NCBI GenBank assembly: GCA_011032825.1
Contig: JAADJZ010000022.1
Span: forward strand, 558,001-622,000
Length of the DNA stretch: 64,000 nt
Direction of reading: 5' to 3'
Origin: Massariosphaeria phaeospora
Taxonomy: Eukaryota > Ascomycota > Dothideomycetes > Pleosporales
Every line of letters starts with the position of its first letter. Within the stretch, counting starts at the first letter, position 1. The position numbers and the translations under genes were made by a program. The notes beneath the pieces are model-generated. The model saw only the letters and a program-made list of their open reading frames with translations. It searched no databases and had not been told where the DNA came from. Shown one piece after another: positions 1-64,000 of the stretch.

Positions 1-104
1 TTCATTATTAGACAATAACATGATAGCCTTGTGTTGTTTTGTGGGTACTAGAGGTAGCTTACTTTATTTTTACACTAACGCGTTTACACCCACATTTTAT
101 CTAG

Positions 105-2072
105 CTACGCATCGCGCGCCTGTCTCTGCAGCGCAGTGCTCTCACCAAATAGCGCTACAGGTGCGGATGAGCTAACTCCGCCGTTACTCAGCGCTACACT
201 ACTTTCTCTTGACTGCCTCTGCTCTCTCGCCTCATCTTTTTCTCGCTGCCTCATTGTACGCTGCCGTAGTTGCTCGTTGCCTAATCGTATCCGCTCTCTA
301 TCCTCCGCCGTGAGGCCATTGTATTGATAGCGCCATCGGGAGGCGGCGTCTCGTAGCAAGGAGAGGTAGGCTAGCTTTTTGCGAAAGTAGTTCGTCCAAA
401 TCTCGTACGTTAGGCCTGTTTCTGCGCTGTTATCCATTATCTGATTAACGTTGTACATGCCACTGGTAAACACCTCTTTTCTGACTCATCGAACCAATCC
501 ATAGGCGCTAGGATCGCTCTGCTCTTACCACTCAAAGAAGTGCTCTGTGTGTATCTTGGTCTCAAATAAGGCCTCGTAGGCAATCGGTGGCCAGCTACCC
601 GCTAGTATACGCTCTCGAACCGGTACGTTTAGATTAACTAGGTTCGGCGCCGGAAAAACCTGCGGCGCCGGCGGAGGCGCCATGAGAAACTGGCTAGCAG
701 ATTTGGCTGCTAAATCTCGTAGCTGTGCCTCCAAAACTTTTCGCTGCAGAGCCTCGAGCGTCTCTCTCTCGCCACCTCTCTCGCCACCACCGGTATCACT
801 GCCTACAAAGTTGCCGGCTCTCGTCGATCGAAAGCTACGTTTTCGCCTGTTTTCTGTAGCCCGATCGTCTTTATACTTGAGCAGCGCCAACCTTACGATA
901 TCAGACGGCGCCTGCGTCGTAGATTGACCGTCTTGGCACTCTCTCGCCCACATCGCGATGATATGGCCATTGGCTAGGTAATGGTTCTCAAAACGCTCAA
1001 CGTCGCTTTGTGGCACCCAGCAAACGTAACCTCTGTTATAGCAGCTAGCGTCTTGATACTGCCAGCGATCTCTGATGCCTACAATAGGACCATCTCCAGC
1101 AACTTCTGCCTGTATCGCCTGATCAAGGCCGTCCTCTTGGATCTGGGTGGCGATTTGCGGGCGGATCCGGACTGCTGCACCTGCGCGAGGTTGAGCTCGC
1201 TAAGAGGCACCTCCAGGTGGTGTATCCTCCGCCAGGATCAGGTCAAAATCGATGTGAGTTTTGTAGCCAGTATCCTTTATAATCTGCTCAGCTAACAACT
1301 TTACGCGCTCAAAGGTTATTTGATCATCTCTCCGGACTACTTTTACAGCCCTATTTTTCTTGTTTTGCCTTGCTAGGTATACAGTGGCGCATATGCTTTA
1401 GATGCTCACTCGGCGAGGTGCGAGATCCTCAACCACTCGATTCGCCCACTGCCACAATCTTGTACGGTCCACGATTATGAGAGGCTAGTTGAGCTCGCTA
1501 TCGTTGGCTTTAGGTATACTGTTTTTGTCCGGATCCCTAAACGAAGCTCTCCATCGTACATCTACAGTGACACCTTCAGAAACTTCCTCTCGGGACGGCG
1601 ATCGTTGGCGCGACTAGGCGCCCAAACGATACACCTGCGACTCAAACGCCTGAGTCAATCCTGCCTAAGATAGCGGTATCTAAGAGGCAGTATCTCCGGC
1701 GCCTGCAATCTCTGCAACCTTATTTTCAATCTCCTCCTCTGTATCCTCTCCCTCATTGTTATCCGCTAATTCAAACTCAGGCGCTGGATCGCTCGGCGGC
1801 TCGCTCGGCGGCTAATCGTCATCGTATTCAGGTATAAACAGAAATTTGGCGGCCGCTGATGGCTGGATTTGAGTGTTGCTAGAAATCTCGCCCAACGGTT
1901 TGCGTGGCGCTAGCGCCGGCGGCTCGATCAGATCCTGTACAAGTTGCTTGCCCTGCCTCTTGTTAACCTTTAGTCTCTTTGTATTTAGTGGATTTATGCC
2001 TTGTTCAAACGGCGTGGGCGTTTTGCGCGGGCGTTTGCTAACAAAAGCAGACATTGATATTATATGACGCAC
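105..2072 (-). pseudogene. RIP-damaged repeat ORF, one frame with about ten stops
   Basis: Three apparently separate open stretches (1812-2072, 525-1016, 105-473) lie in the same minus-strand frame, and the sequence between them also reads as protein in that frame. Examples are an acidic Glu/Asp-rich stretch near 1700-1790 and a Lys/Arg-rich stretch near 1330-1390. Together they form one frame of about 650 codons interrupted by stops that are mostly TAG or TAA, such as those after 1812, near 1693, 1678, 1615, 1489, 1396 and 1200. That pattern is what C-to-T change of CAG/CAA gives. The C-terminal part has an Arg/Gln/Glu-rich coiled-coil-like tail. I do not recognise the family. A repeat-borne gene such as a transposon accessory ORF is the best guess, because single-copy genes are normally spared RIP. 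The upstream start and element ends are not visible. Confidence 0.5.
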
Positions 2073-3688
2073 GATCGGGCGGAGAAAACGCAGCGCTCGA
2101 ATTGGCTGCCAAGCCGCCTGTTACTCAACATCAAATCTGAGCCTCACGTTTGAGCTGAAAACAACGACGATAGGATCCAAATATGGTATATATGGCGCTG
2201 GCATAGGCAAAACATATTTTACAGTACTAATTTGGGTGTGGCTAGATGCCTTGCCAACGGCCCGATAATTCGCCGAGCCTCTATACCCTTTTTGGGGTGT
2301 ACGAGGTGTTTCGCACTGCACCAATACCTACCGTACGTCATAGCTCACCAATCTAGCGTTACAGAAGAACTTCTCCGTTCCGCATTTAAACTCCTAAATC
2401 TAACACCAGTGACCAGATATATGTCACACCGTTCCTTGTGCCTGTGAAGCGGATATTGTTCTATTGGGGGTGAACTGCATGTTCTTCCATCGATATAGAG
2501 GCCGGGGTCTTGGTACGTACGCAACGTGATATAAAGTGTTAGCAATATAACCTCTCTGTTTCAGATACTACACGTTGACAGTTAAAAGGCATAGACTATT
2601 GTGGAGAGCACGCTGGGAAGCAATGGTTCAGGTGCTGGGTGAATGGGCGGTGTTAGGAAGCACCCTGACTCCTCGATGTATGTACCACCAATTTTTATCA
2701 CGATAAGCTCTAGCCAGTCATACGTTCGAAGATATCTCATACGCATTCGAAAATGTTGCGAGGTCTTCAGAATACCAAACGGGCGGCATGAAGATTGACG
2801 TCACTGGCCGTCGGCTCCCCCCGAACTCGTATTCAGGTGCCGGGCCGCAACGCTCGCCGAGAGATGGCGGCCATGGCCCGAAACTTGGTAGATAGAGTAC
2901 ATGTAAGATTCCGCTATCTCGTCAAGCTCTTTCATTCCATCCATATTTCACGCTTGAATGGGCTGTCCAATCCGCAGTCAGGATCTTCTTGTTCGGACGA
3001 CTACACGGCAGACAACAGCCCAGAACGGTTCATTACGGAGCATGGGATGCTATTGGCCCAGAGCACACTCGGGGCTTCGTCAAATCAGGGCGTGCCACGC
3101 AGATGTTCTGGATGGATTGTTGGTGAACCGGATGGAACCTTACACGCCTTGTGAAAAGGCGGCTTATAAACACTCTAAATCGCATCACTGTATTCTTGTA
3201 GATGAATACATGGATATGGCCGTAGGGTGGGCGTCTATGGCTAGTGTCCGGTTGGCATAGAACCCCCCTGTCCCGGACTTATTTGCGGCCAGGTGACTCC
3301 GTTGAGCTAGCTCATCAGTCAACGCGCGAGTACCTGAGTCGTTTGAGCTGGACTGCTTACCACGAAGCAACAATCAATATTAGGACAAGATTTATGTGCT
3401 TCAGTCACTGAAGGAGCTTGCCGCCGCGCGTCTTACGCCGAGCCACTGGTGCCCAACAGCCATTTTTCCTCGTCATAGTCCAGAAATCACCCCGCCGTAA
3501 GTGGCGATTGGGGTACATATTAAGGTCTCGAGTCCCCGCGCTCCTGATCTCATCTCTTTTGTTTCAAGTACGCCTCGGCCGTGTGCTTCACCGCCAGCAT
3601 CTGTCCCAAACTAGCTTACGTCGCCGAAATACCCCGCCGGCCGGTGCACATCGAAACGCTCTTCATCAGCACATCTAGTCACGTCGGC
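2073..3688. other. Intergenic, no supported gene
   Basis: Only short overlapping open frames are present on both strands, with no recognisable motif, no convincing splice-linked exons and no repeat ends. Nothing is annotated here. Confidence 0.5.
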
Positions 3689-4663
3689 ATGGCTGTGACC
3701 CTCAAAAGGTCCCGTCCGCCCGACCTTCGGTCGACGAATACATACACACCTATGGGAATCCTCACGATGCATTCCACACAAACGTCGAGAGACTCAGACT
3801 CAGAACACAATGGATACAAGGGCTTCCAGTCTGTTCATTACAAGCACCGCGAAGTTGTGCCTCCTGCTTGGAACGATCTCGGACACAAGATGAAGCTATT
3901 TTCCATTGGTTTTCCAAAGAAAGCGTGGCCTTACGGAACTGCATTTTCCATCACTTATGGAATTCGTGAGCTCGTCGGTCGTTCAATGACCACACGTCCT
4001 TCTGCCTTTGATCCACATGCTTTGGACATCTTGAAACGCAGCGCCTTTGTGTCTCGCGACACTCTGCACACTGCGCATACTGTACTCACGACATCTCCTA
4101 GAGGTCTTCCGGCATATGGTATTGACGACAGACCTGCCCAGTTACCGACAGGTGCAATGGACGACTGCTCGCCGAGCCCTCCCTACTCCGGGTTACTATA
4201 CCCCACCAACATTGCCCACTTCGGACGTTGGAACCCTCGCAAACACGCCTCAGAACACCCCATGAGCGCTGTTTTCGCGAACCATTGCATGCTGAAAGAC
4301 GTTGTCAGGACCACCTTGACGCCAACCCTCGACTCGATCCCGAATCTGAACAGCTGTCCCACGGCTCCTGCAGTCGCCACAACTGACATTACTCCGGGTC
4401 GAGTTAACACCACAATCATTCAGACTGAGCTCCACGATGACGAAGGTTCTTGCGAGCATCTACCTCCAAGCTCCTCTTCGCAATTAATGAGCTCACCTCA
4501 ACCCGAAACCAACAATTCTCGCCTTTACCACACGATCTACGAAACAAAAGAGGCAACGGATCACCTGTCGTCTCTTCGCTCGCAGAAGGCCTCTGGAAAC
4601 AAAGCGAGAAGACAAGCTTTGAAGAAGAAACCCCCCCACCACCACCACCTGGTTCACCGTTGA
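3689..4663 (+). CDS. Hypothetical protein, unrecognised
   Basis: A 324-codon open frame starts at ATG 3689; the same frame is open upstream to 3581 but without an ATG. The protein is rich in Ser, Thr, Pro and His, has no obvious signal peptide or membrane segment, and ends in a basic tail with a His run (KKKPPHHHHLVHR). Near its 3' end a second frame (4450-4713) is also open and reads as a proline run followed by alternating Pro/Ser. The true C-terminus may therefore lie in that frame through an unseen intron or a frameshift. No family is recognised and no neighbour suggests a role. The length of the open frame in this composition is the main support for it being coding. Confidence 0.4.
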   Translation: MAVTLKRSRPPDLRSTNTYTPMGILTMHSTQTSRDSDSEHNGYKGFQSVHYKHREVVPPAWNDLGHKMKLFSIGFPKKAWPYGTAFSITYGIRELVGRSMTTRPSAFDPHALDILKRSAFVSRDTLHTAHTVLTTSPRGLPAYGIDDRPAQLPTGAMDDCSPSPPYSGLLYPTNIAHFGRWNPRKHASEHPMSAVFANHCMLKDVVRTTLTPTLDSIPNLNSCPTAPAVATTDITPGRVNTTIIQTELHDDEGSCEHLPPSSSSQLMSSPQPETNNSRLYHTIYETKEATDHLSSLRSQKASGNKARRQALKKKPPHHHHLVHR

Positions 4664-4713
4664 CTCCGTTACCCTCACCAGAGCCACAAGTGAGTAACGG
4701 CAGGTTAAACTGA

Positions 4714-6239
4714 TCGCTGTCGCCTAGCCTGATCATATGGAGGCAGCTTGGACCATGGCTATGGCAACGCAGTGAGCATGTTGCGTCACCGTACAGCAAG
4801 CAGACATCTCAGACGGACGATGTTCACCGTATCTACCACGGCGGGAACCATTCGTCTATTTGGGAGAGATTCAGATGGCCACGTCAATCTCAGTCGCTTT
4901 GCTAAGGCGGCGCGTTGCGCACACACTTCCTCCGGCTCACTGATTTGCTGGCTGACTTCTTGGTTGGGTTAGTGATCCATATCTTCACGGTGGATGACTT
5001 TCCCTCCAACCAAGACGAAGCTGGTAGAACAGCTACTCAGTCAGCACACCATTGACCAGCCATTCTTTTCGTCACGCGTTAGCTCACTTCAGTCATTCTT
5101 TTAGCTGCTGTCGTTCATCTGGATCATTGGGTTACACGCCCAGTACTGCCACTTGATCTACATAAAATCTTGCTTGTAGTCGTTCCTTCAATATACTTCC
5201 ACAAGCAATTACTGAGTCTTACTTTCTTCGTGGTGCTATTGAGTTGATGTTCCCCCGACCTCAACGCTGCTGCGTAGGTGGCGGTCATTGCAATATGCTC
5301 TTTGTCTAATCTTGACCGCTTCTAGCCCGTCTCCTGTCCAACTCCCACGGCTTACCTTTCTGAGTCATGCAGGATGCGGGTATCTGCATGGGACCCCTGA
5401 TGTGCCCCGAAATCATAATGCGCGTCATCCACGTACACCGCAAATGATGCCACCTGCAAAACAAGGTACAGCATGTGCGTCGTGCTGATTGGGTACCGGC
5501 ATCTACTCGTTGAATTGGGTGATGACCATCTTCGATCTGGAAACGGATCAGTCATATGGGAGGATCTTAGTCACACGGTTAGTTTTGTGTGTGACTATCA
5601 GCAGTAAATAATTGTCGTCTTGCATTCAATATATGGATGAAAGCCCTCAGGCGTCGCAAGCAGGGCAGTTCAACCGTCAGCAACACGTCAGCTCAGCCTT
5701 CCGTATGCACCGCGAGAATGCTAAGAAATTGGAAACCAATCGGGTATCCTTAGGCTCACTCCCAAAACTCCCATGAATAGAACGTACAAAGAGAGAACAC
5801 ATAGATCCAGATAGACAAGGATGGCCAAAGTACATGCGGTAAAGGAAGAACACCCAAAACTCTCCCATGAGAGGAGCCCTTTGCACTACGCAAAGCGATG
5901 CGTGCGAAATCTATTCTCCAGTACGAAATTATGGCCACGGAAGTGCTCCGAATGCAACGAGGTTCGCAGCGCCGCATGGGATGAGAAACCGTAACATTTG
6001 CCACGCCAAAACACACTCGGGAGCCGAAAAGCACGCTGCCTATGCATACGATATCGAGGTTGAGGAGATTCGTGATCGTAAACGTCGTTCAATGGGGTTC
6101 CGGAAACCCGTATACGCCTTCCAACTTTTATCATACAATCATAACATTTCGTGAGAAGCTTCATGTAGCGTGGAAGTAGGTAACGTGCGTGATTTAAAGA
6201 CGGTATAACGCGGATGGCCATCCGGGTATCGGTTCGTCT
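4714..6239. other. Intergenic, no supported gene
   Basis: Scattered frames below 115 codons overlap on both strands without motifs. I looked for a STAND-type gene downstream of the DUF6590 gene at 6240 (as seen at the other DUF6590 loci) and found no NB-ARC or TPR-like stretch here. Confidence 0.5.
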
Positions 6240-7397
6240 TCATGTTCCTTTGTCGTCTGGTATATGCTTCCCTATGCCGTTTTTGTAGAGACTTTCCAGA
6301 TGAGGGATGTACTCTGTGTCGACGCGGCCAATTTTACGGTTCTTCAAGCTAGGATCGACGGCGACCGCTGTGCCGAAGTCCATTCGACATAGAGGGTCCA
6401 GGTTATAGCCGTCCTCCTCGATGATGATTCTGAGCGCTTGGTTTTTCATCAGCGCCTCCTCGTTAGGCAGGTATGCCACATTTCTGTCATGGGCGAACAC
6501 TGTTGTATGTTGTTCTTGAAAAACACCGGGCTTCAGGCAACCTTGTCTACCATACGTGTGGATAGGGAGACAGTACATATAGCCATTCGATAGGCTTGGT
6601 CGAACGACCACGTAACGCCTTATCCTGATGACCTCGTCCAAGCAGCGTTCACGAAGCATGAAAACGCGTCCTTTTTTGAAGTATCTGTGTGGTTTTTGAA
6701 TCGTATCGTACACTATCCTCAGTTAACATGGGTGTTAAATAATGCAAAGGAGAAACGAACATTTGGACGTTTGTTTGCGATCGAGTGGGTTGTCATCGTC
6801 ACTAAGTGAATCTTCAGAATAATGTTTAATAGTTGGTACTGAGTCTTGAGCTATGAAGTCTTAGTATGCACTTGACATAGACCGGGAGAATACACTTACG
6901 TTCTCTTGCTTGTGACGAGAGTGTGGAAAGAGGTTGCGGTGAAGAAGAGGCAATAGGGAAACCAGGGGCAGGCTGTTTGGAAGAATCTGCGATGACTGGC
7001 TGTGTATTCATAAGAGTTTGCCAACGTCGAACTTTCGTTTCCCACGCCGTTCATGGGAAGGTCTACGTCTCTCGATTGTGGTATTGTACCATAGCTTTTC
7101 GGGTATGTGTTTGATTCTGGTTCCAACTCTGGACACGGTGTTGGTTTCGTCGGCTTGTGTGTGTACAAATTATTATGGCCCGGACTTGGTGAAACTGTAG
7201 TATCAGTCCCGAAGTTTGCGATCTGATTTCCGTATGGTAGGTTGGGTAATGTAGGGTGAGTTCTAGGTAGGCCATCGGATGTGCTCCCACCTGTAGGACT
7301 TTCGCCGTAGGGTGTATTATAATGGTTGAGGGGATATGGGACTAGCGGAGTCTGGCCCGTCGGCTGAGCATCATGTTGCGGAGGTTGAACCCGACTC
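6240..7397 (-). CDS. DUF6590 protein, copy 1 (next to HET gene)
   Basis: The last exon (6240-6717) encodes a complete DUF6590 domain of about 150 residues. It has the opening KPHRYFKKGR, then an IRRYVVVR strand, the CLPIHTYGRQG core, LDPLCRMDFG and a KNRKIGRV-like end, matching the copies at 16.6, 33.5 and 34.4 kb. Upstream, a Pro/Ser/Asn-rich disordered N-terminal part is readable from an intron acceptor at 7398 down to about 6900. Probable introns are 6845-6899 (GTAAGT donor) and 6718-6768 (weak GTCC donor). Around 7010 the coding signal moves from one frame to another, so a frameshift or missed intron lies there, and the first exon is not identified. The gene lies 1 kb downstream of the HET gene on the same strand. 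DUF6590 has no known biochemical role. The domain is sure; the exon map is not. Confidence 0.6.
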
Positions 7398-8388
7398 CTA
7401 AGACCAGTCAGTCAAATCTGGCCCATATGTTACTGACTGCGCGACTCCAACCCACCTGCCCCATACTAACTGAAGCTCTCCATCTGAGAACTGTTAGCCT
7501 GACTCAAACTCCGAGGACGCTTTGCGCCGTACCGGAACCTTGCTGGTATAGATAGTAGTCTTTGTGTTCAGGGCTCCATTTCCACGGCGATGTCGAGACG
7601 GTCGCGCTCGAACTCATCGTTCACGGATCTGCGCTCTGGGGTAGATTGGATGTAGATGCGGCGCTCCAACAAGAAAGTAGACATGACCATAGATAGCCCG
7701 ATTCTCGTGGGAGGAGAAACTGGGTCGCAGACGACGTCACGTGGACGTGTTCTGGCGGAAGGCTACGTGGGGCAGGCTGGCGGCAGGTTCAAGCCCCTCC
7801 CCCTCAGGCGTGCATGTATTTATTGTATGCCGAGCTGCCCAACCAGCTGAGCCTCATCACCCTGCTGCCTGACACAACGCAACCGCGTCTCTCCCATCTC
7901 ACTCAACGAATGATATGCCCAGATCAAGGGAAACATAGCCACACATGTGTAAATTCGTATTATGAGCTTCCAAATATTGCGCACTCGGTGGTTTCCGGTG
8001 TGAGTGCATTTGCGCCCCCATAGAAGGAGGGGTAGCTACGTTTGCGCCTGGTGGCGAGCGAGTGGGACCCTGGTGAACAGTCCGAAGGCTAGCATCTCTC
8101 ATGTTAAGGGTTCGACGTTGCGAGCCGCAAATGTGCACCAGCCTTTGGAAGGTACCATTGGTCCTTCACAAGTCTCAGGTGCAGCACAGAACACTGATAA
8201 TCCCACGCGTTGGATATCTTTGGACGACTGATGTTGAGGTGGTACAATCTGTATCTCCTATCATGTCGCAGCCGAAAGAACACAGAGAACCGACTAGCGA
8301 ACCCGATCGCTTCTTACCTTTTGGGACGTAGGGTTTTAACACTTGTGTAGATTGAAGGAGAAAACTTGGCAGAGGGAAACCGGTGTGC
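7398..8388. other. Intergenic / possible first exon of the DUF6590 gene
   Basis: Minus-strand frames at 7899-8138 are Ser/Pro/Gln/His-rich, like the disordered N-termini of DUF6590 proteins. They could be a 5' exon of the 6240-7397 gene, but I cannot link them by splice sites. Otherwise nothing is recognisable. Confidence 0.3.
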
Positions 8389-10545
8389 TCACTGTAATGA
8401 TATCTTCCGCAACTGAAAACCTGCGACAGCCTTGGACGTATGTGCGATTCCGATTCTCCTGTACACACCCCCGTGTTCCTCAAGGACCAGATATTCAAGT
8501 GCGCCATGAGGAACGAGCTTTCTCATATCCAACAAATTCCAGGCCACCCAACGAAGTGACAAGGCCTCCGTTCCTTTCCCTTGCATCTCCCTGCGAAAGA
8601 AGTCTTTGGGAATCGAAGTATCACAGTCGAGCTCTAGAGCGGCTATGACCGAATCATCTCCGGTTCCCAGTCGAATGCTTCTCTCAGTCGAGCCGTCCTG
8701 GTATATCCATTCTACCGGAGCCATGAAGCCTTCAATTAGCAACGTACTGTTCATGAAAGGTATCATCTTTCCTTCGGGATTTTGCTTCGTCAACTGTTCG
8801 AATGGGATCCAGCACCCTGCGTCGTCCACCCATATGCTCGCCAGGCGACTGTCTTGTTGCAACCCATTCCCAGCATGTGATAACTCAGGGTACCGGAAGT
8901 CAACCTGTGTATCCTTTACACCTATCCAGCTCCAGCTAGGATGCCCGTCTCTTCTGTTTGCATCCTCTGAATCCAACGTCCACCACAGGAATCCTAACAG
9001 TAGTCCTAGGACGGGGTGCTTATCCAATATTGGGACTGCATAATAACTCCGAATAGTCGCGCGATTTAAAATGCCAGCGAAGCCATAAAGCGCGTCGGAG
9101 TCTTTCGTGAAAGCACGAGATGAAAACATCGTCGCATGATGTCGGATGGTCTCTTGGTCAGGATACACTTGTGGTTGGCCGAGATATCGGGCTGTATCAT
9201 CGACCCATGGATTACGTCGGAAAATAGTTTGAAGGTTAAGGTTCCGGATAGCTTCTTCCTTCATTTGCGGTAAATTGGGAAGCGTCTCGCTGCGACACAT
9301 TGTTTGACAGACAAAGTAGACTTGAGACGTGAAAAACATCAAGCATCTTCGGGACAACAGTGCCTCCTGGTAGGTCCAGCCCCTGGTGCTCCACTTAGAT
9401 TCACTAAGGTAGAGTTCAATATCTGGTAAACTCGAGACAAGTTGAAGGTTCCCGATCGTTGCAGCCGGCTGTGGAGGGCGTTTAGCTTGGGTATCCGCCC
9501 GCGTTCCGATACCCGGCAAACCGTACTGATCATTCTGTCCGGCAGCAGCAACAATGGTCAAGTCCGCATTCTCGTATATAAGGTCCATCTGCTGAAGTTG
9601 AGCTTTTTGTTCTTCTTTGTTGGTCTGGTTGATACAATATCTGTCGATCCATAGAAAACGGTACCCAAGTTTCTGGGTCGCGCGAATAGCGTCTTCAATA
9701 ACCCTCGGATAGTCCCCTGAAGTCGCTTTCGTCTCCGGTTGTGGGCCCCATACATAACTTAGCGCAAGATAAGGCTGGTTTGCATCATGTGCGACTAGTG
9801 TTTGATTATGGCAATCAAAGACTGTTAAGCGAACAATTTTCCGAGAGCCCGCTCTCACACGGCAGTTAGCATGAGTTCGGTCACACAGGGACATCCACCT
9901 TTGGGCCTGCGTGAAATCGAACGCGTCTGCCTTGACTTTCTCTACGGCGTAAGGAGAAGTACTCATATCAGCCGGCATGATAAGACCGTCGTGTCGATAC
10001 AACTTGAAGTCGCCACTCATCTCTCTCCCTTGCCCATATGTAGCATCGAGCTCGACACAAATCCCTGTCACAGCATTCTTGTTGTCATAGCCGATCGCTC
10101 TATGTCGCTCATCTGCATTGAGGCTATTCACAAGCCATAGAGAAAACCCAGAAACTGATCTTGCAGGTATAAAAGTTCCCTCAATAACAAGCAGAGCTAG
10201 CTTGCATAGCGGGCATTTAGTGTTGCTTGTAAAGAACGCTTCGACTTGGGAGCGTGAGTACCGCGCTAAAAGTTCTGCTTTGCTGAGCGGCGCCGATGGG
10301 GACAGCTTTGATTCCAGCAATGGAACTATGGCTCGACATTGAGAGCAAAGAGAGTTCTGTAGGTCCCTCGAAGTACGGCATACCTTGAGCGACCCAGGAC
10401 GGGGGAGATTATCCCTGGTTGAAAGATTAGCTATCAAATTCCTAATAATCGTCGTGAAACTCACTTTGCCCAGATACAATCGTGTTCTCCTCGGACCGTC
10501 CTTTGGATCATGAAATAATCCTGATGTTTTTCGTCCCATATCCAT
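8389..10545 (-). CDS. HET-domain (heterokaryon incompatibility) protein
   Basis: This is an uninterrupted 718-codon gene without introns, starting at ATG 10545. The HET domain runs from about residue 259 to 400. Its first block is YLALSYVWG (259-267), the second LGYRFLWIDRYCINQ (293-307), followed by IYENADLTIVAAAG and the closing block RGWTYQEALLSRR (388-400). Before it lie two CxxC pairs, LCSQC near residue 66 and CPLC near 111, a common lead-in of such proteins. The C-terminal 300 residues are variable, as is usual for the family, with SWSWIG in the middle. HET domains trigger cell death when incompatible fungal cells fuse. That is known for studied members and inferred here. A pogo-like element ends about 215 bp upstream of the start, inside the likely promoter. 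Confidence 0.92.
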   Translation of the reverse strand: MDMGRKTSGLFHDPKDGPRRTRLYLGKVSFTTIIRNLIANLSTRDNLPRPGSLKVCRTSRDLQNSLCSQCRAIVPLLESKLSPSAPLSKAELLARYSRSQVEAFFTSNTKCPLCKLALLVIEGTFIPARSVSGFSLWLVNSLNADERHRAIGYDNKNAVTGICVELDATYGQGREMSGDFKLYRHDGLIMPADMSTSPYAVEKVKADAFDFTQAQRWMSLCDRTHANCRVRAGSRKIVRLTVFDCHNQTLVAHDANQPYLALSYVWGPQPETKATSGDYPRVIEDAIRATQKLGYRFLWIDRYCINQTNKEEQKAQLQQMDLIYENADLTIVAAAGQNDQYGLPGIGTRADTQAKRPPQPAATIGNLQLVSSLPDIELYLSESKWSTRGWTYQEALLSRRCLMFFTSQVYFVCQTMCRSETLPNLPQMKEEAIRNLNLQTIFRRNPWVDDTARYLGQPQVYPDQETIRHHATMFSSRAFTKDSDALYGFAGILNRATIRSYYAVPILDKHPVLGLLLGFLWWTLDSEDANRRDGHPSWSWIGVKDTQVDFRYPELSHAGNGLQQDSRLASIWVDDAGCWIPFEQLTKQNPEGKMIPFMNSTLLIEGFMAPVEWIYQDGSTERSIRLGTGDDSVIAALELDCDTSIPKDFFRREMQGKGTEALSLRWVAWNLLDMRKLVPHGALEYLVLEEHGGVYRRIGIAHTSKAVAGFQLRKISLQ

Positions 10546-10759
10546 CGTTGTGTATCGCTCATCCTATAGTTGATCAAGACAGTGCTGAATAGTGAACCCA
10601 AGGTGGAAAGCTGTTGGGGCTTCCATAGAACTGCGCTCCTTTTGAATACAGCCCATAGTTCTCGCCTCGCCGCATGTGCCGCAGTGGGCGCGTCCTCAAA
10701 CCGAAGCTGCATATGGATCTGCCTGGCCGGCGCCTCGCGTGGGGGCCGGCGATTAGATA

Positions 10760-10815
10760 CCGTGTCCGTGCGCGTGATGCGCCGGTTCGCGTGATGCGCC
10801 ACCCTCATCAAAAAC
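10760..10815 (+). repeat. Left terminal inverted repeat of the pogo-like element
   Basis: It matches the reverse complement of 12811-12866 at all positions but one, and it is flanked on the outside by TA at 10758-10759. Confidence 0.85.
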
Positions 10816-10917
10816 AGCTCAAGCATGAATGAAGCTATACGGTAGAGCCACCTACAATCAATATTATCACGAGATATTTAGGTGGAGTATTATATTGATA
10901 CTTGCGATCAATTTGTA

Positions 10918-12777
10918 CTACTTGTATTTATCTGGAAGCTTGACGCTGCGGCCGCGACGCGTCAGGATAGCTTGGGCAGCAGATACGCTCTCTGAGGCCT
11001 CCGCAGCATCTCTAGGATTAACGCTACGTTTGTAACGCTTTTTGCTCTGTAGAGATAGCTGCGCAGCCTTTCTCTTACTTTTCTGTAAAGATTGTAGAGC
11101 TTTTGTAGCGTCGCGAGCTTCCTTCTAGCGAGCCCGCTCTGCTGCCTTTTCTGCCTTCTCTTTCTCTTTCGCTACCTTAGCTGCCTCCCGCGCTACACGC
11201 TTCTCCTTTGCAATTTTCTTCTTGTACAGCTTAGCTGCCTTCCTTAGCTCTGCTGTCTCTGCTTTTTAAAGTTGCTGCTCCTAAATTTCCTGCTCCTTGA
11301 TTGACTGACGAACACGTGCTTCCCTTACTTTCTTTGGTAACTAGAAGATAGCTCTACTATGATACTCCTAGCGCTGTTGAAAGTCTAGAGCTTTGCTCTT
11401 CTTCTTACGCTTTTTCTTAATAGATAGAGCCTGCTTAAGCCTATCTATCTCATGCTTGAGTAGGTCATTTTGGACAGATAGGTAGTAGAGCGATTGACGA
11501 AGCTTCTGTGTATTCTTACTGCTTTGATTACTTACTACAAAGCGTACAAGCCTATCTATCTTTCTTCAATCATGATCGCTAAGTGATGATAAGGAGTTTT
11601 CTCTTGATTCTTGAGTTTTGGTGAATCTATTGAGAATAGGATTAGAATTAGGAAGTAATATGCCTGTTGCTCTAAAAGAGCTAAAGATTATTGGTTCCTT
11701 AAAGGAGGTCTTCTACGCTTTCCAGAATAGTAGGAAGAAGTCGCCTTTAGTAATAGAAAAGAGGCCTTAGCTTGTTTAAAAGTAGTTTGATAGTTCTACT
11801 AAGTAGGCAGTTGATAGAGGCTTAAACATCGCTACATCGAGTAGCTGAAGCGTATGAGTCGAATGAGGAGGTAGGATAGCAAGGAGAATCTTGTTCTAGT
11901 TACAGTAGTCGATAAAATCCATAGTAATATAGGATCCGTGGCTATCTAGAATTAGAAGTCGATAGAATCGTTAGGTCTTCTGCCTTGTACAGCGATCAAA
12001 CACCTGCTCAAGCTAGGCAAGTCCAATATCGTTGTTCGTCCAGCCAGAGAGTGATAAGGTGATAAAAACTAAGTGTTCTCCTGCCTGAATATCGTTTACC
12101 TAGCTTGATTGAATGCCCTTGTTGGCAGCTTCATAGATAAGGCTTGGAGGCAGAGCAGATTCATTAGCGCATATACATGCTAGGAGCGTGATCTATGCGC
12201 GATTACTATCCTAGAGTAATGCCCTAACCTCTTTATTCTCCCACATTTGCCTGCTGAATATTCTTTTTGATCTGCCAACAATACCAATTAGGAAGCCTTT
12301 CTCATCTATATTGTAGATATAACGAGGATCTATCTGATATTGCTCAAGCTTGCTGTGTAGTAGATGAAAATAGAGGCGATATTTATTCTCTGAGTCAGCT
12401 TTGTGGCGATTGCTGTCCATCCCAGCTGTCCATTGTAAGATAAAGTGATCGCTCTGTCGGTTGATAAAGCGGGTAACCCAGCTTTCGCTAACTGGCTCCT
12501 TGGCTATTGTAAAGGCGAAATTCTGTATTATCTTTCTTGTAGGTGGCAAGTGTCTCTCTGTGAGTCTTTTAATATATCGTATAAGCTTCTGCTCTTGTTG
12601 TGGGCTGAGTTTCTGCTGTTCAAAGTTCTTCGCCTCTAGGGCGCGCGTTATCCCTCGATGCCTTCAGGTCAACATAGATCGTACAACACCATGCTTAGCA
12701 GCAATCTTTCTATATGAGAAATATTCGCTAGGTCCTAGGGATTCTATCTCTGCAAGTGCGTCGTCTATTGGAGCCAT
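10918..12777 (-). pseudogene. Degraded pogo/Fot1 transposase
   Basis: One minus-strand frame runs from ATG 12777 to about 10918 (620 codons) with more than a dozen stops, nearly all TAG/TAA. From the N-terminus it shows a helix-turn-helix stretch, then the longest open part (12211-12549) with YNIDEKGFLIG, the first catalytic Asp region of pogo-type DDE transposases. Next comes LILDSHGS, the second Asp region, followed by LPPHSTHTLQLLDV. The C-terminal part is a Lys/Ala/Glu-rich coiled coil. Stops fall where Gln or Trp codons would be expected (for example the GLA*LEQ site), consistent with C-to-T mutation. The gene cannot make a transposase. Confidence 0.85.
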
Positions 12778-12810
12778 ATTGGTAGAATTATCGCGTGTTG
12801 AACTTCTGTT

Positions 12811-12866
12811 GTTTTTGATGAGGGTGGCGCATCACGTGAACCGGCGCATCACGCGCACGGACACGG
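12811..12866 (-). repeat. Right terminal inverted repeat of the pogo-like element
   Basis: It is the reverse complement of 10760-10815 with one mismatch, followed by TA at 12867-12868. Confidence 0.85.
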
Positions 12867-15285
12867 TACCAGTACATTCGATGGATCCTACAGACCAAAC
12901 AAGGCTCAGTCTCTGTCCACCTCTTTAGTCTGCGCACGCTCAAGCACCCCGAATCTTTTATCTCAAACATACCTAGGTGGTGGCAATTGAAGGAGAATCG
13001 TGATAGATTTGTCGGAGGGCAGCTAGCCCGCTATATCCAAATATCTCCGCGTCGGAGATGCGCGAGTAAACCTACCACCTCAATTTGGCGTCAATAGTAA
13101 TAAAAGTAAAGATAACATAGGGAGGTCTGAGTATCAAATAGGCCGCTCCGCGAAATTATCGATTTATTATTGAGGACTTGATGTTGCAGTGTAGAATGCA
13201 GTGAAAACAAAAAGTATTGTGTATTCTGTCGTGTTGTTTTTTCTCGTGCTGCCCTCTCGAAGGGCCAGCAGCAGGGTCTATTTACATGACGTATCTATGA
13301 TACAGCTAAGGTAAGAGGTACTCGATAAGTGAGGAAGTAGCACTAGAACACCATTACGTGATCTGCTTCTCCTCATAACCGCAACACTTGAAGATCCTCC
13401 GGACAGTTGATAGTCCGGTACCATGGCGAGCTTTGACCAGCTGTTCTCCGAGGCAGATTTCATTGAGGGACTGTCAGGGACACGTCGCCACCTCCATGCA
13501 CGCAACAACACGGTGGCTTCGGTAACACTCAACTGTACAATTGATATCGTGCCAGCAGCCATTTCATGAGATCAGGGAACTCTCGGAATGCAATTCTCAG
13601 CCATTTGACGGTGGTAAGTATGCTTCCTCGAGTGGTTCGCTGTCTAGCAAATGCTAATTCGAGATTGCTTGACGCAGAACCCCGAACGCCTGCCCTGCTC
13701 GAAGCATGATATACATCAACGTACCCGATACTGCGGGATGAAGCCGAGCCGATCCCCACCGCCATCGATAGAACGCGTTTGGTTATCACCAAAGGGTCGC
13801 ACCGACGCTTGACAACGGTATTGTACCGTGGACGGGGGATCATGCGTCTCAATACATGTGTTGCGACTGCTACTTGGTGTCTGCTTCCACTCGATCATGT
13901 TCCAGACAATGAGATGGCCCCGGAATACCTTGCCACGGCGCCCAGACATCACCAACCTGGCATAATCCGTTTCTAATGCGCACCTAGGTACTACAAAAGT
14001 ACCCTCTTACTTCTACAAGCGTTACATACAATACCTACCGTACTAGATATATTACGGCTTGGTAGACTATGTACTGGTTGCTAAAATCTCATACGGTGTC
14101 AAGAGGACCGCCTGAAGTCTTCTTTATCGGCAATGGATTCTGCCGGGGGGATGACGTGCTAGACCAGATGCCATGCTCTATTCTTTTCGACAGGACACTA
14201 AACTGCACCAAAGCAGAGCCGTTAGCATCCGCCCGTCCCCATCTAGGGGCTGAGCTATATAATAGCGGCATTGTCGCAAGCTGGCATCATGATATGGGCG
14301 CGTTGGTATCTCTTTAGTTGTTACTGTTCGTGACTTCGTTTAGGTTGCCCAGGTGGCTTTTCCGGTGAGAAAGACGCTTGAGCCTCACTCAACGTTACGC
14401 GAATGTCCCCGAATGTAAGCTTGGCGAACACGGCGAACACAGCGACATTAACTCAACCAGAGGAGTGTTAAGATAAAACTGCAACCTGGTTTTTAACATG
14501 TTAGATTGATTGCGCGTTTCAGATTTAGCGTAAAAGGGCGTTGTAGTAAAATTATAGAGCTTGCAAAATGATAGTGTTGACATTCTGATGTTGCTTGGCA
14601 TAGTGGCCCGAGTGCTTTTACAATTGGAATTTCGGCCATGCTGCTGGTCCTCCATTATCGTTGTTTCAACGTCGAACACAGCTACAATCGAAAACTTCAA
14701 TCAAAGCCTCCTTATAGCTCTCTTCCGTCAATTGGAATTCTCTAGTTCAAGTTCTTCTAAGAGAATATGAGGAACTCAAATACGAGCCACGATTTTCGGG
14801 TGTAGGGCCCCAGCCCAGGCAACGCGGCTCAGGCTCATCACCGTTTGCCCTTACTTTTACACAATTCATTTAACACCAGTCTCAAGACACCGTCAGACAA
14901 CTGCCATTTCACGCAAAGACCACATTTCTATCAAGCAACAGATATCTAAGCAACAGAGTTCGAATTGGAAGATGGACGCATTGATTCACTTATGGTTCTG
15001 TTCTGAAGGACGCGAGCACAGCCCCCCTGCTATCCCTCCAATAGCAGAGGCCAGCCGAGTCGGTCCCCCGATTTCAAGTTTATGCGGCTCAGATGCCTCG
15101 CTCTCAGCCTAACAGGCCGATTTGGTCCTCCTGTAGGTCCTCCAGGCAACACAACAATCGCCACATCACTGCTCTGTACAGCTATCCATCTGGAGATACT
15201 ACGTGGTTCGATGAGGACTAGCTGCTCTCATCCCTAGTCAGTCCTAGAAGACGTGGCTCAGGATTGACAATAACCTGATCTACAG
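12867..15285. other. Intergenic with a possible small gene relic at 13423-13808
   Basis: On the plus strand, ATG 13423 opens a 48-codon frame starting MASFDQLFSEADF that ends at 13569. A good-looking intron follows at 13614-13677 (GTAAGT donor, TGCTAAT branch, GCAG acceptor), but the coding signal jumps between frames before it, so this may be a decayed gene. I do not recognise the protein. Minus-strand frames at 13278-13852 and 14395-14700 have no motifs. The rest holds nothing I can support. Confidence 0.3.
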
Positions 15286-17128
15286 ATGACCCCTCAGCTT
15301 AGCGTAGCTGGAATGTCGCGGAGAGCTGGCACCATCGATGTTTCCCAGATTTCTGGCCAGTCGTCGTCCTCTCTATCTCAATATGGAGTGTCCAAACGAA
15401 ACTCGGATCCAAATATCCCGTTTTCTCAGCAGACACCAAGGTGGGTGCCAGAAACGTCACAAACCGACAGATCCTGTCGACACTTTTCCTTCGGTCACTA
15501 CAGCAGTGGGAAACCGCCCTCAGAGGTGCTCAGATTGTCAGAAGCCCAACAGGGTGCCTCCGACGTAAACTGCAAATCTGAAGATAGCCAACAAGTTACC
15601 ACGACCAGATTCAAAATAGATGGATACCCCGCTGCTTCCGGAGATTCGAATCTTTCTGACTCCACACATCGCGCTCTTCGACACTCGTACCATGGTTATC
15701 CGTCAACGCTAGGACTAGGAACAGGCGCAGTAAATAGGGGTCGCGGAGTATCCCATGATATATCCGTCGTGTCGCATGGCTCAGCTGCTTCAAAACAGCT
15801 AGTGCGCGAATCACAACTAATGTCCCCAGCCGCAAGAGATACGGAAACATCTGAGACAAGTCGTGCGCATCTTGCACACAACTCATCAAATTTGCCTGAA
15901 ACCGGGGAGTCCGATCCCCCATGTGCCGAAGAACAAGCTAGCACGTCTCAGCCTGCACGGCTATTGCAGTTTGAGTCGTCTTCAGTTGGCGGCCAAAGAA
16001 TTCCTGTTACATCAGGAGCACAATATGAGCGGGGAGTTACAGGCTGCAACGAAAACACACAACTAATCCTAGCGCAAGGGGACGTAGGACAGCAGCATGT
16101 TACTCAAAACTCGGACCAGAACTTGGATCAAGCCAACCCAGTCAACACAGAACAGCGCCTCGACCCTCTTTCTCCACGGCTTCCTCTACGTGCGCACTCT
16201 TCGATAAATGCCAATATGGAACAGTCTGCTATTCGCGATGAACGTGCAGACAGTCCACAAAACGATTTTTTTCCGTATGGTGGACTACCGTTTCCCCAGC
16301 GTTCACAAGGACGACATCAGACAGCCTCCAAAGATGCGATGAAATCAGAGAAGAGTCAAAGTCGATCCAGCTCAGGTACTCGTGCAGGTAAGAAGAGGAG
16401 GTGGACTAAGCTTGCTACTGTAAAACGTTCGAACGGCGGGTCATCTCAGACTCCTTATTCGCGCGATGACAACTCGCGAGAAACCCATTTACTTTCACCC
16501 AAAGAGTACTTCGACACGGAACTGCGGGAAATGAGTCATTCACCAATCTCTGGACAGAGATTCTCGACAAGAGGTCTTCGAGGCGAACGGCGTTTTCTAC
16601 GTGATCATTTCGGAAGTTCCCGGTCCTCTTCACTATGGCTACGAATTAATCCACAAGCCTCGATCTTATTTCAAGAAGGGCAGGGCTTTCATGATGTTGT
16701 GGACAGAGCCAACGGCCAGTTCAGGATCGGAACGCACTATCTACTACAAGATACGTCGCTTTGTTGTAATCAGACAAAAGTCGACCCACTGTCTATGCTT
16801 GCCTATAAACACTTATTCTGGGCAGGGAATAACGAAGCGAGGGATATACGTTCAAGATCATGCAGCTGTTGTTTCTGCGGGTGGCGAAGGCCAGCTCATA
16901 GAACGGGAACAGGAACTTACGAAATCGTCGTTATACATTAAAACCGAGGATCCTAGCATATCGATCGACTCGGCATCTCTTATCAAATTCGGTAAGGTCT
17001 ATACTGTGGAGTATAACCTGAAGGTGAAGAACATCGGCAGAATCCTACCAGCATCTATCTCGCATCTGGAGAGTTATGTTGTCGACACGCTCAAACTCAG
17101 CTCCACAATCGAAAGCTCCAGGACATAA
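15286..17128 (+). CDS. DUF6590 protein, copy A (partner of STAND gene A)
   Basis: Two exons, 15286-16505 and 16558-17128, give 596 residues. The join is proposed from frame: a 52-nt intron at 16506-16557 (GTACTT...ACAG) brings the long Ser-rich frame into phase with the DUF6590 frame; without it the domain is out of frame. Residues 1 to about 405 are low-complexity (Ser, Gln, Thr, Arg) and likely disordered, with a basic patch near AGKKRRW. Residues about 420-590 are a complete DUF6590 domain: KPRSYFKKGR (440-449), KIRRFVVIR, CLCLPINTYSGQG, and VKNIGRILP near the end. The gene is intact. It lies 640 bp upstream of, and on the same strand as, STAND gene A, and the same order recurs at copies B and C. 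Its function is unknown; the recurring pairing suggests a shared role. Confidence 0.8.
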
Positions 17129-17768
17129 GATCTGGTACATAACACAGCCCTAGAAGGGCTTAAACCCCTCTGCTTCTGATCAGTAATGCTGTGGTCTCGA
17201 GAGACGAGTTCAATCCAAGTCGACTACTCTTCAACGAGCGCAAGGATTTATCTATGGAAAGAATATACACGGGGCACACACAAAGGGGTTCTTCAACAGA
17301 CCCGTTCATGCTCACTCTTTTTGACGGTATCTAAAGTTGATCCGGGCTTGATAGCCCTCCACTCGACGTCATTTACTATGTTCATTCACGGCTGGGCCAT
17401 GTATACGTGGGCTCATTAAAGGTTGCAGTTCATTAGCACATCTTAATATCTAGACAGGCTTCAGATTGACAGAAGTTCCACGTGATCCAAATATGCCCGC
17501 ATAATCCTGGGCATGGGGCGTCATTGCCCCGCTATCGTATCAGAAAAACCAATAAAGAACAATGAAGTCAAGTTTTGGCAAGCGACTTGCTTCAGCCTTC
17601 TCCCAGTGATTTCTCTGCAGGGACATGCTCTTGTGGCGGACTCTGAGTGGATGTGGCCACTGACCGGTTTTACAGGCCTTTTCCTGAGGCTTTCTGAGGC
17701 TCTCAATGGCTGGCCCTATATCAACCTCGTCACGCACAGGTCTCACACCGGTCCCAGTCTACGACCAA
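17129..17768. other. Intergenic between DUF6590 copy A and STAND gene A
   Basis: This 640-bp spacer should hold the terminator of the DUF6590 gene and the promoter of the STAND gene. The frame of the STAND gene is open upstream to 17706, but ATG 17769 fits the start of the homologous N-domains better. No repeat or motif is seen. Confidence 0.4.
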
Positions 17769-20700
17769 ATGGTCGATCCCGTAACCCTCATCAGTGCGCT
17801 CGCCGTGGTCACGCAGTTGTTGTGTTATGGCGTCGAGGGCATAAACGCCATCTCCGATACTTCCAGTCGCTTGCGCCTGGCGCCAGAGACCCTGCAGCAA
17901 TGGAAAGACCAGGCTCGCGTCTCCTTGAACCTCGTCACGATAATTGAAGCCCAACACAGCATCCAAAGCAAAGAACTATGCGAAATTCTAGAGCGTTGCA
18001 GAAATCTTGTCGTCACTCTTGAGTCCAGAATACAGAGGTTGTCAGTGGTTGCTGGGGATAACAGGTTCAAGAAGCTCAAAAAGGCAGTGAAGGCCGTCCG
18101 ACATGAGAAACAGATTCTCCAGACCCTGAGCTCAGTAAAAGAGACCTTGTGAGTCTGAATTAGATCTTATCGGCCTTTCCAACCAGTCTCTAACTCATGT
18201 CCTAGAGCATGTATTCAGGGCATCAGTGATCAGTCGAGATATATTCCGAGACCAGTGTATTTGTATTCTGCAAATTCTCGTCTCGTCATGGTGAGTCCAT
18301 CTGATCTCCAAAGCAGTCTGTCGTGCAAGCAAATAGTGGGAACTGACCAAGGTTAAGGCGACACAATTCCGTATGTCTTCATCGCTGATAGAGGACGATA
18401 TGCGATCGAACAAGCGATTTATCGGCCAAAACAAAGTTCTGTACGCCCTTTCTCGCATGGCAAATCCACAGTCAGAAGGGGGAAATGGCTTCCGAAGAGT
18501 CACGTTGACTGGATTGGGCGGATCAGGGTCAGTAGCTTTCTCTTGCTCCAAGTGCTAGAAAAGTATTAAGAATTTACCGTGTACAGGAAGTCAGCAGTCG
18601 CCCGGGAATTCGCTCATCGACTCTTCCACGCATCGCCGGACACGTTGATTTTCTGGCTCGACGGCTCAAGTGCCCCCCGCTTCCTGCACAGTATTCGAGC
18701 TATCTTCTCACCCCAACAGCCAGATCTCATGGGAGTCAAAAACTGGTTGGAATCGGAATTCTCTCCGCCGTGGTTGATGATCGTGGACAATGCGCACATG
18801 GAGACATTCTTCGGCAAAAAGCAACTGCACCGATTGCTTCCGGACTGCTCTCATGGCCGGATTATATTCACGTCGAGGAACCGCAATGTCGCGCGTACGC
18901 TCGCCGGTCTTTCGCAAAAGTTGCATGCTGTTGAGATGAACGGCATGGATCGCCGTGATGCCAGTCAACTCCTACTATCATATCTGGAACATGATACCAG
19001 TAACGAGGACGATAATGATCAACTAGTTGCCCGCCTCGAGCTCTTACCACTGTCTATCGTGCTAGTGGGTCTTCTCATATCATCGAACTCCATGACGGTG
19101 ACCAACTGCCTTTCATATCTAAAGACGGATAAAGGAGCCACCTCGAGACTCATCTCCGACGGACTGTCACTTTTTCGCACTCGGGGCCATAACTCTCCGG
19201 AGATTGCGACCCCGTTCCTGTCTTTGGAAGAACTGAAGTCTCAAAACCCTCACGCTGTACCGATGCTAGCAGCTTTGTCATGCCTAGATGGCCAGAACAT
19301 TCCTGAATCATTCTTCTCGTCACTTTGGAACCCTTCCGAGATATCTGGCGCCCTATCTTCGTTGCAAGCATTTTCAATCGTTCGGCAAGGGGATTCGTTC
19401 GACACGTACTCGATAAATCCCATGCTACGCTCGTTGATCAGATCGGAGCTCAAATCTATCCCCGAGTATCTTCAGTACATGGAATCGGTGCTACTGTTGC
19501 TGGACTCACACTTTCCCCGGTTTTTCAGAGACTATGATTCATACAGGAATGGTCGCTATTACTCAACACATGTAATATCGCTTCTCGACTTTCTTGTCGA
19601 CCATTGCTCTGGCCAGCAACTCACGAGGAAGCAACTAGCGATCCTGGCGTCGCTGGCATCGCGTTTCTCTAACATTCTGCTGGAAATGGGACTTTACAAG
19701 AAGGCGCACGCCCTGACGCAAGGAGTGCTTACCTAGGGCGCGGATGCATTCGCATCCGAGTTTACCGCGTCTAGCACATTACAAAACATTCTTGGTGCCG
19801 CTGACCAACATATGGGCAACTACGATGTGGCCGCGCAAATCTTTGGACGGAATCTTCGGACTCAGACGATCCTGCTTGGAAGTGACGACATGGAAACCAT
19901 TCATAGTATGAACAATTATGCGCTGGCCCTGCAACAGCAAGGCATGTTTCAGAAGGCGGAGAACTACCATCGCAAAGCTCTTCACCGGAAGAAAGCGCTG
20001 TTTGGTTCAACGCATCCAGAGACATTGACGACGCTCAACAATCTCGGTCTCTGTATTCAGTCCCGCGGTGACCATGTCTCAGCTGAGTCATTTTTCCGCG
20101 ACGCGATAGCTGGACGAGAGCGGTGTTTGGAAACCGACCATCCCGCGGCCCTGCGAGCCTTGAGCAATCTCGGCATATCCCTCCAACTCCAACAGAGATA
20201 CGAAGAAGCAGAACAACTACAACGTTATACGCTCTTAGGCCGCCACCAAGTCCTGGGACCCAAACACCATGAGACGCTTCGCAGTAAACTCAACCTTGCC
20301 ATCACCTTGCACTACCAGCAGAAATGGCCAAAAGCCGAAGCTCTACTTCGCCAAGCCACGGCAGACTTCGAGGAAGTCTTGGGCCCGGATCATCCAGAGA
20401 CTCTCACCGTTCTTGAGAACCTAGGAAAGCTATTGCGTGACCAGGCACGATACGACGAAGCCGAAGTGGTGGCAGTGAAGGTTCTCAGCCTCGTCCGACA
20501 GAAAAATGGCGATGAGCACTCACAGACTCTGGATGTATTGCAGCAGCTTGCCAGTTTACTACATTGGCAGGAGAGGTATGAGGAGGCGCTGGAGCTCGCG
20601 ACCCGCGCTCGGAATGGCCGGAGTCAGCAATTTGGAACAGAGGACCCGAGAACGCAGACCAGCGCCCAGCATGTGCAGCTCTTGGAGGATTACCTGCAGG

Positions 20701-20948
20701 ATGATAACACGCTGGACGACTCGGACGAAGATTCAGACGATGACTCGGAGGAATGGGTCCTTATCGATGACATATCACAAAGAACTCCAAGTTCAGAGTC
20801 GGATCTCCTAGATACTTCCAAGCAACACGACGCTCCTTTGGATTTGGTGGTGCGCGAGGATTCTTCGAGTCCCCAAGTATACTCGAGTATTTGGTCCATG
20901 GTATTCCTTTCTGTCGCGGTTGGCGTCTTTGCTGTGTCCGTCGCTTGA
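17769..20948 (+). pseudogene. STAND NLR-like protein (N-domain / NB-ARC / TPR), copy A, cut by one TAG
   Basis: Exons are 17769-18148, 18206-18290, 18358-18527 and 18587-20948, 999 codons in all. The first 130 residues are a helical N-domain homologous to the start of gene B. The P-loop GLGGSGKSAVA is assembled across the 59-nt intron 18528-18586. After it come Walker B (WLMIVDNAH), IIFTSRN and an LPLSI block typical of NB-ARC. The 3' half has about six 42-residue TPRs, then an acidic linker and a hydrophobic tail of about 20 residues at the very end. One in-frame TAG at 19734-19736 (codon 595) separates NB-ARC from the TPRs. The frame stays open on both sides, and gene B has Trp at this point, so TGG became TAG, a CpA-to-TpA change on the other strand. 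Unless read through, the product is 594 residues of N-domain plus NB-ARC. Confidence 0.88.
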
Positions 20949-22422
20949 GTCTTTGATGTCTTCGTACGTTTCGGTGTATTTCAACTTTCACAAGATGTAA
21001 CTGGACTCCTTTACGGCCTTACTATGATTTCGTTGGATGGTATCACCCCGAAACCGTATCTTCAACCTAATATTTGCCCTCCTCAGATATGCCTCTTACA
21101 AACAGTATACGTGACTAGTGAAGCCACAGGTCTGAGCAAAGTCGACTCTGCAGTCCCTTCGCCTAAACGAGGGGTAGCAAACGCTTGCTGGCTATTCCCA
21201 AATCGAGGGCAACGTCGTCTCAGAGGACATCGACCAATATACCGGCAACGTCATGCTTCCTGCACAGTATAGCATCCCTTCGATTATCCCATACCACGTT
21301 ATACTTTGAAGAAGGCCGCGAACAGATGAAGATCTCAGAAGACGCACGTTGGAAGATGAGGACTCCGAAAGAGTACGGCGAAGAGGACGAGGAGCAAAGT
21401 GATTACGTGTAGGCAGGCCGTTCTCGTGTAACTGGAGAATATGTCTAGTAAGACACCGCTGCCAAAATTATATGCACCATATGCGACAATACCAATGCTA
21501 TAGAACGCGTTCGATACTGCAGAGATATTGGGTGGCACAGGTCAGGTTCGACGCGGGTATGGCTAACGGAGAGGTAGGGCATCGAGCGGGAAGGTAGGTA
21601 GCCGAGAGCTGGAGCAGCTTGTGTCGTTGCTAGGAAGTGGGCATCTATTGGCAGGTAAGTAAGCTGTGCTATATGGGCTCTATTGTACAGGTCTAGCTTG
21701 CAATGTGAACCCGCGTAGACGGTAGCTGTTCATGGCGATGGAAATACCGGGGCTTGACGTGGAGAGTTTCGGTGTATGAGATACCGTGTTCGTGTATTGT
21801 TAAGGTAAGTTGTCTCCGTGGACAATAAGTAGATCTGGACACGGTTCATCGTTTGCTCGCTCGTACGGGCGTTACGGGCGGTACAGCCCAACAGCCCGCA
21901 ATGGCGCATTTCCGCGTTGAGAGGGGTAAAACATAAAGAGAACGATGTAGTATCCAAGGACTTGTAACCTGTAGTACGATGATCGTGACTGGGCTGGCGA
22001 CTATCGAAACGGGGTGAATATCTCCTTGCGTATCTCTAAGGCGCAGGGCGTGAATATCTCGCTGCGCAATTTCCAAGGCGCACTTTTCGCCAAGACCTGC
22101 TATCTAATCTAATCCGAACCTGCCTAATTAGGCAACTTCTTTATCCGTCGATCGCAGCTTGGGAAAAACCGAAATCAGACTGCATCCAGACTGATTGACA
22201 ATCCGTGCTACACACCTGCCGAGTTTCCATTACTGCTGGCCTCCTAGGCTAATACGTACTCACCTCATTTGGTTCTACTGTACTCTGCATTGCTCAGTAT
22301 ACTGGATACAGCAAGACTTTTTCAAGACCGAGGAAAACTCCTAATCCTGTGCTAGAATCGTCTATAGGGTCAAGAGGATCGCGGGAAGCCCGCCAAGACC
22401 GGAACCGTTTTCGCCACCAGCC
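20949..22422. other. Intergenic, no supported gene
   Basis: This stretch contains only short frames without motifs. Two near-repeats of about 20 bp (gtgaatatctccttgcgtat / gtgaatatctcgctgcgcaa, around 22014-22070) are the only local structure noticed. Confidence 0.4.
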
Positions 22423-23142
22423 ATGCCTCTCACCAACAAAATGGCCAATGCTCAAAGAGAGCAGAACTGCTTCGCCATCACCGCAGAGAGGAAGTACTAC
22501 CACGTCAACAACAGCTTCATCAAGCGGTCGCTTCGTCCCAGCGAGTGGCAGATAAGCCCTTCCAAGGGAACCATCCATGTTCCGAGGTTGAGCATCGAGC
22601 GCATTCTGAACGAAGCAGCAGCCCTGACATATGTCAAGGAAAACTCCACTATTCCCGTCCCCACGCTCCACGCCTGCTTTGAAGACGACCAGTCGGCCTG
22701 CCTCGTTACAAGCTATGTCGACGGCGTGTCCATGAGCGCGCTCAACGACGAGGAAAAGGCGTTTGTGGCGCGCGAATTGGAGTACCATGTTAGCTCTTTG
22801 CATGCGCTCCGTGGACCCCGGCTGGGGGGCGCATCGGGCCATGTAATCCTTCCTTATAGGATGTCACAGAAGACATTTCGAGATGATTGGGAGTTGCGGA
22901 CGTCCTCGAGTGCTGGATATCCCTTTTGCCACAACGACCTCTCCCAGCAGAATGTCATTGTCGACCCCGACACGCTCAAGATCGCTGCTATCATCGACTG
23001 GGAGTATGCGGGGTTCTTTCCGGAGGAGTTTGATGTGCCGTTCTACAGGCGCTTAGGTCCGTCGGTCGCTATCAATGGCGAGGAAGATGATACGGATAAG
23101 TTTATGCAGTTCGTCAAGGATCATCAGGTAATGCAGATATGA
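22423..23142 (+). CDS. Aminoglycoside phosphotransferase (APH)-family kinase-like protein
   Basis: This single-exon gene encodes 239 residues from ATG 22423. The N-lobe is short; a conserved hinge-like stretch (ACLVTSYVDGVSM) is followed by the catalytic loop FCHNDLSQQNVIVD (168-181), with catalytic Asp in HND and metal-binding Asn. The IIDWEYAG motif (190-197) supplies the DFG-equivalent Asp. These are the signatures of the APH/choline-kinase superfamily, whose many fungal members have unknown substrates. The protein is at the short end for the family. It ends 106 bp before the convergent 3' end of STAND gene C. Despite the name, drug resistance should not be assumed. Confidence 0.85.
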   Translation: MPLTNKMANAQREQNCFAITAERKYYHVNNSFIKRSLRPSEWQISPSKGTIHVPRLSIERILNEAAALTYVKENSTIPVPTLHACFEDDQSACLVTSYVDGVSMSALNDEEKAFVARELEYHVSSLHALRGPRLGGASGHVILPYRMSQKTFRDDWELRTSSSAGYPFCHNDLSQQNVIVDPDTLKIAAIIDWEYAGFFPEEFDVPFYRRLGPSVAINGEEDDTDKFMQFVKDHQVMQI

Positions 23143-23248
23143 TTCAGTATTATTTAGTGACTTCGCAGAAGAACTTGCAAGGGGATTTGGTATCAGCAAC
23201 AATCTTGCGTGCTCCAGTTTCATACACCTCCCCACCCTCCCCACCCTC

Positions 23249-26234
23249 TCACCCCTCCTCACCGGAACCGACCAGCGCCCTCGAACGCACCCACTCGTCA
23301 TAGTACTCCTCCAACTGCCTAACATGCGTCTCACTAGCCCTGCGCTCCGCACTCTCCACCGGCAACACCGCCCTCCTCATCTCCAACACCATCCTAGCTA
23401 GCTCCAACGCCTCGCCATACCTCGCCTGGCACTGGTACACAACACACAGATCGAACATAGAAGCCATGGTATCCGGATGCGTCCTATGCAAGTTCTTCTG
23501 GCGGCCGCGCAGCACGCGGAGGTAGACGTGTTCGGCCTCGCCATAGCGCTTCTGGCACTGCAGCAGGATGGCCAGATTGCGGTGCATGTGCAGCGTAGTA
23601 GGGTGCGCGCTGCCGAATCTCGCCTGGTGGCTCTGCAGCACTTCGCGCGTGGTGCGTTCCGCTTGCGGCAGGTCGCCGCGCTGGCGGTGGATCTGCGCGA
23701 GGTTGGCCTTCCAGGCGATGGCGTGGGGATGCGCGGCGTCGAAGAGCTGCGCGAGGCCAGACAGCGCTTGCTCGAGCTGCTGGGCGGCTTCGTCCCAGCG
23801 CTGCAGGCCTTGCAGGACGCAGCCCTTGTTCGCGAGTGCGACGAGCGTCTTGATGTGCTGGAGACCGTGGATTTCTTCCATCCCGTCGAGCACCGTCTGG
23901 AGAATATTGAGTGCTTTGGTGTACTGGGCTTGGCCGAGGTGGGCGAGCGCGAGGTTGTGCATTTGGTCGAGGGTTCGGGGGTCGTCTTCGCCGTATAGCA
24001 TCTCGCAAATGGCAATGGTTTGGTCGTGGTGGACGATTGCTTCGGTGTAATTGCCTTGGCTCTGTAGGGAGAGTCCTTTCTGGTTGAGCGTGGAAATAAT
24101 AGCTGGGTCTTCATCATCGTCTAGAAGATCGAGCTGGCTAGTCAATACGTCGCCTATCGTGTCGGCGTAGACATGTAGGTTACCGAGATGACGCTCTATC
24201 ACGGCCAGATTCCGTTGACAGATGAGCGCGCGCATTGATTTAGGTCCAGTACCAAATGTGCTGATCCTAAGTGCTTCTGTTGCGAATCTTTTCGCTTCCG
24301 CATACCGTCCTAGGATCTGCAGATAGCGAGACACTCTCGATGCCAGCTGCTCTGCTTTCGTGGAGTCCACATGCTTCAAGTCTTGTTCTTCTGGAGATCC
24401 GAAAAGTTCTTCCCATATTGCGACAGTATGCGGTAGGTACTGATCGCATTGGATGAGGTGTGAGTGCTGCTCATCCTCCGAAGGATATTTTGCGGCCATA
24501 ATTTTGAACGCTTCCGTGGTATATTTTGTACGTTGACCAGTGTCCTCCAGGTATACTCGTACAGCAACGTGAACAAGTGAATGCATATCGAATACATTAT
24601 CCAGCGGATCACCAGTGAGGAGCGAGAATACTTTCAGAATACCGAGGTCCTTGGATATTTGGATTGAGTTAGTTCCGGTAGTAAACAATTCCCTAGGGAT
24701 ACGGAATGGCTCCATACAAGCCATCCTACATAGAAGACACAGTGCTGTCTCGCTCTGGGCTTTGAGAGCGTCTATCGAGACAAAAGATTGTATGAACGCT
24801 ACGCTCCGGAACATTGCATTTGGTTTGAAGACCTTCGTGGACCCGAGGAGGGCTGCCTTAGACTTCCAACTCTCATTTAGATGGCGAAGATATGCCCATG
24901 GTGAAAGAGATAGCTCTCTCATACATGCAGCAGCTTGGACGATGGCCAGAGGCAGATACTCGAGATGAGAAAGTAATGGCGTGATACTTTCGTCGTCGAC
25001 TACATCGTCGTCGAGCTGGGACGTTAAGAGACGATAGGCATCGGCCCTGTTCAGCGCCTCCATCTTGAACGCACTCTTTGCCTTGACTAGCTGACACGCC
25101 AGGGCTTTATCCCGGGTAGTGAAAAGCATCGATCCTTGTTCCTTGATAGGGAAGTATCCGTCACAATGCTTGATCGTTGCCGAGTTTATATTATCTACGA
25201 CAAGAAGCCACTGTCCAGATGCAGACGAGGTGAGCCAATTTGATACATCGATCATCCTAAGATTACCGGAAGAAGTGAGGTCTGACAATTGTGCATGTTG
25301 TCCGATTCGAAGGAAGCTGTGCTCGAAATTTGCTTGGCTGGAAGCGCGGACTCAAAAAATCGACGTGGTTGGTGTGGCTTTGCGAAAGCGGGACACAATT
25401 TCGAGTGCGGCTTGAGATTTTCTGTTCTAGTTTAGTATTTCAATGACAATGTTGTTCCAATACGCGGCTGAGAGACGACTATACTTACCCAATTCCACCA
25501 AGACCAAAAAGGGCCGCTCTCTGATCCAGGCATGGTGTGAGCAGGCATTGCAAGATCGGGTCTAAGAAAGCGTCACAAGTGATGAACTCCGATTTTGGGG
25601 GTAGGTTCAACATGATAGACACCGTAGTGACTCGTGGGGTTTGAGGGATCGCATTATGTTGAACATCAGCTGGTGTGGCGCCGTGAAAGGGCTGGGGTGC
25701 GTGTCGGTCAAGCCCGAAGTTTGTGCTTTGAGGCTTTGAGGCCTGCAACATATCTCCAGGAAGTAACAGACTCTACTATGTTAGCTTTCAGATGTACATC
25801 GCTCCACTGTCCATTACTCACAAAGATGTGTATATCTGTAATGTCCTTTGACAGGTTGCTATCTGTTCCTTCATGGCAGTGATCTTTTGCAGCTGCTTGA
25901 AGGACGCTCTCGACTTCCTCAACTTGACGCGTGTTGTATCGTGATCCTCAATGACTAACGGCTCAAGCAGACTCTGTAACGGGCGAGCTGAACGAATGCA
26001 GTCATCCATCATGGACTGAAGGCGGCCTGGGTGGTTGATCAAACATGACTGAACAGTTGGTGACTGCGCCATGACTAAGAAGTTATCCAGCTCTTGGATC
26101 GATGTTTTGATTAAACCTGGAGCGCTTCGTAAGCTACCTGGATATTTTGATAGTCGTTCAAAACTCCCAAAAGTCTATACTGCAATCTGGGCAACGGCGG
26201 CAATTCCGCCAGCAACCACGAGAAACTCCGCCAT
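23249..26234 (-). pseudogene. STAND NLR-like protein (N-domain / NB-ARC / TPR), copy C, with several stops
   Basis: It reads on the minus strand from ATG 26234. The N-domain (MAEFLVVAGGIAAVAQ...) is homologous to copies A and B but has TAG at 26175-26177, where A and B have Tyr. The P-loop GLGGIGKSQAAL is assembled across a 67-nt intron (25422-25488). Beyond it TGA at 25352-25354 replaces the Trp that copy A shows in its IFW block. The rest is one long clean frame (23249-25288): Walker B (LLVVDN), LFTTRD, LPLAI, a winged-helix region, then at least six 42-residue TPRs and a charged C-terminus. Exons between 25489 and 25860 could not be joined in phase. A shorter TPR-rich product could in theory start inside, but the full protein is lost. 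It is convergent with the APH gene. Confidence 0.85.
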
Positions 26235-26949
26235 GTCCAAAGAACGGCAAGGGAAACTGGCCGAAGTATCGGCATGCTGGCCAAGCGGGGATGTGCGGAG
26301 TTTTTGAATTCTGGGCGATTGAGATTGAGCCCGGTTGCGCAACAAGGCACATGGCTGAGCACCTGCCTCCTAGTCGGGTCGAGGTCACAATCGTTACCTC
26401 ATATGCAGCAAGGCCGCACACTGTGCCTCACTTCATAGGACTTACTCACAGTGCACTCGTGCTTGGTAGTGCGTGGCGCGAGTACTCGCTTTCTCTCATC
26501 GGATAGTATTGTCGGCATCCGTAATCTTCTCCTGATCGTTTATACATCCCCCGATGATCGATAACGTATGGAGAGCCTCGAGGTGTCAAAAGCTAAAGTC
26601 GTTAACCGAATTTGTAGCACATTGATTCTGCATTGGGAGCTATCCTGCTATTAGAATCAGACATATATATTGCGGTTTCAGTAAAACGTTCGGAGAAAAC
26701 ACTGTGCCTAGATCGAGTGTTAGACATCCCAGCAATTGATCTTGTGCATTCTAGCGATGATTTCGTGCTAGCTCAAGTTCATATCCTTCTAGAAGCTCTT
26801 ACAGAGCTCACGCGTCGAGACTGTGGCGGAATTACCTCTCCAATGATGATAAGGACCGCCTTGATATTCAGCCTAATCCTTCGGTTTTTGACTTGATGTT
26901 ATGTTTGATATTATGCTCAACGGTAAAACCTTTGTCAAGATTGACCTTA
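26235..26949. other. Spacer between DUF6590 copy C and STAND gene C
   Basis: About 700 bp, similar to the 640-bp spacer at copy A. A plus-strand frame of 87 codons (26633-26896) has no recognised motif. No other feature is seen. Confidence 0.35.
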
Positions 26950-27976
26950 AAAAGCGACAGGCTGTATTGTGCGATCCTTGATGACGGCAGGAAGCGCGGG
27001 CAAGTCTGGATGGCGTGCAAACTATTTTAGTATCTCTGAGTGTGTACACCCACTATGCAATACCGCATGCACTGCTGGAGTCACATCTTTCCTCGACGTG
27101 CCTTCCAAGGTTGTTTGGAACAAGTGTGGACTAGGTGACATATGGAGTGACCGGATCTCGTTCGAATCACTACAAACAGTCGTACGATCGTAAAGGCCAA
27201 TATTCCTCGGCCATGAGGATCATGCCACGGAACCACGAGGATCCGTCCCTCAGCGAAAGATGTCCTTGGGCTCCTGATACCTTCATAGGCTAGAGAACTC
27301 GGTGACAGGGACATGGATCTCGTGGTAGAGTGACGTACGAGAATACAGCTCTCGATTGTAGGGGTTCGCAGGATATCCGTTTTCATTTTCTTGCCACTCG
27401 GTCGACCAGTCGAATCTAAAGACCTATTAACAGTCATGCAGCCTGTCGAGTCAGCAAACCAACGCTTTGCAGGTACAGTCACGTACTGATGGTTGCAGTA
27501 TGTTAGGGTGTAATCGCACATGAGCTGTGGTAGGAAGAGCTCGCGAACGAATTCGGAAAGGGATTGTATTGTTCCGGACAGAGGACATCCGCGTTCGACT
27601 GTACGGTAGGTTGCTGCGCGCCATGGTACGTGTATGAGGAACTTGTGTTCGAATATGTGTCAAATACCCTAGGAGTAGCTGCATGACGTGCGCGATACGC
27701 TGAGTCGAAGCATTCATGGATCAGATGCAGATGGAGACCAGAGCGCCACTCGTTAGCACCCATTACGCTGCGGCGACGAGGACTCTCACGTAGAGAAGAT
27801 GAGGGGTTCGTCAACAATGGAAGACGACATGGCCGTAGATGTGAGCGGATGCGCATCAGTGAGTAGACATTGGTGTCGCGCAAGAGAGCGGGGCAAAGTT
27901 CGGGCCGGCGGGGTACTTGGCACCTGGACGCCCGGGCCAGCCTCGCTGCCCAGACCTCGGGAGTCGTCATCGTCAC
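26950..27976 (-). pseudogene. DUF6590 gene, copy C, broken
   Basis: The minus-strand frame 27503-27976 is a Ser/Tyr/His-rich, disordered-looking N-terminal part. The frame at 27081-27521 contains the start of a DUF6590 domain (SPRTSFAEGRILVV, then IVRLFVVIRTRSGHSICHLVHT). It then loses frame near 27090; the following sequence continues as domain-like protein in another frame and meets a TAG near 27025. The usual KxFFKKGR opening has drifted to SFAEGR. The gene sits just upstream of, and on the same strand as, STAND gene C, repeating the order of copies A and B. Assignment rests on motif order and position; similarity is weaker than for the other copies. Confidence 0.55.
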
Positions 27977-28235
27977 CCTTCGCCATCATACCCTTTGTAC
28001 CTCTTCGGCCTCTTCACAACACAGTTCTTCACCAACAATACATTTCCACAGCACAACCGTCACAGCCACCAAGCGTCTATTACTGATCGTATCTTGTTGT
28101 TTGTATCCGGAGCTGCTAGCTTGACCGCCGTACGCGCTCGCTAACACTGATAGATCGCTTCACCATCCACGAAAAGCACAGCGTCCTGCTCCCACGTCGT
28201 CCTGCCTGCGTAAACGCGATTCCTCTTCACATCGG

Positions 28236-29322
28236 TGTAGATCCGAGAAGCCGGTAGGAGCCAAATTCGAACCTACAGCCTCGCGCCCATACCTACCCAA
28301 CGAGCATCATCAGCCAAACTCTCCTGCATCGGTCGACAACGGGGAAGTACGCGGGCGTACAGTCCCCGATATACTCGATCTGAGTCGCGTAACTACGTGG
28401 ACCATTGTCAATGCCCACTCGTCTCCGGGGCTTCCACCATTCCAATGTACGTGTGAAGTCATTGATCCATGACCTGAACCGGCCTACTTAGTCACTTAGG
28501 TCAACACTAGGGCGATCGGTCGATAGCAGAGTCCAAGCTACAATCACTCTTGCCCCCTTTCCACAAGCACCAGCATCACATATTGAACGCGAGGCGCTAG
28601 ACGGCGATCAACATACCCAGGTACCAGATCGACTTTCAGATATCGCCTTTGGATTTTACGTTCACATCGGTCAGCATTTCGCTACCTGGACCACTGCCGT
28701 TTTTTCCTTTCATTCCTCTTTGCTGCATGGGGCCAATTACGAAATTACCGCTTCTGCTGCCGTGTCCCTCTCTTTCTTTTCCTTGCCGTTCGTCCTATTC
28801 TATGCCGCTTCTCCATCAGCATCATGGTATAGCATTACTCAAGGTGTATTCCGGTCTACCTTTGCGATGGCTGCTTTCTTCTGGCTTTGTTGTTACCAAT
28901 ATGCTGCTGTCCAAGAAGCCCATCGACCAACCTATAGCTCATTCCACAATGATATATATTTCGACTACTCCAGCATTACCCATACCGGAAGCCTCTGGAA
29001 TCGAGGTATCCCTCAATGGCTTGACCCCAACCTGCCTTCAGAACCTCCGCCGCTTGCATCGATACTGACAACCTTTCACGCCGGTGTACCACATCCGAAT
29101 TCGTCTCCAGAACCCCCTGCATTCCCACCAATTCCAACACCCCCTTCCCCTTCCGATCCTTCTCCCGATCCTTCTCCCGATCCTTCTCCCGATCCTGCCC
29201 CTAATCCTCCCCCAGAACCTCCACATCTTCCACCCATCCCGACGCCCATCGATACCGCAACGCTCACTTGCAGGGAGACATTGACGGAATGCAGTCTCAA
29301 ATGCTCTTGTATTGCGGTATGA
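28236..29322 (+). CDS. Hypothetical protein with hydrophobic segments and a Pro-Asp-Pro-Ser repeat
   Basis: An open frame from about 28236 joins to 28500-29322 through a well-formed 53-nt intron (28447-28499, GTACGT donor, acceptor TTAG). The start codon is not identified and may lie in an earlier exon. The protein has two hydrophobic stretches (SLSFFSLPFVLFYAA and MAAFFWLCCY), then a proline-rich region whose core is three copies of the 12-nt unit tctcccgatcct (29159-29194), giving PDPSPDPSPDP. It ends with a short Cys-containing tail (CRETLTECSLKCSC). No family is recognised. The clean frame across a plausible intron supports coding, but the N-terminus is uncertain. Confidence 0.45.
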
Positions 29323-29806
29323 ACTTAGATAGATGCTCTTAGATAGAAGTTGCACTTAGCCCAATTTGCACCACAAGACCGTGATGAGTAGTAGTTGTTC
29401 AGTTTCTTCCACGAGAGTGCGGTACGATTCAGTTGCAAAACTCGTTTCCGCAAGGAAGGAAAGAACACACTCCAAATGGTGGAGTGGGCTGACGGTTTCA
29501 TATGCCAGTCTGACACGTCGTCGACGTCGAAGCCGGAGACGTGTCTCCGTCATCAAGTTCATGAGCCATCTGAGGCATCTAGAAAGCTTCCGAACACATG
29601 CCATCAGGAACGATTCTCCATCCATCTCTCACCCGATTGAGGTAGCATCCTACGGCAGAACCATCTTCATCACGAGGAACAAACGATAAAGTAGGCGCCG
29701 TTAGGCCCTCGACTTTCATAATTCAAGATATTCGCAACCACTATTGAGACAAACGACTTTCATTACAGGCCGCTGATATCCAGGCAAACAGCCTGCACCT
29801 AGAGCC

Positions 29807-29893
29807 TCACAACTTGAAGTCGCTTTTCACAAGCTTTTCGCTCAACGCCCACAGCCTCTCCGCATTCTTCGGATCTTTGGCGTAAGGCGCTGC
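29807..29893 (-). pseudogene. Relic of an SDR gene 3' end
   Basis: The last 28 codons and stop of an SDR gene, homologous to the end of the intact SDR gene at 38442-39653. Comparing the two, nine codons differ, eight of them silently, and one changes Arg to Ser. The piece therefore came from a gene under protein-level constraint and was not produced by recent copying of the intact one. Similarity also extends past the stop into 3' flanking sequence. Upstream the SDR sequence stops abruptly near 29894, where a TPR fragment on the other strand begins. Confidence 0.75.
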
Positions 29894-29897
29894 ACGC

Positions 29898-30235
29898 ACG
29901 TCAACCTCGCAATGGCACTTCACGACCACGGCAAGTTCGACGAAGCATGAATAATCGTCTCACGCGTCTTGCCGCTGTTTGAGTCGACCGTCGGCGCTGC
30001 TCATAGGCATACCCTCGAAGCGATGGAGTTGCTGGTCATTCTGTATCAGCACCAGCAAAGATTTACCAGAGCACTCTGGTTCGGTACCCGGTTGCGTGAT
30101 CTGCGCATTCAACAGCTGGGCCCAGATCACGCGGATTCTCGGCGAAGTTGTCGCCATGTGGAAGATTTGGAGGAGGATGTGGAAGAGATAAGATCCACTC
30201 ATGTCTTGTCGGGGCAGGTCTCCATCGTCGCGTAA
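29898..30235 (+). pseudogene. Relic of a STAND gene TPR C-terminus (copy D)
   Basis: A plus-strand fragment reads as the last two TPRs and C-terminal end of a protein like STAND copies A and B: LAMALHDHGKFDEA, a TGA at 29948-29950, then LEAMELLVILYQHQQRF, RALWFGTRLRDLRIQQLG and SRRSCRHVEDLEED. These line up with the ends of A (LELATRARNGRSQQFG) and B. No N-domain or NB-ARC is found upstream; the fragment abuts the SDR relic at about 29895. It is non-functional and marks a former fourth copy. Confidence 0.75.
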
Positions 30236-31258
30236 TATCCTCGTTTCTGTGTGGCATCTCTTTACGATAATCTTCCTTTTCGTATATGTTTTGTGGAACA
30301 GCATGTTTTCCGTCCTCGCCTCTCTTCTTTGTTAAATCTGAATAACGTCAGAGTATCTTACGTGGTTTTCGCGAGTTCCGCCATTTTCGAGTTCCGCCAC
30401 TCGGGTTTGCCGCCGACGGCGTGACGCGTGCTCTCTTTCGTGTATGCATTGCGTCGTACGCTGTGCACCGTAGCACAACAACGCGCCAAACTCGCAAACC
30501 CGAAAAATGGTTGGACCTACTGCAAGCAACACGAATATGCGGCGTTATCGGACCCGTCGCAGGAGGGTGCTACCTTCACGTTCGACCGGTCGATCAATCG
30601 AGAGTTGATGAGCAATCGTCACACGATAGCAATATGTGATCGGATTCTTGGCATCGCCACTTGATTCCTTCGCGAGTTCCGAAGATTTGCCCCCGCACGT
30701 GATACCACCTGGAGCACGTCGTTGTGTTTTGGTGACACAGACCACTCATTTAGTTCGAGTCGTGACACAGACCCGTTGAATCGCGCACAACACGAGGGGA
30801 TGGGAGTACAACACACCGCAAGTTTGAGTTTTCACCACCCGCGTTGAGCATCAAGGACGCCGTGCGGTGTGAGTGACATGGTGTCGCTGCGCAATGATAT
30901 GGCGAGTATCCTTCTACAGTACGCTCATAGTGACCTCGAGCAAGTGAGATACGCCTTGATAAGAAGAAGTTAGAGCCAGTCGGCTAAGAATCCAAGATTC
31001 GTGACACGTTTCGGGGGTAAGCCGGTGCCACACATCTTGCCAAATGACTGGCTAATGCCGTGGTCAAAAACTAGATACATACTAACCCTATTCTATGTCA
31101 ATCGCATGACACGTTGATTCGGGGGATGGTCTACATGTTTCATTGCACATCTAGCGCCGCCGTGTACATCTAACTGGCCCAAGTGGGCCTTTTCTTCCTC
31201 CTCTCTCCTGCTGCTACTGCCTGTTACTACAGTTCTTCCGCCTCATACCAAAGACAAC
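30236..31258. other. Intergenic, no supported gene
   Basis: Only short overlapping frames are present, without motifs. A pair of 12-16 bp near-repeats with gttccg(cc) around 30370-30400 is the only visible structure. Confidence 0.4.
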
Positions 31259-31797
31259 ATGGAGTGTACGCGCCTCGAGTTGAAGGAAGGTCCAGGTATG
31301 TCTTCGTTACGAGTCCCTCCTGACATCTACTGACCAGTTCAGATAACCCGAAGTGGTTGACCCGTCTCTTGCCCTATCCTTCGGGCTTCGACCAGCCACT
31401 TCGGATGTCACCCACATCTCGGTACAAAGCCCTCGCCATCGCTCGAGCTATCAGGTTGAAGAATGTTCTTGCACCGAAAGTCTTAGGCATTGGGCCATCG
31501 CTACACGGAGAAGTTCGGACAGAGGAATATATATGGCCACATTATACATGCCATGCATGCCTCCAACCCTTCGCAGGGCACCGGCCCCACGACCGGAACG
31601 CCATCTCAAACCACACAAGCTTATACGCCAGCGGTTCCCACGCCGCCTTCAACCTCCTCCACCACCACGGATCGAATACCGATCCGTCTGGGCCCACGGA
31701 GACCCAAAACTCTTCGCCGCCACCACCACCTCCTCCTCCTCCTCCGCCGCCGCCGAGAAACCCGCCGCGACCTTCTATACAGGGGGAAACACAGTAA
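31259..31797 (+). CDS. Small hypothetical protein with polyproline tract
   Basis: Two exons, 31259-31295 and 31343-31797, give 163 residues. ATG 31259 has a good context (caacATGG). The 47-nt intron 31296-31342 has a GTATGT donor, a CTACTGAC branch and a CAG acceptor and keeps the frame. The middle contains KALAIARAIRLKN, a likely helix. The C-terminus has a run of 13 prolines encoded by CCN triplets (about 31720-31760), a repeat prone to length change. Two other frames are also open through this region because of the triplet repeat, so the frame choice rests on the intron. No family is recognised. Confidence 0.45.
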
Positions 31798-33245
31798 TTG
31801 CGAGTGCAGTGGGGTCACGCGATTACTCGTTCGTTGAGACGCCGGACTATTCTATTCTCGTCACTCATTCACACCACTTTTAGCTAGTTCTAGTTTTGCC
31901 TCTGTAACAGATCAATGTGAACACTGTCACTTGGTTTCCATTTATTGCGAGTGGAGCCAGACATGTCATCTTTTCGTGTTCCACTCTGGTGTTGTTTAGC
32001 GTGATGTTGTGACCCTAGGTGCGGCTGCAGTTTCTCATTGGATGACTGCGATCTAATCATGCACCCACTCCGATCACGGCCCCAGATCTTATACTATGAA
32101 AATACAGGGCACGTAGTAGACCTGGATCTTCCGCACCTATTCTCAGCACAAGTACTCTAGTGCGCTTCCGAGAACGCTAAAATGAAGAGTAGGGCTACGT
32201 CGCCATCACGACCATGGAAATGGTAACGCAGTTTCCCCTGCCTACGCCTTTTGAACATACTCTGTCGACTTTTGCGGCCTGTAGTTTTGGAAGATAAGTT
32301 TACTAAAAGTTGATACCTAAACCGGCTTGACTCAGTGATGTGGTCTACCTGTTACAATGTGTCGACTTCAAAATCGAAAGAGCATTCAATTTCTTTCGTT
32401 CCTTGACGACCAACCCCCCTAGCAAAAAGAAAACACTTACTAGACCAAACCAGACGTTCCCCACTGTTAACAGGCATGTTGAAATTTACGTCGAATTAAC
32501 GATCATCATGAGCCCTTACCCAAACAATACACAGGGATGTCGCGGGGAGCGACGGGCAACGTGCCGTCAAACTAACCTCTTTTCAAATCTACTGCAGAGG
32601 TTTGTGTCACGAAGTAGTAGGTCGTGAAGATGCTGCGATGTTAAGTTAGTATATAGGCGACGCTGGAGGGCAGGCACTGCTTCGGAGTGTGTCTCGAATA
32701 CAGCAACCATGCCTGCTCCTAGATGAATAGCATCAAACAAAACGATCAAGCAAATACTGAGCCTGGGGCTCATAACGGCGCCATGATGATGCTCGCAACG
32801 TCAATGGTACCTACATCCTACCTACATACTCTAGTGCGAAGCTTGTAAGGGTCGAGCCGCTGTGGGAGAAAAACTATGGACGGTCATTCGTCCACTGTTC
32901 ACCGTTCAAGGAGGGGTTGGGACCTGGGACTGCAAGGTCGCGGTCTCCCCTGCCGATGTTGTTGGCAGACATCCCACATGTCTGGTCGCCCTGGCTTCGG
33001 CAGAAGAGGCCCGAAAATCGCAGAAGTCGATATCTCGTTGAGTCGGTTTAAACCCGCAGTATACTTCTGAGGATAAGGAACCTTTATTCTCAGTGCACAC
33101 GAGATTGCCTGAAACTAAGTCGTGACTTTACTCTTCTCACACCGAGGTTCCTGGTGATAGATGTTCAGTGGTGCGTGGTGCGTTGTGGTGCAAGGCTTCG
33201 GGCGTCAGTCGCGACGTGGCAGTAGTCCTAGAACCACCGAGCACG
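31798..33245. other. Intergenic, no supported gene
   Basis: A minus-strand frame at 32567-32773 (68 codons) starts with a hydrophobic, signal-like stretch (LSICLIVLFDAIHLGAGMVA), but no second exon could be joined. Nothing else is supported. Confidence 0.35.
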
Positions 33246-34804
33246 ATGCTGCGATCATCGATAGCAGAGAATCATCACAGCCCCCATGGCGAGCCTCCAG
33301 GAGCCACTAGATCCCCGTGCGAGTTCTCCTATCCTCTTCAGGCGAAACGTCGAGTAACCATAACAGAGTACGTCTCGCGAACGTCCGACTTCTTTACGAT
33401 AGGCAAGGTAAACGCCCACTCAACGCAAGCTCATGACATCCTTCCTGACCAGCAGTTACAGACATTCTCCACGTTAATAACCGAGCCGCGCAAATCCCCG
33501 GGCAACGATGCCGCCAACACCACCACCGTGCGTTTCGGCGAACTCGTTCACACCCGCATCGCGCGCTTCGTAGTTGTCCAGCGTGGTCGAGGCTTCGTCT
33601 ACGGGTGCGAGATACAAACATACGGTGGCCGGGGCACACTGCGGAAGGGATGTAATGCGGAAGAGCACTCTGCTGTATACATGAAAGGAGACCAGCCAGT
33701 ACTGATGCCGGGCGAGGTGTTGGCTAAGAAAGCTATCGAGATTGTTCCGGCGACTCCTGATATTGGATCGCTGTCACGGGCATCGAGGATTCGCTTTGGA
33801 AGGGGTGTACCAATTCAATGCGATGTCAAAGCGAAGGACATTGGACATGTCCGTGAGGATCATGTTCCAGTTCTGGTGTCTTATTGGCGTAGGGAAATGG
33901 GTATGGATTCTGGCAAACAGGATCATGACGAATTACCTACTGGGAGCGATCGGGCGACGGATGTTGAGAACTATGTTTGGTAAGCACAAACTCATACACT
34001 TGACTAAAGGTAAGAAGGATACTGATACTAGTAGCCCCGGACCATCCACGTTAGACGACGCGGAGAAAGGAAGAGTGGCTCCCGATACTTACAGTTCTGA
34101 GATCGCAGATGAATACGGGATGCGACCGCAGGACCATAAGTCACAGCTCGTACCACAAGCCCATACGTCCCCAAACACCCATGTCACTCCCGCTCCACGT
34201 CGAGACATAATCCGGTCAGCCGGGCTCGAATATGTGATGATATCGGAAGTGGGAGGGGAACTGCATTCCGGTCTGGACACCACCCTACGAGGCTACCACC
34301 CGTCTGACATGTGTACTGACATTGCCACCAGGTTTCGAGACGATCAACAAGCCTCGAGGCTTCTTCAAGAAAGGACGAATATTCATGGTTCTGCTACCCC
34401 AGCCTGCAGGTAGTCCCGAAACCGAGCGAACTGTCTACTGGAAGATACGGCGATTCATCGTCGTCTGGCCGAGGCAATCGCACTGCTTGTGTGTACCAGT
34501 TGGAACATACAATGGCAAGGCAACGACCAAGCCAGGCGTCGTTGCGCAGGATCATGCCCCTATCATTGCAGCAGGGAGCGAGGCGAGGCTGCATCCTGAT
34601 GAAGAAGCGCTCCAGAAGGCTCCGCTCATCATGAAAGTCGAGAACCTTGGCGTGTTTCTAGATCCCCTGTCTCGCGTCAACTTTGCGAAGATATCGACCA
34701 TTGAACATAACCTAAAGGTGAGAAATATCGGCAGAGTCCTCGCTGACTCAATCAAGGACATGGAACGATATGTCGCCGAGACGTTGCAACTTACGAAAAC
34801 TTGA
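33246..34804 (+). CDS. Protein with two DUF6590 domains, copy B (partner of gene B)
   Basis: Proposed exons 33246-33979, 34035-34270 and 34332-34804 give 480 residues with all phases matching. The first domain (about residues 35-225) is divergent: it keeps RIARFVVVQRG, EIQTYGGRGTLRKG and VKAKDIGHV, but its opening KPRxFFKKGR is replaced by RTSDFFTIGK. The second (about 300-475) is canonical: KPRGFFKKGR, KIRRFIVV, CLCVPVGTYNGK, LDPLSRVNF and VRNIGRVLA. The first intron begins inside TGGTAA, so an unspliced message would stop at once after domain 1 and give a single-domain protein. Its acceptor is a TAGTAG pair, both in frame. The second intron has a weak GTCTGG donor but a good TACTGAC branch. 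Two separate genes are the alternative. It lies 283 bp upstream of gene B on the same strand. Confidence 0.65.
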
Positions 34805-35087
34805 CAAGTTTGCTAGTGGAGGAAAATTTACTCAGAGGTTGTCGGCTTTCCGATTACCATACGGGACATCGTCCAATCAACATCCATGCGTCACCGGTGA
34901 ACGATACAGCCACCAGATCGGCAGTCGCCCTTCAGGGTGCCACCAGCCTGATGACCCCAGAAGAGCATGTATTATCGGCTTTTCCCTATTGGCCTGCACG
35001 TAAAGACCGCAGCAGAAGGACAACAGGGGAGCCGATCACTCAAAAGCAAACTCATCCTCGTCCGTTCGATTTTTTCCGTGGCATACA

Positions 35088-36922
35088 ATGGCCGAAGCAA
35101 TCGCTCTCGTCGGACTAATCGCGGCAATCCCACCGTTGTTCAAGTACGGTCTCGCTACCGTGCATGGGGCATCAGGCATTTCGACCAGTCTACGTTCGAC
35201 TTCGGACCTGTTACAGGAATGGAACGAGCGACTTGAATCATACCAGCATCTCATAGAACAGCTGGAACCCCACCTGGGATTTTCGACCGTCCCCGCACGT
35301 AGCATCTTGCGATGCAGACAGCAAGTTGCAGTTGTTGAAGCTTTGGTTCGGAGCCTCGATATTCGTACTGGTAACGGAGTACCTCGATTTTGGAACAGGG
35401 TGTTGGTGGTCCGGAAAAAGAAGAAGATAGTGCACGATCTGTCGTCGATCAGGGAACAGATCGACGTTCTCAAGACCTACCCAATACTCCACCTGCTTCG
35501 TATAGGCGTAGTTCGAGTAAGTTCAGCTAGCCTTTCCTCAATTTGTGTTTGAGTGGACCCTAACTGATATCAAACCGCTAGGCTCCGAACCTGGACCTGA
35601 GCCCGACTTCAGAATTCCCCGAATTAGATCCTTTGATGAACCGAGTGGTCACAGATGAGATAGATCTTGAACAACTATCCCCTCAGGACTTGGAATCTGC
35701 ACTGCGGCGTATGGATTCGGAACTCCCAGCGAACATGGATAATATGGACTCCGTCCATACTGTTCGATCTTGTACACCCTGCATCATCTCATTCATCCGA
35801 ACTCTTACAAAATCCTACTCGGAGAAGCAGATCTCCGGGCGCATTCTCGGCATCGTCCTATCTATGACGTCTCGTTTCACGTTGTTCTTAGCCGAAATCG
35901 GAGCTGTATGCGAAGCCAAGGAGATAGCGGAAAGAATACTGAGCTGGGCTGTAGACATGGCCTCCTCGAACTTATCGTTAGTTAGTCTACTTCAAGGAAG
36001 ATTAGCTATCGCCGAAAGATATGCAGGCGATGTCCAGACCGCAGAGCGCCTCGAGAGCGAAGTGCTGTGGGCTCGAATTGGACTGCACGGCGAATCCCAT
36101 ATCGAGACAATCCACAGCCTCAACAACTCAGCTCTCGCGTTGCAAGCTAGTGGCAGATTCGACGAAGCCCTCGATTCACATCGCAAAGCCTTAACAGTGA
36201 AAGAGAAGTTGCTCGGCGCGTACGATCTTGACACTCTGCTCACGGTCCACAATTTAGGCCTATGCCTCCAATCTCTTGGCCAGCATGATGGTGCAAAGTC
36301 TTGCTTTCTTCGCGCTCTGATAGGGCGCCAATGCCTCCTTGACCCAGATCACCCTGCTATTTTGAGGACCATGGACTGTTTAGCAGTATCGCTTTACTAT
36401 CAGGAGCAGTTCGATCAGGCCGGGTTATTGCAGCATTACTGTGTTTCCAGACGATCGGAGATTCTTGGAAAGACCCATCCAGACACCCTCAGAAGCACGG
36501 AGAATCTTGCCCTTGTGCTTTTGTACCAACATAAGCCATTAGAATCTGAAGCGATGCTCCGAAAAGTAGCGAGCGATTTTGAAGACCTCTTAGGGCCAGC
36601 CAACCCCGAAACTCTCAATGCCCTGCACAACTTGGCAAGAGTGCTAAGTGAGCAGTTCCGATACGGAGAAGCTGAGATTATCGTGCGGAAATGCTTGCGG
36701 ATATCAGAATCGTCGCACGGGGAGTCCCATCCCTCGACTTTGGATCTACTTCGAGGTCTCGCAATCAATCTTCACTGCCAAGAAAAGTATATTGACGCTT
36801 TGTATTTTGCCATCCGTGTGCGGGACGCTTATACCGACCATTCCAGATACACAGGTTCAGAAAAAGAAGCCTGCATTCGTCATGTCGAGCAATTGAGAGA
36901 GTACCTACAGCGGACAAACTGA
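35088..36922 (+). CDS. STAND-like protein lacking NB-ARC (N-domain fused to TPRs), copy B
   Basis: Exons 35088-35516 and 35582-36922, joined in phase over a 65-nt intron (GTAAGT donor, CTAACTGA branch, GCTAG acceptor), give 589 residues. Residues 1-143 are the N-domain also found in copies A and C (MAEAIALVGLIAAIPPLF...). The second exon starts in a linker and goes straight into the region just before the TPRs of copy A, followed by about seven TPRs of 42 residues with the usual LNNSALALQASGRFDEAL pattern. The whole NB-ARC part, about 300 residues in copy A, is missing, yet no stop or frameshift is left behind. Either a clean deletion made a new short protein that is still used, or this is a young remnant. 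It has Trp where copy A has its stop. Confidence 0.85.
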
Positions 36923-38441
36923 AAAGACTACCAGTCGAATGGTTGGGGCTAAATTGCCATGGAATCGACGACAGCCACGTGTTGAAGTCGACATTTGATG
37001 ATTCTCCGGAGTTACTAACATCAACCTTGCGCGTGAGATACACAGCGGAGAATCCCTTTGTCTTTGAAATATGCGTCATTTTCGGTTGAGGGTCTTTTCT
37101 CGAGGTCTCGATACGGCAACTGTTTTCTGTTATTTTTCCGCTCGCGATTTACGCCGTGTAGCTTTCCTTCCAGTGTTTGCTCCTGTCCTATCTCTCAGCA
37201 CGTCATCTTGTGTCGACAACACGCACGCCGTCTTGCCCACAGCCGAATACATCCGGTAACTCAAACATATTCCGCCATACGATGTGACTATCCATAGATT
37301 CGGAGTGGTTTAGGCTCCAGCTCGTTTGTCTTTTGTCTTTTGTCCCTTGTCCAGTCTTCCATCATATGCCTGCACACCATCGCCCTCCCCCGGTCGTTCT
37401 CAAAACCGCGCAGAGGAGGTGCGACAAAGCCAGACGGTGAATCAAGGAGCAGGGATCGATACCAGAGCCTCGCGGCGCGGAACGAATCGTCGAGGGGTGC
37501 GCTCTCTACGATGATTAGTTATCAAGCGTCCGCTCGGGCTCCCTTCGAATCACAAAAGAAGGAAGATCAATTGCATCGAATGTACAACCTGGCTTGAAAG
37601 CGAGTGCGGAAAAGGTGTTATATCACAAAGGTCTTTGGTGCCGACAGGAATCATTGTTATTGTCGAGTCATCGGGCCCAAATGTTGAGGCTCAGGCGGAT
37701 TCGGATTACCGGTAAAGAACGGTCCGAACTTAACGTAGCTCGGCTTACATACTCATCCAGCTCGAGTCTCATTAGACGAGCAGCAACTACACTCATCTTC
37801 CAGCCTGCTGCGCCAGCGCCGTATTCCCTAGTATCTGAATATTCCGCGAGCTACATACCCTTTTGCGAGTGAGCCTTGGGTCGCGACTTCGCTGGCGGTC
37901 CCCACGAAACGGCTCGTCATCGCGCCCTACCAAGTGCACCACAGATCGCGGCCCCCTCCACTCCGTATTAGACTTCGAATGGATGTCTGTGCTATTAACA
38001 GTGCCTACGGTCCTCTACATCAGTGTCATTGTCGAAGCGTAGTGCAAGTCGTGCCAACCCAGCGCCCGCTCCTTTGACGTCGGCCCTTCCGCTCCCTCTA
38101 CATCTCACGAGAGAACCTGCGCTCCTCGATTTCACCGCAATATCCCAAGAAGGAATCGATGCACGTTGTACCTGCGCACGAATCAACATCGAATGCACAA
38201 CGGCACCGAACATATCGCCATCCCCAGCATAACACGATTGGGGTTGCATGCAATGGCAGAACCATATTTGTAGGATGGCCCTCACCCTCACGACGAAAGA
38301 ATGGTAGGGCAGGTATTGTTAGGCCCTTGAGTTTCAAGATGAAAATGCTTCGCAAAACTTGTCGGACGAAGTCCCAGCGATGTCGTTCATGTTACTCATA
38401 AGAATCGCTCACTTCTACACAAACAACTAATACCCGGAGCC
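36923..38441. other. Intergenic; right part duplicated at 29.6-29.9 kb
   Basis: No supported gene. Sequence from about 38200 to the SDR stop at 38442 resembles 29590-29806, including a shared stretch around ggcagaaccat (38255 and 29655) and ttaggccc (38319 and 29701). Both lie 3' of SDR coding sequence, so they are the two sides of one old duplication. Confidence 0.5.
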
Positions 38442-39653
38442 TCACAACTTAAAGTCCCGCTTCACCAGTTTTTCACTCAATGCCCACAGCCTCTCCGCGT
38501 TCTTTGGATCTTTGGCGTAAGGCGCTGCGTCGCAGAATTGGCAGTCATGTAAGATGAGGCCCTTCGAATCTGTTCTCGACGTCAGCACATCTATCTCGTA
38601 TATCTACACAGAGTGCTCTACGCACCGTTCAGAGCAGGATCAAAAGCGGCCACCATGGTCGTCGCACAGCCTTGATCATGGTTCTTCCAGAACGGACTAG
38701 TTTTACGAACTGCGTCTTCGCCCTCCGCGTCTAGATCTCGGGCTAGGCCCGTCCAGATCGCTGTGCAAAAAGTCAGTTATAACTTTTCTAGCGATACTAA
38801 CGTCGTAACTACTCACATCCAGGATGCACCGCGTAGCTCACTATTCCCTTCTCTTTGAGCAGCTGAGTTAGAGACAAGGAGAACAGGACATTCGCGGTCT
38901 TCGATTGCCCGTACGCTACCCAACCGTTGTAACCGTCTTCTGCGGACTTTTGGAACCCGCGCGGAAGGGTCCTGTGTGCCTCTTCTGGCGGGACCTCCTT
39001 ACCAGTCACGTTGTAATCACTAAACCTAATCGGACTGAGATAGTGTCCCAGGCTCGTCAAGTTCACCACGCGCGTCGAACCGGGCGTGTTCGACTTCGCA
39101 GCAGCGAGCAGCTGTGGAAGCAGCAGGTTGGTAAGCAAGAAATGGCCAACATGGTTCGCGCCAAATTGGCCTTCGATGCCGTCTCTCGTCCACTGTCGGG
39201 TTTGGGTGTTGATGCCGGCGTTGTTGATGACGATGTCCAGTTTATCGGTGAGTTTGGGTACTTGCGCTGCGGCCGCCTTGACGGATTCGTGCGACATGAG
39301 GTCGAGGAGCACCGTCTTGACGTCCACGCCTGGATACGCATCATGGATGGACTTTACAACCGCGTCGAGTTTCGACTGGGTTCGGGAGGCGAGGATGAGG
39401 AGGGCTGGCGATTGAGAGGCGACGGATAGTGCGGTGGAAGAGCCTATGCTTTCGGGGGAGACGCCTGTGATGAGGACTGGTGTGGGTGAGTATATGTACC
39501 TGCATACTGAGACAGATGCCTACCGTTCTTGCCTCGAATGTAGTCATCAAAGGCCTTTGCGACTTCGAGGCCACCGGTGTGCTGATTCCACTCGGGATGA
39601 GTCAACGTCTCCATCATTTTGTGTGTCTTGTCACAGAAGGGCTTCACTTGCAC
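38442..39653 (-). CDS. Short-chain dehydrogenase/reductase (SDR)
   Basis: Four exons on the minus strand (39524-39653, 38817-39476, 38626-38760, 38442-38569) give 350 residues with all phases matching. Introns are 47-56 nt. The protein has the cofactor motif VLITGVSPESIGSS (44-57, a TGxxxxxG variant), NNAG at 128-131, Ser near 185 in NLTSLG, and the catalytic YGQSK (232-236, YxxxK). This is a classical NAD(P)-dependent oxidoreductase; length and N-terminal extension fit the fungal WW-domain-oxidoreductase/retinol-dehydrogenase-like group. Substrate unknown. It is transcribed divergently from the FAD monooxygenase 764 bp away. A relic of a related gene's 3' end lies at 29807-29893. Confidence 0.92.
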
Positions 39654-40417
39654 ATATGTAGCAAAGCGAGGGTTACTCTAGGTTTGAGTCCCACGGAACA
39701 ATGTCGTTATCGTCGAGCGGAATCCTCTTCCCAACAGAGCGTCGTACTCCCGCGCCTCAGTCTGCAGCCATTCGTCTCTGCATCCGAGCAACTCACCCTG
39801 CTGTACAGTGTCTCCGTAAGCTGACTTAAAATACACGACAGGCGGCTAATATTAAATCGTACATGCACCGAGGCATCTTGCACGTCAGATCAAAACAGTT
39901 AGCGCAACGCCACCTGATGCGGGGTTGGGGCTGCGGGGAAAGAACGTTGCACATGTGGGGTCCTTCACTCCCACCCCAACTCACCTACATACGCGTTATC
40001 ATACTATTTACCCGGCAGATGTACCTCCACTCCTCTCTTGCGCTGCGCCCATCGAGTCACCTGGGCCAGCAGTGTCCGCGATTGGAAGAGGCTAATGCGG
40101 CATGTGTACTACCATCAACCAGTCCCATCGGACGTCGGAGGCATGTCGCCTAGATGCTGCGAATGCATCGCCCCGGGTCAGACCATCCCACGAACGAGAG
40201 GCTGGGCTATTACTTGAGGGGTAGTTCCCGGCTGGCGGAGCGCCACTCGAAGAGTCTGGTTACGGGAACGTGGATATAGTTTTCTCCAGGTCTGACTGCT
40301 TCCACTGAGCATATACCTTCCATCATACTTTGAACCAGTCTTGGAGATTCGCCTGGACTCAATTGACCTCTTCGCATGCCACTGCGCGCCAAAATTGACG
40401 AGTCGAAACTCCCCAAG
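39654..40417. promoter_or_regulatory. Shared upstream region of SDR and FAD monooxygenase genes
   Basis: A 764-bp gap between two divergently transcribed oxidoreductase genes holds both promoters. No TATA box or known operator is certain. Co-regulation is an inference from geometry only. A second in-frame ATG of the monooxygenase lies at 40376. Confidence 0.4.
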
Positions 40418-41941
40418 ATGGCCATCGCACAGACGAACGGTGCAAAACCGAAGACGGGGATCAAGGTCATCATTGTTGGCGCAGGTAAGTTCTTCATACT
40501 TCTCTCAACACTTAGAAAACAGATGCTGACACTCCCTCTTTCTAGGCTTCGGCGGCCTCACAGCAGCCATCGAATGCGTCAAGCAAGGCCACACTGCCGT
40601 AATCTACGAATCCTTCCCCTCGCTCAAGATCCTCGGCGACATCATCTCCTTCGGGCCCAACGCCGGCCGCATCTTCTACCGGTGGTCCAACGGCGACATC
40701 GTCAAGAAAATGCGCTCCATCTCCATCGACCTGACCGAGTACGGCTTCAACATCCACAAGTACGACACAGGCGAGATAGTCATAAACCAAAAGTCGCCCC
40801 CAAAGGACGAAACAGCGCCAGTCTTCAACGGCCACCGCGGCGAGCTGCACGAGATTGTGTTCAACTATGCGAAAGAGGTGGGCGTGGAGATCAACCTTGG
40901 ACATCGCGTGCAGAACTACTGGGAGACGGAGGAGGGGGCGGGTTTAGTCTTGGAGGACGGAACTAAGGTTGAGGCAGATGTTGTTGTGGGGAGTGATGGC
41001 GTGCGGAGTAAAGCGCGCACGCTGGTGCTGGGCTACGAGGACAAGCCCAAGTCCTCCGGGTATGCTGTCTTCAGAGCATGGTTCAGCAACAAAGACATGA
41101 TGGCAGATCCAGAAACGCGGCAATTCTGTGAGAATGGCGACACCTTCAACGGCTGGATAGGTATGTCCCGCGCATCTCCCATCCCCTCTCACTAACTCCC
41201 CTCCCCAGGCCCCGATGTACACTTCCTCTTCAGCACCCTCAAAGGCGGCCAAGACTGCTGCTGGGTGCTCACGCACCGCGACTCCGCCGACATCGCCGAA
41301 TCGTGGTCCTTCCCCGGCCGCATCAGCGACGTGAAGAAGGTGCTCGAGGGCTGGGACCCGCTGTGCACCAAGATCATCTCCAAGACGCCCGAGGAGAAAC
41401 TCGTCGACTGGAAGCTCGTCTACCGCGACCCGCTACCCACGTGGGTGTCTGGCTACGGCAGCGCCAGCACCCCCGGCCACGGCCGCATCTGCCTGCTCGG
41501 CGACGCCGCGCACCCGTTTCTGCCTACTAGCGCGCAGGGCGCGACGCAGGCGCTGGAGGACGGCGTCACGCTTGCGGTGGTGCTGCGGCAGGCGGGGAGG
41601 GGGAATGTGAGGGGGGCGTTGCGCGCGTATCAGGATATTAGGGTGAGTAAACCCGCTCCCTCCTGATCCCTATCCGTCCCCTATCCAAGCCCCCTACCCT
41701 ACCCCCCCACAACCACCACAGACTAACACTGGACCCCCCCGCACAGTACGACCGCGTGACCAAAGTGCAGAAGACGGGCGAGACGACGCGCGATATGTGG
41801 CACAAGACTGACTGGGAGAAGGTCAAGCGGAACCCCGAGAGCATCCAGTTTCCGCGCGAGGAGTGGATTTTCGGGTTTGATGCTGAGGCGCATGCTGAGG
41901 AGGTGGGGGACGAGTTTATTAAGAAGGCGGGGAAGGCGTGA
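40418..41941 (+). CDS. FAD-dependent monooxygenase (salicylate-hydroxylase-like)
   Basis: Exons 40418-40484, 40546-41160, 41209-41642 and 41747-41941 join in phase to 436 residues. The start at 40418 has strong context (AAGATGG); an in-frame ATG at 40376 would add 14 residues. The FAD dinucleotide motif KVIIVGAGFGG is at 16-26 and is split by the first intron. A second motif, VVVGSDGVRSKAR, carries the conserved DG. GDAAHPFLPTSAQGATQALED, near residue 325, contacts the FAD phosphates. This set defines group A flavoprotein monooxygenases, which hydroxylate aromatic substrates using NAD(P)H and oxygen. The usual Glu after the Rossmann strand is present (VIYES). Substrate unknown; neighbours (SDR, P450) suggest oxidative metabolism of small molecules. 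Confidence 0.93.
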
Positions 41942-42486
41942 GGAGGGGGAAGGGGGAAGAGGGAAGGGGGGATGGGAATGGGAATGGGACGAGGGATGGG
42001 ACTTTGTGGGTGTTAGAGGGAGGTGGGGGAAGGGGTGGTATTCAAAAGGGACGAAATGAACCGTGTTTGCTTTGCTTTGACTATGTTGGTGCTTTGTCTA
42101 CTGTGCAATAGAAGTGTGTGCAGGACGTTAGAATGGAGTGCAGCTACACTATTTAGAAGTAGCGTGGCATGATATCACACGGGTGGCTTTGTTAGTAGCA
42201 AGCAAGATAAGTAGCTTACCGTTTCTTGCGATTTCCCGGTCGCGGGAAGTGGAAGTGCCTAGCTTAACTTGACTTTACAAACAAACAGCATGCGGCGTTT
42301 GTAGATAGAGATAGATTAGATGTTCATTTCTTCGTTCGCTCGTCCGTGTCGTACGTGAGTCATAGCCGTGTATTAAGAAGTAGGAAAAATGCAAAGAAAT
42401 TCGAAGAGAGAATCTCTTACACAAGTAATTCTTTGGGGGAAGTTTTTTCTTCGCCTAAACATTACTTGCAATCCGCAGCCCCAAAC
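41942..42486. other. Intergenic, G-rich 3' flank
   Basis: Directly after the monooxygenase stop is a purine-rich run of gggga/gggaat repeats (41942-42040). The rest has no feature. The two flanking genes are convergent, so terminators of both should lie here. Confidence 0.4.
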
Positions 42487-44841
42487 CTACGCATCACGAT
42501 CCGCAACATCCTTAGCAACCCCCTTATACCCTTCAGCGCTCTCAGGCATGCCCTCCCACCCAAACCCTCTATTCGTCGACTCGTACTGCCCCGACGAATC
42601 ACTCCTCGCTAATAGCGTCATGCCGCTCTTCTCCGGATCAGTTTCGACCATGAAGTCGTCCAGCACATTGAACCTGGCCAGTGCGCGCTGCAGCGTCGGC
42701 AGCGAGGTGATGCCGCTGAGCGTCAGCTTGTCGTGGTGCCAGGCCTGCAGTCCCTCGATGTCGTGGCCGTCGCCGTCGCCGCCGGTGCCGGCTGCACCCG
42801 CGGTTTTCCACCGGTCGTACGCGCTCGCGAGCATGATGGTCGGGAGCAGCAGCGTCTGCTCGACGGAGAAGTTGCGCGTGTGCGTGTTGCGCTCGTTGTC
42901 GCGGAGCGCGGCTAGCGCTTCCCGGAGGGTGGCTGTGGTGGCTTTGGCGAAGTCTTTGTGCACGGGGGGATCTGCAATGGGCCCGCAGAGCACGTGCGAC
43001 AGTGCGATGGCTTCGTCCTCGGGCACCGTGTGGCGGGAAATGGTGCCGGGCTGGTCCATGCACACGTGGACTATTTTTAGGATGTGCCGGATCACGTCGT
43101 CGAGCTTGAAACTATGGGGCAGAGGCATGTCCAGGTAGTGATTACTGCGCCAGATCAGGCCGGGGACGTAGATGGCGAGCTTCATGCGGACCAAACGCAG
43201 CCAATGGCCATTGCCGGGTAGCTCGCAGGAAGGGAACGAGTTCGTGTGGGTTCGACAGGCGAGTTTTGCTACCTCTAGGCCGACTTTGATGACGTCCTCT
43301 GCGCCAGACCACGAGTTCAACGATGTTCGACCGGGCTGGTGGACAAGCAAAAACACATTGCTCGTAGGCTCGACAACAGCGTTCTTTTCCGTCTCCACTA
43401 AGACGTATTCATCTGCTACTACTGAGGCTGGAGACTGGGAAGGAACAGCAGGGAGTGCGAGGTTCCCCACTTTAGATGGTCGGCGATGCGCCGCTTCGAT
43501 GGTGGCCAGTAGCGACTCGTCCAAGGTCCGGCCGAACATGCCAATCCAGTATTCGTCTGATGCTGTAATGTCCTGGGACGCGACGATAGTCGTGGGAGAG
43601 AAGAGCGATCGGTACAGTGCAGCGATCCAGATAACGCCGACACCGGATAACGAGACCCACCAAGGGGACACCCTCATCGAGATATAGTACGTGACGTAAG
43701 CGCCGACCAGGCTTGTAGTCAAGACAGTGGTGGCACATTTTCGCCATAATCGCCTAGTAGGGCTCGCTTCTAGTGGTCGGGCGGTGACAAGAGTGTTCGC
43801 CGCAGGACGCTCCATGCGACGATGCTCCGTATGGGTTGCGTTGCTAAAGGACCACAGAGCGTTATCGAAGCAGGATCCAAGCTTCTGCTTCTCGGCATAG
43901 ATCTCTCCTTTGACCATCAGGAGAAGAAGAAATGTGAGGAGCACGATCGCAAGATAGCCGACCAAGCCCATATACACAGCTGACCTCGGGGTCCCTCCAA
44001 ACTGCATACCAAGGATCTGTACGCCAAGCAGTACAGCGAGTGCGATTACAGAAACCAAAGTGTTCCGCAAGCCATACCAAGAGTTGGAGAAGCTGCTCTC
44101 CCTTTGCGTTGGACTGATCCCGGTAGCTCGATAACTGACTGCAGCAGTTGCGGATGTAAGGAAGTTGATCGAGTTTTCCGTGCCAGCTTTCGTGATGTAT
44201 TCAAACAAACTTGCAATTTGATCCAGAGAACACGCCTGAGACCAGATTACGAGTACTGCCTCCATGTCTTCTTTATCTGCCACGGTTGATGCCGCATGTG
44301 TTTGCAGTATGTTCTTGAAAGCTTCAATAGCCTCGCCACTTTCAGCTTCCTTTACATGGCCACCAACATATGCGACGCCAGATTTGTTGAGGCTCGATTC
44401 GATCTCGACGGCGCGCGGCGTGTACACTGATGTGGCGGGCCGTACGCTCAACGGAGTGACTTCAACCAAAGCCTCGCTTCGACGTTCAGAATCTCGACCG
44501 ACCAGTCTCTTGAGAAAGCCGGGTCCACTAAGCCGTATGGAGGAGACCATGATAGCCAAGATTCCTAATGGCGCGCAACTCAGAAGGAGTAATTGGTGCC
44601 ATGCCGATACAGTTCTCATGAACTCCTTGGCATTTCTTTCTCCAACTAGTGCCATCAAGGGCGCAACATTTGCAACGACAGTTGCCCACACGTCTGTGGA
44701 CTGCTGAGCAGGATCTGAAGAACTTTGGTCAATTGGTGCCGATGCAACGCGACGCAAGAAAAGCAAAAGCAGGACTGGAAGGCGAAAACGATTCGCCATA
44801 AGCATGGTGACACTTATGATAGACCTAGAAACCAGAACCAT
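42487..44841 (-). CDS. Large multi-pass membrane protein of unknown function
   Basis: A 784-codon open frame begins at ATG 44841; the in-frame ATG 15 codons on (MANRFRLPVLLLLFL) gives a signal-peptide-like start. At least five further hydrophobic segments follow: after WHQ (LLLLSCAPLGILAIMVSSI), then LVSVIALAVLLGVQIL, YLAIVLLTFLLLLMV, TVLTTSLVGAYVTYYI and VSLSGVGVIWIAAL. The N-terminal block APLMALVGERNAKEFM...APLGILAIMVSSIRLSG recurs, as I recall, in many large fungal membrane proteins, some next to NACHT or ankyrin genes. The C-terminal 350 residues are soluble and unrecognised. An upstream exon (a Cys-containing stretch ending NGTIAAYC at about 44878) can be joined in phase through a weak 44-nt intron and may be a true ectodomain. 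It is convergent with the monooxygenase. Confidence 0.8.
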   Translation of the reverse strand: MVLVSRSIISVTMLMANRFRLPVLLLLFLRRVASAPIDQSSSDPAQQSTDVWATVVANVAPLMALVGERNAKEFMRTVSAWHQLLLLSCAPLGILAIMVSSIRLSGPGFLKRLVGRDSERRSEALVEVTPLSVRPATSVYTPRAVEIESSLNKSGVAYVGGHVKEAESGEAIEAFKNILQTHAASTVADKEDMEAVLVIWSQACSLDQIASLFEYITKAGTENSINFLTSATAAVSYRATGISPTQRESSFSNSWYGLRNTLVSVIALAVLLGVQILGMQFGGTPRSAVYMGLVGYLAIVLLTFLLLLMVKGEIYAEKQKLGSCFDNALWSFSNATHTEHRRMERPAANTLVTARPLEASPTRRLWRKCATTVLTTSLVGAYVTYYISMRVSPWWVSLSGVGVIWIAALYRSLFSPTTIVASQDITASDEYWIGMFGRTLDESLLATIEAAHRRPSKVGNLALPAVPSQSPASVVADEYVLVETEKNAVVEPTSNVFLLVHQPGRTSLNSWSGAEDVIKVGLEVAKLACRTHTNSFPSCELPGNGHWLRLVRMKLAIYVPGLIWRSNHYLDMPLPHSFKLDDVIRHILKIVHVCMDQPGTISRHTVPEDEAIALSHVLCGPIADPPVHKDFAKATTATLREALAALRDNERNTHTRNFSVEQTLLLPTIMLASAYDRWKTAGAAGTGGDGDGHDIEGLQAWHHDKLTLSGITSLPTLQRALARFNVLDDFMVETDPEKSGMTLLARSDSSGQYESTNRGFGWEGMPESAEGYKGVAKDVADRDA

Positions 44842-47210
44842 ATCGTACTGATGCTGGAAGGTTTCAACTTACAATATGCAGCAATTGTTCCGTTTATATG
44901 CCCGGAGAAAAGCAATTCAGCACAGCGCCAGATGCAAGCCTCACGAGTGGGTTTGGCTGCAAAGGCACTGCAATAATCGGCCGTTGTGATGCTATAGGGC
45001 AAGCACGACGCATTGAGGCTGTCCGCATTCATGATCAAAAGAAAACAGCGATACGGATAAATTCCGGTGAAGCTGTAACCAGGGTAAGCGACAAGTAATT
45101 TCAGATACAAGGTCGGATGTAGCTTTTGAATATATATACTCCGCTTGAGCTGCTCGCGCAAACTTTTTCTGGCGGGTCATCATGATAGCGAATGCACGAC
45201 GCGAGGCTAGTTAGTGATAGCTCCCTACAGTAGTAGTAAGGTCTAGGAATAATTGGCCCCCATACGCACCTTAACTCAGAGCAGTAGTGTAGTGCTCACA
45301 ACAGCACGCCTAACGGACCACGCGAGCCACCTATCGTTTCCGCGTTGAAAGCAGGCGCCAGGTGTTAAGGAACAGCGCAGCCAGGATGCCAGGACAGCGA
45401 TCCCCCGCCCCCGCCCCCGCCCTCCAGGCTCTCCTCCAACAACACCACCGCGCTGCAGTGATAGGACCCCGCAGCAAGCAGGATGGACAGGCAGCAGGCT
45501 GTGCAGGGCCTGTCTGGGCAATATCCAGCCCGCCATATGTGAGTGAATTATTGGCGGTCGTTCCCAATCCGGCGACCCAGTAGACGATGTCTTCAATTGC
45601 ACAGATCAGGCAAGAGTCCAGCCCCTCCCTCTCTTCACCGCCACTATTATTCGCACCCACTAACAGAGATGCACCAACGGCGGCCGGCGAGGGAGGCTGG
45701 TGGAACGTGGAGACTCGAGAGCGAGCGACAGTGGTCTGGTCAGCACATCGCCTGCTCGAATTGGAAACAGTGCGCAGTGGCGTTGCTCGTGTCCACTTGC
45801 AGCCTCAGGCACTGCTATGACGCCGTCGGCGCCCTCCATAGAGAGCGCCCCGCCCCCAACGTGACGATTGTACCACGAGTGTGGTGTTGGCCGTGGGCAG
45901 CGGCCGCGCATGATAGGTCGCGAATGTCGCGGTTTCAGGCAAGCTATTCCACGTCTACCCAGCCTTTGCAGTCTGTATCCTTGTTGCCGGTGAACAGCTG
46001 TCCGTCCCATTCCAGAGCCACGTTGGGACTAGGGTAACAGCGAGGGATATCGCAGAGCGTCATTGGTTTCGAGGGTGGTAGACAGAGCGACGGGGGTAGA
46101 AACAACGCAGCGGCAAAGGAGGCCATGTTGGAGGTCGCCCTGAGTTAACTACCTGAAGAGATCTTAGTCAACGACGTTCAAGAATTGTTGATGGTGCAAT
46201 AACTCACCTCACTCCTCTTTGCTTTACTTTATGCGTGTCCTTATGCAAGGTCGGTCCGAGAAAGCTAACCGAACTGCAGACGCTCAGGTTTCTAATGAAG
46301 CTGGCAAAAACAGAGACAGCCCCAGGGGAAGAGGTACATCTGTCGCCCATACCACGCCGAATCACCGCACCATGTTCAGAGCCAACAACACAACCTACGG
46401 GACTCTGTCCCTTCCCGCGAGTTTCGTGACGTGCGGCGGCATTGTAGTCTCCTGGAATTGCCTCTTTGCTGGGTTGATCGAACTGTACGTATACTGGATG
46501 AAGTGGGGGTTGTGATGTGAATCGAGTACTGGAAGTTGGCGTCCGCGTTCTAGCGACGACGTATGCCAAGACTCGGCCCCGGTTCGGCCGAGATCAGCTC
46601 AGGTCGTCTCCCGAGGACGAGGCGTCTTTTCACACACAACACCATGGCCAAAACGATCCATCCCAGCTTGCATCGGCAGGCCCCTTGCCGCCGGCCTTGC
46701 ATGTCGTCCGAGGGCTCTTGCAGACGCTCTTAGCTGCATTGCGCTGAGGGGAACCTCGTCGGCGGACAACACTCCGCGCCTCGTTCTCAAACGGCCGACG
46801 TGCTTCGATGCTCCACAGTCGATCGTCTATCTAGGATTGCTCTCGTCCATCCGTGCAGCAAGTGGCTCTAGCAAACATAGCGCTATATCGTATCGCTGTA
46901 GCTCAGACGCGACGCCTAAGATGGGCGACTGTTCGGCTGCCCACTATGCGGCTAAGTCGCCGGGCATGTGCCCCACCAGCATAATGTGGGGTTGTAGTAT
47001 TTCCCCAACGCCTGACAAATGTCCAACGCAGAAAGGCGTCTCAAAATCCAACGTCCGAGTACAGGGTGCATTGTGCTGGTAATTGGCTGTCCTTATCCGC
47101 TGTGCATGTGTGTGGTCTTTCCGGCTTCTCATCTGATCATACCATATAAGCATTTCCAGAAGCTTGGGTTCACCTCAATTGTCCCTTGGTGGAGAAAGAG
47201 CTACGAGACT
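44842..47210. other. Intergenic, mostly empty
   Basis: Apart from the possible small secreted protein at 45944-46126 and the possible 5' exon near 44880-45160, only short frames without motifs are seen. The 45.3-46.0 kb part has several overlapping frames of 100-160 codons on both strands with no recognisable protein. Confidence 0.4.
45944..46126 (-). CDS. Possible small secreted protein (partial)
   Basis: A 60-codon minus-strand frame begins MASFAAALFLPPSLCLPP, a plausible signal peptide, followed by a short region with three cysteines (TLCDIPRCY, DTDC). It could be the first exon of a longer gene: a GTAGAC site lies near its end, but no continuation could be fixed. Small size and lack of a family keep confidence low. 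Confidence 0.25.
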   Translation of the reverse strand: MASFAAALFLPPSLCLPPSKPMTLCDIPRCYPSPNVALEWDGQLFTGNKDTDCKGWVDVE

Positions 47211-49253
47211 ATGGCTATCGAACAGCTATTCGAAGCGTTGCCGCTGCATTATGTCCAGCATGGGATTTCGAAGTTTGGTGTCGGGAATCTTGTCCTGGCC
47301 CTCGTTATCACTGCCGTTCTAGGCCTCATTGCGGACTATGCGTGGATGCTTCATTTGAGATCGAAGATGGTGCGTTTCATATGAGCATCGGGCTGAAGGC
47401 ATATGCTAATCTGGACACAGCCTCCAGGGCCGCTACCCTTGCCCATTATTGGCAATACCTACCAGCTTCCGGACAACAAGCCTTGGATATACTTCGAGGA
47501 ACTGTCGAAGAAATACAACACTCCCTTGATTACTTTCTGGATTGGGAGGCTAGTAATTCCATATCTACCATCGAAGTGTACTCACTTTCTACAGAAATCC
47601 TACTGTATGGATCAACGATGCGTGGACGGCAAGCGAACTGCTCGACAAACGCGCGGGAATCTACTCCTCGCGGCCCAAAATGCTCGTTTTCGCTGAGCTT
47701 GGCGCTGGCCAGAACAACCTGGTCAACATGTACACCACTACCCAGGCTGAACGAGATCGATGGCGCGTCCAAAGAAAGCTGACGCATCAGGGAGTCGGCA
47801 TCCAGCAAGTGAAGAAGTACCGCGATTTTCAGAACGATGAAAGTAAAGTCGTAGCCTATGATATGTTGACTACGCCTGAGGAATACGTTGCCCATTTCGA
47901 GCGGTATGCCACCAGTGTGGTCTCGATCATCGGCTTCGGGCGACGAGTGGCCGATCACAAAGATCCTATTATTACGGATGTCATCGCGGTGATGCATTTG
48001 GCTGCAGACTTGAACGTGCCGGGGAAAACGTTTCCCAGTAAGTTAATATTTACCAGACGCTAAGATAACCCTCCTAACCGTTTGCAGTGTTAATGGAGAC
48101 ATTTCCAAGTACGTGTTTGGTTTATGCATAATCGACTGTAGGTTCTAACCTCACACAGTTCTTGCCAAAGTCCCGACCGATTACGCACCGTGGAAGAAGG
48201 GCCTGGGTCGCAAAAGAGGTGGCCGTGGTCACGACTTCTTTTATTCCTTGGCCGCCGAAGCCAATGAGAACGAAGGGCACGAAGACTGTTACTCGAAAAT
48301 GCTATTCAACGAACAGCCAAAGTACAATCTCCGACCAGAAGAAATTTCATCCTTGTCTGGTAACCTCTTCGGTGCTGGGTCAGACACGTCTAGCAGCACT
48401 CTCATCACCGCAGTACTCGCCATGCGCGCGTTCCCCAAAACACTGATTCCCGCCTGGGAAGAGCTCGATCGAGTGGTCGGCCCAGACCGAAGCCCCTCAT
48501 TCGAAGACGATGCGAATCTCCCCTATATGCGCGCTTTCGTGAAAGAGGTCTTCCGATGGCGAAGCGTAGCTATAATAGGTAACGCCACCCTCTAGCTATA
48601 TATGAAACATATCCACTAATCTGCCAAGGCGGCCAACCCCATGCTCCCACGCAAGACGACTACTACAACGACTGGCTGATCCCCAAGCAAACCTGGGTCC
48701 AAGGCAACGTCTGGGCAATCCACCACAGCGAGAAAGAGTTCCCGGATCCCGACCGCTTCAATCCGAACCGTTTCCTGAAAGACGACCCGGACTCAAGACC
48801 GTTCCCCGGCGAGAGAGGCTACATGACGTTCGGGTGGGGAAGGCGCATCTGTTCAGGCCAGGCGCTTGCAGAGCAGGTATAGTATCACGATACATACATC
48901 ATCGGCGCTCCCTACTAAGCACTCGTACAGGGCACCTGGTTGACCGTGGCACGCTTAGTCTGGGGCTTCAAGATCCAGGCCGCGCTTGATGAGAGCGGAG
49001 AGCCGATTCCAGTGGATATCTTCAACTACACGTGAGTATATCGGACGGACTCGCTCCCGAATTGCTGTTGATAGATGATGACAGGAACGGTCTTAATTGG
49101 CGGCCCCAGCCCTTCAAAGTCAGCATCACGCCGCGTAGCGAACGCATCAAGCAGGCCATTGTTCGCGAAGGCGAGGAGGCGCTGGCGAATTTGGCGCCGT
49201 ATGAGGGGGAGACGAAGTATAGGATGAGCACGTTTTATAAGCAGAAGAAGTGA
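47211..49253 (+). CDS. Cytochrome P450 monooxygenase
   Basis: Eight exons join in phase to 562 residues: 47211-47369, 47421-47548, 47595-48037, 48088-48108, 48159-48578, 48629-48876, 48931-49031 and 49085-49253. An N-terminal membrane anchor (LVLALVITAVLGLIADYAW) leads into PPGPLPLPIIGN. The oxygen-binding I-helix is AGSDTSS (about 323-329), the K-helix ExxR is EVFR (380-383), and the heme loop FGWGRRICSG has the ligand Cys near 465. Intron 2 (47549-47594) can only be a GC-AG intron, and exon 4 is just 21 nt. It is a class II microsomal enzyme, needing an NADPH-P450 reductase. Overall style resembles fungal secondary-metabolism P450s such as O-methylsterigmatocystin oxidoreductase-type enzymes; the family number cannot be given without alignment. 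Confidence 0.93.
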
Positions 49254-49360
49254 GGAGTGGGCGTGTGTGTGGTGGTGGTCGCGGGGGGAGTCGGTATGTT
49301 GTATGTCAGGTATGTTTGTTGCTGATGTTGGTCTTGACCACGGCCCCTTGTTTACATTAC

Positions 49361-49907
49361 CCAGTGTGCTAGATACAGTAGGGCTTTGCAAGTACTATAG
49401 CAAACCCTTTGGTTCCTGCTAAAATGTCTTACACTGTCCAGAGGATGCTGAATACTGGGTAAATTTGCAACCTATCTGGCTCGACCTCGATGAGCCTAAT
49501 GTTAACTGCATCTCCCTCTTTTCCTATTACTTCTCTATATAGTACCTGTTGTGCTAGGTACAGCGGGGCTTTGCAATAGTTATAGCAAACTCTTTCGTTC
49601 TTGCTAGAATCTCTTACACTTGCTAGAGGATGTTGGATATTGTGTCAATTTGCAACGGGTTTCTTTCTCTTATCAGCTGGTTTCTTTGCGTTGTCTAGTT
49701 TGATTTGTATGAGAGGGCGTTAGAAAGAGTAACGGTAAGGTCTTGTGCTTTTGCGCGAATCTCCTCTGCTGTCTAGAGCATACATTGTACTAGCTTGTTT
49801 TAGCAACGCCTCCTGTAACATAATAGTTAGTGCGCTAGCTGCTATAGTGGCAAAGGTAGAGGCCAGTCTTCGAATTTACTGCTGGAATCTCGTATACTGT
49901 CCAGAGT
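49361..49907 (+). repeat. Diverged direct repeats 3' of the P450 gene
   Basis: Copies at about 49363-49471 and 49546-49656 (offset about 184 bp) share gtgctag-tacag, ggggctttgca, tatagcaaac, ctcttacac and ggatg-tg blocks in the same order. A third, shorter and more diverged copy is at 49830-49907. They contain no reading frame and are of unknown origin. Confidence 0.6.
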
Positions 49908-50040
49908 TTCCGTAACGCTCAAGCCTTTTCTTTGCAGTGGGAAAACTCTACTATCTTATGCTTGTTGTTCTGCTATTCTCTTCCCGCTGCTGGCTACAGC
50001 GTTTGTTCTGTAGCCGTCTCTTAGTCATCGGACGTCACGC

Positions 50041-50075
50041 CAGCTCAGTTCAGCTCAGTTCAGTTCAGTTCAGTT
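50041..50075 (+). repeat. Pentanucleotide microsatellite cagtt/cagct
   Basis: Seven tandem copies of cag(t/c)t lie between 50041 and 50075, in a non-coding stretch. The flanks 49254-50444 hold no supported gene apart from the direct repeats; a Gly/Arg/Gln-rich frame from ATG 50236 may be the N-terminus of the next gene. Confidence 0.7.
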
Positions 50076-50444
50076 TAGTGAAGTGCGCCTGCCTCCTTCG
50101 TTCGTCATCGTCGTCGTCGTGAGGTCATCGCCCAGTCAGCGTGGTCCGTGCGCGCACTTAAGTGACGAAAAAGTTTTCTGTCCGCCCACCTCACTCTTCA
50201 TACATCACACAACTGGTCTTTTTCGACACGCACACATGTCGAAACAGGGGAGGTATAATGAGGGTGGGGGCAGAGGAGGAGGCGGGGGGAGGGGCCGCGG
50301 ACAAAGAACAGCAGCAGTAGGGTGGAGGGGGTGCCGGTCGGGGGCAGCAGCAGAGCGAAGATTGGGCCTTCAGCCAGGAAGAGCAGCAGGGTGGAGGTGG
50401 CTACGGCCAGGAAGAGCAGCACTGCAGCAGCAGGAGCAGGGTAG

Positions 50445-51107
50445 AGGTTGGCCACAGGATACGATGTCGCCAATGTCCCCCAGGGCCACAATTCGCAGCA
50501 ACCTGGGGCGGTCGGAAGCCGGGGCAGAGGTCGGGGGAGAGCTTCGTTAGCTGCACTGGCGATGCTTCCCACGCATCCCCTTAGGAATATGGGTCGGGGT
50601 GGTTTGCAGTTGCACTCCCTCGACGGGTCCGCAACTTGGACGGTGGGGAGCAGGGAGAGGCCGTCGCCGGAGGAGGTTTCTGATTTCCAGTACCCTCTTT
50701 GCCTCCATTGCCATTACTCAAAGGTCGAAGGGCACCCCGAGCGGGTTGAATGTCCCTGGCCGTGCGGGTCATGCCTGACTCGAGATCACCAAGGAAAGGT
50801 AAGCCGCTCTCAATTCAGATGTTCTATCTCCCTGCTAACCCTGGTATCCTAGCTGTGCCCGAAGGACAATCGCAGTCAGCAGCAGTACAAGCCGTATGTG
50901 CCAAGGAAGCCGCGCGTGGAAGCTCCGGAGCAGAAGAGCAGCGAGCTGAAGGGCAATCTTGTTACTATGGTTATCAGATCGCGCCCTCTCGAAGGCGAGC
51001 GTAGCGCTACCACCTGGCGCTCGATACAGCGTGAAGCTGACGTCAAAGAGGAGGATTTTGAGAGCCCGGAGCCTCGCGTGAAAGACAAGGAGGAGGACTG
51101 CGAGTGA
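50445..51107 (+). CDS. Putative zinc-binding protein, 5' end not resolved
   Basis: The 3' part of a gene: exon up to 50798, intron 50799-50852 (GTAAGC donor, TGCTAACC branch, CCTAG acceptor), last exon 50853-51107, phases matching. It encodes an RGRGRGR stretch and then a cysteine/histidine cluster, LCLHCHYSKVEGHPERVECP followed by CGSC, a His and LCP across the splice, plausibly one or two zinc sites. The tail is charged (KEEDFE, KDKEEDCE). Upstream (50236-50444) Gly/Arg/Gln-rich repeats are open in several frames, likely an RGG-type N-terminus disturbed by indels or a hidden intron. This suggests a nucleic-acid-binding protein, but no family is recognised. Confidence 0.5.
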
Positions 51108-51197
51108 CTGCGAACGCTGCGTCGTCGGGACATCGTTGAGCCGAGCGTTTTGGGAACACTTGCTCGGCAACGTTGGTCAAGGAGACCACGTTCCAGA

Positions 51198-51536
51198 GGA
51201 CCTGACGGCTTCGCTGGTTCCTCAGAGAATTCGGTCAAGGATGCCGCGCTCTGTCAGTTTTGCTGGTCACCTCATAAGAACTGGTAGAGATCCTCAGAGC
51301 TACTGCCACGCTTCTGAGGGCCTGGCGGCTTCGCTGGTTATCAGAGAAGTCGGTTAAGGTTGCCGCGCTGTCTATCAGTTTTACTGGATACCTCAGAAAA
51401 ACTGGTGGATATCCTCACAAGCTCTAGAGGGCCTGACGGCTTCGCTGGTCCATCAGAGAAGTCGATCAAGGACGCTGCGCTCTATCAGTTTTGCTGGATA
51501 CCTCAGAAAAACTGGTAGAGATCCTCAGAGCAATTA
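51198..51536 (+). repeat. Minisatellite, three copies of about 115 bp
   Basis: Three tandem units start at about 51198, 51318 and 51429 with g-cctg-cggcttcgctgg. Each continues with tcagagaa-tcg-tcaagg, gctct-tcagttttgctgg and aaaactggtagagatcctca. Units differ by scattered substitutions and small indels (120 and 111 bp spacing). No long frame runs through all copies. A purely non-coding array just after the zinc-binding gene. Confidence 0.75.
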
Positions 51537-52687
51537 CCATAGCTTAGTGTTAGAGCCGTATGCCGATGGGTGATCAATTACATTTGTACGGCACAAGTAA
51601 ACTGCTATGATATAAGTAGTACCCATTCCTCTTCGCACCAAGTAGATGCTACTGCAGACTAGAGAGTTACCTCAAATTTCGATTTCGTATCGTTAGTAGG
51701 CAATTGTTGGTGGCACAATCATAACTGTCGGATTATCAGCATCGCAGGGGTGACCAAATCAGGTAATCTTCGTGAAGACGCGTTTCCTTCTCCGGCTAGC
51801 CTCCATCCCACCCACTTCCAGACTCAATCTCACGGCAACAGAACTGTCGTCTTCACCTACCCGCGCCCCACACTTATTACCTTATTCGACGTAGCCATAC
51901 GAACATTCATTTCCATCTCCACATGCATACCTGAAACGCCTTGGGCAAAGGCACCGACATTGGCGCCGCGTCCTAGGCATGTCACTGCAATCGCGCGAGA
52001 GGGATCTCCACGCCCATCGCCAATCTCGGAATGACATTTACACCCGCCGGAGAATTCTGATTGGAGAGTTCGTTTCGCCTTGCAAGCCATGGAACCACAT
52101 TCCAAGCTACTGGATCTGGGGTGCTTGCCAGTGGGTCCACTGGTTCGAGCCTGCTTCCTTGATGGTGGACGGTGACATGCCTCCCCCCACAAAGAGTCGG
52201 GCCGTTCCAAACGACCAGACAGGACCAGTTCTGGATAAGCTTAGTGCATGGTACAAGTATGCTGATCATACCACATGGCAACCTGGTTTTGACGTAAGTG
52301 GATAGTCGACCTTAATCTCCCTACTTTTCTTGGACCCGTAAACCCCAACCTCACTAACTCGTAAACGATCTAGCTTTCATCCTACAAAACGTACATTATG
52401 GCGAAGACGGTAGGAGTGCTGGCAATCCTACGCCTCCGACGCTTGCCCGCACTTACGCGAGGGACTTGAGGACAGGCCCTGATTCAGACAGGTTCGCTCT
52501 GGGGAACGATGTTCAACGCTCAGTGCTTTTTCCCTTATGTCCAGGCCGTTGAGAAGAGTTAGCATCAGATATGCCGGGGGCCTTGTTACCCACACGGCGT
52601 ATAACATAGAGCACATGCCCAAGCTACCACTCTAACGGTTCAGGCCCACTCCACCCCTACCGTCGCAACGGTACGATCAACGGCAAC
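51537..52687. other. Intergenic, no supported gene
   Basis: Frames of 90-118 codons overlap on both strands at 51750-52305. None has a recognisable motif, and none could be joined to a second exon. Confidence 0.35.
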
Positions 52688-54197
52688 ATGAGAATTACGC
52701 CAACGGGCCCCGCCCTGAACTATATCATTGTCGACAGCATTTTCATAGCGCTGACCTGCGTGGTTATCGCACTGAGGCTATGGGGCCGTCTCAGGCTACG
52801 CACGATCGGTCTTGACGATTGGCTGATGTTTCTTGGATTTGTACGTCTTCTTGCTAGTACTGCCATTCCGAGGATATCTGCTGATCATTCAAAGCTCATG
52901 TCGCAGTTCAGCAACGTCGCTGTCTTCGTGGCCATCAACCACGGCGGCGGCGCGCGCGCGTATCGCATTTCACACTGGGACGGCATGCAGGCGAGAAAGG
53001 TCAGCGAACATGCATACGTGGGCTGGAAGCGAAGTGTACATGCTAACTTTCTGAGCAGTTTTACCTCTTTGGCTCCATCAATTACACTATCAGCATCATC
53101 CCTATGAAAACCTCCATTTGCGTCCAGCTACTCCGACTTACAGCTCGCATCAAACCCGTCTATGCATACGTTCTATACGCCACTATGGGCGTGACGATTT
53201 GTGCTTCGGTTATTAGGGTTATTGTTTGGACAACAAGGTGCAAGCCTTTTGCTGCCGCGTGGAATCCGGCGCTGGGAACATGCGGCGATCCGAATATCGT
53301 GCTCCATGTGTCCTACTTCTTCAGTGCTATCTGTATTCTCACAGATTGGGTGAGTTTGAGTGGTCCGAATAGCAGACTAGTGCGAGGCTAACTCGTGCGC
53401 AGTACGTTTTTTCTGTCCGGCTCCGGCTCACATGTTTCCTTGCCTCCCTTTCGTAGTACTTGGACATGAGCTGACCGTGCCGGCAGTGTGTGTTCAATCC
53501 TTCCTATCTTTCTCCTCTGGAACGTTCAGATGTCGCTGAAGAAGAAACTGCAAGTCGGCTTCGTCCTCTCTCTAGGTTTCCTGTAAGTATTCCCTCCGTA
53601 CCAAAAACCACCCATCCAGCCGCAACCCCCATTCCACACTACTATCACACTCAAACACAACCTCCGTCTGACCTTCCCAGCGCCTCCATCGCAACCTGCG
53701 TCCGCTTCAAATACCTCACCGCCTACGTCGACCCAAAAGAATACCTCTACGGCCTGCCCGACATGGGCATCTGGTCCGGCCTCGAAACCACCCTCGGCAT
53801 GATCGCCGGATCCCTCCCCGCCCTCCGCCCACTCTGGCGCTCCCTCACCGATCGATCCAGCTCGTCCACCAACAAAGCCACGGGCCGCCGCACCGGCGGC
53901 CTCACGCACCGCCTGCAAATGCTGAAGAGCTCCTCTCGCCGGCACCCGCTGGGCGACGGCGACGGCCCCGACAACGACGTCACCTACATGGGCCATGTGA
54001 TCCAGGTGTCCGGCGGCAAGGACCTGGAGCGCGGAACTGGACATGGGCATGGGCATGCGCGCGCGCAGGGCGATTCGGCGAGCCAGACGCATATTTTGGG
54101 CGAGGAGAGGGGCGATATTTTGATGGAGACGCAGATCGAGGTTAAGAGTGAGCGGGACAATTCGAGTCAGGAGTTTGATCGGAAGGCTAGCACTTAA
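52688..54197 (+). CDS. Fungal rhodopsin-like (Pth11-type) integral membrane protein, one splice unresolved
   Basis: Exons 52688-52840, 52907-52999 and 53059-53349 join in phase; later coding resumes at about 53487-53582 and 53681-54197. The hallmark GLDDWLMFLGF follows the first membrane segment. Segments after it include INYTISIIPMKTSICVQLLR, VLYATMGVTICASVI and HVSYFFSAICILTDW, then ILPIFLLWNVQMSLKKKLQV, LSLGFLASIATCVRF and LETTLGMIAGSLPALRPL, as in the fungal seven-helix family of Pth11-like receptors. The C-tail is His/Gly/Asp-rich. From the Trp codon ending at 53349 no GT-AG intron reaches the next exon in the right frame; one extra base near 53487 would explain it. It may therefore be a damaged gene. 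Ligand unknown. Confidence 0.75.
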
Positions 54198-54391
54198 TGT
54201 GGATATGCGCGCGGTGGAATTTGGTTACAGTTTGGGAGGTCTTTTGTTCGGGGTTCTGTGCTGCTGGCGCAGTTCGGATGCCTCAGAGGCCCAGCATGTG
54301 TTGGCCGAATACCCGTTTCGCATTGCAACGTCTCTTCTAGGACGCGGTTCGTGGTTGGGTGGGTGGGCGGAATCAGTCTTTTTCGGGTGCC

Positions 54392-54509
54392 CACATTGCA
54401 TACCTGCATCGTATACCTACATTGGATACCTACATCGCATACCTACATCGCATACCTACATTGCATACCTACATTGCCCCTACGCATACATACATACATA
54501 CATACATAC
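54392..54509 (+). repeat. Minisatellite of 13-nt units plus (cata)n
   Basis: Six or seven units of acat(t/c)gcatacct run from 54392 to about 54480, followed by six catac/cata units to 54509. It is non-coding. Confidence 0.75.
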
Positions 54510-54703
54510 CTCACCAGCTAAATAAAGCTTCCACGGCGTTGATAGCGAATCGACAAACCCGCTCATTTGGAAATAAAATCGATTCATTCTACAGTAAACA
54601 ACGTAAAGTACTCGAGGGAAAAAAACAGAAAAAGAAAAAGAAAACACAGTACGGTAATTTGAAAGACTTGTTACGAGCACGCAGCTCAGCTCAGCGCGAA
54701 ACA

Positions 54704-54705
<2 letters not shown>

Positions 54706-54734
<29 letters not shown>
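54706..54734 (+). repeat. (GA)n microsatellite
   Basis: About 14 uninterrupted ga dinucleotides, non-coding. Confidence 0.85.
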
Positions 54735-54738
<4 letters not shown>

Positions 54739-55731
54739 ACAAAGCGGGACTACGACGGACGACGGACGGTGGGGCTTGCGAGCGATGGACTTGCAGGACG
54801 TGTAGGAAGGGGTTGAAATAGGTCTTTTCTCGCTGCTGAGTTAACTGTTGAAGCAGCAAGAGAATTGATGAGTTTCGTATCCTTGCACGGCCTGTCGGGT
54901 TTCCCCACAGAGAATGAGGGATGGGATGGGATGGGGTTGAGAGGGGTTTTGTTGGCTCTGCTGGCTTGCGACGATGCAACGATGCGGGGGTGGTGAAGCG
55001 GTGGGTAGATGTGGGTGTACATCTTTTCAGAGCGCTACCTACCCCTCTCCTCGAGCAGAATCCCTCGTCGACTAAACCAGACTTGCCATATTCCTCTTAG
55101 GCGGTGTATAACTTCTTGGCAGTATGCGAGGGGCTTTGTTTTGTCTTGTGGCAAATTCCTGGTGTAGCCTGCCTGCCTGATAGGACACTGAGTAGAAATC
55201 AGATCGGTCCGACTGGTCATCGGCGTGCGGCAAAACGAGCTATGCCAGGGGTGGACGCGATGCCGCGCGTAGCAGCCCTCGATGTTCGGAGGGCTTGGTG
55301 TGCTGATCTAGGCTGGTGTTGCATTTGTGTACTCGTAGTTGGTGGCCAGGGGCATTGCTTGCTTGTGTGAGTGACGGCCCAGTACGCATGCTGAGCCGGA
55401 TGGTTGAGAACGAGAGCTTGGTGCGCGGGGAGATATGTTGGTCCGACGGGCGCAGAGAGCGTTGGGTTGGGAAAGCTGGAAACTGATAATCGAAAATCGA
55501 AAACTGAGAGTAGCCGTTCGAACGGTATCGAAGAAAAGGGCGTAAAACGAGATGGTGGTGCCTGTTGTACTTGAAACGGAATCCGTAGCGAAGACCATTG
55601 GAGATTGCTGAGGAGATAGAGAAATAGGCTTTTTTCTGCGCGACATACATGCCCTGTTGAGCATGTGTTGACTTGTACTTTGCCTCCCAGCTCTTGCAGC
55701 GCGTGAGCCTAATCGCCTATCCATTTCTACG

Positions 55732-57760
55732 TCACGATGTACGTCTCTGCCGATCCCATGTCCACCCCACTGCATATGGGTCCTGAGGATCATGAGGTAG
55801 ATTCCACCCTTCCGTTGGTAGAATGGGAGGAGCGGGTTTGTCGGTGTCTTGGATGAGAGCCCATAGCTCTTCTAGGGACGGTCGTTCGTGTTTCCTATAG
55901 CGTAGACACTGTCTGACTGCATCTTTCAAATGATCGCTATAATGCCGCGCTGCCCGGAAAACGGTGCCGTCCAACAACTCTTCCGCATCAAAGTGTCGCC
56001 GTGCTACTGGCGTCTCGTCGTCGAGTAACGGGCCGTGATCCCCTTCGTGGCCAACGATGAGAGACCACATGATGGATCCGATTGACCATACGTCAGTTTT
56101 GGCGTCGATGGTGGTGGCCGAGTTAGGTTGCGTTTCCTGCACGCTTGTTAGGGTATTTTCATTGTGGCATTGATAAGACATACTGGAGCGTATCTAGTGG
56201 TCACAACACCTGGTCCCCATTTGTACTCTCCCGGGTTCTCCAAGGCGTGACCAGGGGTGGAAGGATCATTGAGATTATAAAACGCTCTACCGAAATCGGC
56301 AAGTTTAAAAGTCGGGCCCTAGATCTCGTTAGTTATTGCTTGGTATTGGATTTTGTAATACTCACTCCATCCTCCTCATCGATATCCAGGAAGACATTCG
56401 CCATATGTAAATCGTTATGCACAATTGGCTGATTGACCTGTTGGAGGGAAAGACAGCCATTCACCAAATCGGTGAAAATATCCCATAGCTGCTTCTCTTC
56501 GAGCGTTACTTCATCCCATCGTCGTAGTCTATGTATATCAAGGATATCTCCAGCAGCAGTCCAAAGAGTGCCCAAAGGGCAGTACTCCAGATACAACCTG
56601 AACTTTCGGCGGGTCATCATCAATCTGTATCCTCTGCTACTTATGAGATTGCTTTTTTGCACACGCGTAAGCCCACGGTCAATCTTTCGGTGGATTTTTA
56701 TTTCTCGTGGTAGCTTGCCTCGCCAGTTCTTCGGATGCTCCCATTCAATGTCGCGAGGCGCGCATTCTTTGACTACCATTCTCTGATATGTGTTAGTCTT
56801 ACAGTCAATCGATTGATCGGAGGTAACGGATTCTTACGTCTAGTATGGTGTATTGTGCGTCCACCTGGACCCAGAGCCCGGCACTTCCGTACGAACCGTA
56901 TCCCAAGAAACGCGCCCCATGCCATCTGCTTTCATCCACTATCGGCCATGCTTCCGGCCGTGTGCGTAACCACTGTCGCTTAGCCTCCCTCCGATTTTGA
57001 TACCAATCCCGCAATGCCTGGTCGTAACCTGGAGGAGGGTGAAAGTTATTTGGATTTGGCTGGGCATGTTGCCGGTAGTGCCATGTAGATACATCAACGG
57101 CATTGCTGTTCGGATCCGGGTCCCAAGGAAGACTGGGCCAGAAGGAATATGGGTATTTGTCTGGTTCCTGGAGTTCGTGCTCTAGCCGCTCTTGGTGTGC
57201 CGTCTCTTGATTAAGTTGTTGGCGAAGTTGTCTAATCACTTGTGCATGATCTTCTCCTACTCCCTCTCTTACTCCCTCTCCTACTTCCTCTCCCACTCCC
57301 TCTCCTACTCCCTCTCCTACTCCCACCCCTTCTTCCTCTTCCTCTTCCTCTTCGGCTTCGTCTTCTGATTCCTCTTCGGAAGTTGTTTCATCCCCACACG
57401 GACGGCCCACTCTCTGTCTCCCAGACTTGAATCTTGTTTTTGCGTCTTCCACATCACCCTCGTCATAAGCGAGCCCGTTGTCAACAAGGCCCTTATATTT
57501 ATCCCAATTGGGTATTTGGTCAGCCCCTTCCTCCACAGCTCGATGGAAGATTGCTCGTAGCTTGAAATGATGGTGCCATGCAAAATCTTGGGCCCGCTTT
57601 TCCTGTTCTACTACATGTTAGTGCTACTTTCCAGGGCCAGTGGGGCGGCCGTTAGAACGGTGTACGTACCCGCTGTCCACCCCAGATCTTGCGTCTCAAG
57701 ATGCTTCCGTACTGCGTAGTTGAAGAAGGCACGTGCGATCTTGTAAGGCGGTCCTTTCAT
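55732..57760 (-). CDS. Eukaryotic protein kinase with acidic repeat N-terminus (kinase 1)
   Basis: Five minus-strand exons (57670-57760, 56838-57610, 56366-56782, 56184-56318, 55732-56136) join in phase to 606 residues. The N-terminal third has an acidic run (EEESEDEAEEEEEEEE) and a Val-Gly-Glu-Gly repeat. The kinase domain follows: glycine loop LGYGSYGSAGLW (about 266-277), catalytic Lys in MVVKE (293), HNDLHMANVF (HNDL in place of HRDL, 410-413), DFG (435-437), YAPE split by the last intron, and DVWSIGSIMWSL. All catalytic residues are kept (Lys, loop Asp and Asn, DFG Asp), so activity is likely; the HN variant suggests a non-RD kinase. No close family is recognised. It lies tail-on to a broken hydrolase and kinase 2, which shares the layout. 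Confidence 0.88.
57249..57330 (-). repeat. Coding minisatellite inside kinase 1
   Basis: Six to seven units of the 12-nt repeat ctactccctctc (plus strand) encode the Val-Gly-Glu-Gly repeat, followed by a run of cttcct units encoding the Glu run. It is likely to vary in length between strains. Confidence 0.75.
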
Positions 57761-58432
57761 CGTAACTGAGTTATCGTCGTGTCCGCTGTGGTCCCAACTT
57801 CGCGCGTTACATGAGGTACGAAAGTGAGACTTTCTTGGGTTTGTTATACATTTGGTCGTCGTGAAAGACAAAGAATGGACGCAAACAGCAAGCGTTCTTG
57901 AACGTTCGCCTATTGTGCTGTGCAGTCTTTGTGTGCTCGGTCAACTACCTACCCGGGGATGACACAGTTAAAAACTCTTAGTAAATTATGTACGGGGCCA
58001 GAAGTGACTGTGGATATTAAATCTTGATCATAGTATTGTGGTGGTGAGCTCAAAAATTCCGCGAAAGAGTGGCATAGGCAGCCGCAGTGCGCCCGGCCGA
58101 CCAAACGAGACACCATGTCGAACGCGAGTATGCATCGTGAATACAGGAATGCTGGGGAAAAGGTCTCCAGTAGTAGGTTGTTGTGGTGGAGAGTGGAGAG
58201 GGGTTGCAGGCGGAGGTGGATGAGACGAGACGGTTACGCGCTAACCTTGACGCGTCGCGTACTTATGTAAGCCCAATCCCACTTACTCTATTTGGTCTAG
58301 TTAGGAATGAAACTTGTCAGAGGAACCTCCAGGTCGACATCGCACCCCTTTCCTCCTACTACAATCTGCCTCCACCTCCATCACACTTGTGTCTCTGTAC
58401 TCGCATCGGCAGAACATATGCTTATGATCCCG
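57761..58432. other. Intergenic, no supported gene
   Basis: Upstream region of kinase 1; only short plus-strand frames without motifs. Confidence 0.45.
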
Positions 58433-59334
58433 TCATTTCACGCTCTCGTGTCCCCTCAGATCCCCCCCTTTCTCCATCAAGCCAATTTTGTCCTCATCCT
58501 GCACGAGTTTTTGGTTCAGGGTAGCTTCTGTCTCGTCATTGGCGTCTATGGCGGCACACTTCAGGATGAATGCACCAATCCTCCGCTCGGCCTCCAGCGA
58601 GTTCCTCGTTAAAGCGTGGTCATCTCCTTCAAACAGCTTCAGCTCCCGATCGCCCGTGCTGCCATACTGTGCGAACAACCTCTCAGAGCAACTATAGCTC
58701 AGCGTTCGATCGCCAGTCCCGTGTAACAGAAGCAGTGGTCTTGGTGCCAATGACTTAACACCCTCCGTCTCCGCTGTCTGGCTCGCTACCGTCGCGCAGC
58801 CGATCACCCTCTTGTCACTGCCTCCCACAGTAAACACTGGGGCTCCGCCAAAGGACCAGCCGACGAGCACAAAATTGCTAATATGGTATTGCCGCTCCAG
58901 CTCGTTCATCGCGCCAAACACGTCTCGTACACAAAGCTTGTTCCGGGCCGGATACCGGTAATCGAGACGCAAAGTTGTAACGGGCTTTTCCAGTGATGCC
59001 AGCTTATCCGCCAGAGAAACGTACATCGATGAAGGTCCGACGACACCGCCCCTGCTCCAGACAGAAGGATTGCGCCTGTCGTAATCGAGTTTGAGCCCGT
59101 CGTCATCGGAAGGTGCAGGAACCCAGCAACCGCTCCGTCTGCGCCATCATCGATTTTTATGGAGATGGGCTTGACGGTACAAGACGTTGCGGCTCGGGGG
59201 GCATGGGCGAGGCCGACATAATCGTCAATTTTGGCAGGCTTCGAGGCAGCCATTGAGCCCGATGCGGAGATCGATGATGTAGGTGGTGACATTTTTGATG
59301 CAGTACTTCTGAGAATGTTTGCGATTCTGTGCAT
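58433..59334 (-). pseudogene. Alpha/beta hydrolase, single-base frameshift
   Basis: An N-terminal part from ATG 59334 (Ser-rich leader, then VAGFLHLP and TTGAILLSGAG) and a C-terminal part (58433-59026, starting MYVSLADKL) are in different frames. The C-terminal part shows the nucleophile elbow FVLVGWSFGGAP, PLLLLHGTGD with the acid Asp, and DDHALTRN with the catalytic His, a full Ser-Asp-His triad. Adding one base to the C4 run at 59049-59052 would restore a continuous SGAGGGVVG-like glycine-rich loop. No intron fits the gap. Either a real frameshift or a sequencing error in a homopolymer. The family resembles dienelactone hydrolase/KAT8-type hydrolases. Confidence 0.75.
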
Positions 59335-59580
59335 TGATGAGTCGATGGCCTTGGAAGGATCAAAGATTAATCTTCGCCACCCCGTACTATGTCGGTGCTT
59401 TTGTGTCAGTATGATGTCAGAATATGTCAACCGTAGTTGGCCACTTTCCCTCTTTGGCGAGGGAGTGGAAACAGCGAGACGACACGACAGATGCGCTGAA
59501 ATGTGGTATACCAGCAAAAGTCGACAATTAACGTGTCGTTGTGTTCTATTCTTCGTTCCACCTTACCATTTCAACCACCA

Positions 59581-61564
59581 CTATCTATTTCTTCTGTTTC
59601 GCGGCGGGCGGAACTTGCTTCCTACTCTAAATGCGGCAACCTTCACTGGTCTCGCAACCTTCAGATCACTATCTATATGCCTTGGTGGATTCTCGGTAGC
59701 AGCTGCTATCTCCTCTTTCAGCCCCTCTAGCGTCGCACGTTTGGTTTGATCGAACTCTAGGCAACTCCTTACCAAATCCAAGAGCTTGGGACTATACGAG
59801 GTGGGTGCTTCGAACGGAGGTTTACCGGAGAAAATACGCGTGTGTAGGTCGTCGCTACTGTACTTAACGCCTTCTTTGGTATATATTAGGTCGCCCATGG
59901 CCTCAGACGTCAATTTGTCGGCGCACAGAGGGTGGGAGTCAGAGGAACAGTCGATCCGGGGTCCAGAACGAGACCAGGAATGGATTATCAATCTCCACAT
60001 GAGAGCGCCAATCATATAAACGTCGGAGCTAGCGTTGATGGTTTGGCCACTCCTATCAGAGATTTCGTGGTAGTTGTGAAACCACTCCTGCACGGCTCAG
60101 TATTCGGTCGAAAATGCTGAATGTTGTTTCATAGGTGATCTTGACTTACCGGCAGAAGGATGTTATCCTCGTTCGGCCCGGCTTCGCGGCAGTACTGACC
60201 CGGGTTGTCCTTGAATACGTCGCCCTCCCGCTGTAGCTCGAAGAACGCAAGGTCGAAGTCTGATGTCGTCAGTATCACATATGTCTGCATGGAGCAACTG
60301 CGTACATTGTTTTGTTGGACCGTGCCGGACTCGCCTGGACCGCCCACTACTTGACCATCTTCAGGCGGAATACAAAAGATGTTTTCAAGGTGTACATCTC
60401 GATGGACGATCGGCCTCCAAGAATCGCCGTCTGGTGTTGTCAAATCGGCACCGTCCCGCAAGAACGTGACAGCCTCGACCAGTTTTAGGAACAAGTACCA
60501 GAAGAATTGCTCGGGGATTGTATCAGGAAGAGGCTTCCTTCGTCTACTTCTTCCCCCGCCTGGATCCTTTCGAGTCGATCTACATGATCGTCATATCTTT
60601 TGTGCCACGGCTTGAGATAAGTCGATAATAACTGGTTCAGATCGCCGTATTCGCAGAACTGGCTATACAGTCTATACGTCCATTGGCTCATGTTCATTCG
60701 GTGTCCTCTATATTTGATGATGTTCGGATGGCCGCCCTGGAGACTAATACGTTCCTGCATCGCGATATCTAAGATCAGTCTGTCACGCCAATGCAGCGGG
60801 CTAGTGAAGGTAGTGTGTTTTGTTTTGACTTCTTTCACGGCCATCCTCTGTTATTAGTCTGTCAGTAAGTTATCTTTCTAAGATTTACAACCATGTTCCA
60901 TGCCCTACTCACATCAACAATGATATTGTTTTCATTCGTTTCAATCCACAGACCGACCTTGCCAAAACCGCCTTCGCCGAGGAAATGTACGCCATGCCAT
61001 CGCCGGGCATCTACATCTGGCATTTCATGGCATCCCTCGACCCACAGCTTGTGACCCGTTTTGTGACCCGTTTCGTCAGGACTGAAAGTGGGAAATTTCG
61101 AAGTCCAGTCCATTTCTTCCGGCCAGAATGGAAAACTCGTACTGTTTACTGGCCTGGTAGCCGGCACCACAGATGCAGATGCAGGTGCAGGAGCTGATAC
61201 TGGCATTTGAGGCGCAACAAACGGACCCGGGTCAGTTCTCGCTTTTGGAGCAGTCGGGATCGTGGACCTGTCTATCGCTGGAAGGTCCCGAGATTTTGTT
61301 TGTTGGCGTTGTTCACAATCGTCCCGGACAGCTCGGTCACAATGGTCCCACATCCATCGGAGCGTGGTGTCAAGTTCAGCTATGCGCATGACTTCCATCA
61401 GCCATGTTCTCTTCATTCGACTACTGGAAAATGAACTAAACTGCACCTCTGGACCAGTGATTGAACCTCGCTTTCAGTCGCGCCCGATACACGGCCTGGT
61501 AGTAACCCCACGCCGTCTTGAAGGGCGCCTGACCGTCAGGTTTACGTTTTCGCGTTGTCGCCAT
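59581..61564 (-). CDS. Eukaryotic protein kinase (kinase 2), possible frameshift
   Basis: Minus-strand exons 61447-61564, 60913-61379, 60150-60847 and 59581-60087. The N-terminal 170 residues are Pro/Ser/Ala-rich after a basic start (MATTRKRKPDG). The kinase domain follows: LGEGGFGKVGLW (about 173-184), AVKE with catalytic Lys (200), GGHPNIIKYRG, IVHRDVHLENIF (HRD loop) and SDFDLA, where DFG has become DFD. A large insert carries an acidic/Gly-rich loop. Near 60543 the reading frame changes. Either a 65-nt intron (60544-60608, weak GTGGCA donor, giving 574 residues) or a one-base loss explains it. The bypassed sequence itself looks coding, which favours the frameshift. The APE region is replaced by EWFHNYHE. 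Same overall layout as kinase 1, so the two are probably old paralogues. Confidence 0.75.
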
Positions 61565-61992
61565 GTTGTGTTTAGTCCTGGAGCTTTTGGGGCTATCCTT
61601 CAATTTTATCGGGCTACTCTCACGATTGTGGACTGTGCTGCTTGGTTTGCAAAATCACGAGGCGCACAAAGTTTGGCTGCAAACACGGACAAAACGATGG
61701 GATAGTGGCGTTTGCCCGTCAGAAAAGAGTGCGCACACGAGAAGGTGAAAGGAGAAGAGTAGTTGTAAGCGCTCGATTCGCTCTACAGGAAGCATACAGG
61801 ATATGGTATGTTGGCTCTATGATGCAGAGCAATCACGCCGGTGTAGTAAATCTTCGAGTCAAATCTGAGCTAACAGCAATAGGGAACACCTGGACTCCGA
61901 GTGTAGTGTCTTGAGACTTCAATGCCAACCTTATCATCATTACCACGAACAAATAAAGGAGACGAAAAGGGCCAAAGCCGTCGATGGCTCTC
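61565..61992. other. Intergenic, no supported gene
   Basis: Sits between the start of kinase 2 and the 3' end of the secreted-protein gene. No motif is seen. Confidence 0.45.
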
Positions 61993-63872
61993 TTAAGCCG
62001 GTGAATAATCGTTGAAACCAACCCAACATTTGACAGCGGGGCTGCTCTTATGAGTAGCTGTCTGGACGATAGCATTATTATGCACCAAATTCCAGGCCAA
62101 GCATGGTTGCAACGCGCCGAAGCAGTCATCCGCACTATGATATCCAGACTGCAAACACGCCATCAGTATCAGATCCCCATGGAAAAGGCACACTTACATC
62201 GTGTTGTACCGAAAAGTCGACCAACGACCCGCATGACTTGTCCCACTTCGTCTCGCCTCCGACTTCAGGGGCCGTGTACGTCGTCTCCCAGCCCTGGCGA
62301 GAGAACTGGTGGATACACTGCAGAATAGTCTTCTTGTCCAGTAGCGCCCCGCTCTTTCCCTTGTCGCCTTTGTCGGAGAACTTCGACCAGACATAGCACT
62401 CAGAGGGTGAATCGGGTGCACGCTCGCCCGGCGGAACACGGGGACGCTGAGGTGCCAGCCAAAACTTGTTCTCACCATCCCAATATTCGCCACCCCATTT
62501 CCAGCTAATGTCCAAAGTGTGAGCGTACATACGGACGTTGTTGGGAGACAAGTGCTAGCTTACCCGTATTGGTTCTTGTTGTTCTCTTTGGACGCGTCAT
62601 AATCGCAATTCTTGCTCGGCAAAAGCATCTTCTCGAGACAGTCATCCACGGTGATCTTAGTCCCGCTAGCGTAGTCAATACCGAGGATCATGTCGTTCCA
62701 CTGGCCTTCGAAGAAGTGCTGTTTGTACACCCCTTCGGACGGATTATCAATGCCCTGGAATCTTTCCCTGCAGAAAGTTCCGATCGCATCATCAAGGGCC
62801 TTTTGGTCCACAAACCTCCAATTATCGATGCTCTTCATCCGCTCTTCGTCTAATTTATAACAGGTCAGCTTCTCAGGATTCTCAGGAAAACCGGGCCCTT
62901 TGAGGATGTCTTGCACTGTGTTGATGGCGTTGTGCCAGCCTTCCGGATCGAAGAGCCAAGTGAGTGGTTCGGGCGGTTCTGTGTTATCGCAGGGACAGTT
63001 CCTATACCTGTTCCCATTTTCCTGGGCACCCGAACACAACCCTGTCGATTTATCCATACCACCACACTGGTTACAGAACAGTAACTTGTTGTTGTCTTCC
63101 TCCGGCGGCTTCGTGCACTCTTGTTGCGTGCAGGGACACGGCGTGAGGAACGCAGCGCAAACCCCTGTGCTTTGACCTTTACACAGTTCGACTGTGCAGG
63201 GAATTTTCTCCTTTGCCGGGCATGAGAGGCGCATTTGACCACGACGGCCGGTTGCAAAGTTCTCGTAGGACTTGGGATGGTTCCAGGCCCGGTCGATGGC
63301 AACGCCCAGCACCGCCATCGTCAACCACGGGATTTCGACCGCAGCCAGATCAGAGATGTGCATCGAGAACAAGTTTGCCGCATCGCCGAGCAGCCTGTAG
63401 AAGGCCTCTTGTTGCGTTTTGTCCTCGTAGCCGGGGAGGTTCTCCATCGTGGCGGGGATGCCAGGGACAGGGGATTCACGGTATAATTGAACGAGGGACT
63501 GGACAAAGTCTAGATGCCCTCATAGTCAGCCAACTGTTTTCGATATTGTACTCCGCAGCGTGGGGAAAGCTTCACGCATTGGACCCAAACCGTACATCGG
63601 TGCGTGATAAGTGCCTTGGCTGTGTCCACGAGACACGTCTCAACTGCCTCCTCGCGCTTCGAAATATCAAGGCCGCGCGCGGCTTTCACGGGACACGCCT
63701 CGCCATCTTTGAACCACTCGATGACAGTATTTGACAGGTCTTGGTCCAGCTGAATGCGGATCTTCTCGTTGTCAGCGCGGAAGACAGGCGTGAACTGGGC
63801 CGACACTGAAGGATCGAAAGAGATAAGAGTAGGAATAAGAATTCCAATGAAGTGACTTGCGAACACACGCAT
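61993..63872 (-). CDS. Secreted cysteine-rich protein, unrecognised
   Basis: Four minus-strand exons (63596-63872, 62564-63509, 62198-62504, 61993-62148) join in phase to 561 residues. A signal peptide, MRVFASHFIGILIPTLISF, is likely cleaved near SVSAQ. The mature protein has a helical region (LLGDAANLFSMHISDLAAVE), then a cysteine-rich middle with CPCTQQEC, CNQCGG and NCPCDN, and a Trp/Cys-containing C-terminus (DDCFGALQPCLAW). There is no membrane anchor, so it is secreted or cell-wall associated. I do not recognise a named domain or any catalytic motif. The first intron (63510-63595) was chosen over the longer first-exon frame because it alone keeps the frame open. Confidence 0.8.
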
Positions 63873-64000
63873 CGCGAAGTTAAAGGCCTTGCGAGGCTAA
63901 AGGAGTAAGAGTCGGTTTGCGAAACTAAACCAGCCCGACAACACACTCACATATGTACTAATGAGTTACATAATCAGGTTCACGGGCATTGATTTCGGAC
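63873..64000. other. Upstream flank of the secreted-protein gene, window end
   Basis: 128 bp of probable promoter and 5' untranslated sequence; no further feature. Confidence 0.4.

Follow-up and report, generated by a model that had tools for sequence, protein, structure and literature searches.

Layout of the cluster

The window, which is the whole 64-kb stretch of Massariosphaeria phaeospora DNA that was analyzed, holds a cluster of DUF6590 genes (D) and STAND-like genes (N), with a HET-domain gene and a TPR relic among them:

6243..7411, − strand: D0, DUF6590 gene 0; domain exon 6243-6722 (PF20233, E 8.5e-27)
8392..10563, − strand: HET-domain gene; 724-aa open frame, stop to stop (PF06985, E 1.8e-33)
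15286..17128, + strand: D1, DUF6590 gene 1; 596 aa, open with 0 stops (gene model, PF20233, fold model)
17769..20948, + strand: N1, STAND-like gene 1 (gene model, Pfam scan)
23249..26234, − strand: N3, STAND-like pseudogene 3; N-terminal region, NB-ARC-like domain and TPRs, with two in-frame stops
26829..27976, − strand: D3, DUF6590 pseudogene 3; degraded domain with 3 stops inside the PF20233 match
29951..30232, + strand: TPR relic (PF13424, E 1.4e-4, under the cut-off)
33246..34804, + strand: D2, DUF6590 gene 2; open (gene model, Pfam scan)
35088..36922, + strand: N2, STAND-derived gene 2; open, 589 aa, probable intron 35517-35581

Introns in the gene models are frame-keeping GT-AG guesses predicted from sequence, and the terms helical and coiled-coil, where they are applied to stretches without a Pfam match, were judged by eye. 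The original prediction described three DUF6590 genes lying upstream of STAND-like genes, and the order and strand of these three pairs are as claimed. On these gene models the spacer lengths also agree, at 640 bp (17129-17768) in pair 1 and 283 bp (34805-35087) in pair 2. It had missed D0, whose 5′ exons perhaps lie within 6899-7411 and which has the HET-domain gene upstream on the same strand, the TPR relic, which matches the repeats at the C-termini of N1 and N2 with 32% and 38% identity, and a further DUF6590 gene just outside the window at C15:555.6k. A transposase fragment is also present in the cluster.

D1 combines a Ser/Gln-rich N-terminal region with a single DUF6590 domain at the C-terminus (probable intron 16506-16557), and D2, which groups with two-domain proteins in the DUF6590 tree, probably encodes two DUF6590 domains in one 481-aa protein with short introns at 33980-34031 and 34271-34331. 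N1 reads as a helical N-domain, a P-loop region, an NB-ARC/NACHT-like NTPase, TPRs, and a hydrophobic C-terminal tail (probable introns 18149-18205, 18291-18351, and 18528-18586), and N2 runs from a helical N-domain through a short linker straight into the TPRs, the NB domain being missing. N1 has an in-frame TAG at 19734-19736, because of which it is broken as read, and is homologous to the other copies both before and after this stop; an intron spanning the stop was rejected because the homology to N2 and N3, read by eye, runs through without a gap. Repeat-induced point mutation (RIP) was likewise rejected as the source of stops, TpA/ApT ranging from 0.57 to 0.72 and (CpA+TpG)/(ApC+GpT) from 1.07 to 1.29 over six genes, with no signature. 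As far as the sequence can be read, the cluster in this strain is old, with duplication and partial decay: D1 and D2 are open, and N1 and N3, the two NB-bearing receptors, carry stops. The third predicted pair is a pair of decayed genes.

The locus might be a relic without present function in this strain, in which the receptors were lost and the DUF6590 genes remain. The stops in N1 and N3, the missing NB domain of N2, the decay of D3, the TPR relic, and the transposase fragment are what such a relic would show, but D1, D2, and N2 are open over hundreds of codons, no RIP signature accompanies the decay, and such loci are known to include inactive alleles of the receptor, for example nwd2, which is inactivated in het-s strains according to the available part of PMC3321046. 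We consider a relic somewhat unlikely.

Domain content and predicted fold

In the Pfam scan, PF20233 matched at 16535-17125 (E 1.8e-42), 33126-33980 (E 3.1e-34), and 34241-34801 (E 2.3e-39), which bears out DUF6590 for D1 and D2; the D3 match (27084-27659, E 4.7e-05) reached 23.9 bits against a cut-off of 27. TPR_12 and TPR_10 were far over the cut-off in N1, N2, and N3, so that the 42-residue TPRs predicted for all three neighbors are present as the repeats of a C-terminal superstructure. An NB-ARC domain had been proposed as variably present, and N2 is indeed without one (no NB match at E ≤ 1 in the Pfam scan). The matches in N1 (NACHT E 0.0068, NB-ARC E 0.01) and N3 (NB-ARC E 5.6e-5, 23.0 bits against 23.5) fell below the Pfam cut-offs, scores that may be understated because the scanned stretches were without the P-loop exon. 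Once the exons are joined, N1 and N3 show GLGG(S/I)GKS, which we take to be Walker-A-like. A helical N-domain common to the three genes holds for N1 and N2 (27% identity, E 8e-14) and fails for N3, which BLASTP matched to neither of them at E ≤ 10. No SesA/HeLo-type profile was reached by N1 (SesA E 0.0078, 16.8 bits against 26.3), and none was matched by N2 in the Pfam scan. The AF2 model of the N-domain, although all-helical, was too poor (pLDDT 56.7) to serve as a query for a fold search.

The DUF6590 domain is predicted, on the basis of structural modelling, to adopt a MazF/PemK barrel fold. R74, which is kept in 89 of 98 domains and missing in D2a and P0071, lies in strand 66-81 of the fold model and falls opposite E. 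coli R29 in an hhalign alignment that is itself weak. A Thr or Ser occupies position 93 in 93 of 100 domains, and hhalign places it on E. coli T53, while the MazF catalytic T52 falls, in this weak alignment, on the variable N92, one residue before the conserved Thr. Together, the polar residues E58, R/K74, T/S93, Y94, and H109 are kept in 72 of 92 domains; individual members deviate, D1 being without the conserved R149, P0071 without R74 and R75, and P0013 without H109. Profile-level proof of homology to MazF was not obtained, hhalign against 14 MazF sequences being not significant (P 0.08, probability 0.4%). The PemK_toxin profile had no match in D1 or, at E ≤ 1, in any of 26 members of set A3, and its best scores elsewhere (19.0 bits in P0036 and 13.4 bits in P0068) were below the cut-off of 23.1; among PDB sequences there was no DUF6590 profile match at E ≤ 10.

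Pairing across the genome and fusions elsewhere

We grouped at least 13 genome-wide matches into at least nine DUF6590 genes and at least 108 TPR matches into the STAND genes of the cluster and approximately 17 other TPR loci. Among the genome-wide matches listed, the DUF6590-STAND pairing was seen at one cluster only: the four DUF6590 genes elsewhere (three on C13, one on C6) lay more than 30 kb from any TPR, HET, or NPHP3_N match, as judged from the coordinates of the listed matches with part of the flanking frames scanned against Pfam, and the 17 or so other TPR loci had no DUF6590 match. The genes seen beside DUF6590 genes were STAND, HET, or coiled-coil-like. Taking approximately 83 NLR-type genes in 42 Mb (a rough sum of 17 TPR loci and 66 NPHP3_N matches), an NLR start would lie by chance within 3 kb downstream and on the same strand of about 0.003 of DUF6590 genes, and assuming approximately 95 HET genes, a HET gene would lie within 3 kb at a rate of about 0.0135 per gene. 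The three pairs count as roughly one event because they belong to one duplicated cluster.

The DUF6590 tree placed the pair-2 domain as sister of a protein from Lojkania enalia (100/91), with pair 1 outside P0001+P0003+D2b (99/86), a topology that suggests a duplication older than the divergence from Lojkania. Recent tandem duplication, which the original prediction had named as a finding that would refute it, is therefore disfavored by the tree. DUF6590 was found in 0 of 14 control genomes, and no relative was confirmed in prokaryote genomes or viral contigs with one pattern from A4 and six from D1; megablast of E. coli genomes with DUF6590, an uninformative search here, gave no match.

Five of 73 DUF6590 proteins (P0026, P0013, P0012, P0035, and P0071) join the domain to immune-type domains, in separate fusions with NACHT, PNP, HET, and ankyrin domains, and 68 have no immune-type domain. 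According to the available part of PMC12258605, canonical fungal NLR N-domains are HeLo-like, Goodbye-like, HET-like, sesB-like, PNP_UDP, Patatin, RelA_SpoT, and amyloid; DUF6590 likewise stands N-terminal to the NACHT-type part in P0013, where it is alone in that position, and in P0026 it is flanked by a PNP-type region and NACHT. The PNP_UDP assignment of P0026 comes from database annotation and 76% identity to P0012 over residues 8-556, and was not reported in our own scan. Single fusions may be gene-model artefacts, P0026 coming from a MAG and metagenome sources being among P0013, P0035, and P0071. Because proteins elsewhere join both, the sequence comparisons support a putative functional link between DUF6590 and STAND/NLR receptors; the predicted cooperation of neighbors gains from the fusions and loses from the lack of recurrence in the genome beyond one cluster.

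Alternatively, an ancestral DUF6590 gene may have lain upstream of a STAND gene by chance and the block been duplicated, HET, NLR, and DUF6590 genes gathering in the same fast-evolving regions without cooperation. The restriction of the pairing to one cluster, the unpaired DUF6590 and TPR loci elsewhere, and the decay of several copies agree with such an accident, and some adjacency is expected because the genome has at least 106 HET and at least 66 NPHP3_N matches. Against it stand the separate fusions, and pairs 1 and 2 have retained order and strand through a duplication that looks older than the Lojkania split; an accidental neighborhood is in our estimation unlikely.

A candidate effector of fungal NLRs

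We give a probability of about 0.42 to the reading that DUF6590 is a eukaryotic MazF/Kid/CcdB-fold effector downstream of fungal STAND/NLR (and probably also HET-type) recognition, fused to the receptor or encoded next to it. Gene order, fusions, predicted fold, and residue conservation are its observed parts; that the two proteins physically associate, that the receptor activates DUF6590, that DUF6590 is an RNase, and that the cell dies is what we infer. The receptor TPRs would sense a non-self or damage cue, the receptor would oligomerise via its NB domain, and action would then come from the helical N-domain, from the DUF6590 protein of the cluster, or from both, the MazF-like barrel attacking RNA or some other core target, for instance the translation machinery, so that growth stops or the fused or infected compartment is killed. 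Among the roles originally offered, guard target, activator, and effector, the last is favored because the modelled fold is MazF-like. Against an effector stand the single cluster, the C13 DUF6590 genes beside coiled-coil-like genes, the 68 of 73 proteins with no immune-type domain, the weak profile comparison with MazF, the lack of a PemK_toxin match in A3, the deviating residues in D1, P0071, and P0013, the negative result on an amyloid-type motif, the possible gene-model artefacts among the fusions, and the breakage of both NB-bearing receptors here. That fungal NLR/HET systems use DUF6590 specifically as a MazF-fold ribonuclease for cell death or growth arrest, fused in some lineages and neighboring in others, is doubtful.

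If true, the effector reading would add an RNA-directed effector to those of fungal NLRs by way of a MazF-fold partner, and assign a function to a fungal family now without one, and its ribonuclease version would mean that innate immunity in a eukaryote has incorporated an equivalent of bacterial abortive-infection toxins; fungal NLRs are described, in the available part of PMC12881547, as having NACHT, PNP, and a proposed TIR-related HET domain in common with bacterial defence. In the open-access literature, outside which most subscription journals lie, DUF6590 was not named and PF20233 was named only in a drug-micelle context; nothing on a MazF-like domain in fungi or NLRs was among the matches listed, those to MazF/PemK being unrelated. 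DUF6590 or MazF-like domains are absent from the eight N-domain categories of PMC12258605 and the 19 Pfam profiles of PMC9815663, in the available parts of both.

HET-S/NWD2, HELLP/PNT1, and sesA/sesB/STAND likewise place a STAND/NLR gene beside a smaller effector-type gene, the HET-S/NWD2-type pairs being on the same strand in some species and the receptor inactive in some strains (available parts of PMC3321046 and PMC12881547). The partner here is instead a predicted MazF-fold domain rather than HeLo, lipase, or PNP; the two kinds of gene are adjacent at this cluster and fused elsewhere. No amyloid-type motif was found to be common to the DUF6590 protein and its neighbor's N-domain, local alignments scoring no better than shuffled sequences (291 and 49 shuffles out of 300 each reached the score). 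Compared with MazF/PemK/Kid and CcdB, DUF6590 is fungal, accompanied by long disordered regions or receptor domains and often present as two domains in tandem; it reaches the PemK profile only below cut-off, and in the weak hhalign alignment its conserved Thr is displaced by one residue from the catalytic site.

DUF6590 could also be a non-catalytic MazF/CcdB-fold binder, whether a guarded component, a decoy, or a regulator keeping the NLR off, with killing left to the helical N-domain. The retention of the polar set argues against mere binding, as does P0013, where DUF6590 takes the N-terminal place by itself, and we regard a binder as unlikely in similar measure to an accidental neighborhood.

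Compared with the effector reading, a main pairing of DUF6590 with coiled-coil partners as toxin and regulator, the NLR association being a side branch, is very unlikely: both genome members found by search of a coiled-coil-like family (C13:564k and 573.8k) are divergent neighbors of DUF6590 genes, but these two clear pairs are probably one duplication, and the collected DUF6590 proteins had no BLASTP match to that family at E ≤ 0.01. For the third C13 DUF6590 gene, the frame that it faces shows a weak relationship to the family (22.6% over 62 aa, E 0.004).

The DUF6590/STAND cluster

Gene structures in the window (C15:558001-622000 of a 42.1-Mb fungal assembly in 51 contigs) were obtained by six-frame reading, Pfam scans, and exon models, with introns placed from GT-AG borders and frame, without RNA. 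The scans and exon models gave three neighborhoods of DUF6590 (PF20233; D1-D3) and STAND-like, NLR-type (N1-N3) genes.

Features of the cluster (window positions)
6243-7411, minus: D0, a further DUF6590 gene, adjoining a HET-domain gene at 8392-10563
15286-17128, plus: D1, open, one DUF6590 domain
17769-20948, plus: N1, helical N-domain (weak SesA match), P-loop region, NB-ARC/NACHT-like sequence (under Pfam cut-offs), TPRs, hydrophobic tail
27976-23249, minus: D3/N3, both decayed
29951-30232, plus: TPR relic (Pfam scan)
33246-34804, plus: D2, two DUF6590 domains (D2a, D2b), open once two short introns are taken out
35088-36922, plus: N2, open, without NB domain

D0 and its HET-domain neighbor (6243-10563) share a strand, and 2 kb beyond the left edge of the window there is another DUF6590 gene. 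The helical N-domain attributed to all three STAND genes by the original prediction is common to N1 and N2 (27%, E 8e-14), and the N-domain of N3 gave no BLASTP match to either; no clear copy of the N1/N2 type was found elsewhere in the genome, where one C45 match reached E 0.3. An in-frame TAG interrupts N1 at 19734-19736, which, with the decayed third pair, would suit a cluster that is a plain relic; D1, D2, and N2 are the open genes to be set against that reading.

By eye, the 3' part of N1 (20700-20948) encodes an acidic stretch and, after it, a hydrophobic tail resembling a membrane anchor. The cluster also holds a Tc5-type transposase DNA-binding fragment (12214-12663, minus; PF03221, E 8e-9) and, between N1 and N3, an APH-type phosphotransferase-like open frame (22345-23139, plus; PF01636, E 3.4e-10), and a protein-kinase C-terminal piece lies at 55735-56193 (minus; PF00069, E 1.1e-5, under cut-off).

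Recurrence in the genome and age of the duplication

At least 13 DUF6590 matches were found genome-wide, forming nine genes by our own grouping (five in this cluster, three on C13, one on C6), and at least 108 TPR_12 matches at about 20 loci, three of them in this cluster. Within 30 kb of the C13 and C6 genes there was no match to TPR, HET, or NPHP3_N, and none of the contigs that carry the remaining TPR loci has a DUF6590 match. Adjacency of DUF6590 to STAND genes in this genome amounts to one cluster and, taken alone, is weak evidence; for a single pair, rough inputs put the chance expectation at about 0.003 per gene. The non-self-recognition repertoire of the genome is large (at least 106 HET and 66 NPHP3_N matches).

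An accidental neighborhood that was then duplicated, with no working link, would account for such confinement. In the DUF6590 domain tree (99 rows; 51 of 96 inner branches starred as weak), D2b forms a sister pair with the second P0003 domain, from Lojkania enalia (100/91), P0001 joins these two (99/86), and D1 falls outside, the four grouping at 99/88; D2a clusters with the first P0001 and P0003 domains (100/99), and the long branches of D0 and the L010 gene are of uncertain placement. From these positions, the D1/D2 duplication is apparently older than the divergence from Lojkania. D1 and D2b are 47% identical and the N1 and N2 TPRs 42% identical. The tree argues against recent tandem copying, so that one of the refuting conditions set by the original prediction comes out in its favor.

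A further alternative is that DUF6590 mainly partners coiled-coil genes. For two C13 DUF6590 genes the head-to-head neighbor is a coiled-coil-like gene, at C13:562k-565k (3674-7505 in the local coordinates of stretch L014) and C13:571.5k-574.6k (3493-7167 in L015); the two coiled-coil-like products are 29% identical over 263 aa (E 3e-28) and are each other's sole relatives found in the genome; a third pair at 289k-292.6k is arranged similarly, with a weaker match (22.6% over 62 aa, E 0.004).

DUF6590 in fusion proteins

From 5.8 billion proteins we collected 73 distinct DUF6590 proteins (25 + 10 + 38 new of 39), each search covering a limited length range and the last scoring only the 7992 candidates that shared the most words. 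Five carry immune-type domains.

Fusions of DUF6590 with immune-type domains
P0012 (Viridothelium virens): PNP_UDP, then DUF6590
P0013: DUF6590, then NPHP3_N
P0026 (Trypethelium subeluteriae): PNP-type region, DUF6590 (384-518), Pro/Gly-poor stretch, NPHP3_N (765-926), winged helix, ankyrins
P0035: DUF6590, then HET
P0071: ankyrins, then DUF6590

PNP_UDP in P0026 is a database annotation that our Pfam scans did not report; over residues 8-556, P0026 shares 76% identity with P0012, whose PNP_UDP scores E 1.7e-15. P0012, P0013, and P0026 group in a single clade (100/98), with P0035 and P0071 outside it and apart from one another, a distribution implying at least three separate joining events. 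In P0013 and P0026, DUF6590 lies ahead of the receptor part, matching the placement of D1 and D2 before N1 and N2; the P0035 order is reversed relative to D0 and its HET neighbor, and P0071 has its ankyrins ahead of DUF6590.

Database annotation alone gives PF26176 in P0020 (zf-C2H2 at only E 0.13), PF26082 in P0028 (C2H2-type in UniRef), and PF28131 beside DUF6590 in P0031, P0032, and P0033 (1542-1575 aa; Botrytis, Botryotinia, Oculimacula), for two of which our scan reported DUF6590 alone. DUF6590 is the sole listed domain in the remaining 63 of 73, among them P0021, with a Clr5 match in our scan; P0058 and P0070 (Rutstroemia), also in this group and with DUF6590 only in scans, are named heterokaryon incompatibility proteins at source.

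Putative active site and role

As described in passages of two papers, amyloid-signalling fungal NLR units generally form two- or three-gene clusters (PMC3321046, PMC12881547), and some strains may carry an inactive receptor gene at a locus of this type (PMC3321046). By analogy, we favor DUF6590 as an effector of its STAND partner, and its most likely activity, given the predicted MazF-like fold, would be that of a ribonuclease. No amyloid-type motif common to DUF6590 proteins and their neighbors was found; signalling, if any, would therefore use another contact. The arrangement belongs to a known kind, the pairing of an NLR gene with an effector gene, but we did not find this effector fold described for such pairs: the available text of two surveys of fungal NLR N-terminal domains gives other domains, not DUF6590 (PMC9815663, PMC12258605), and the literature searched, made up of open papers, did not name DUF6590 and gave only irrelevant papers for PF20233, for MazF with fungi and NLR, and for MazF fold or PemK-like with fungal or eukaryotic.

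Passages of PMC7354611 and PMC11130411 place the residues that MazF uses in strand 2 (Arg) and strand 3 (Thr). Across 102 DUF6590 domains, conservation was high at R74 (89/98), T/S93 (93/100), Y94 (96/100), H109 (93/100), K101 (86/100), and E58 (90/93); in a weak profile alignment, R74 aligns with the MazF Arg, and T93 lies one residue past the MazF Thr. Of the 92 domains with a residue at each of the ten positions examined, 72 keep E58, R/K74, T/S93, Y94, and H109. Such a residue set would be compatible with a ribonuclease site, short of proof; a non-catalytic role, guarded or regulatory, is a rival reading. D2b has Q at position 58 and D2a has A at 74, H109 is missing from P0013, and R74 and R75 are missing from P0071; D1 and the fusions P0012 and P0026 retain all five residues, and P0035 has K at 74.
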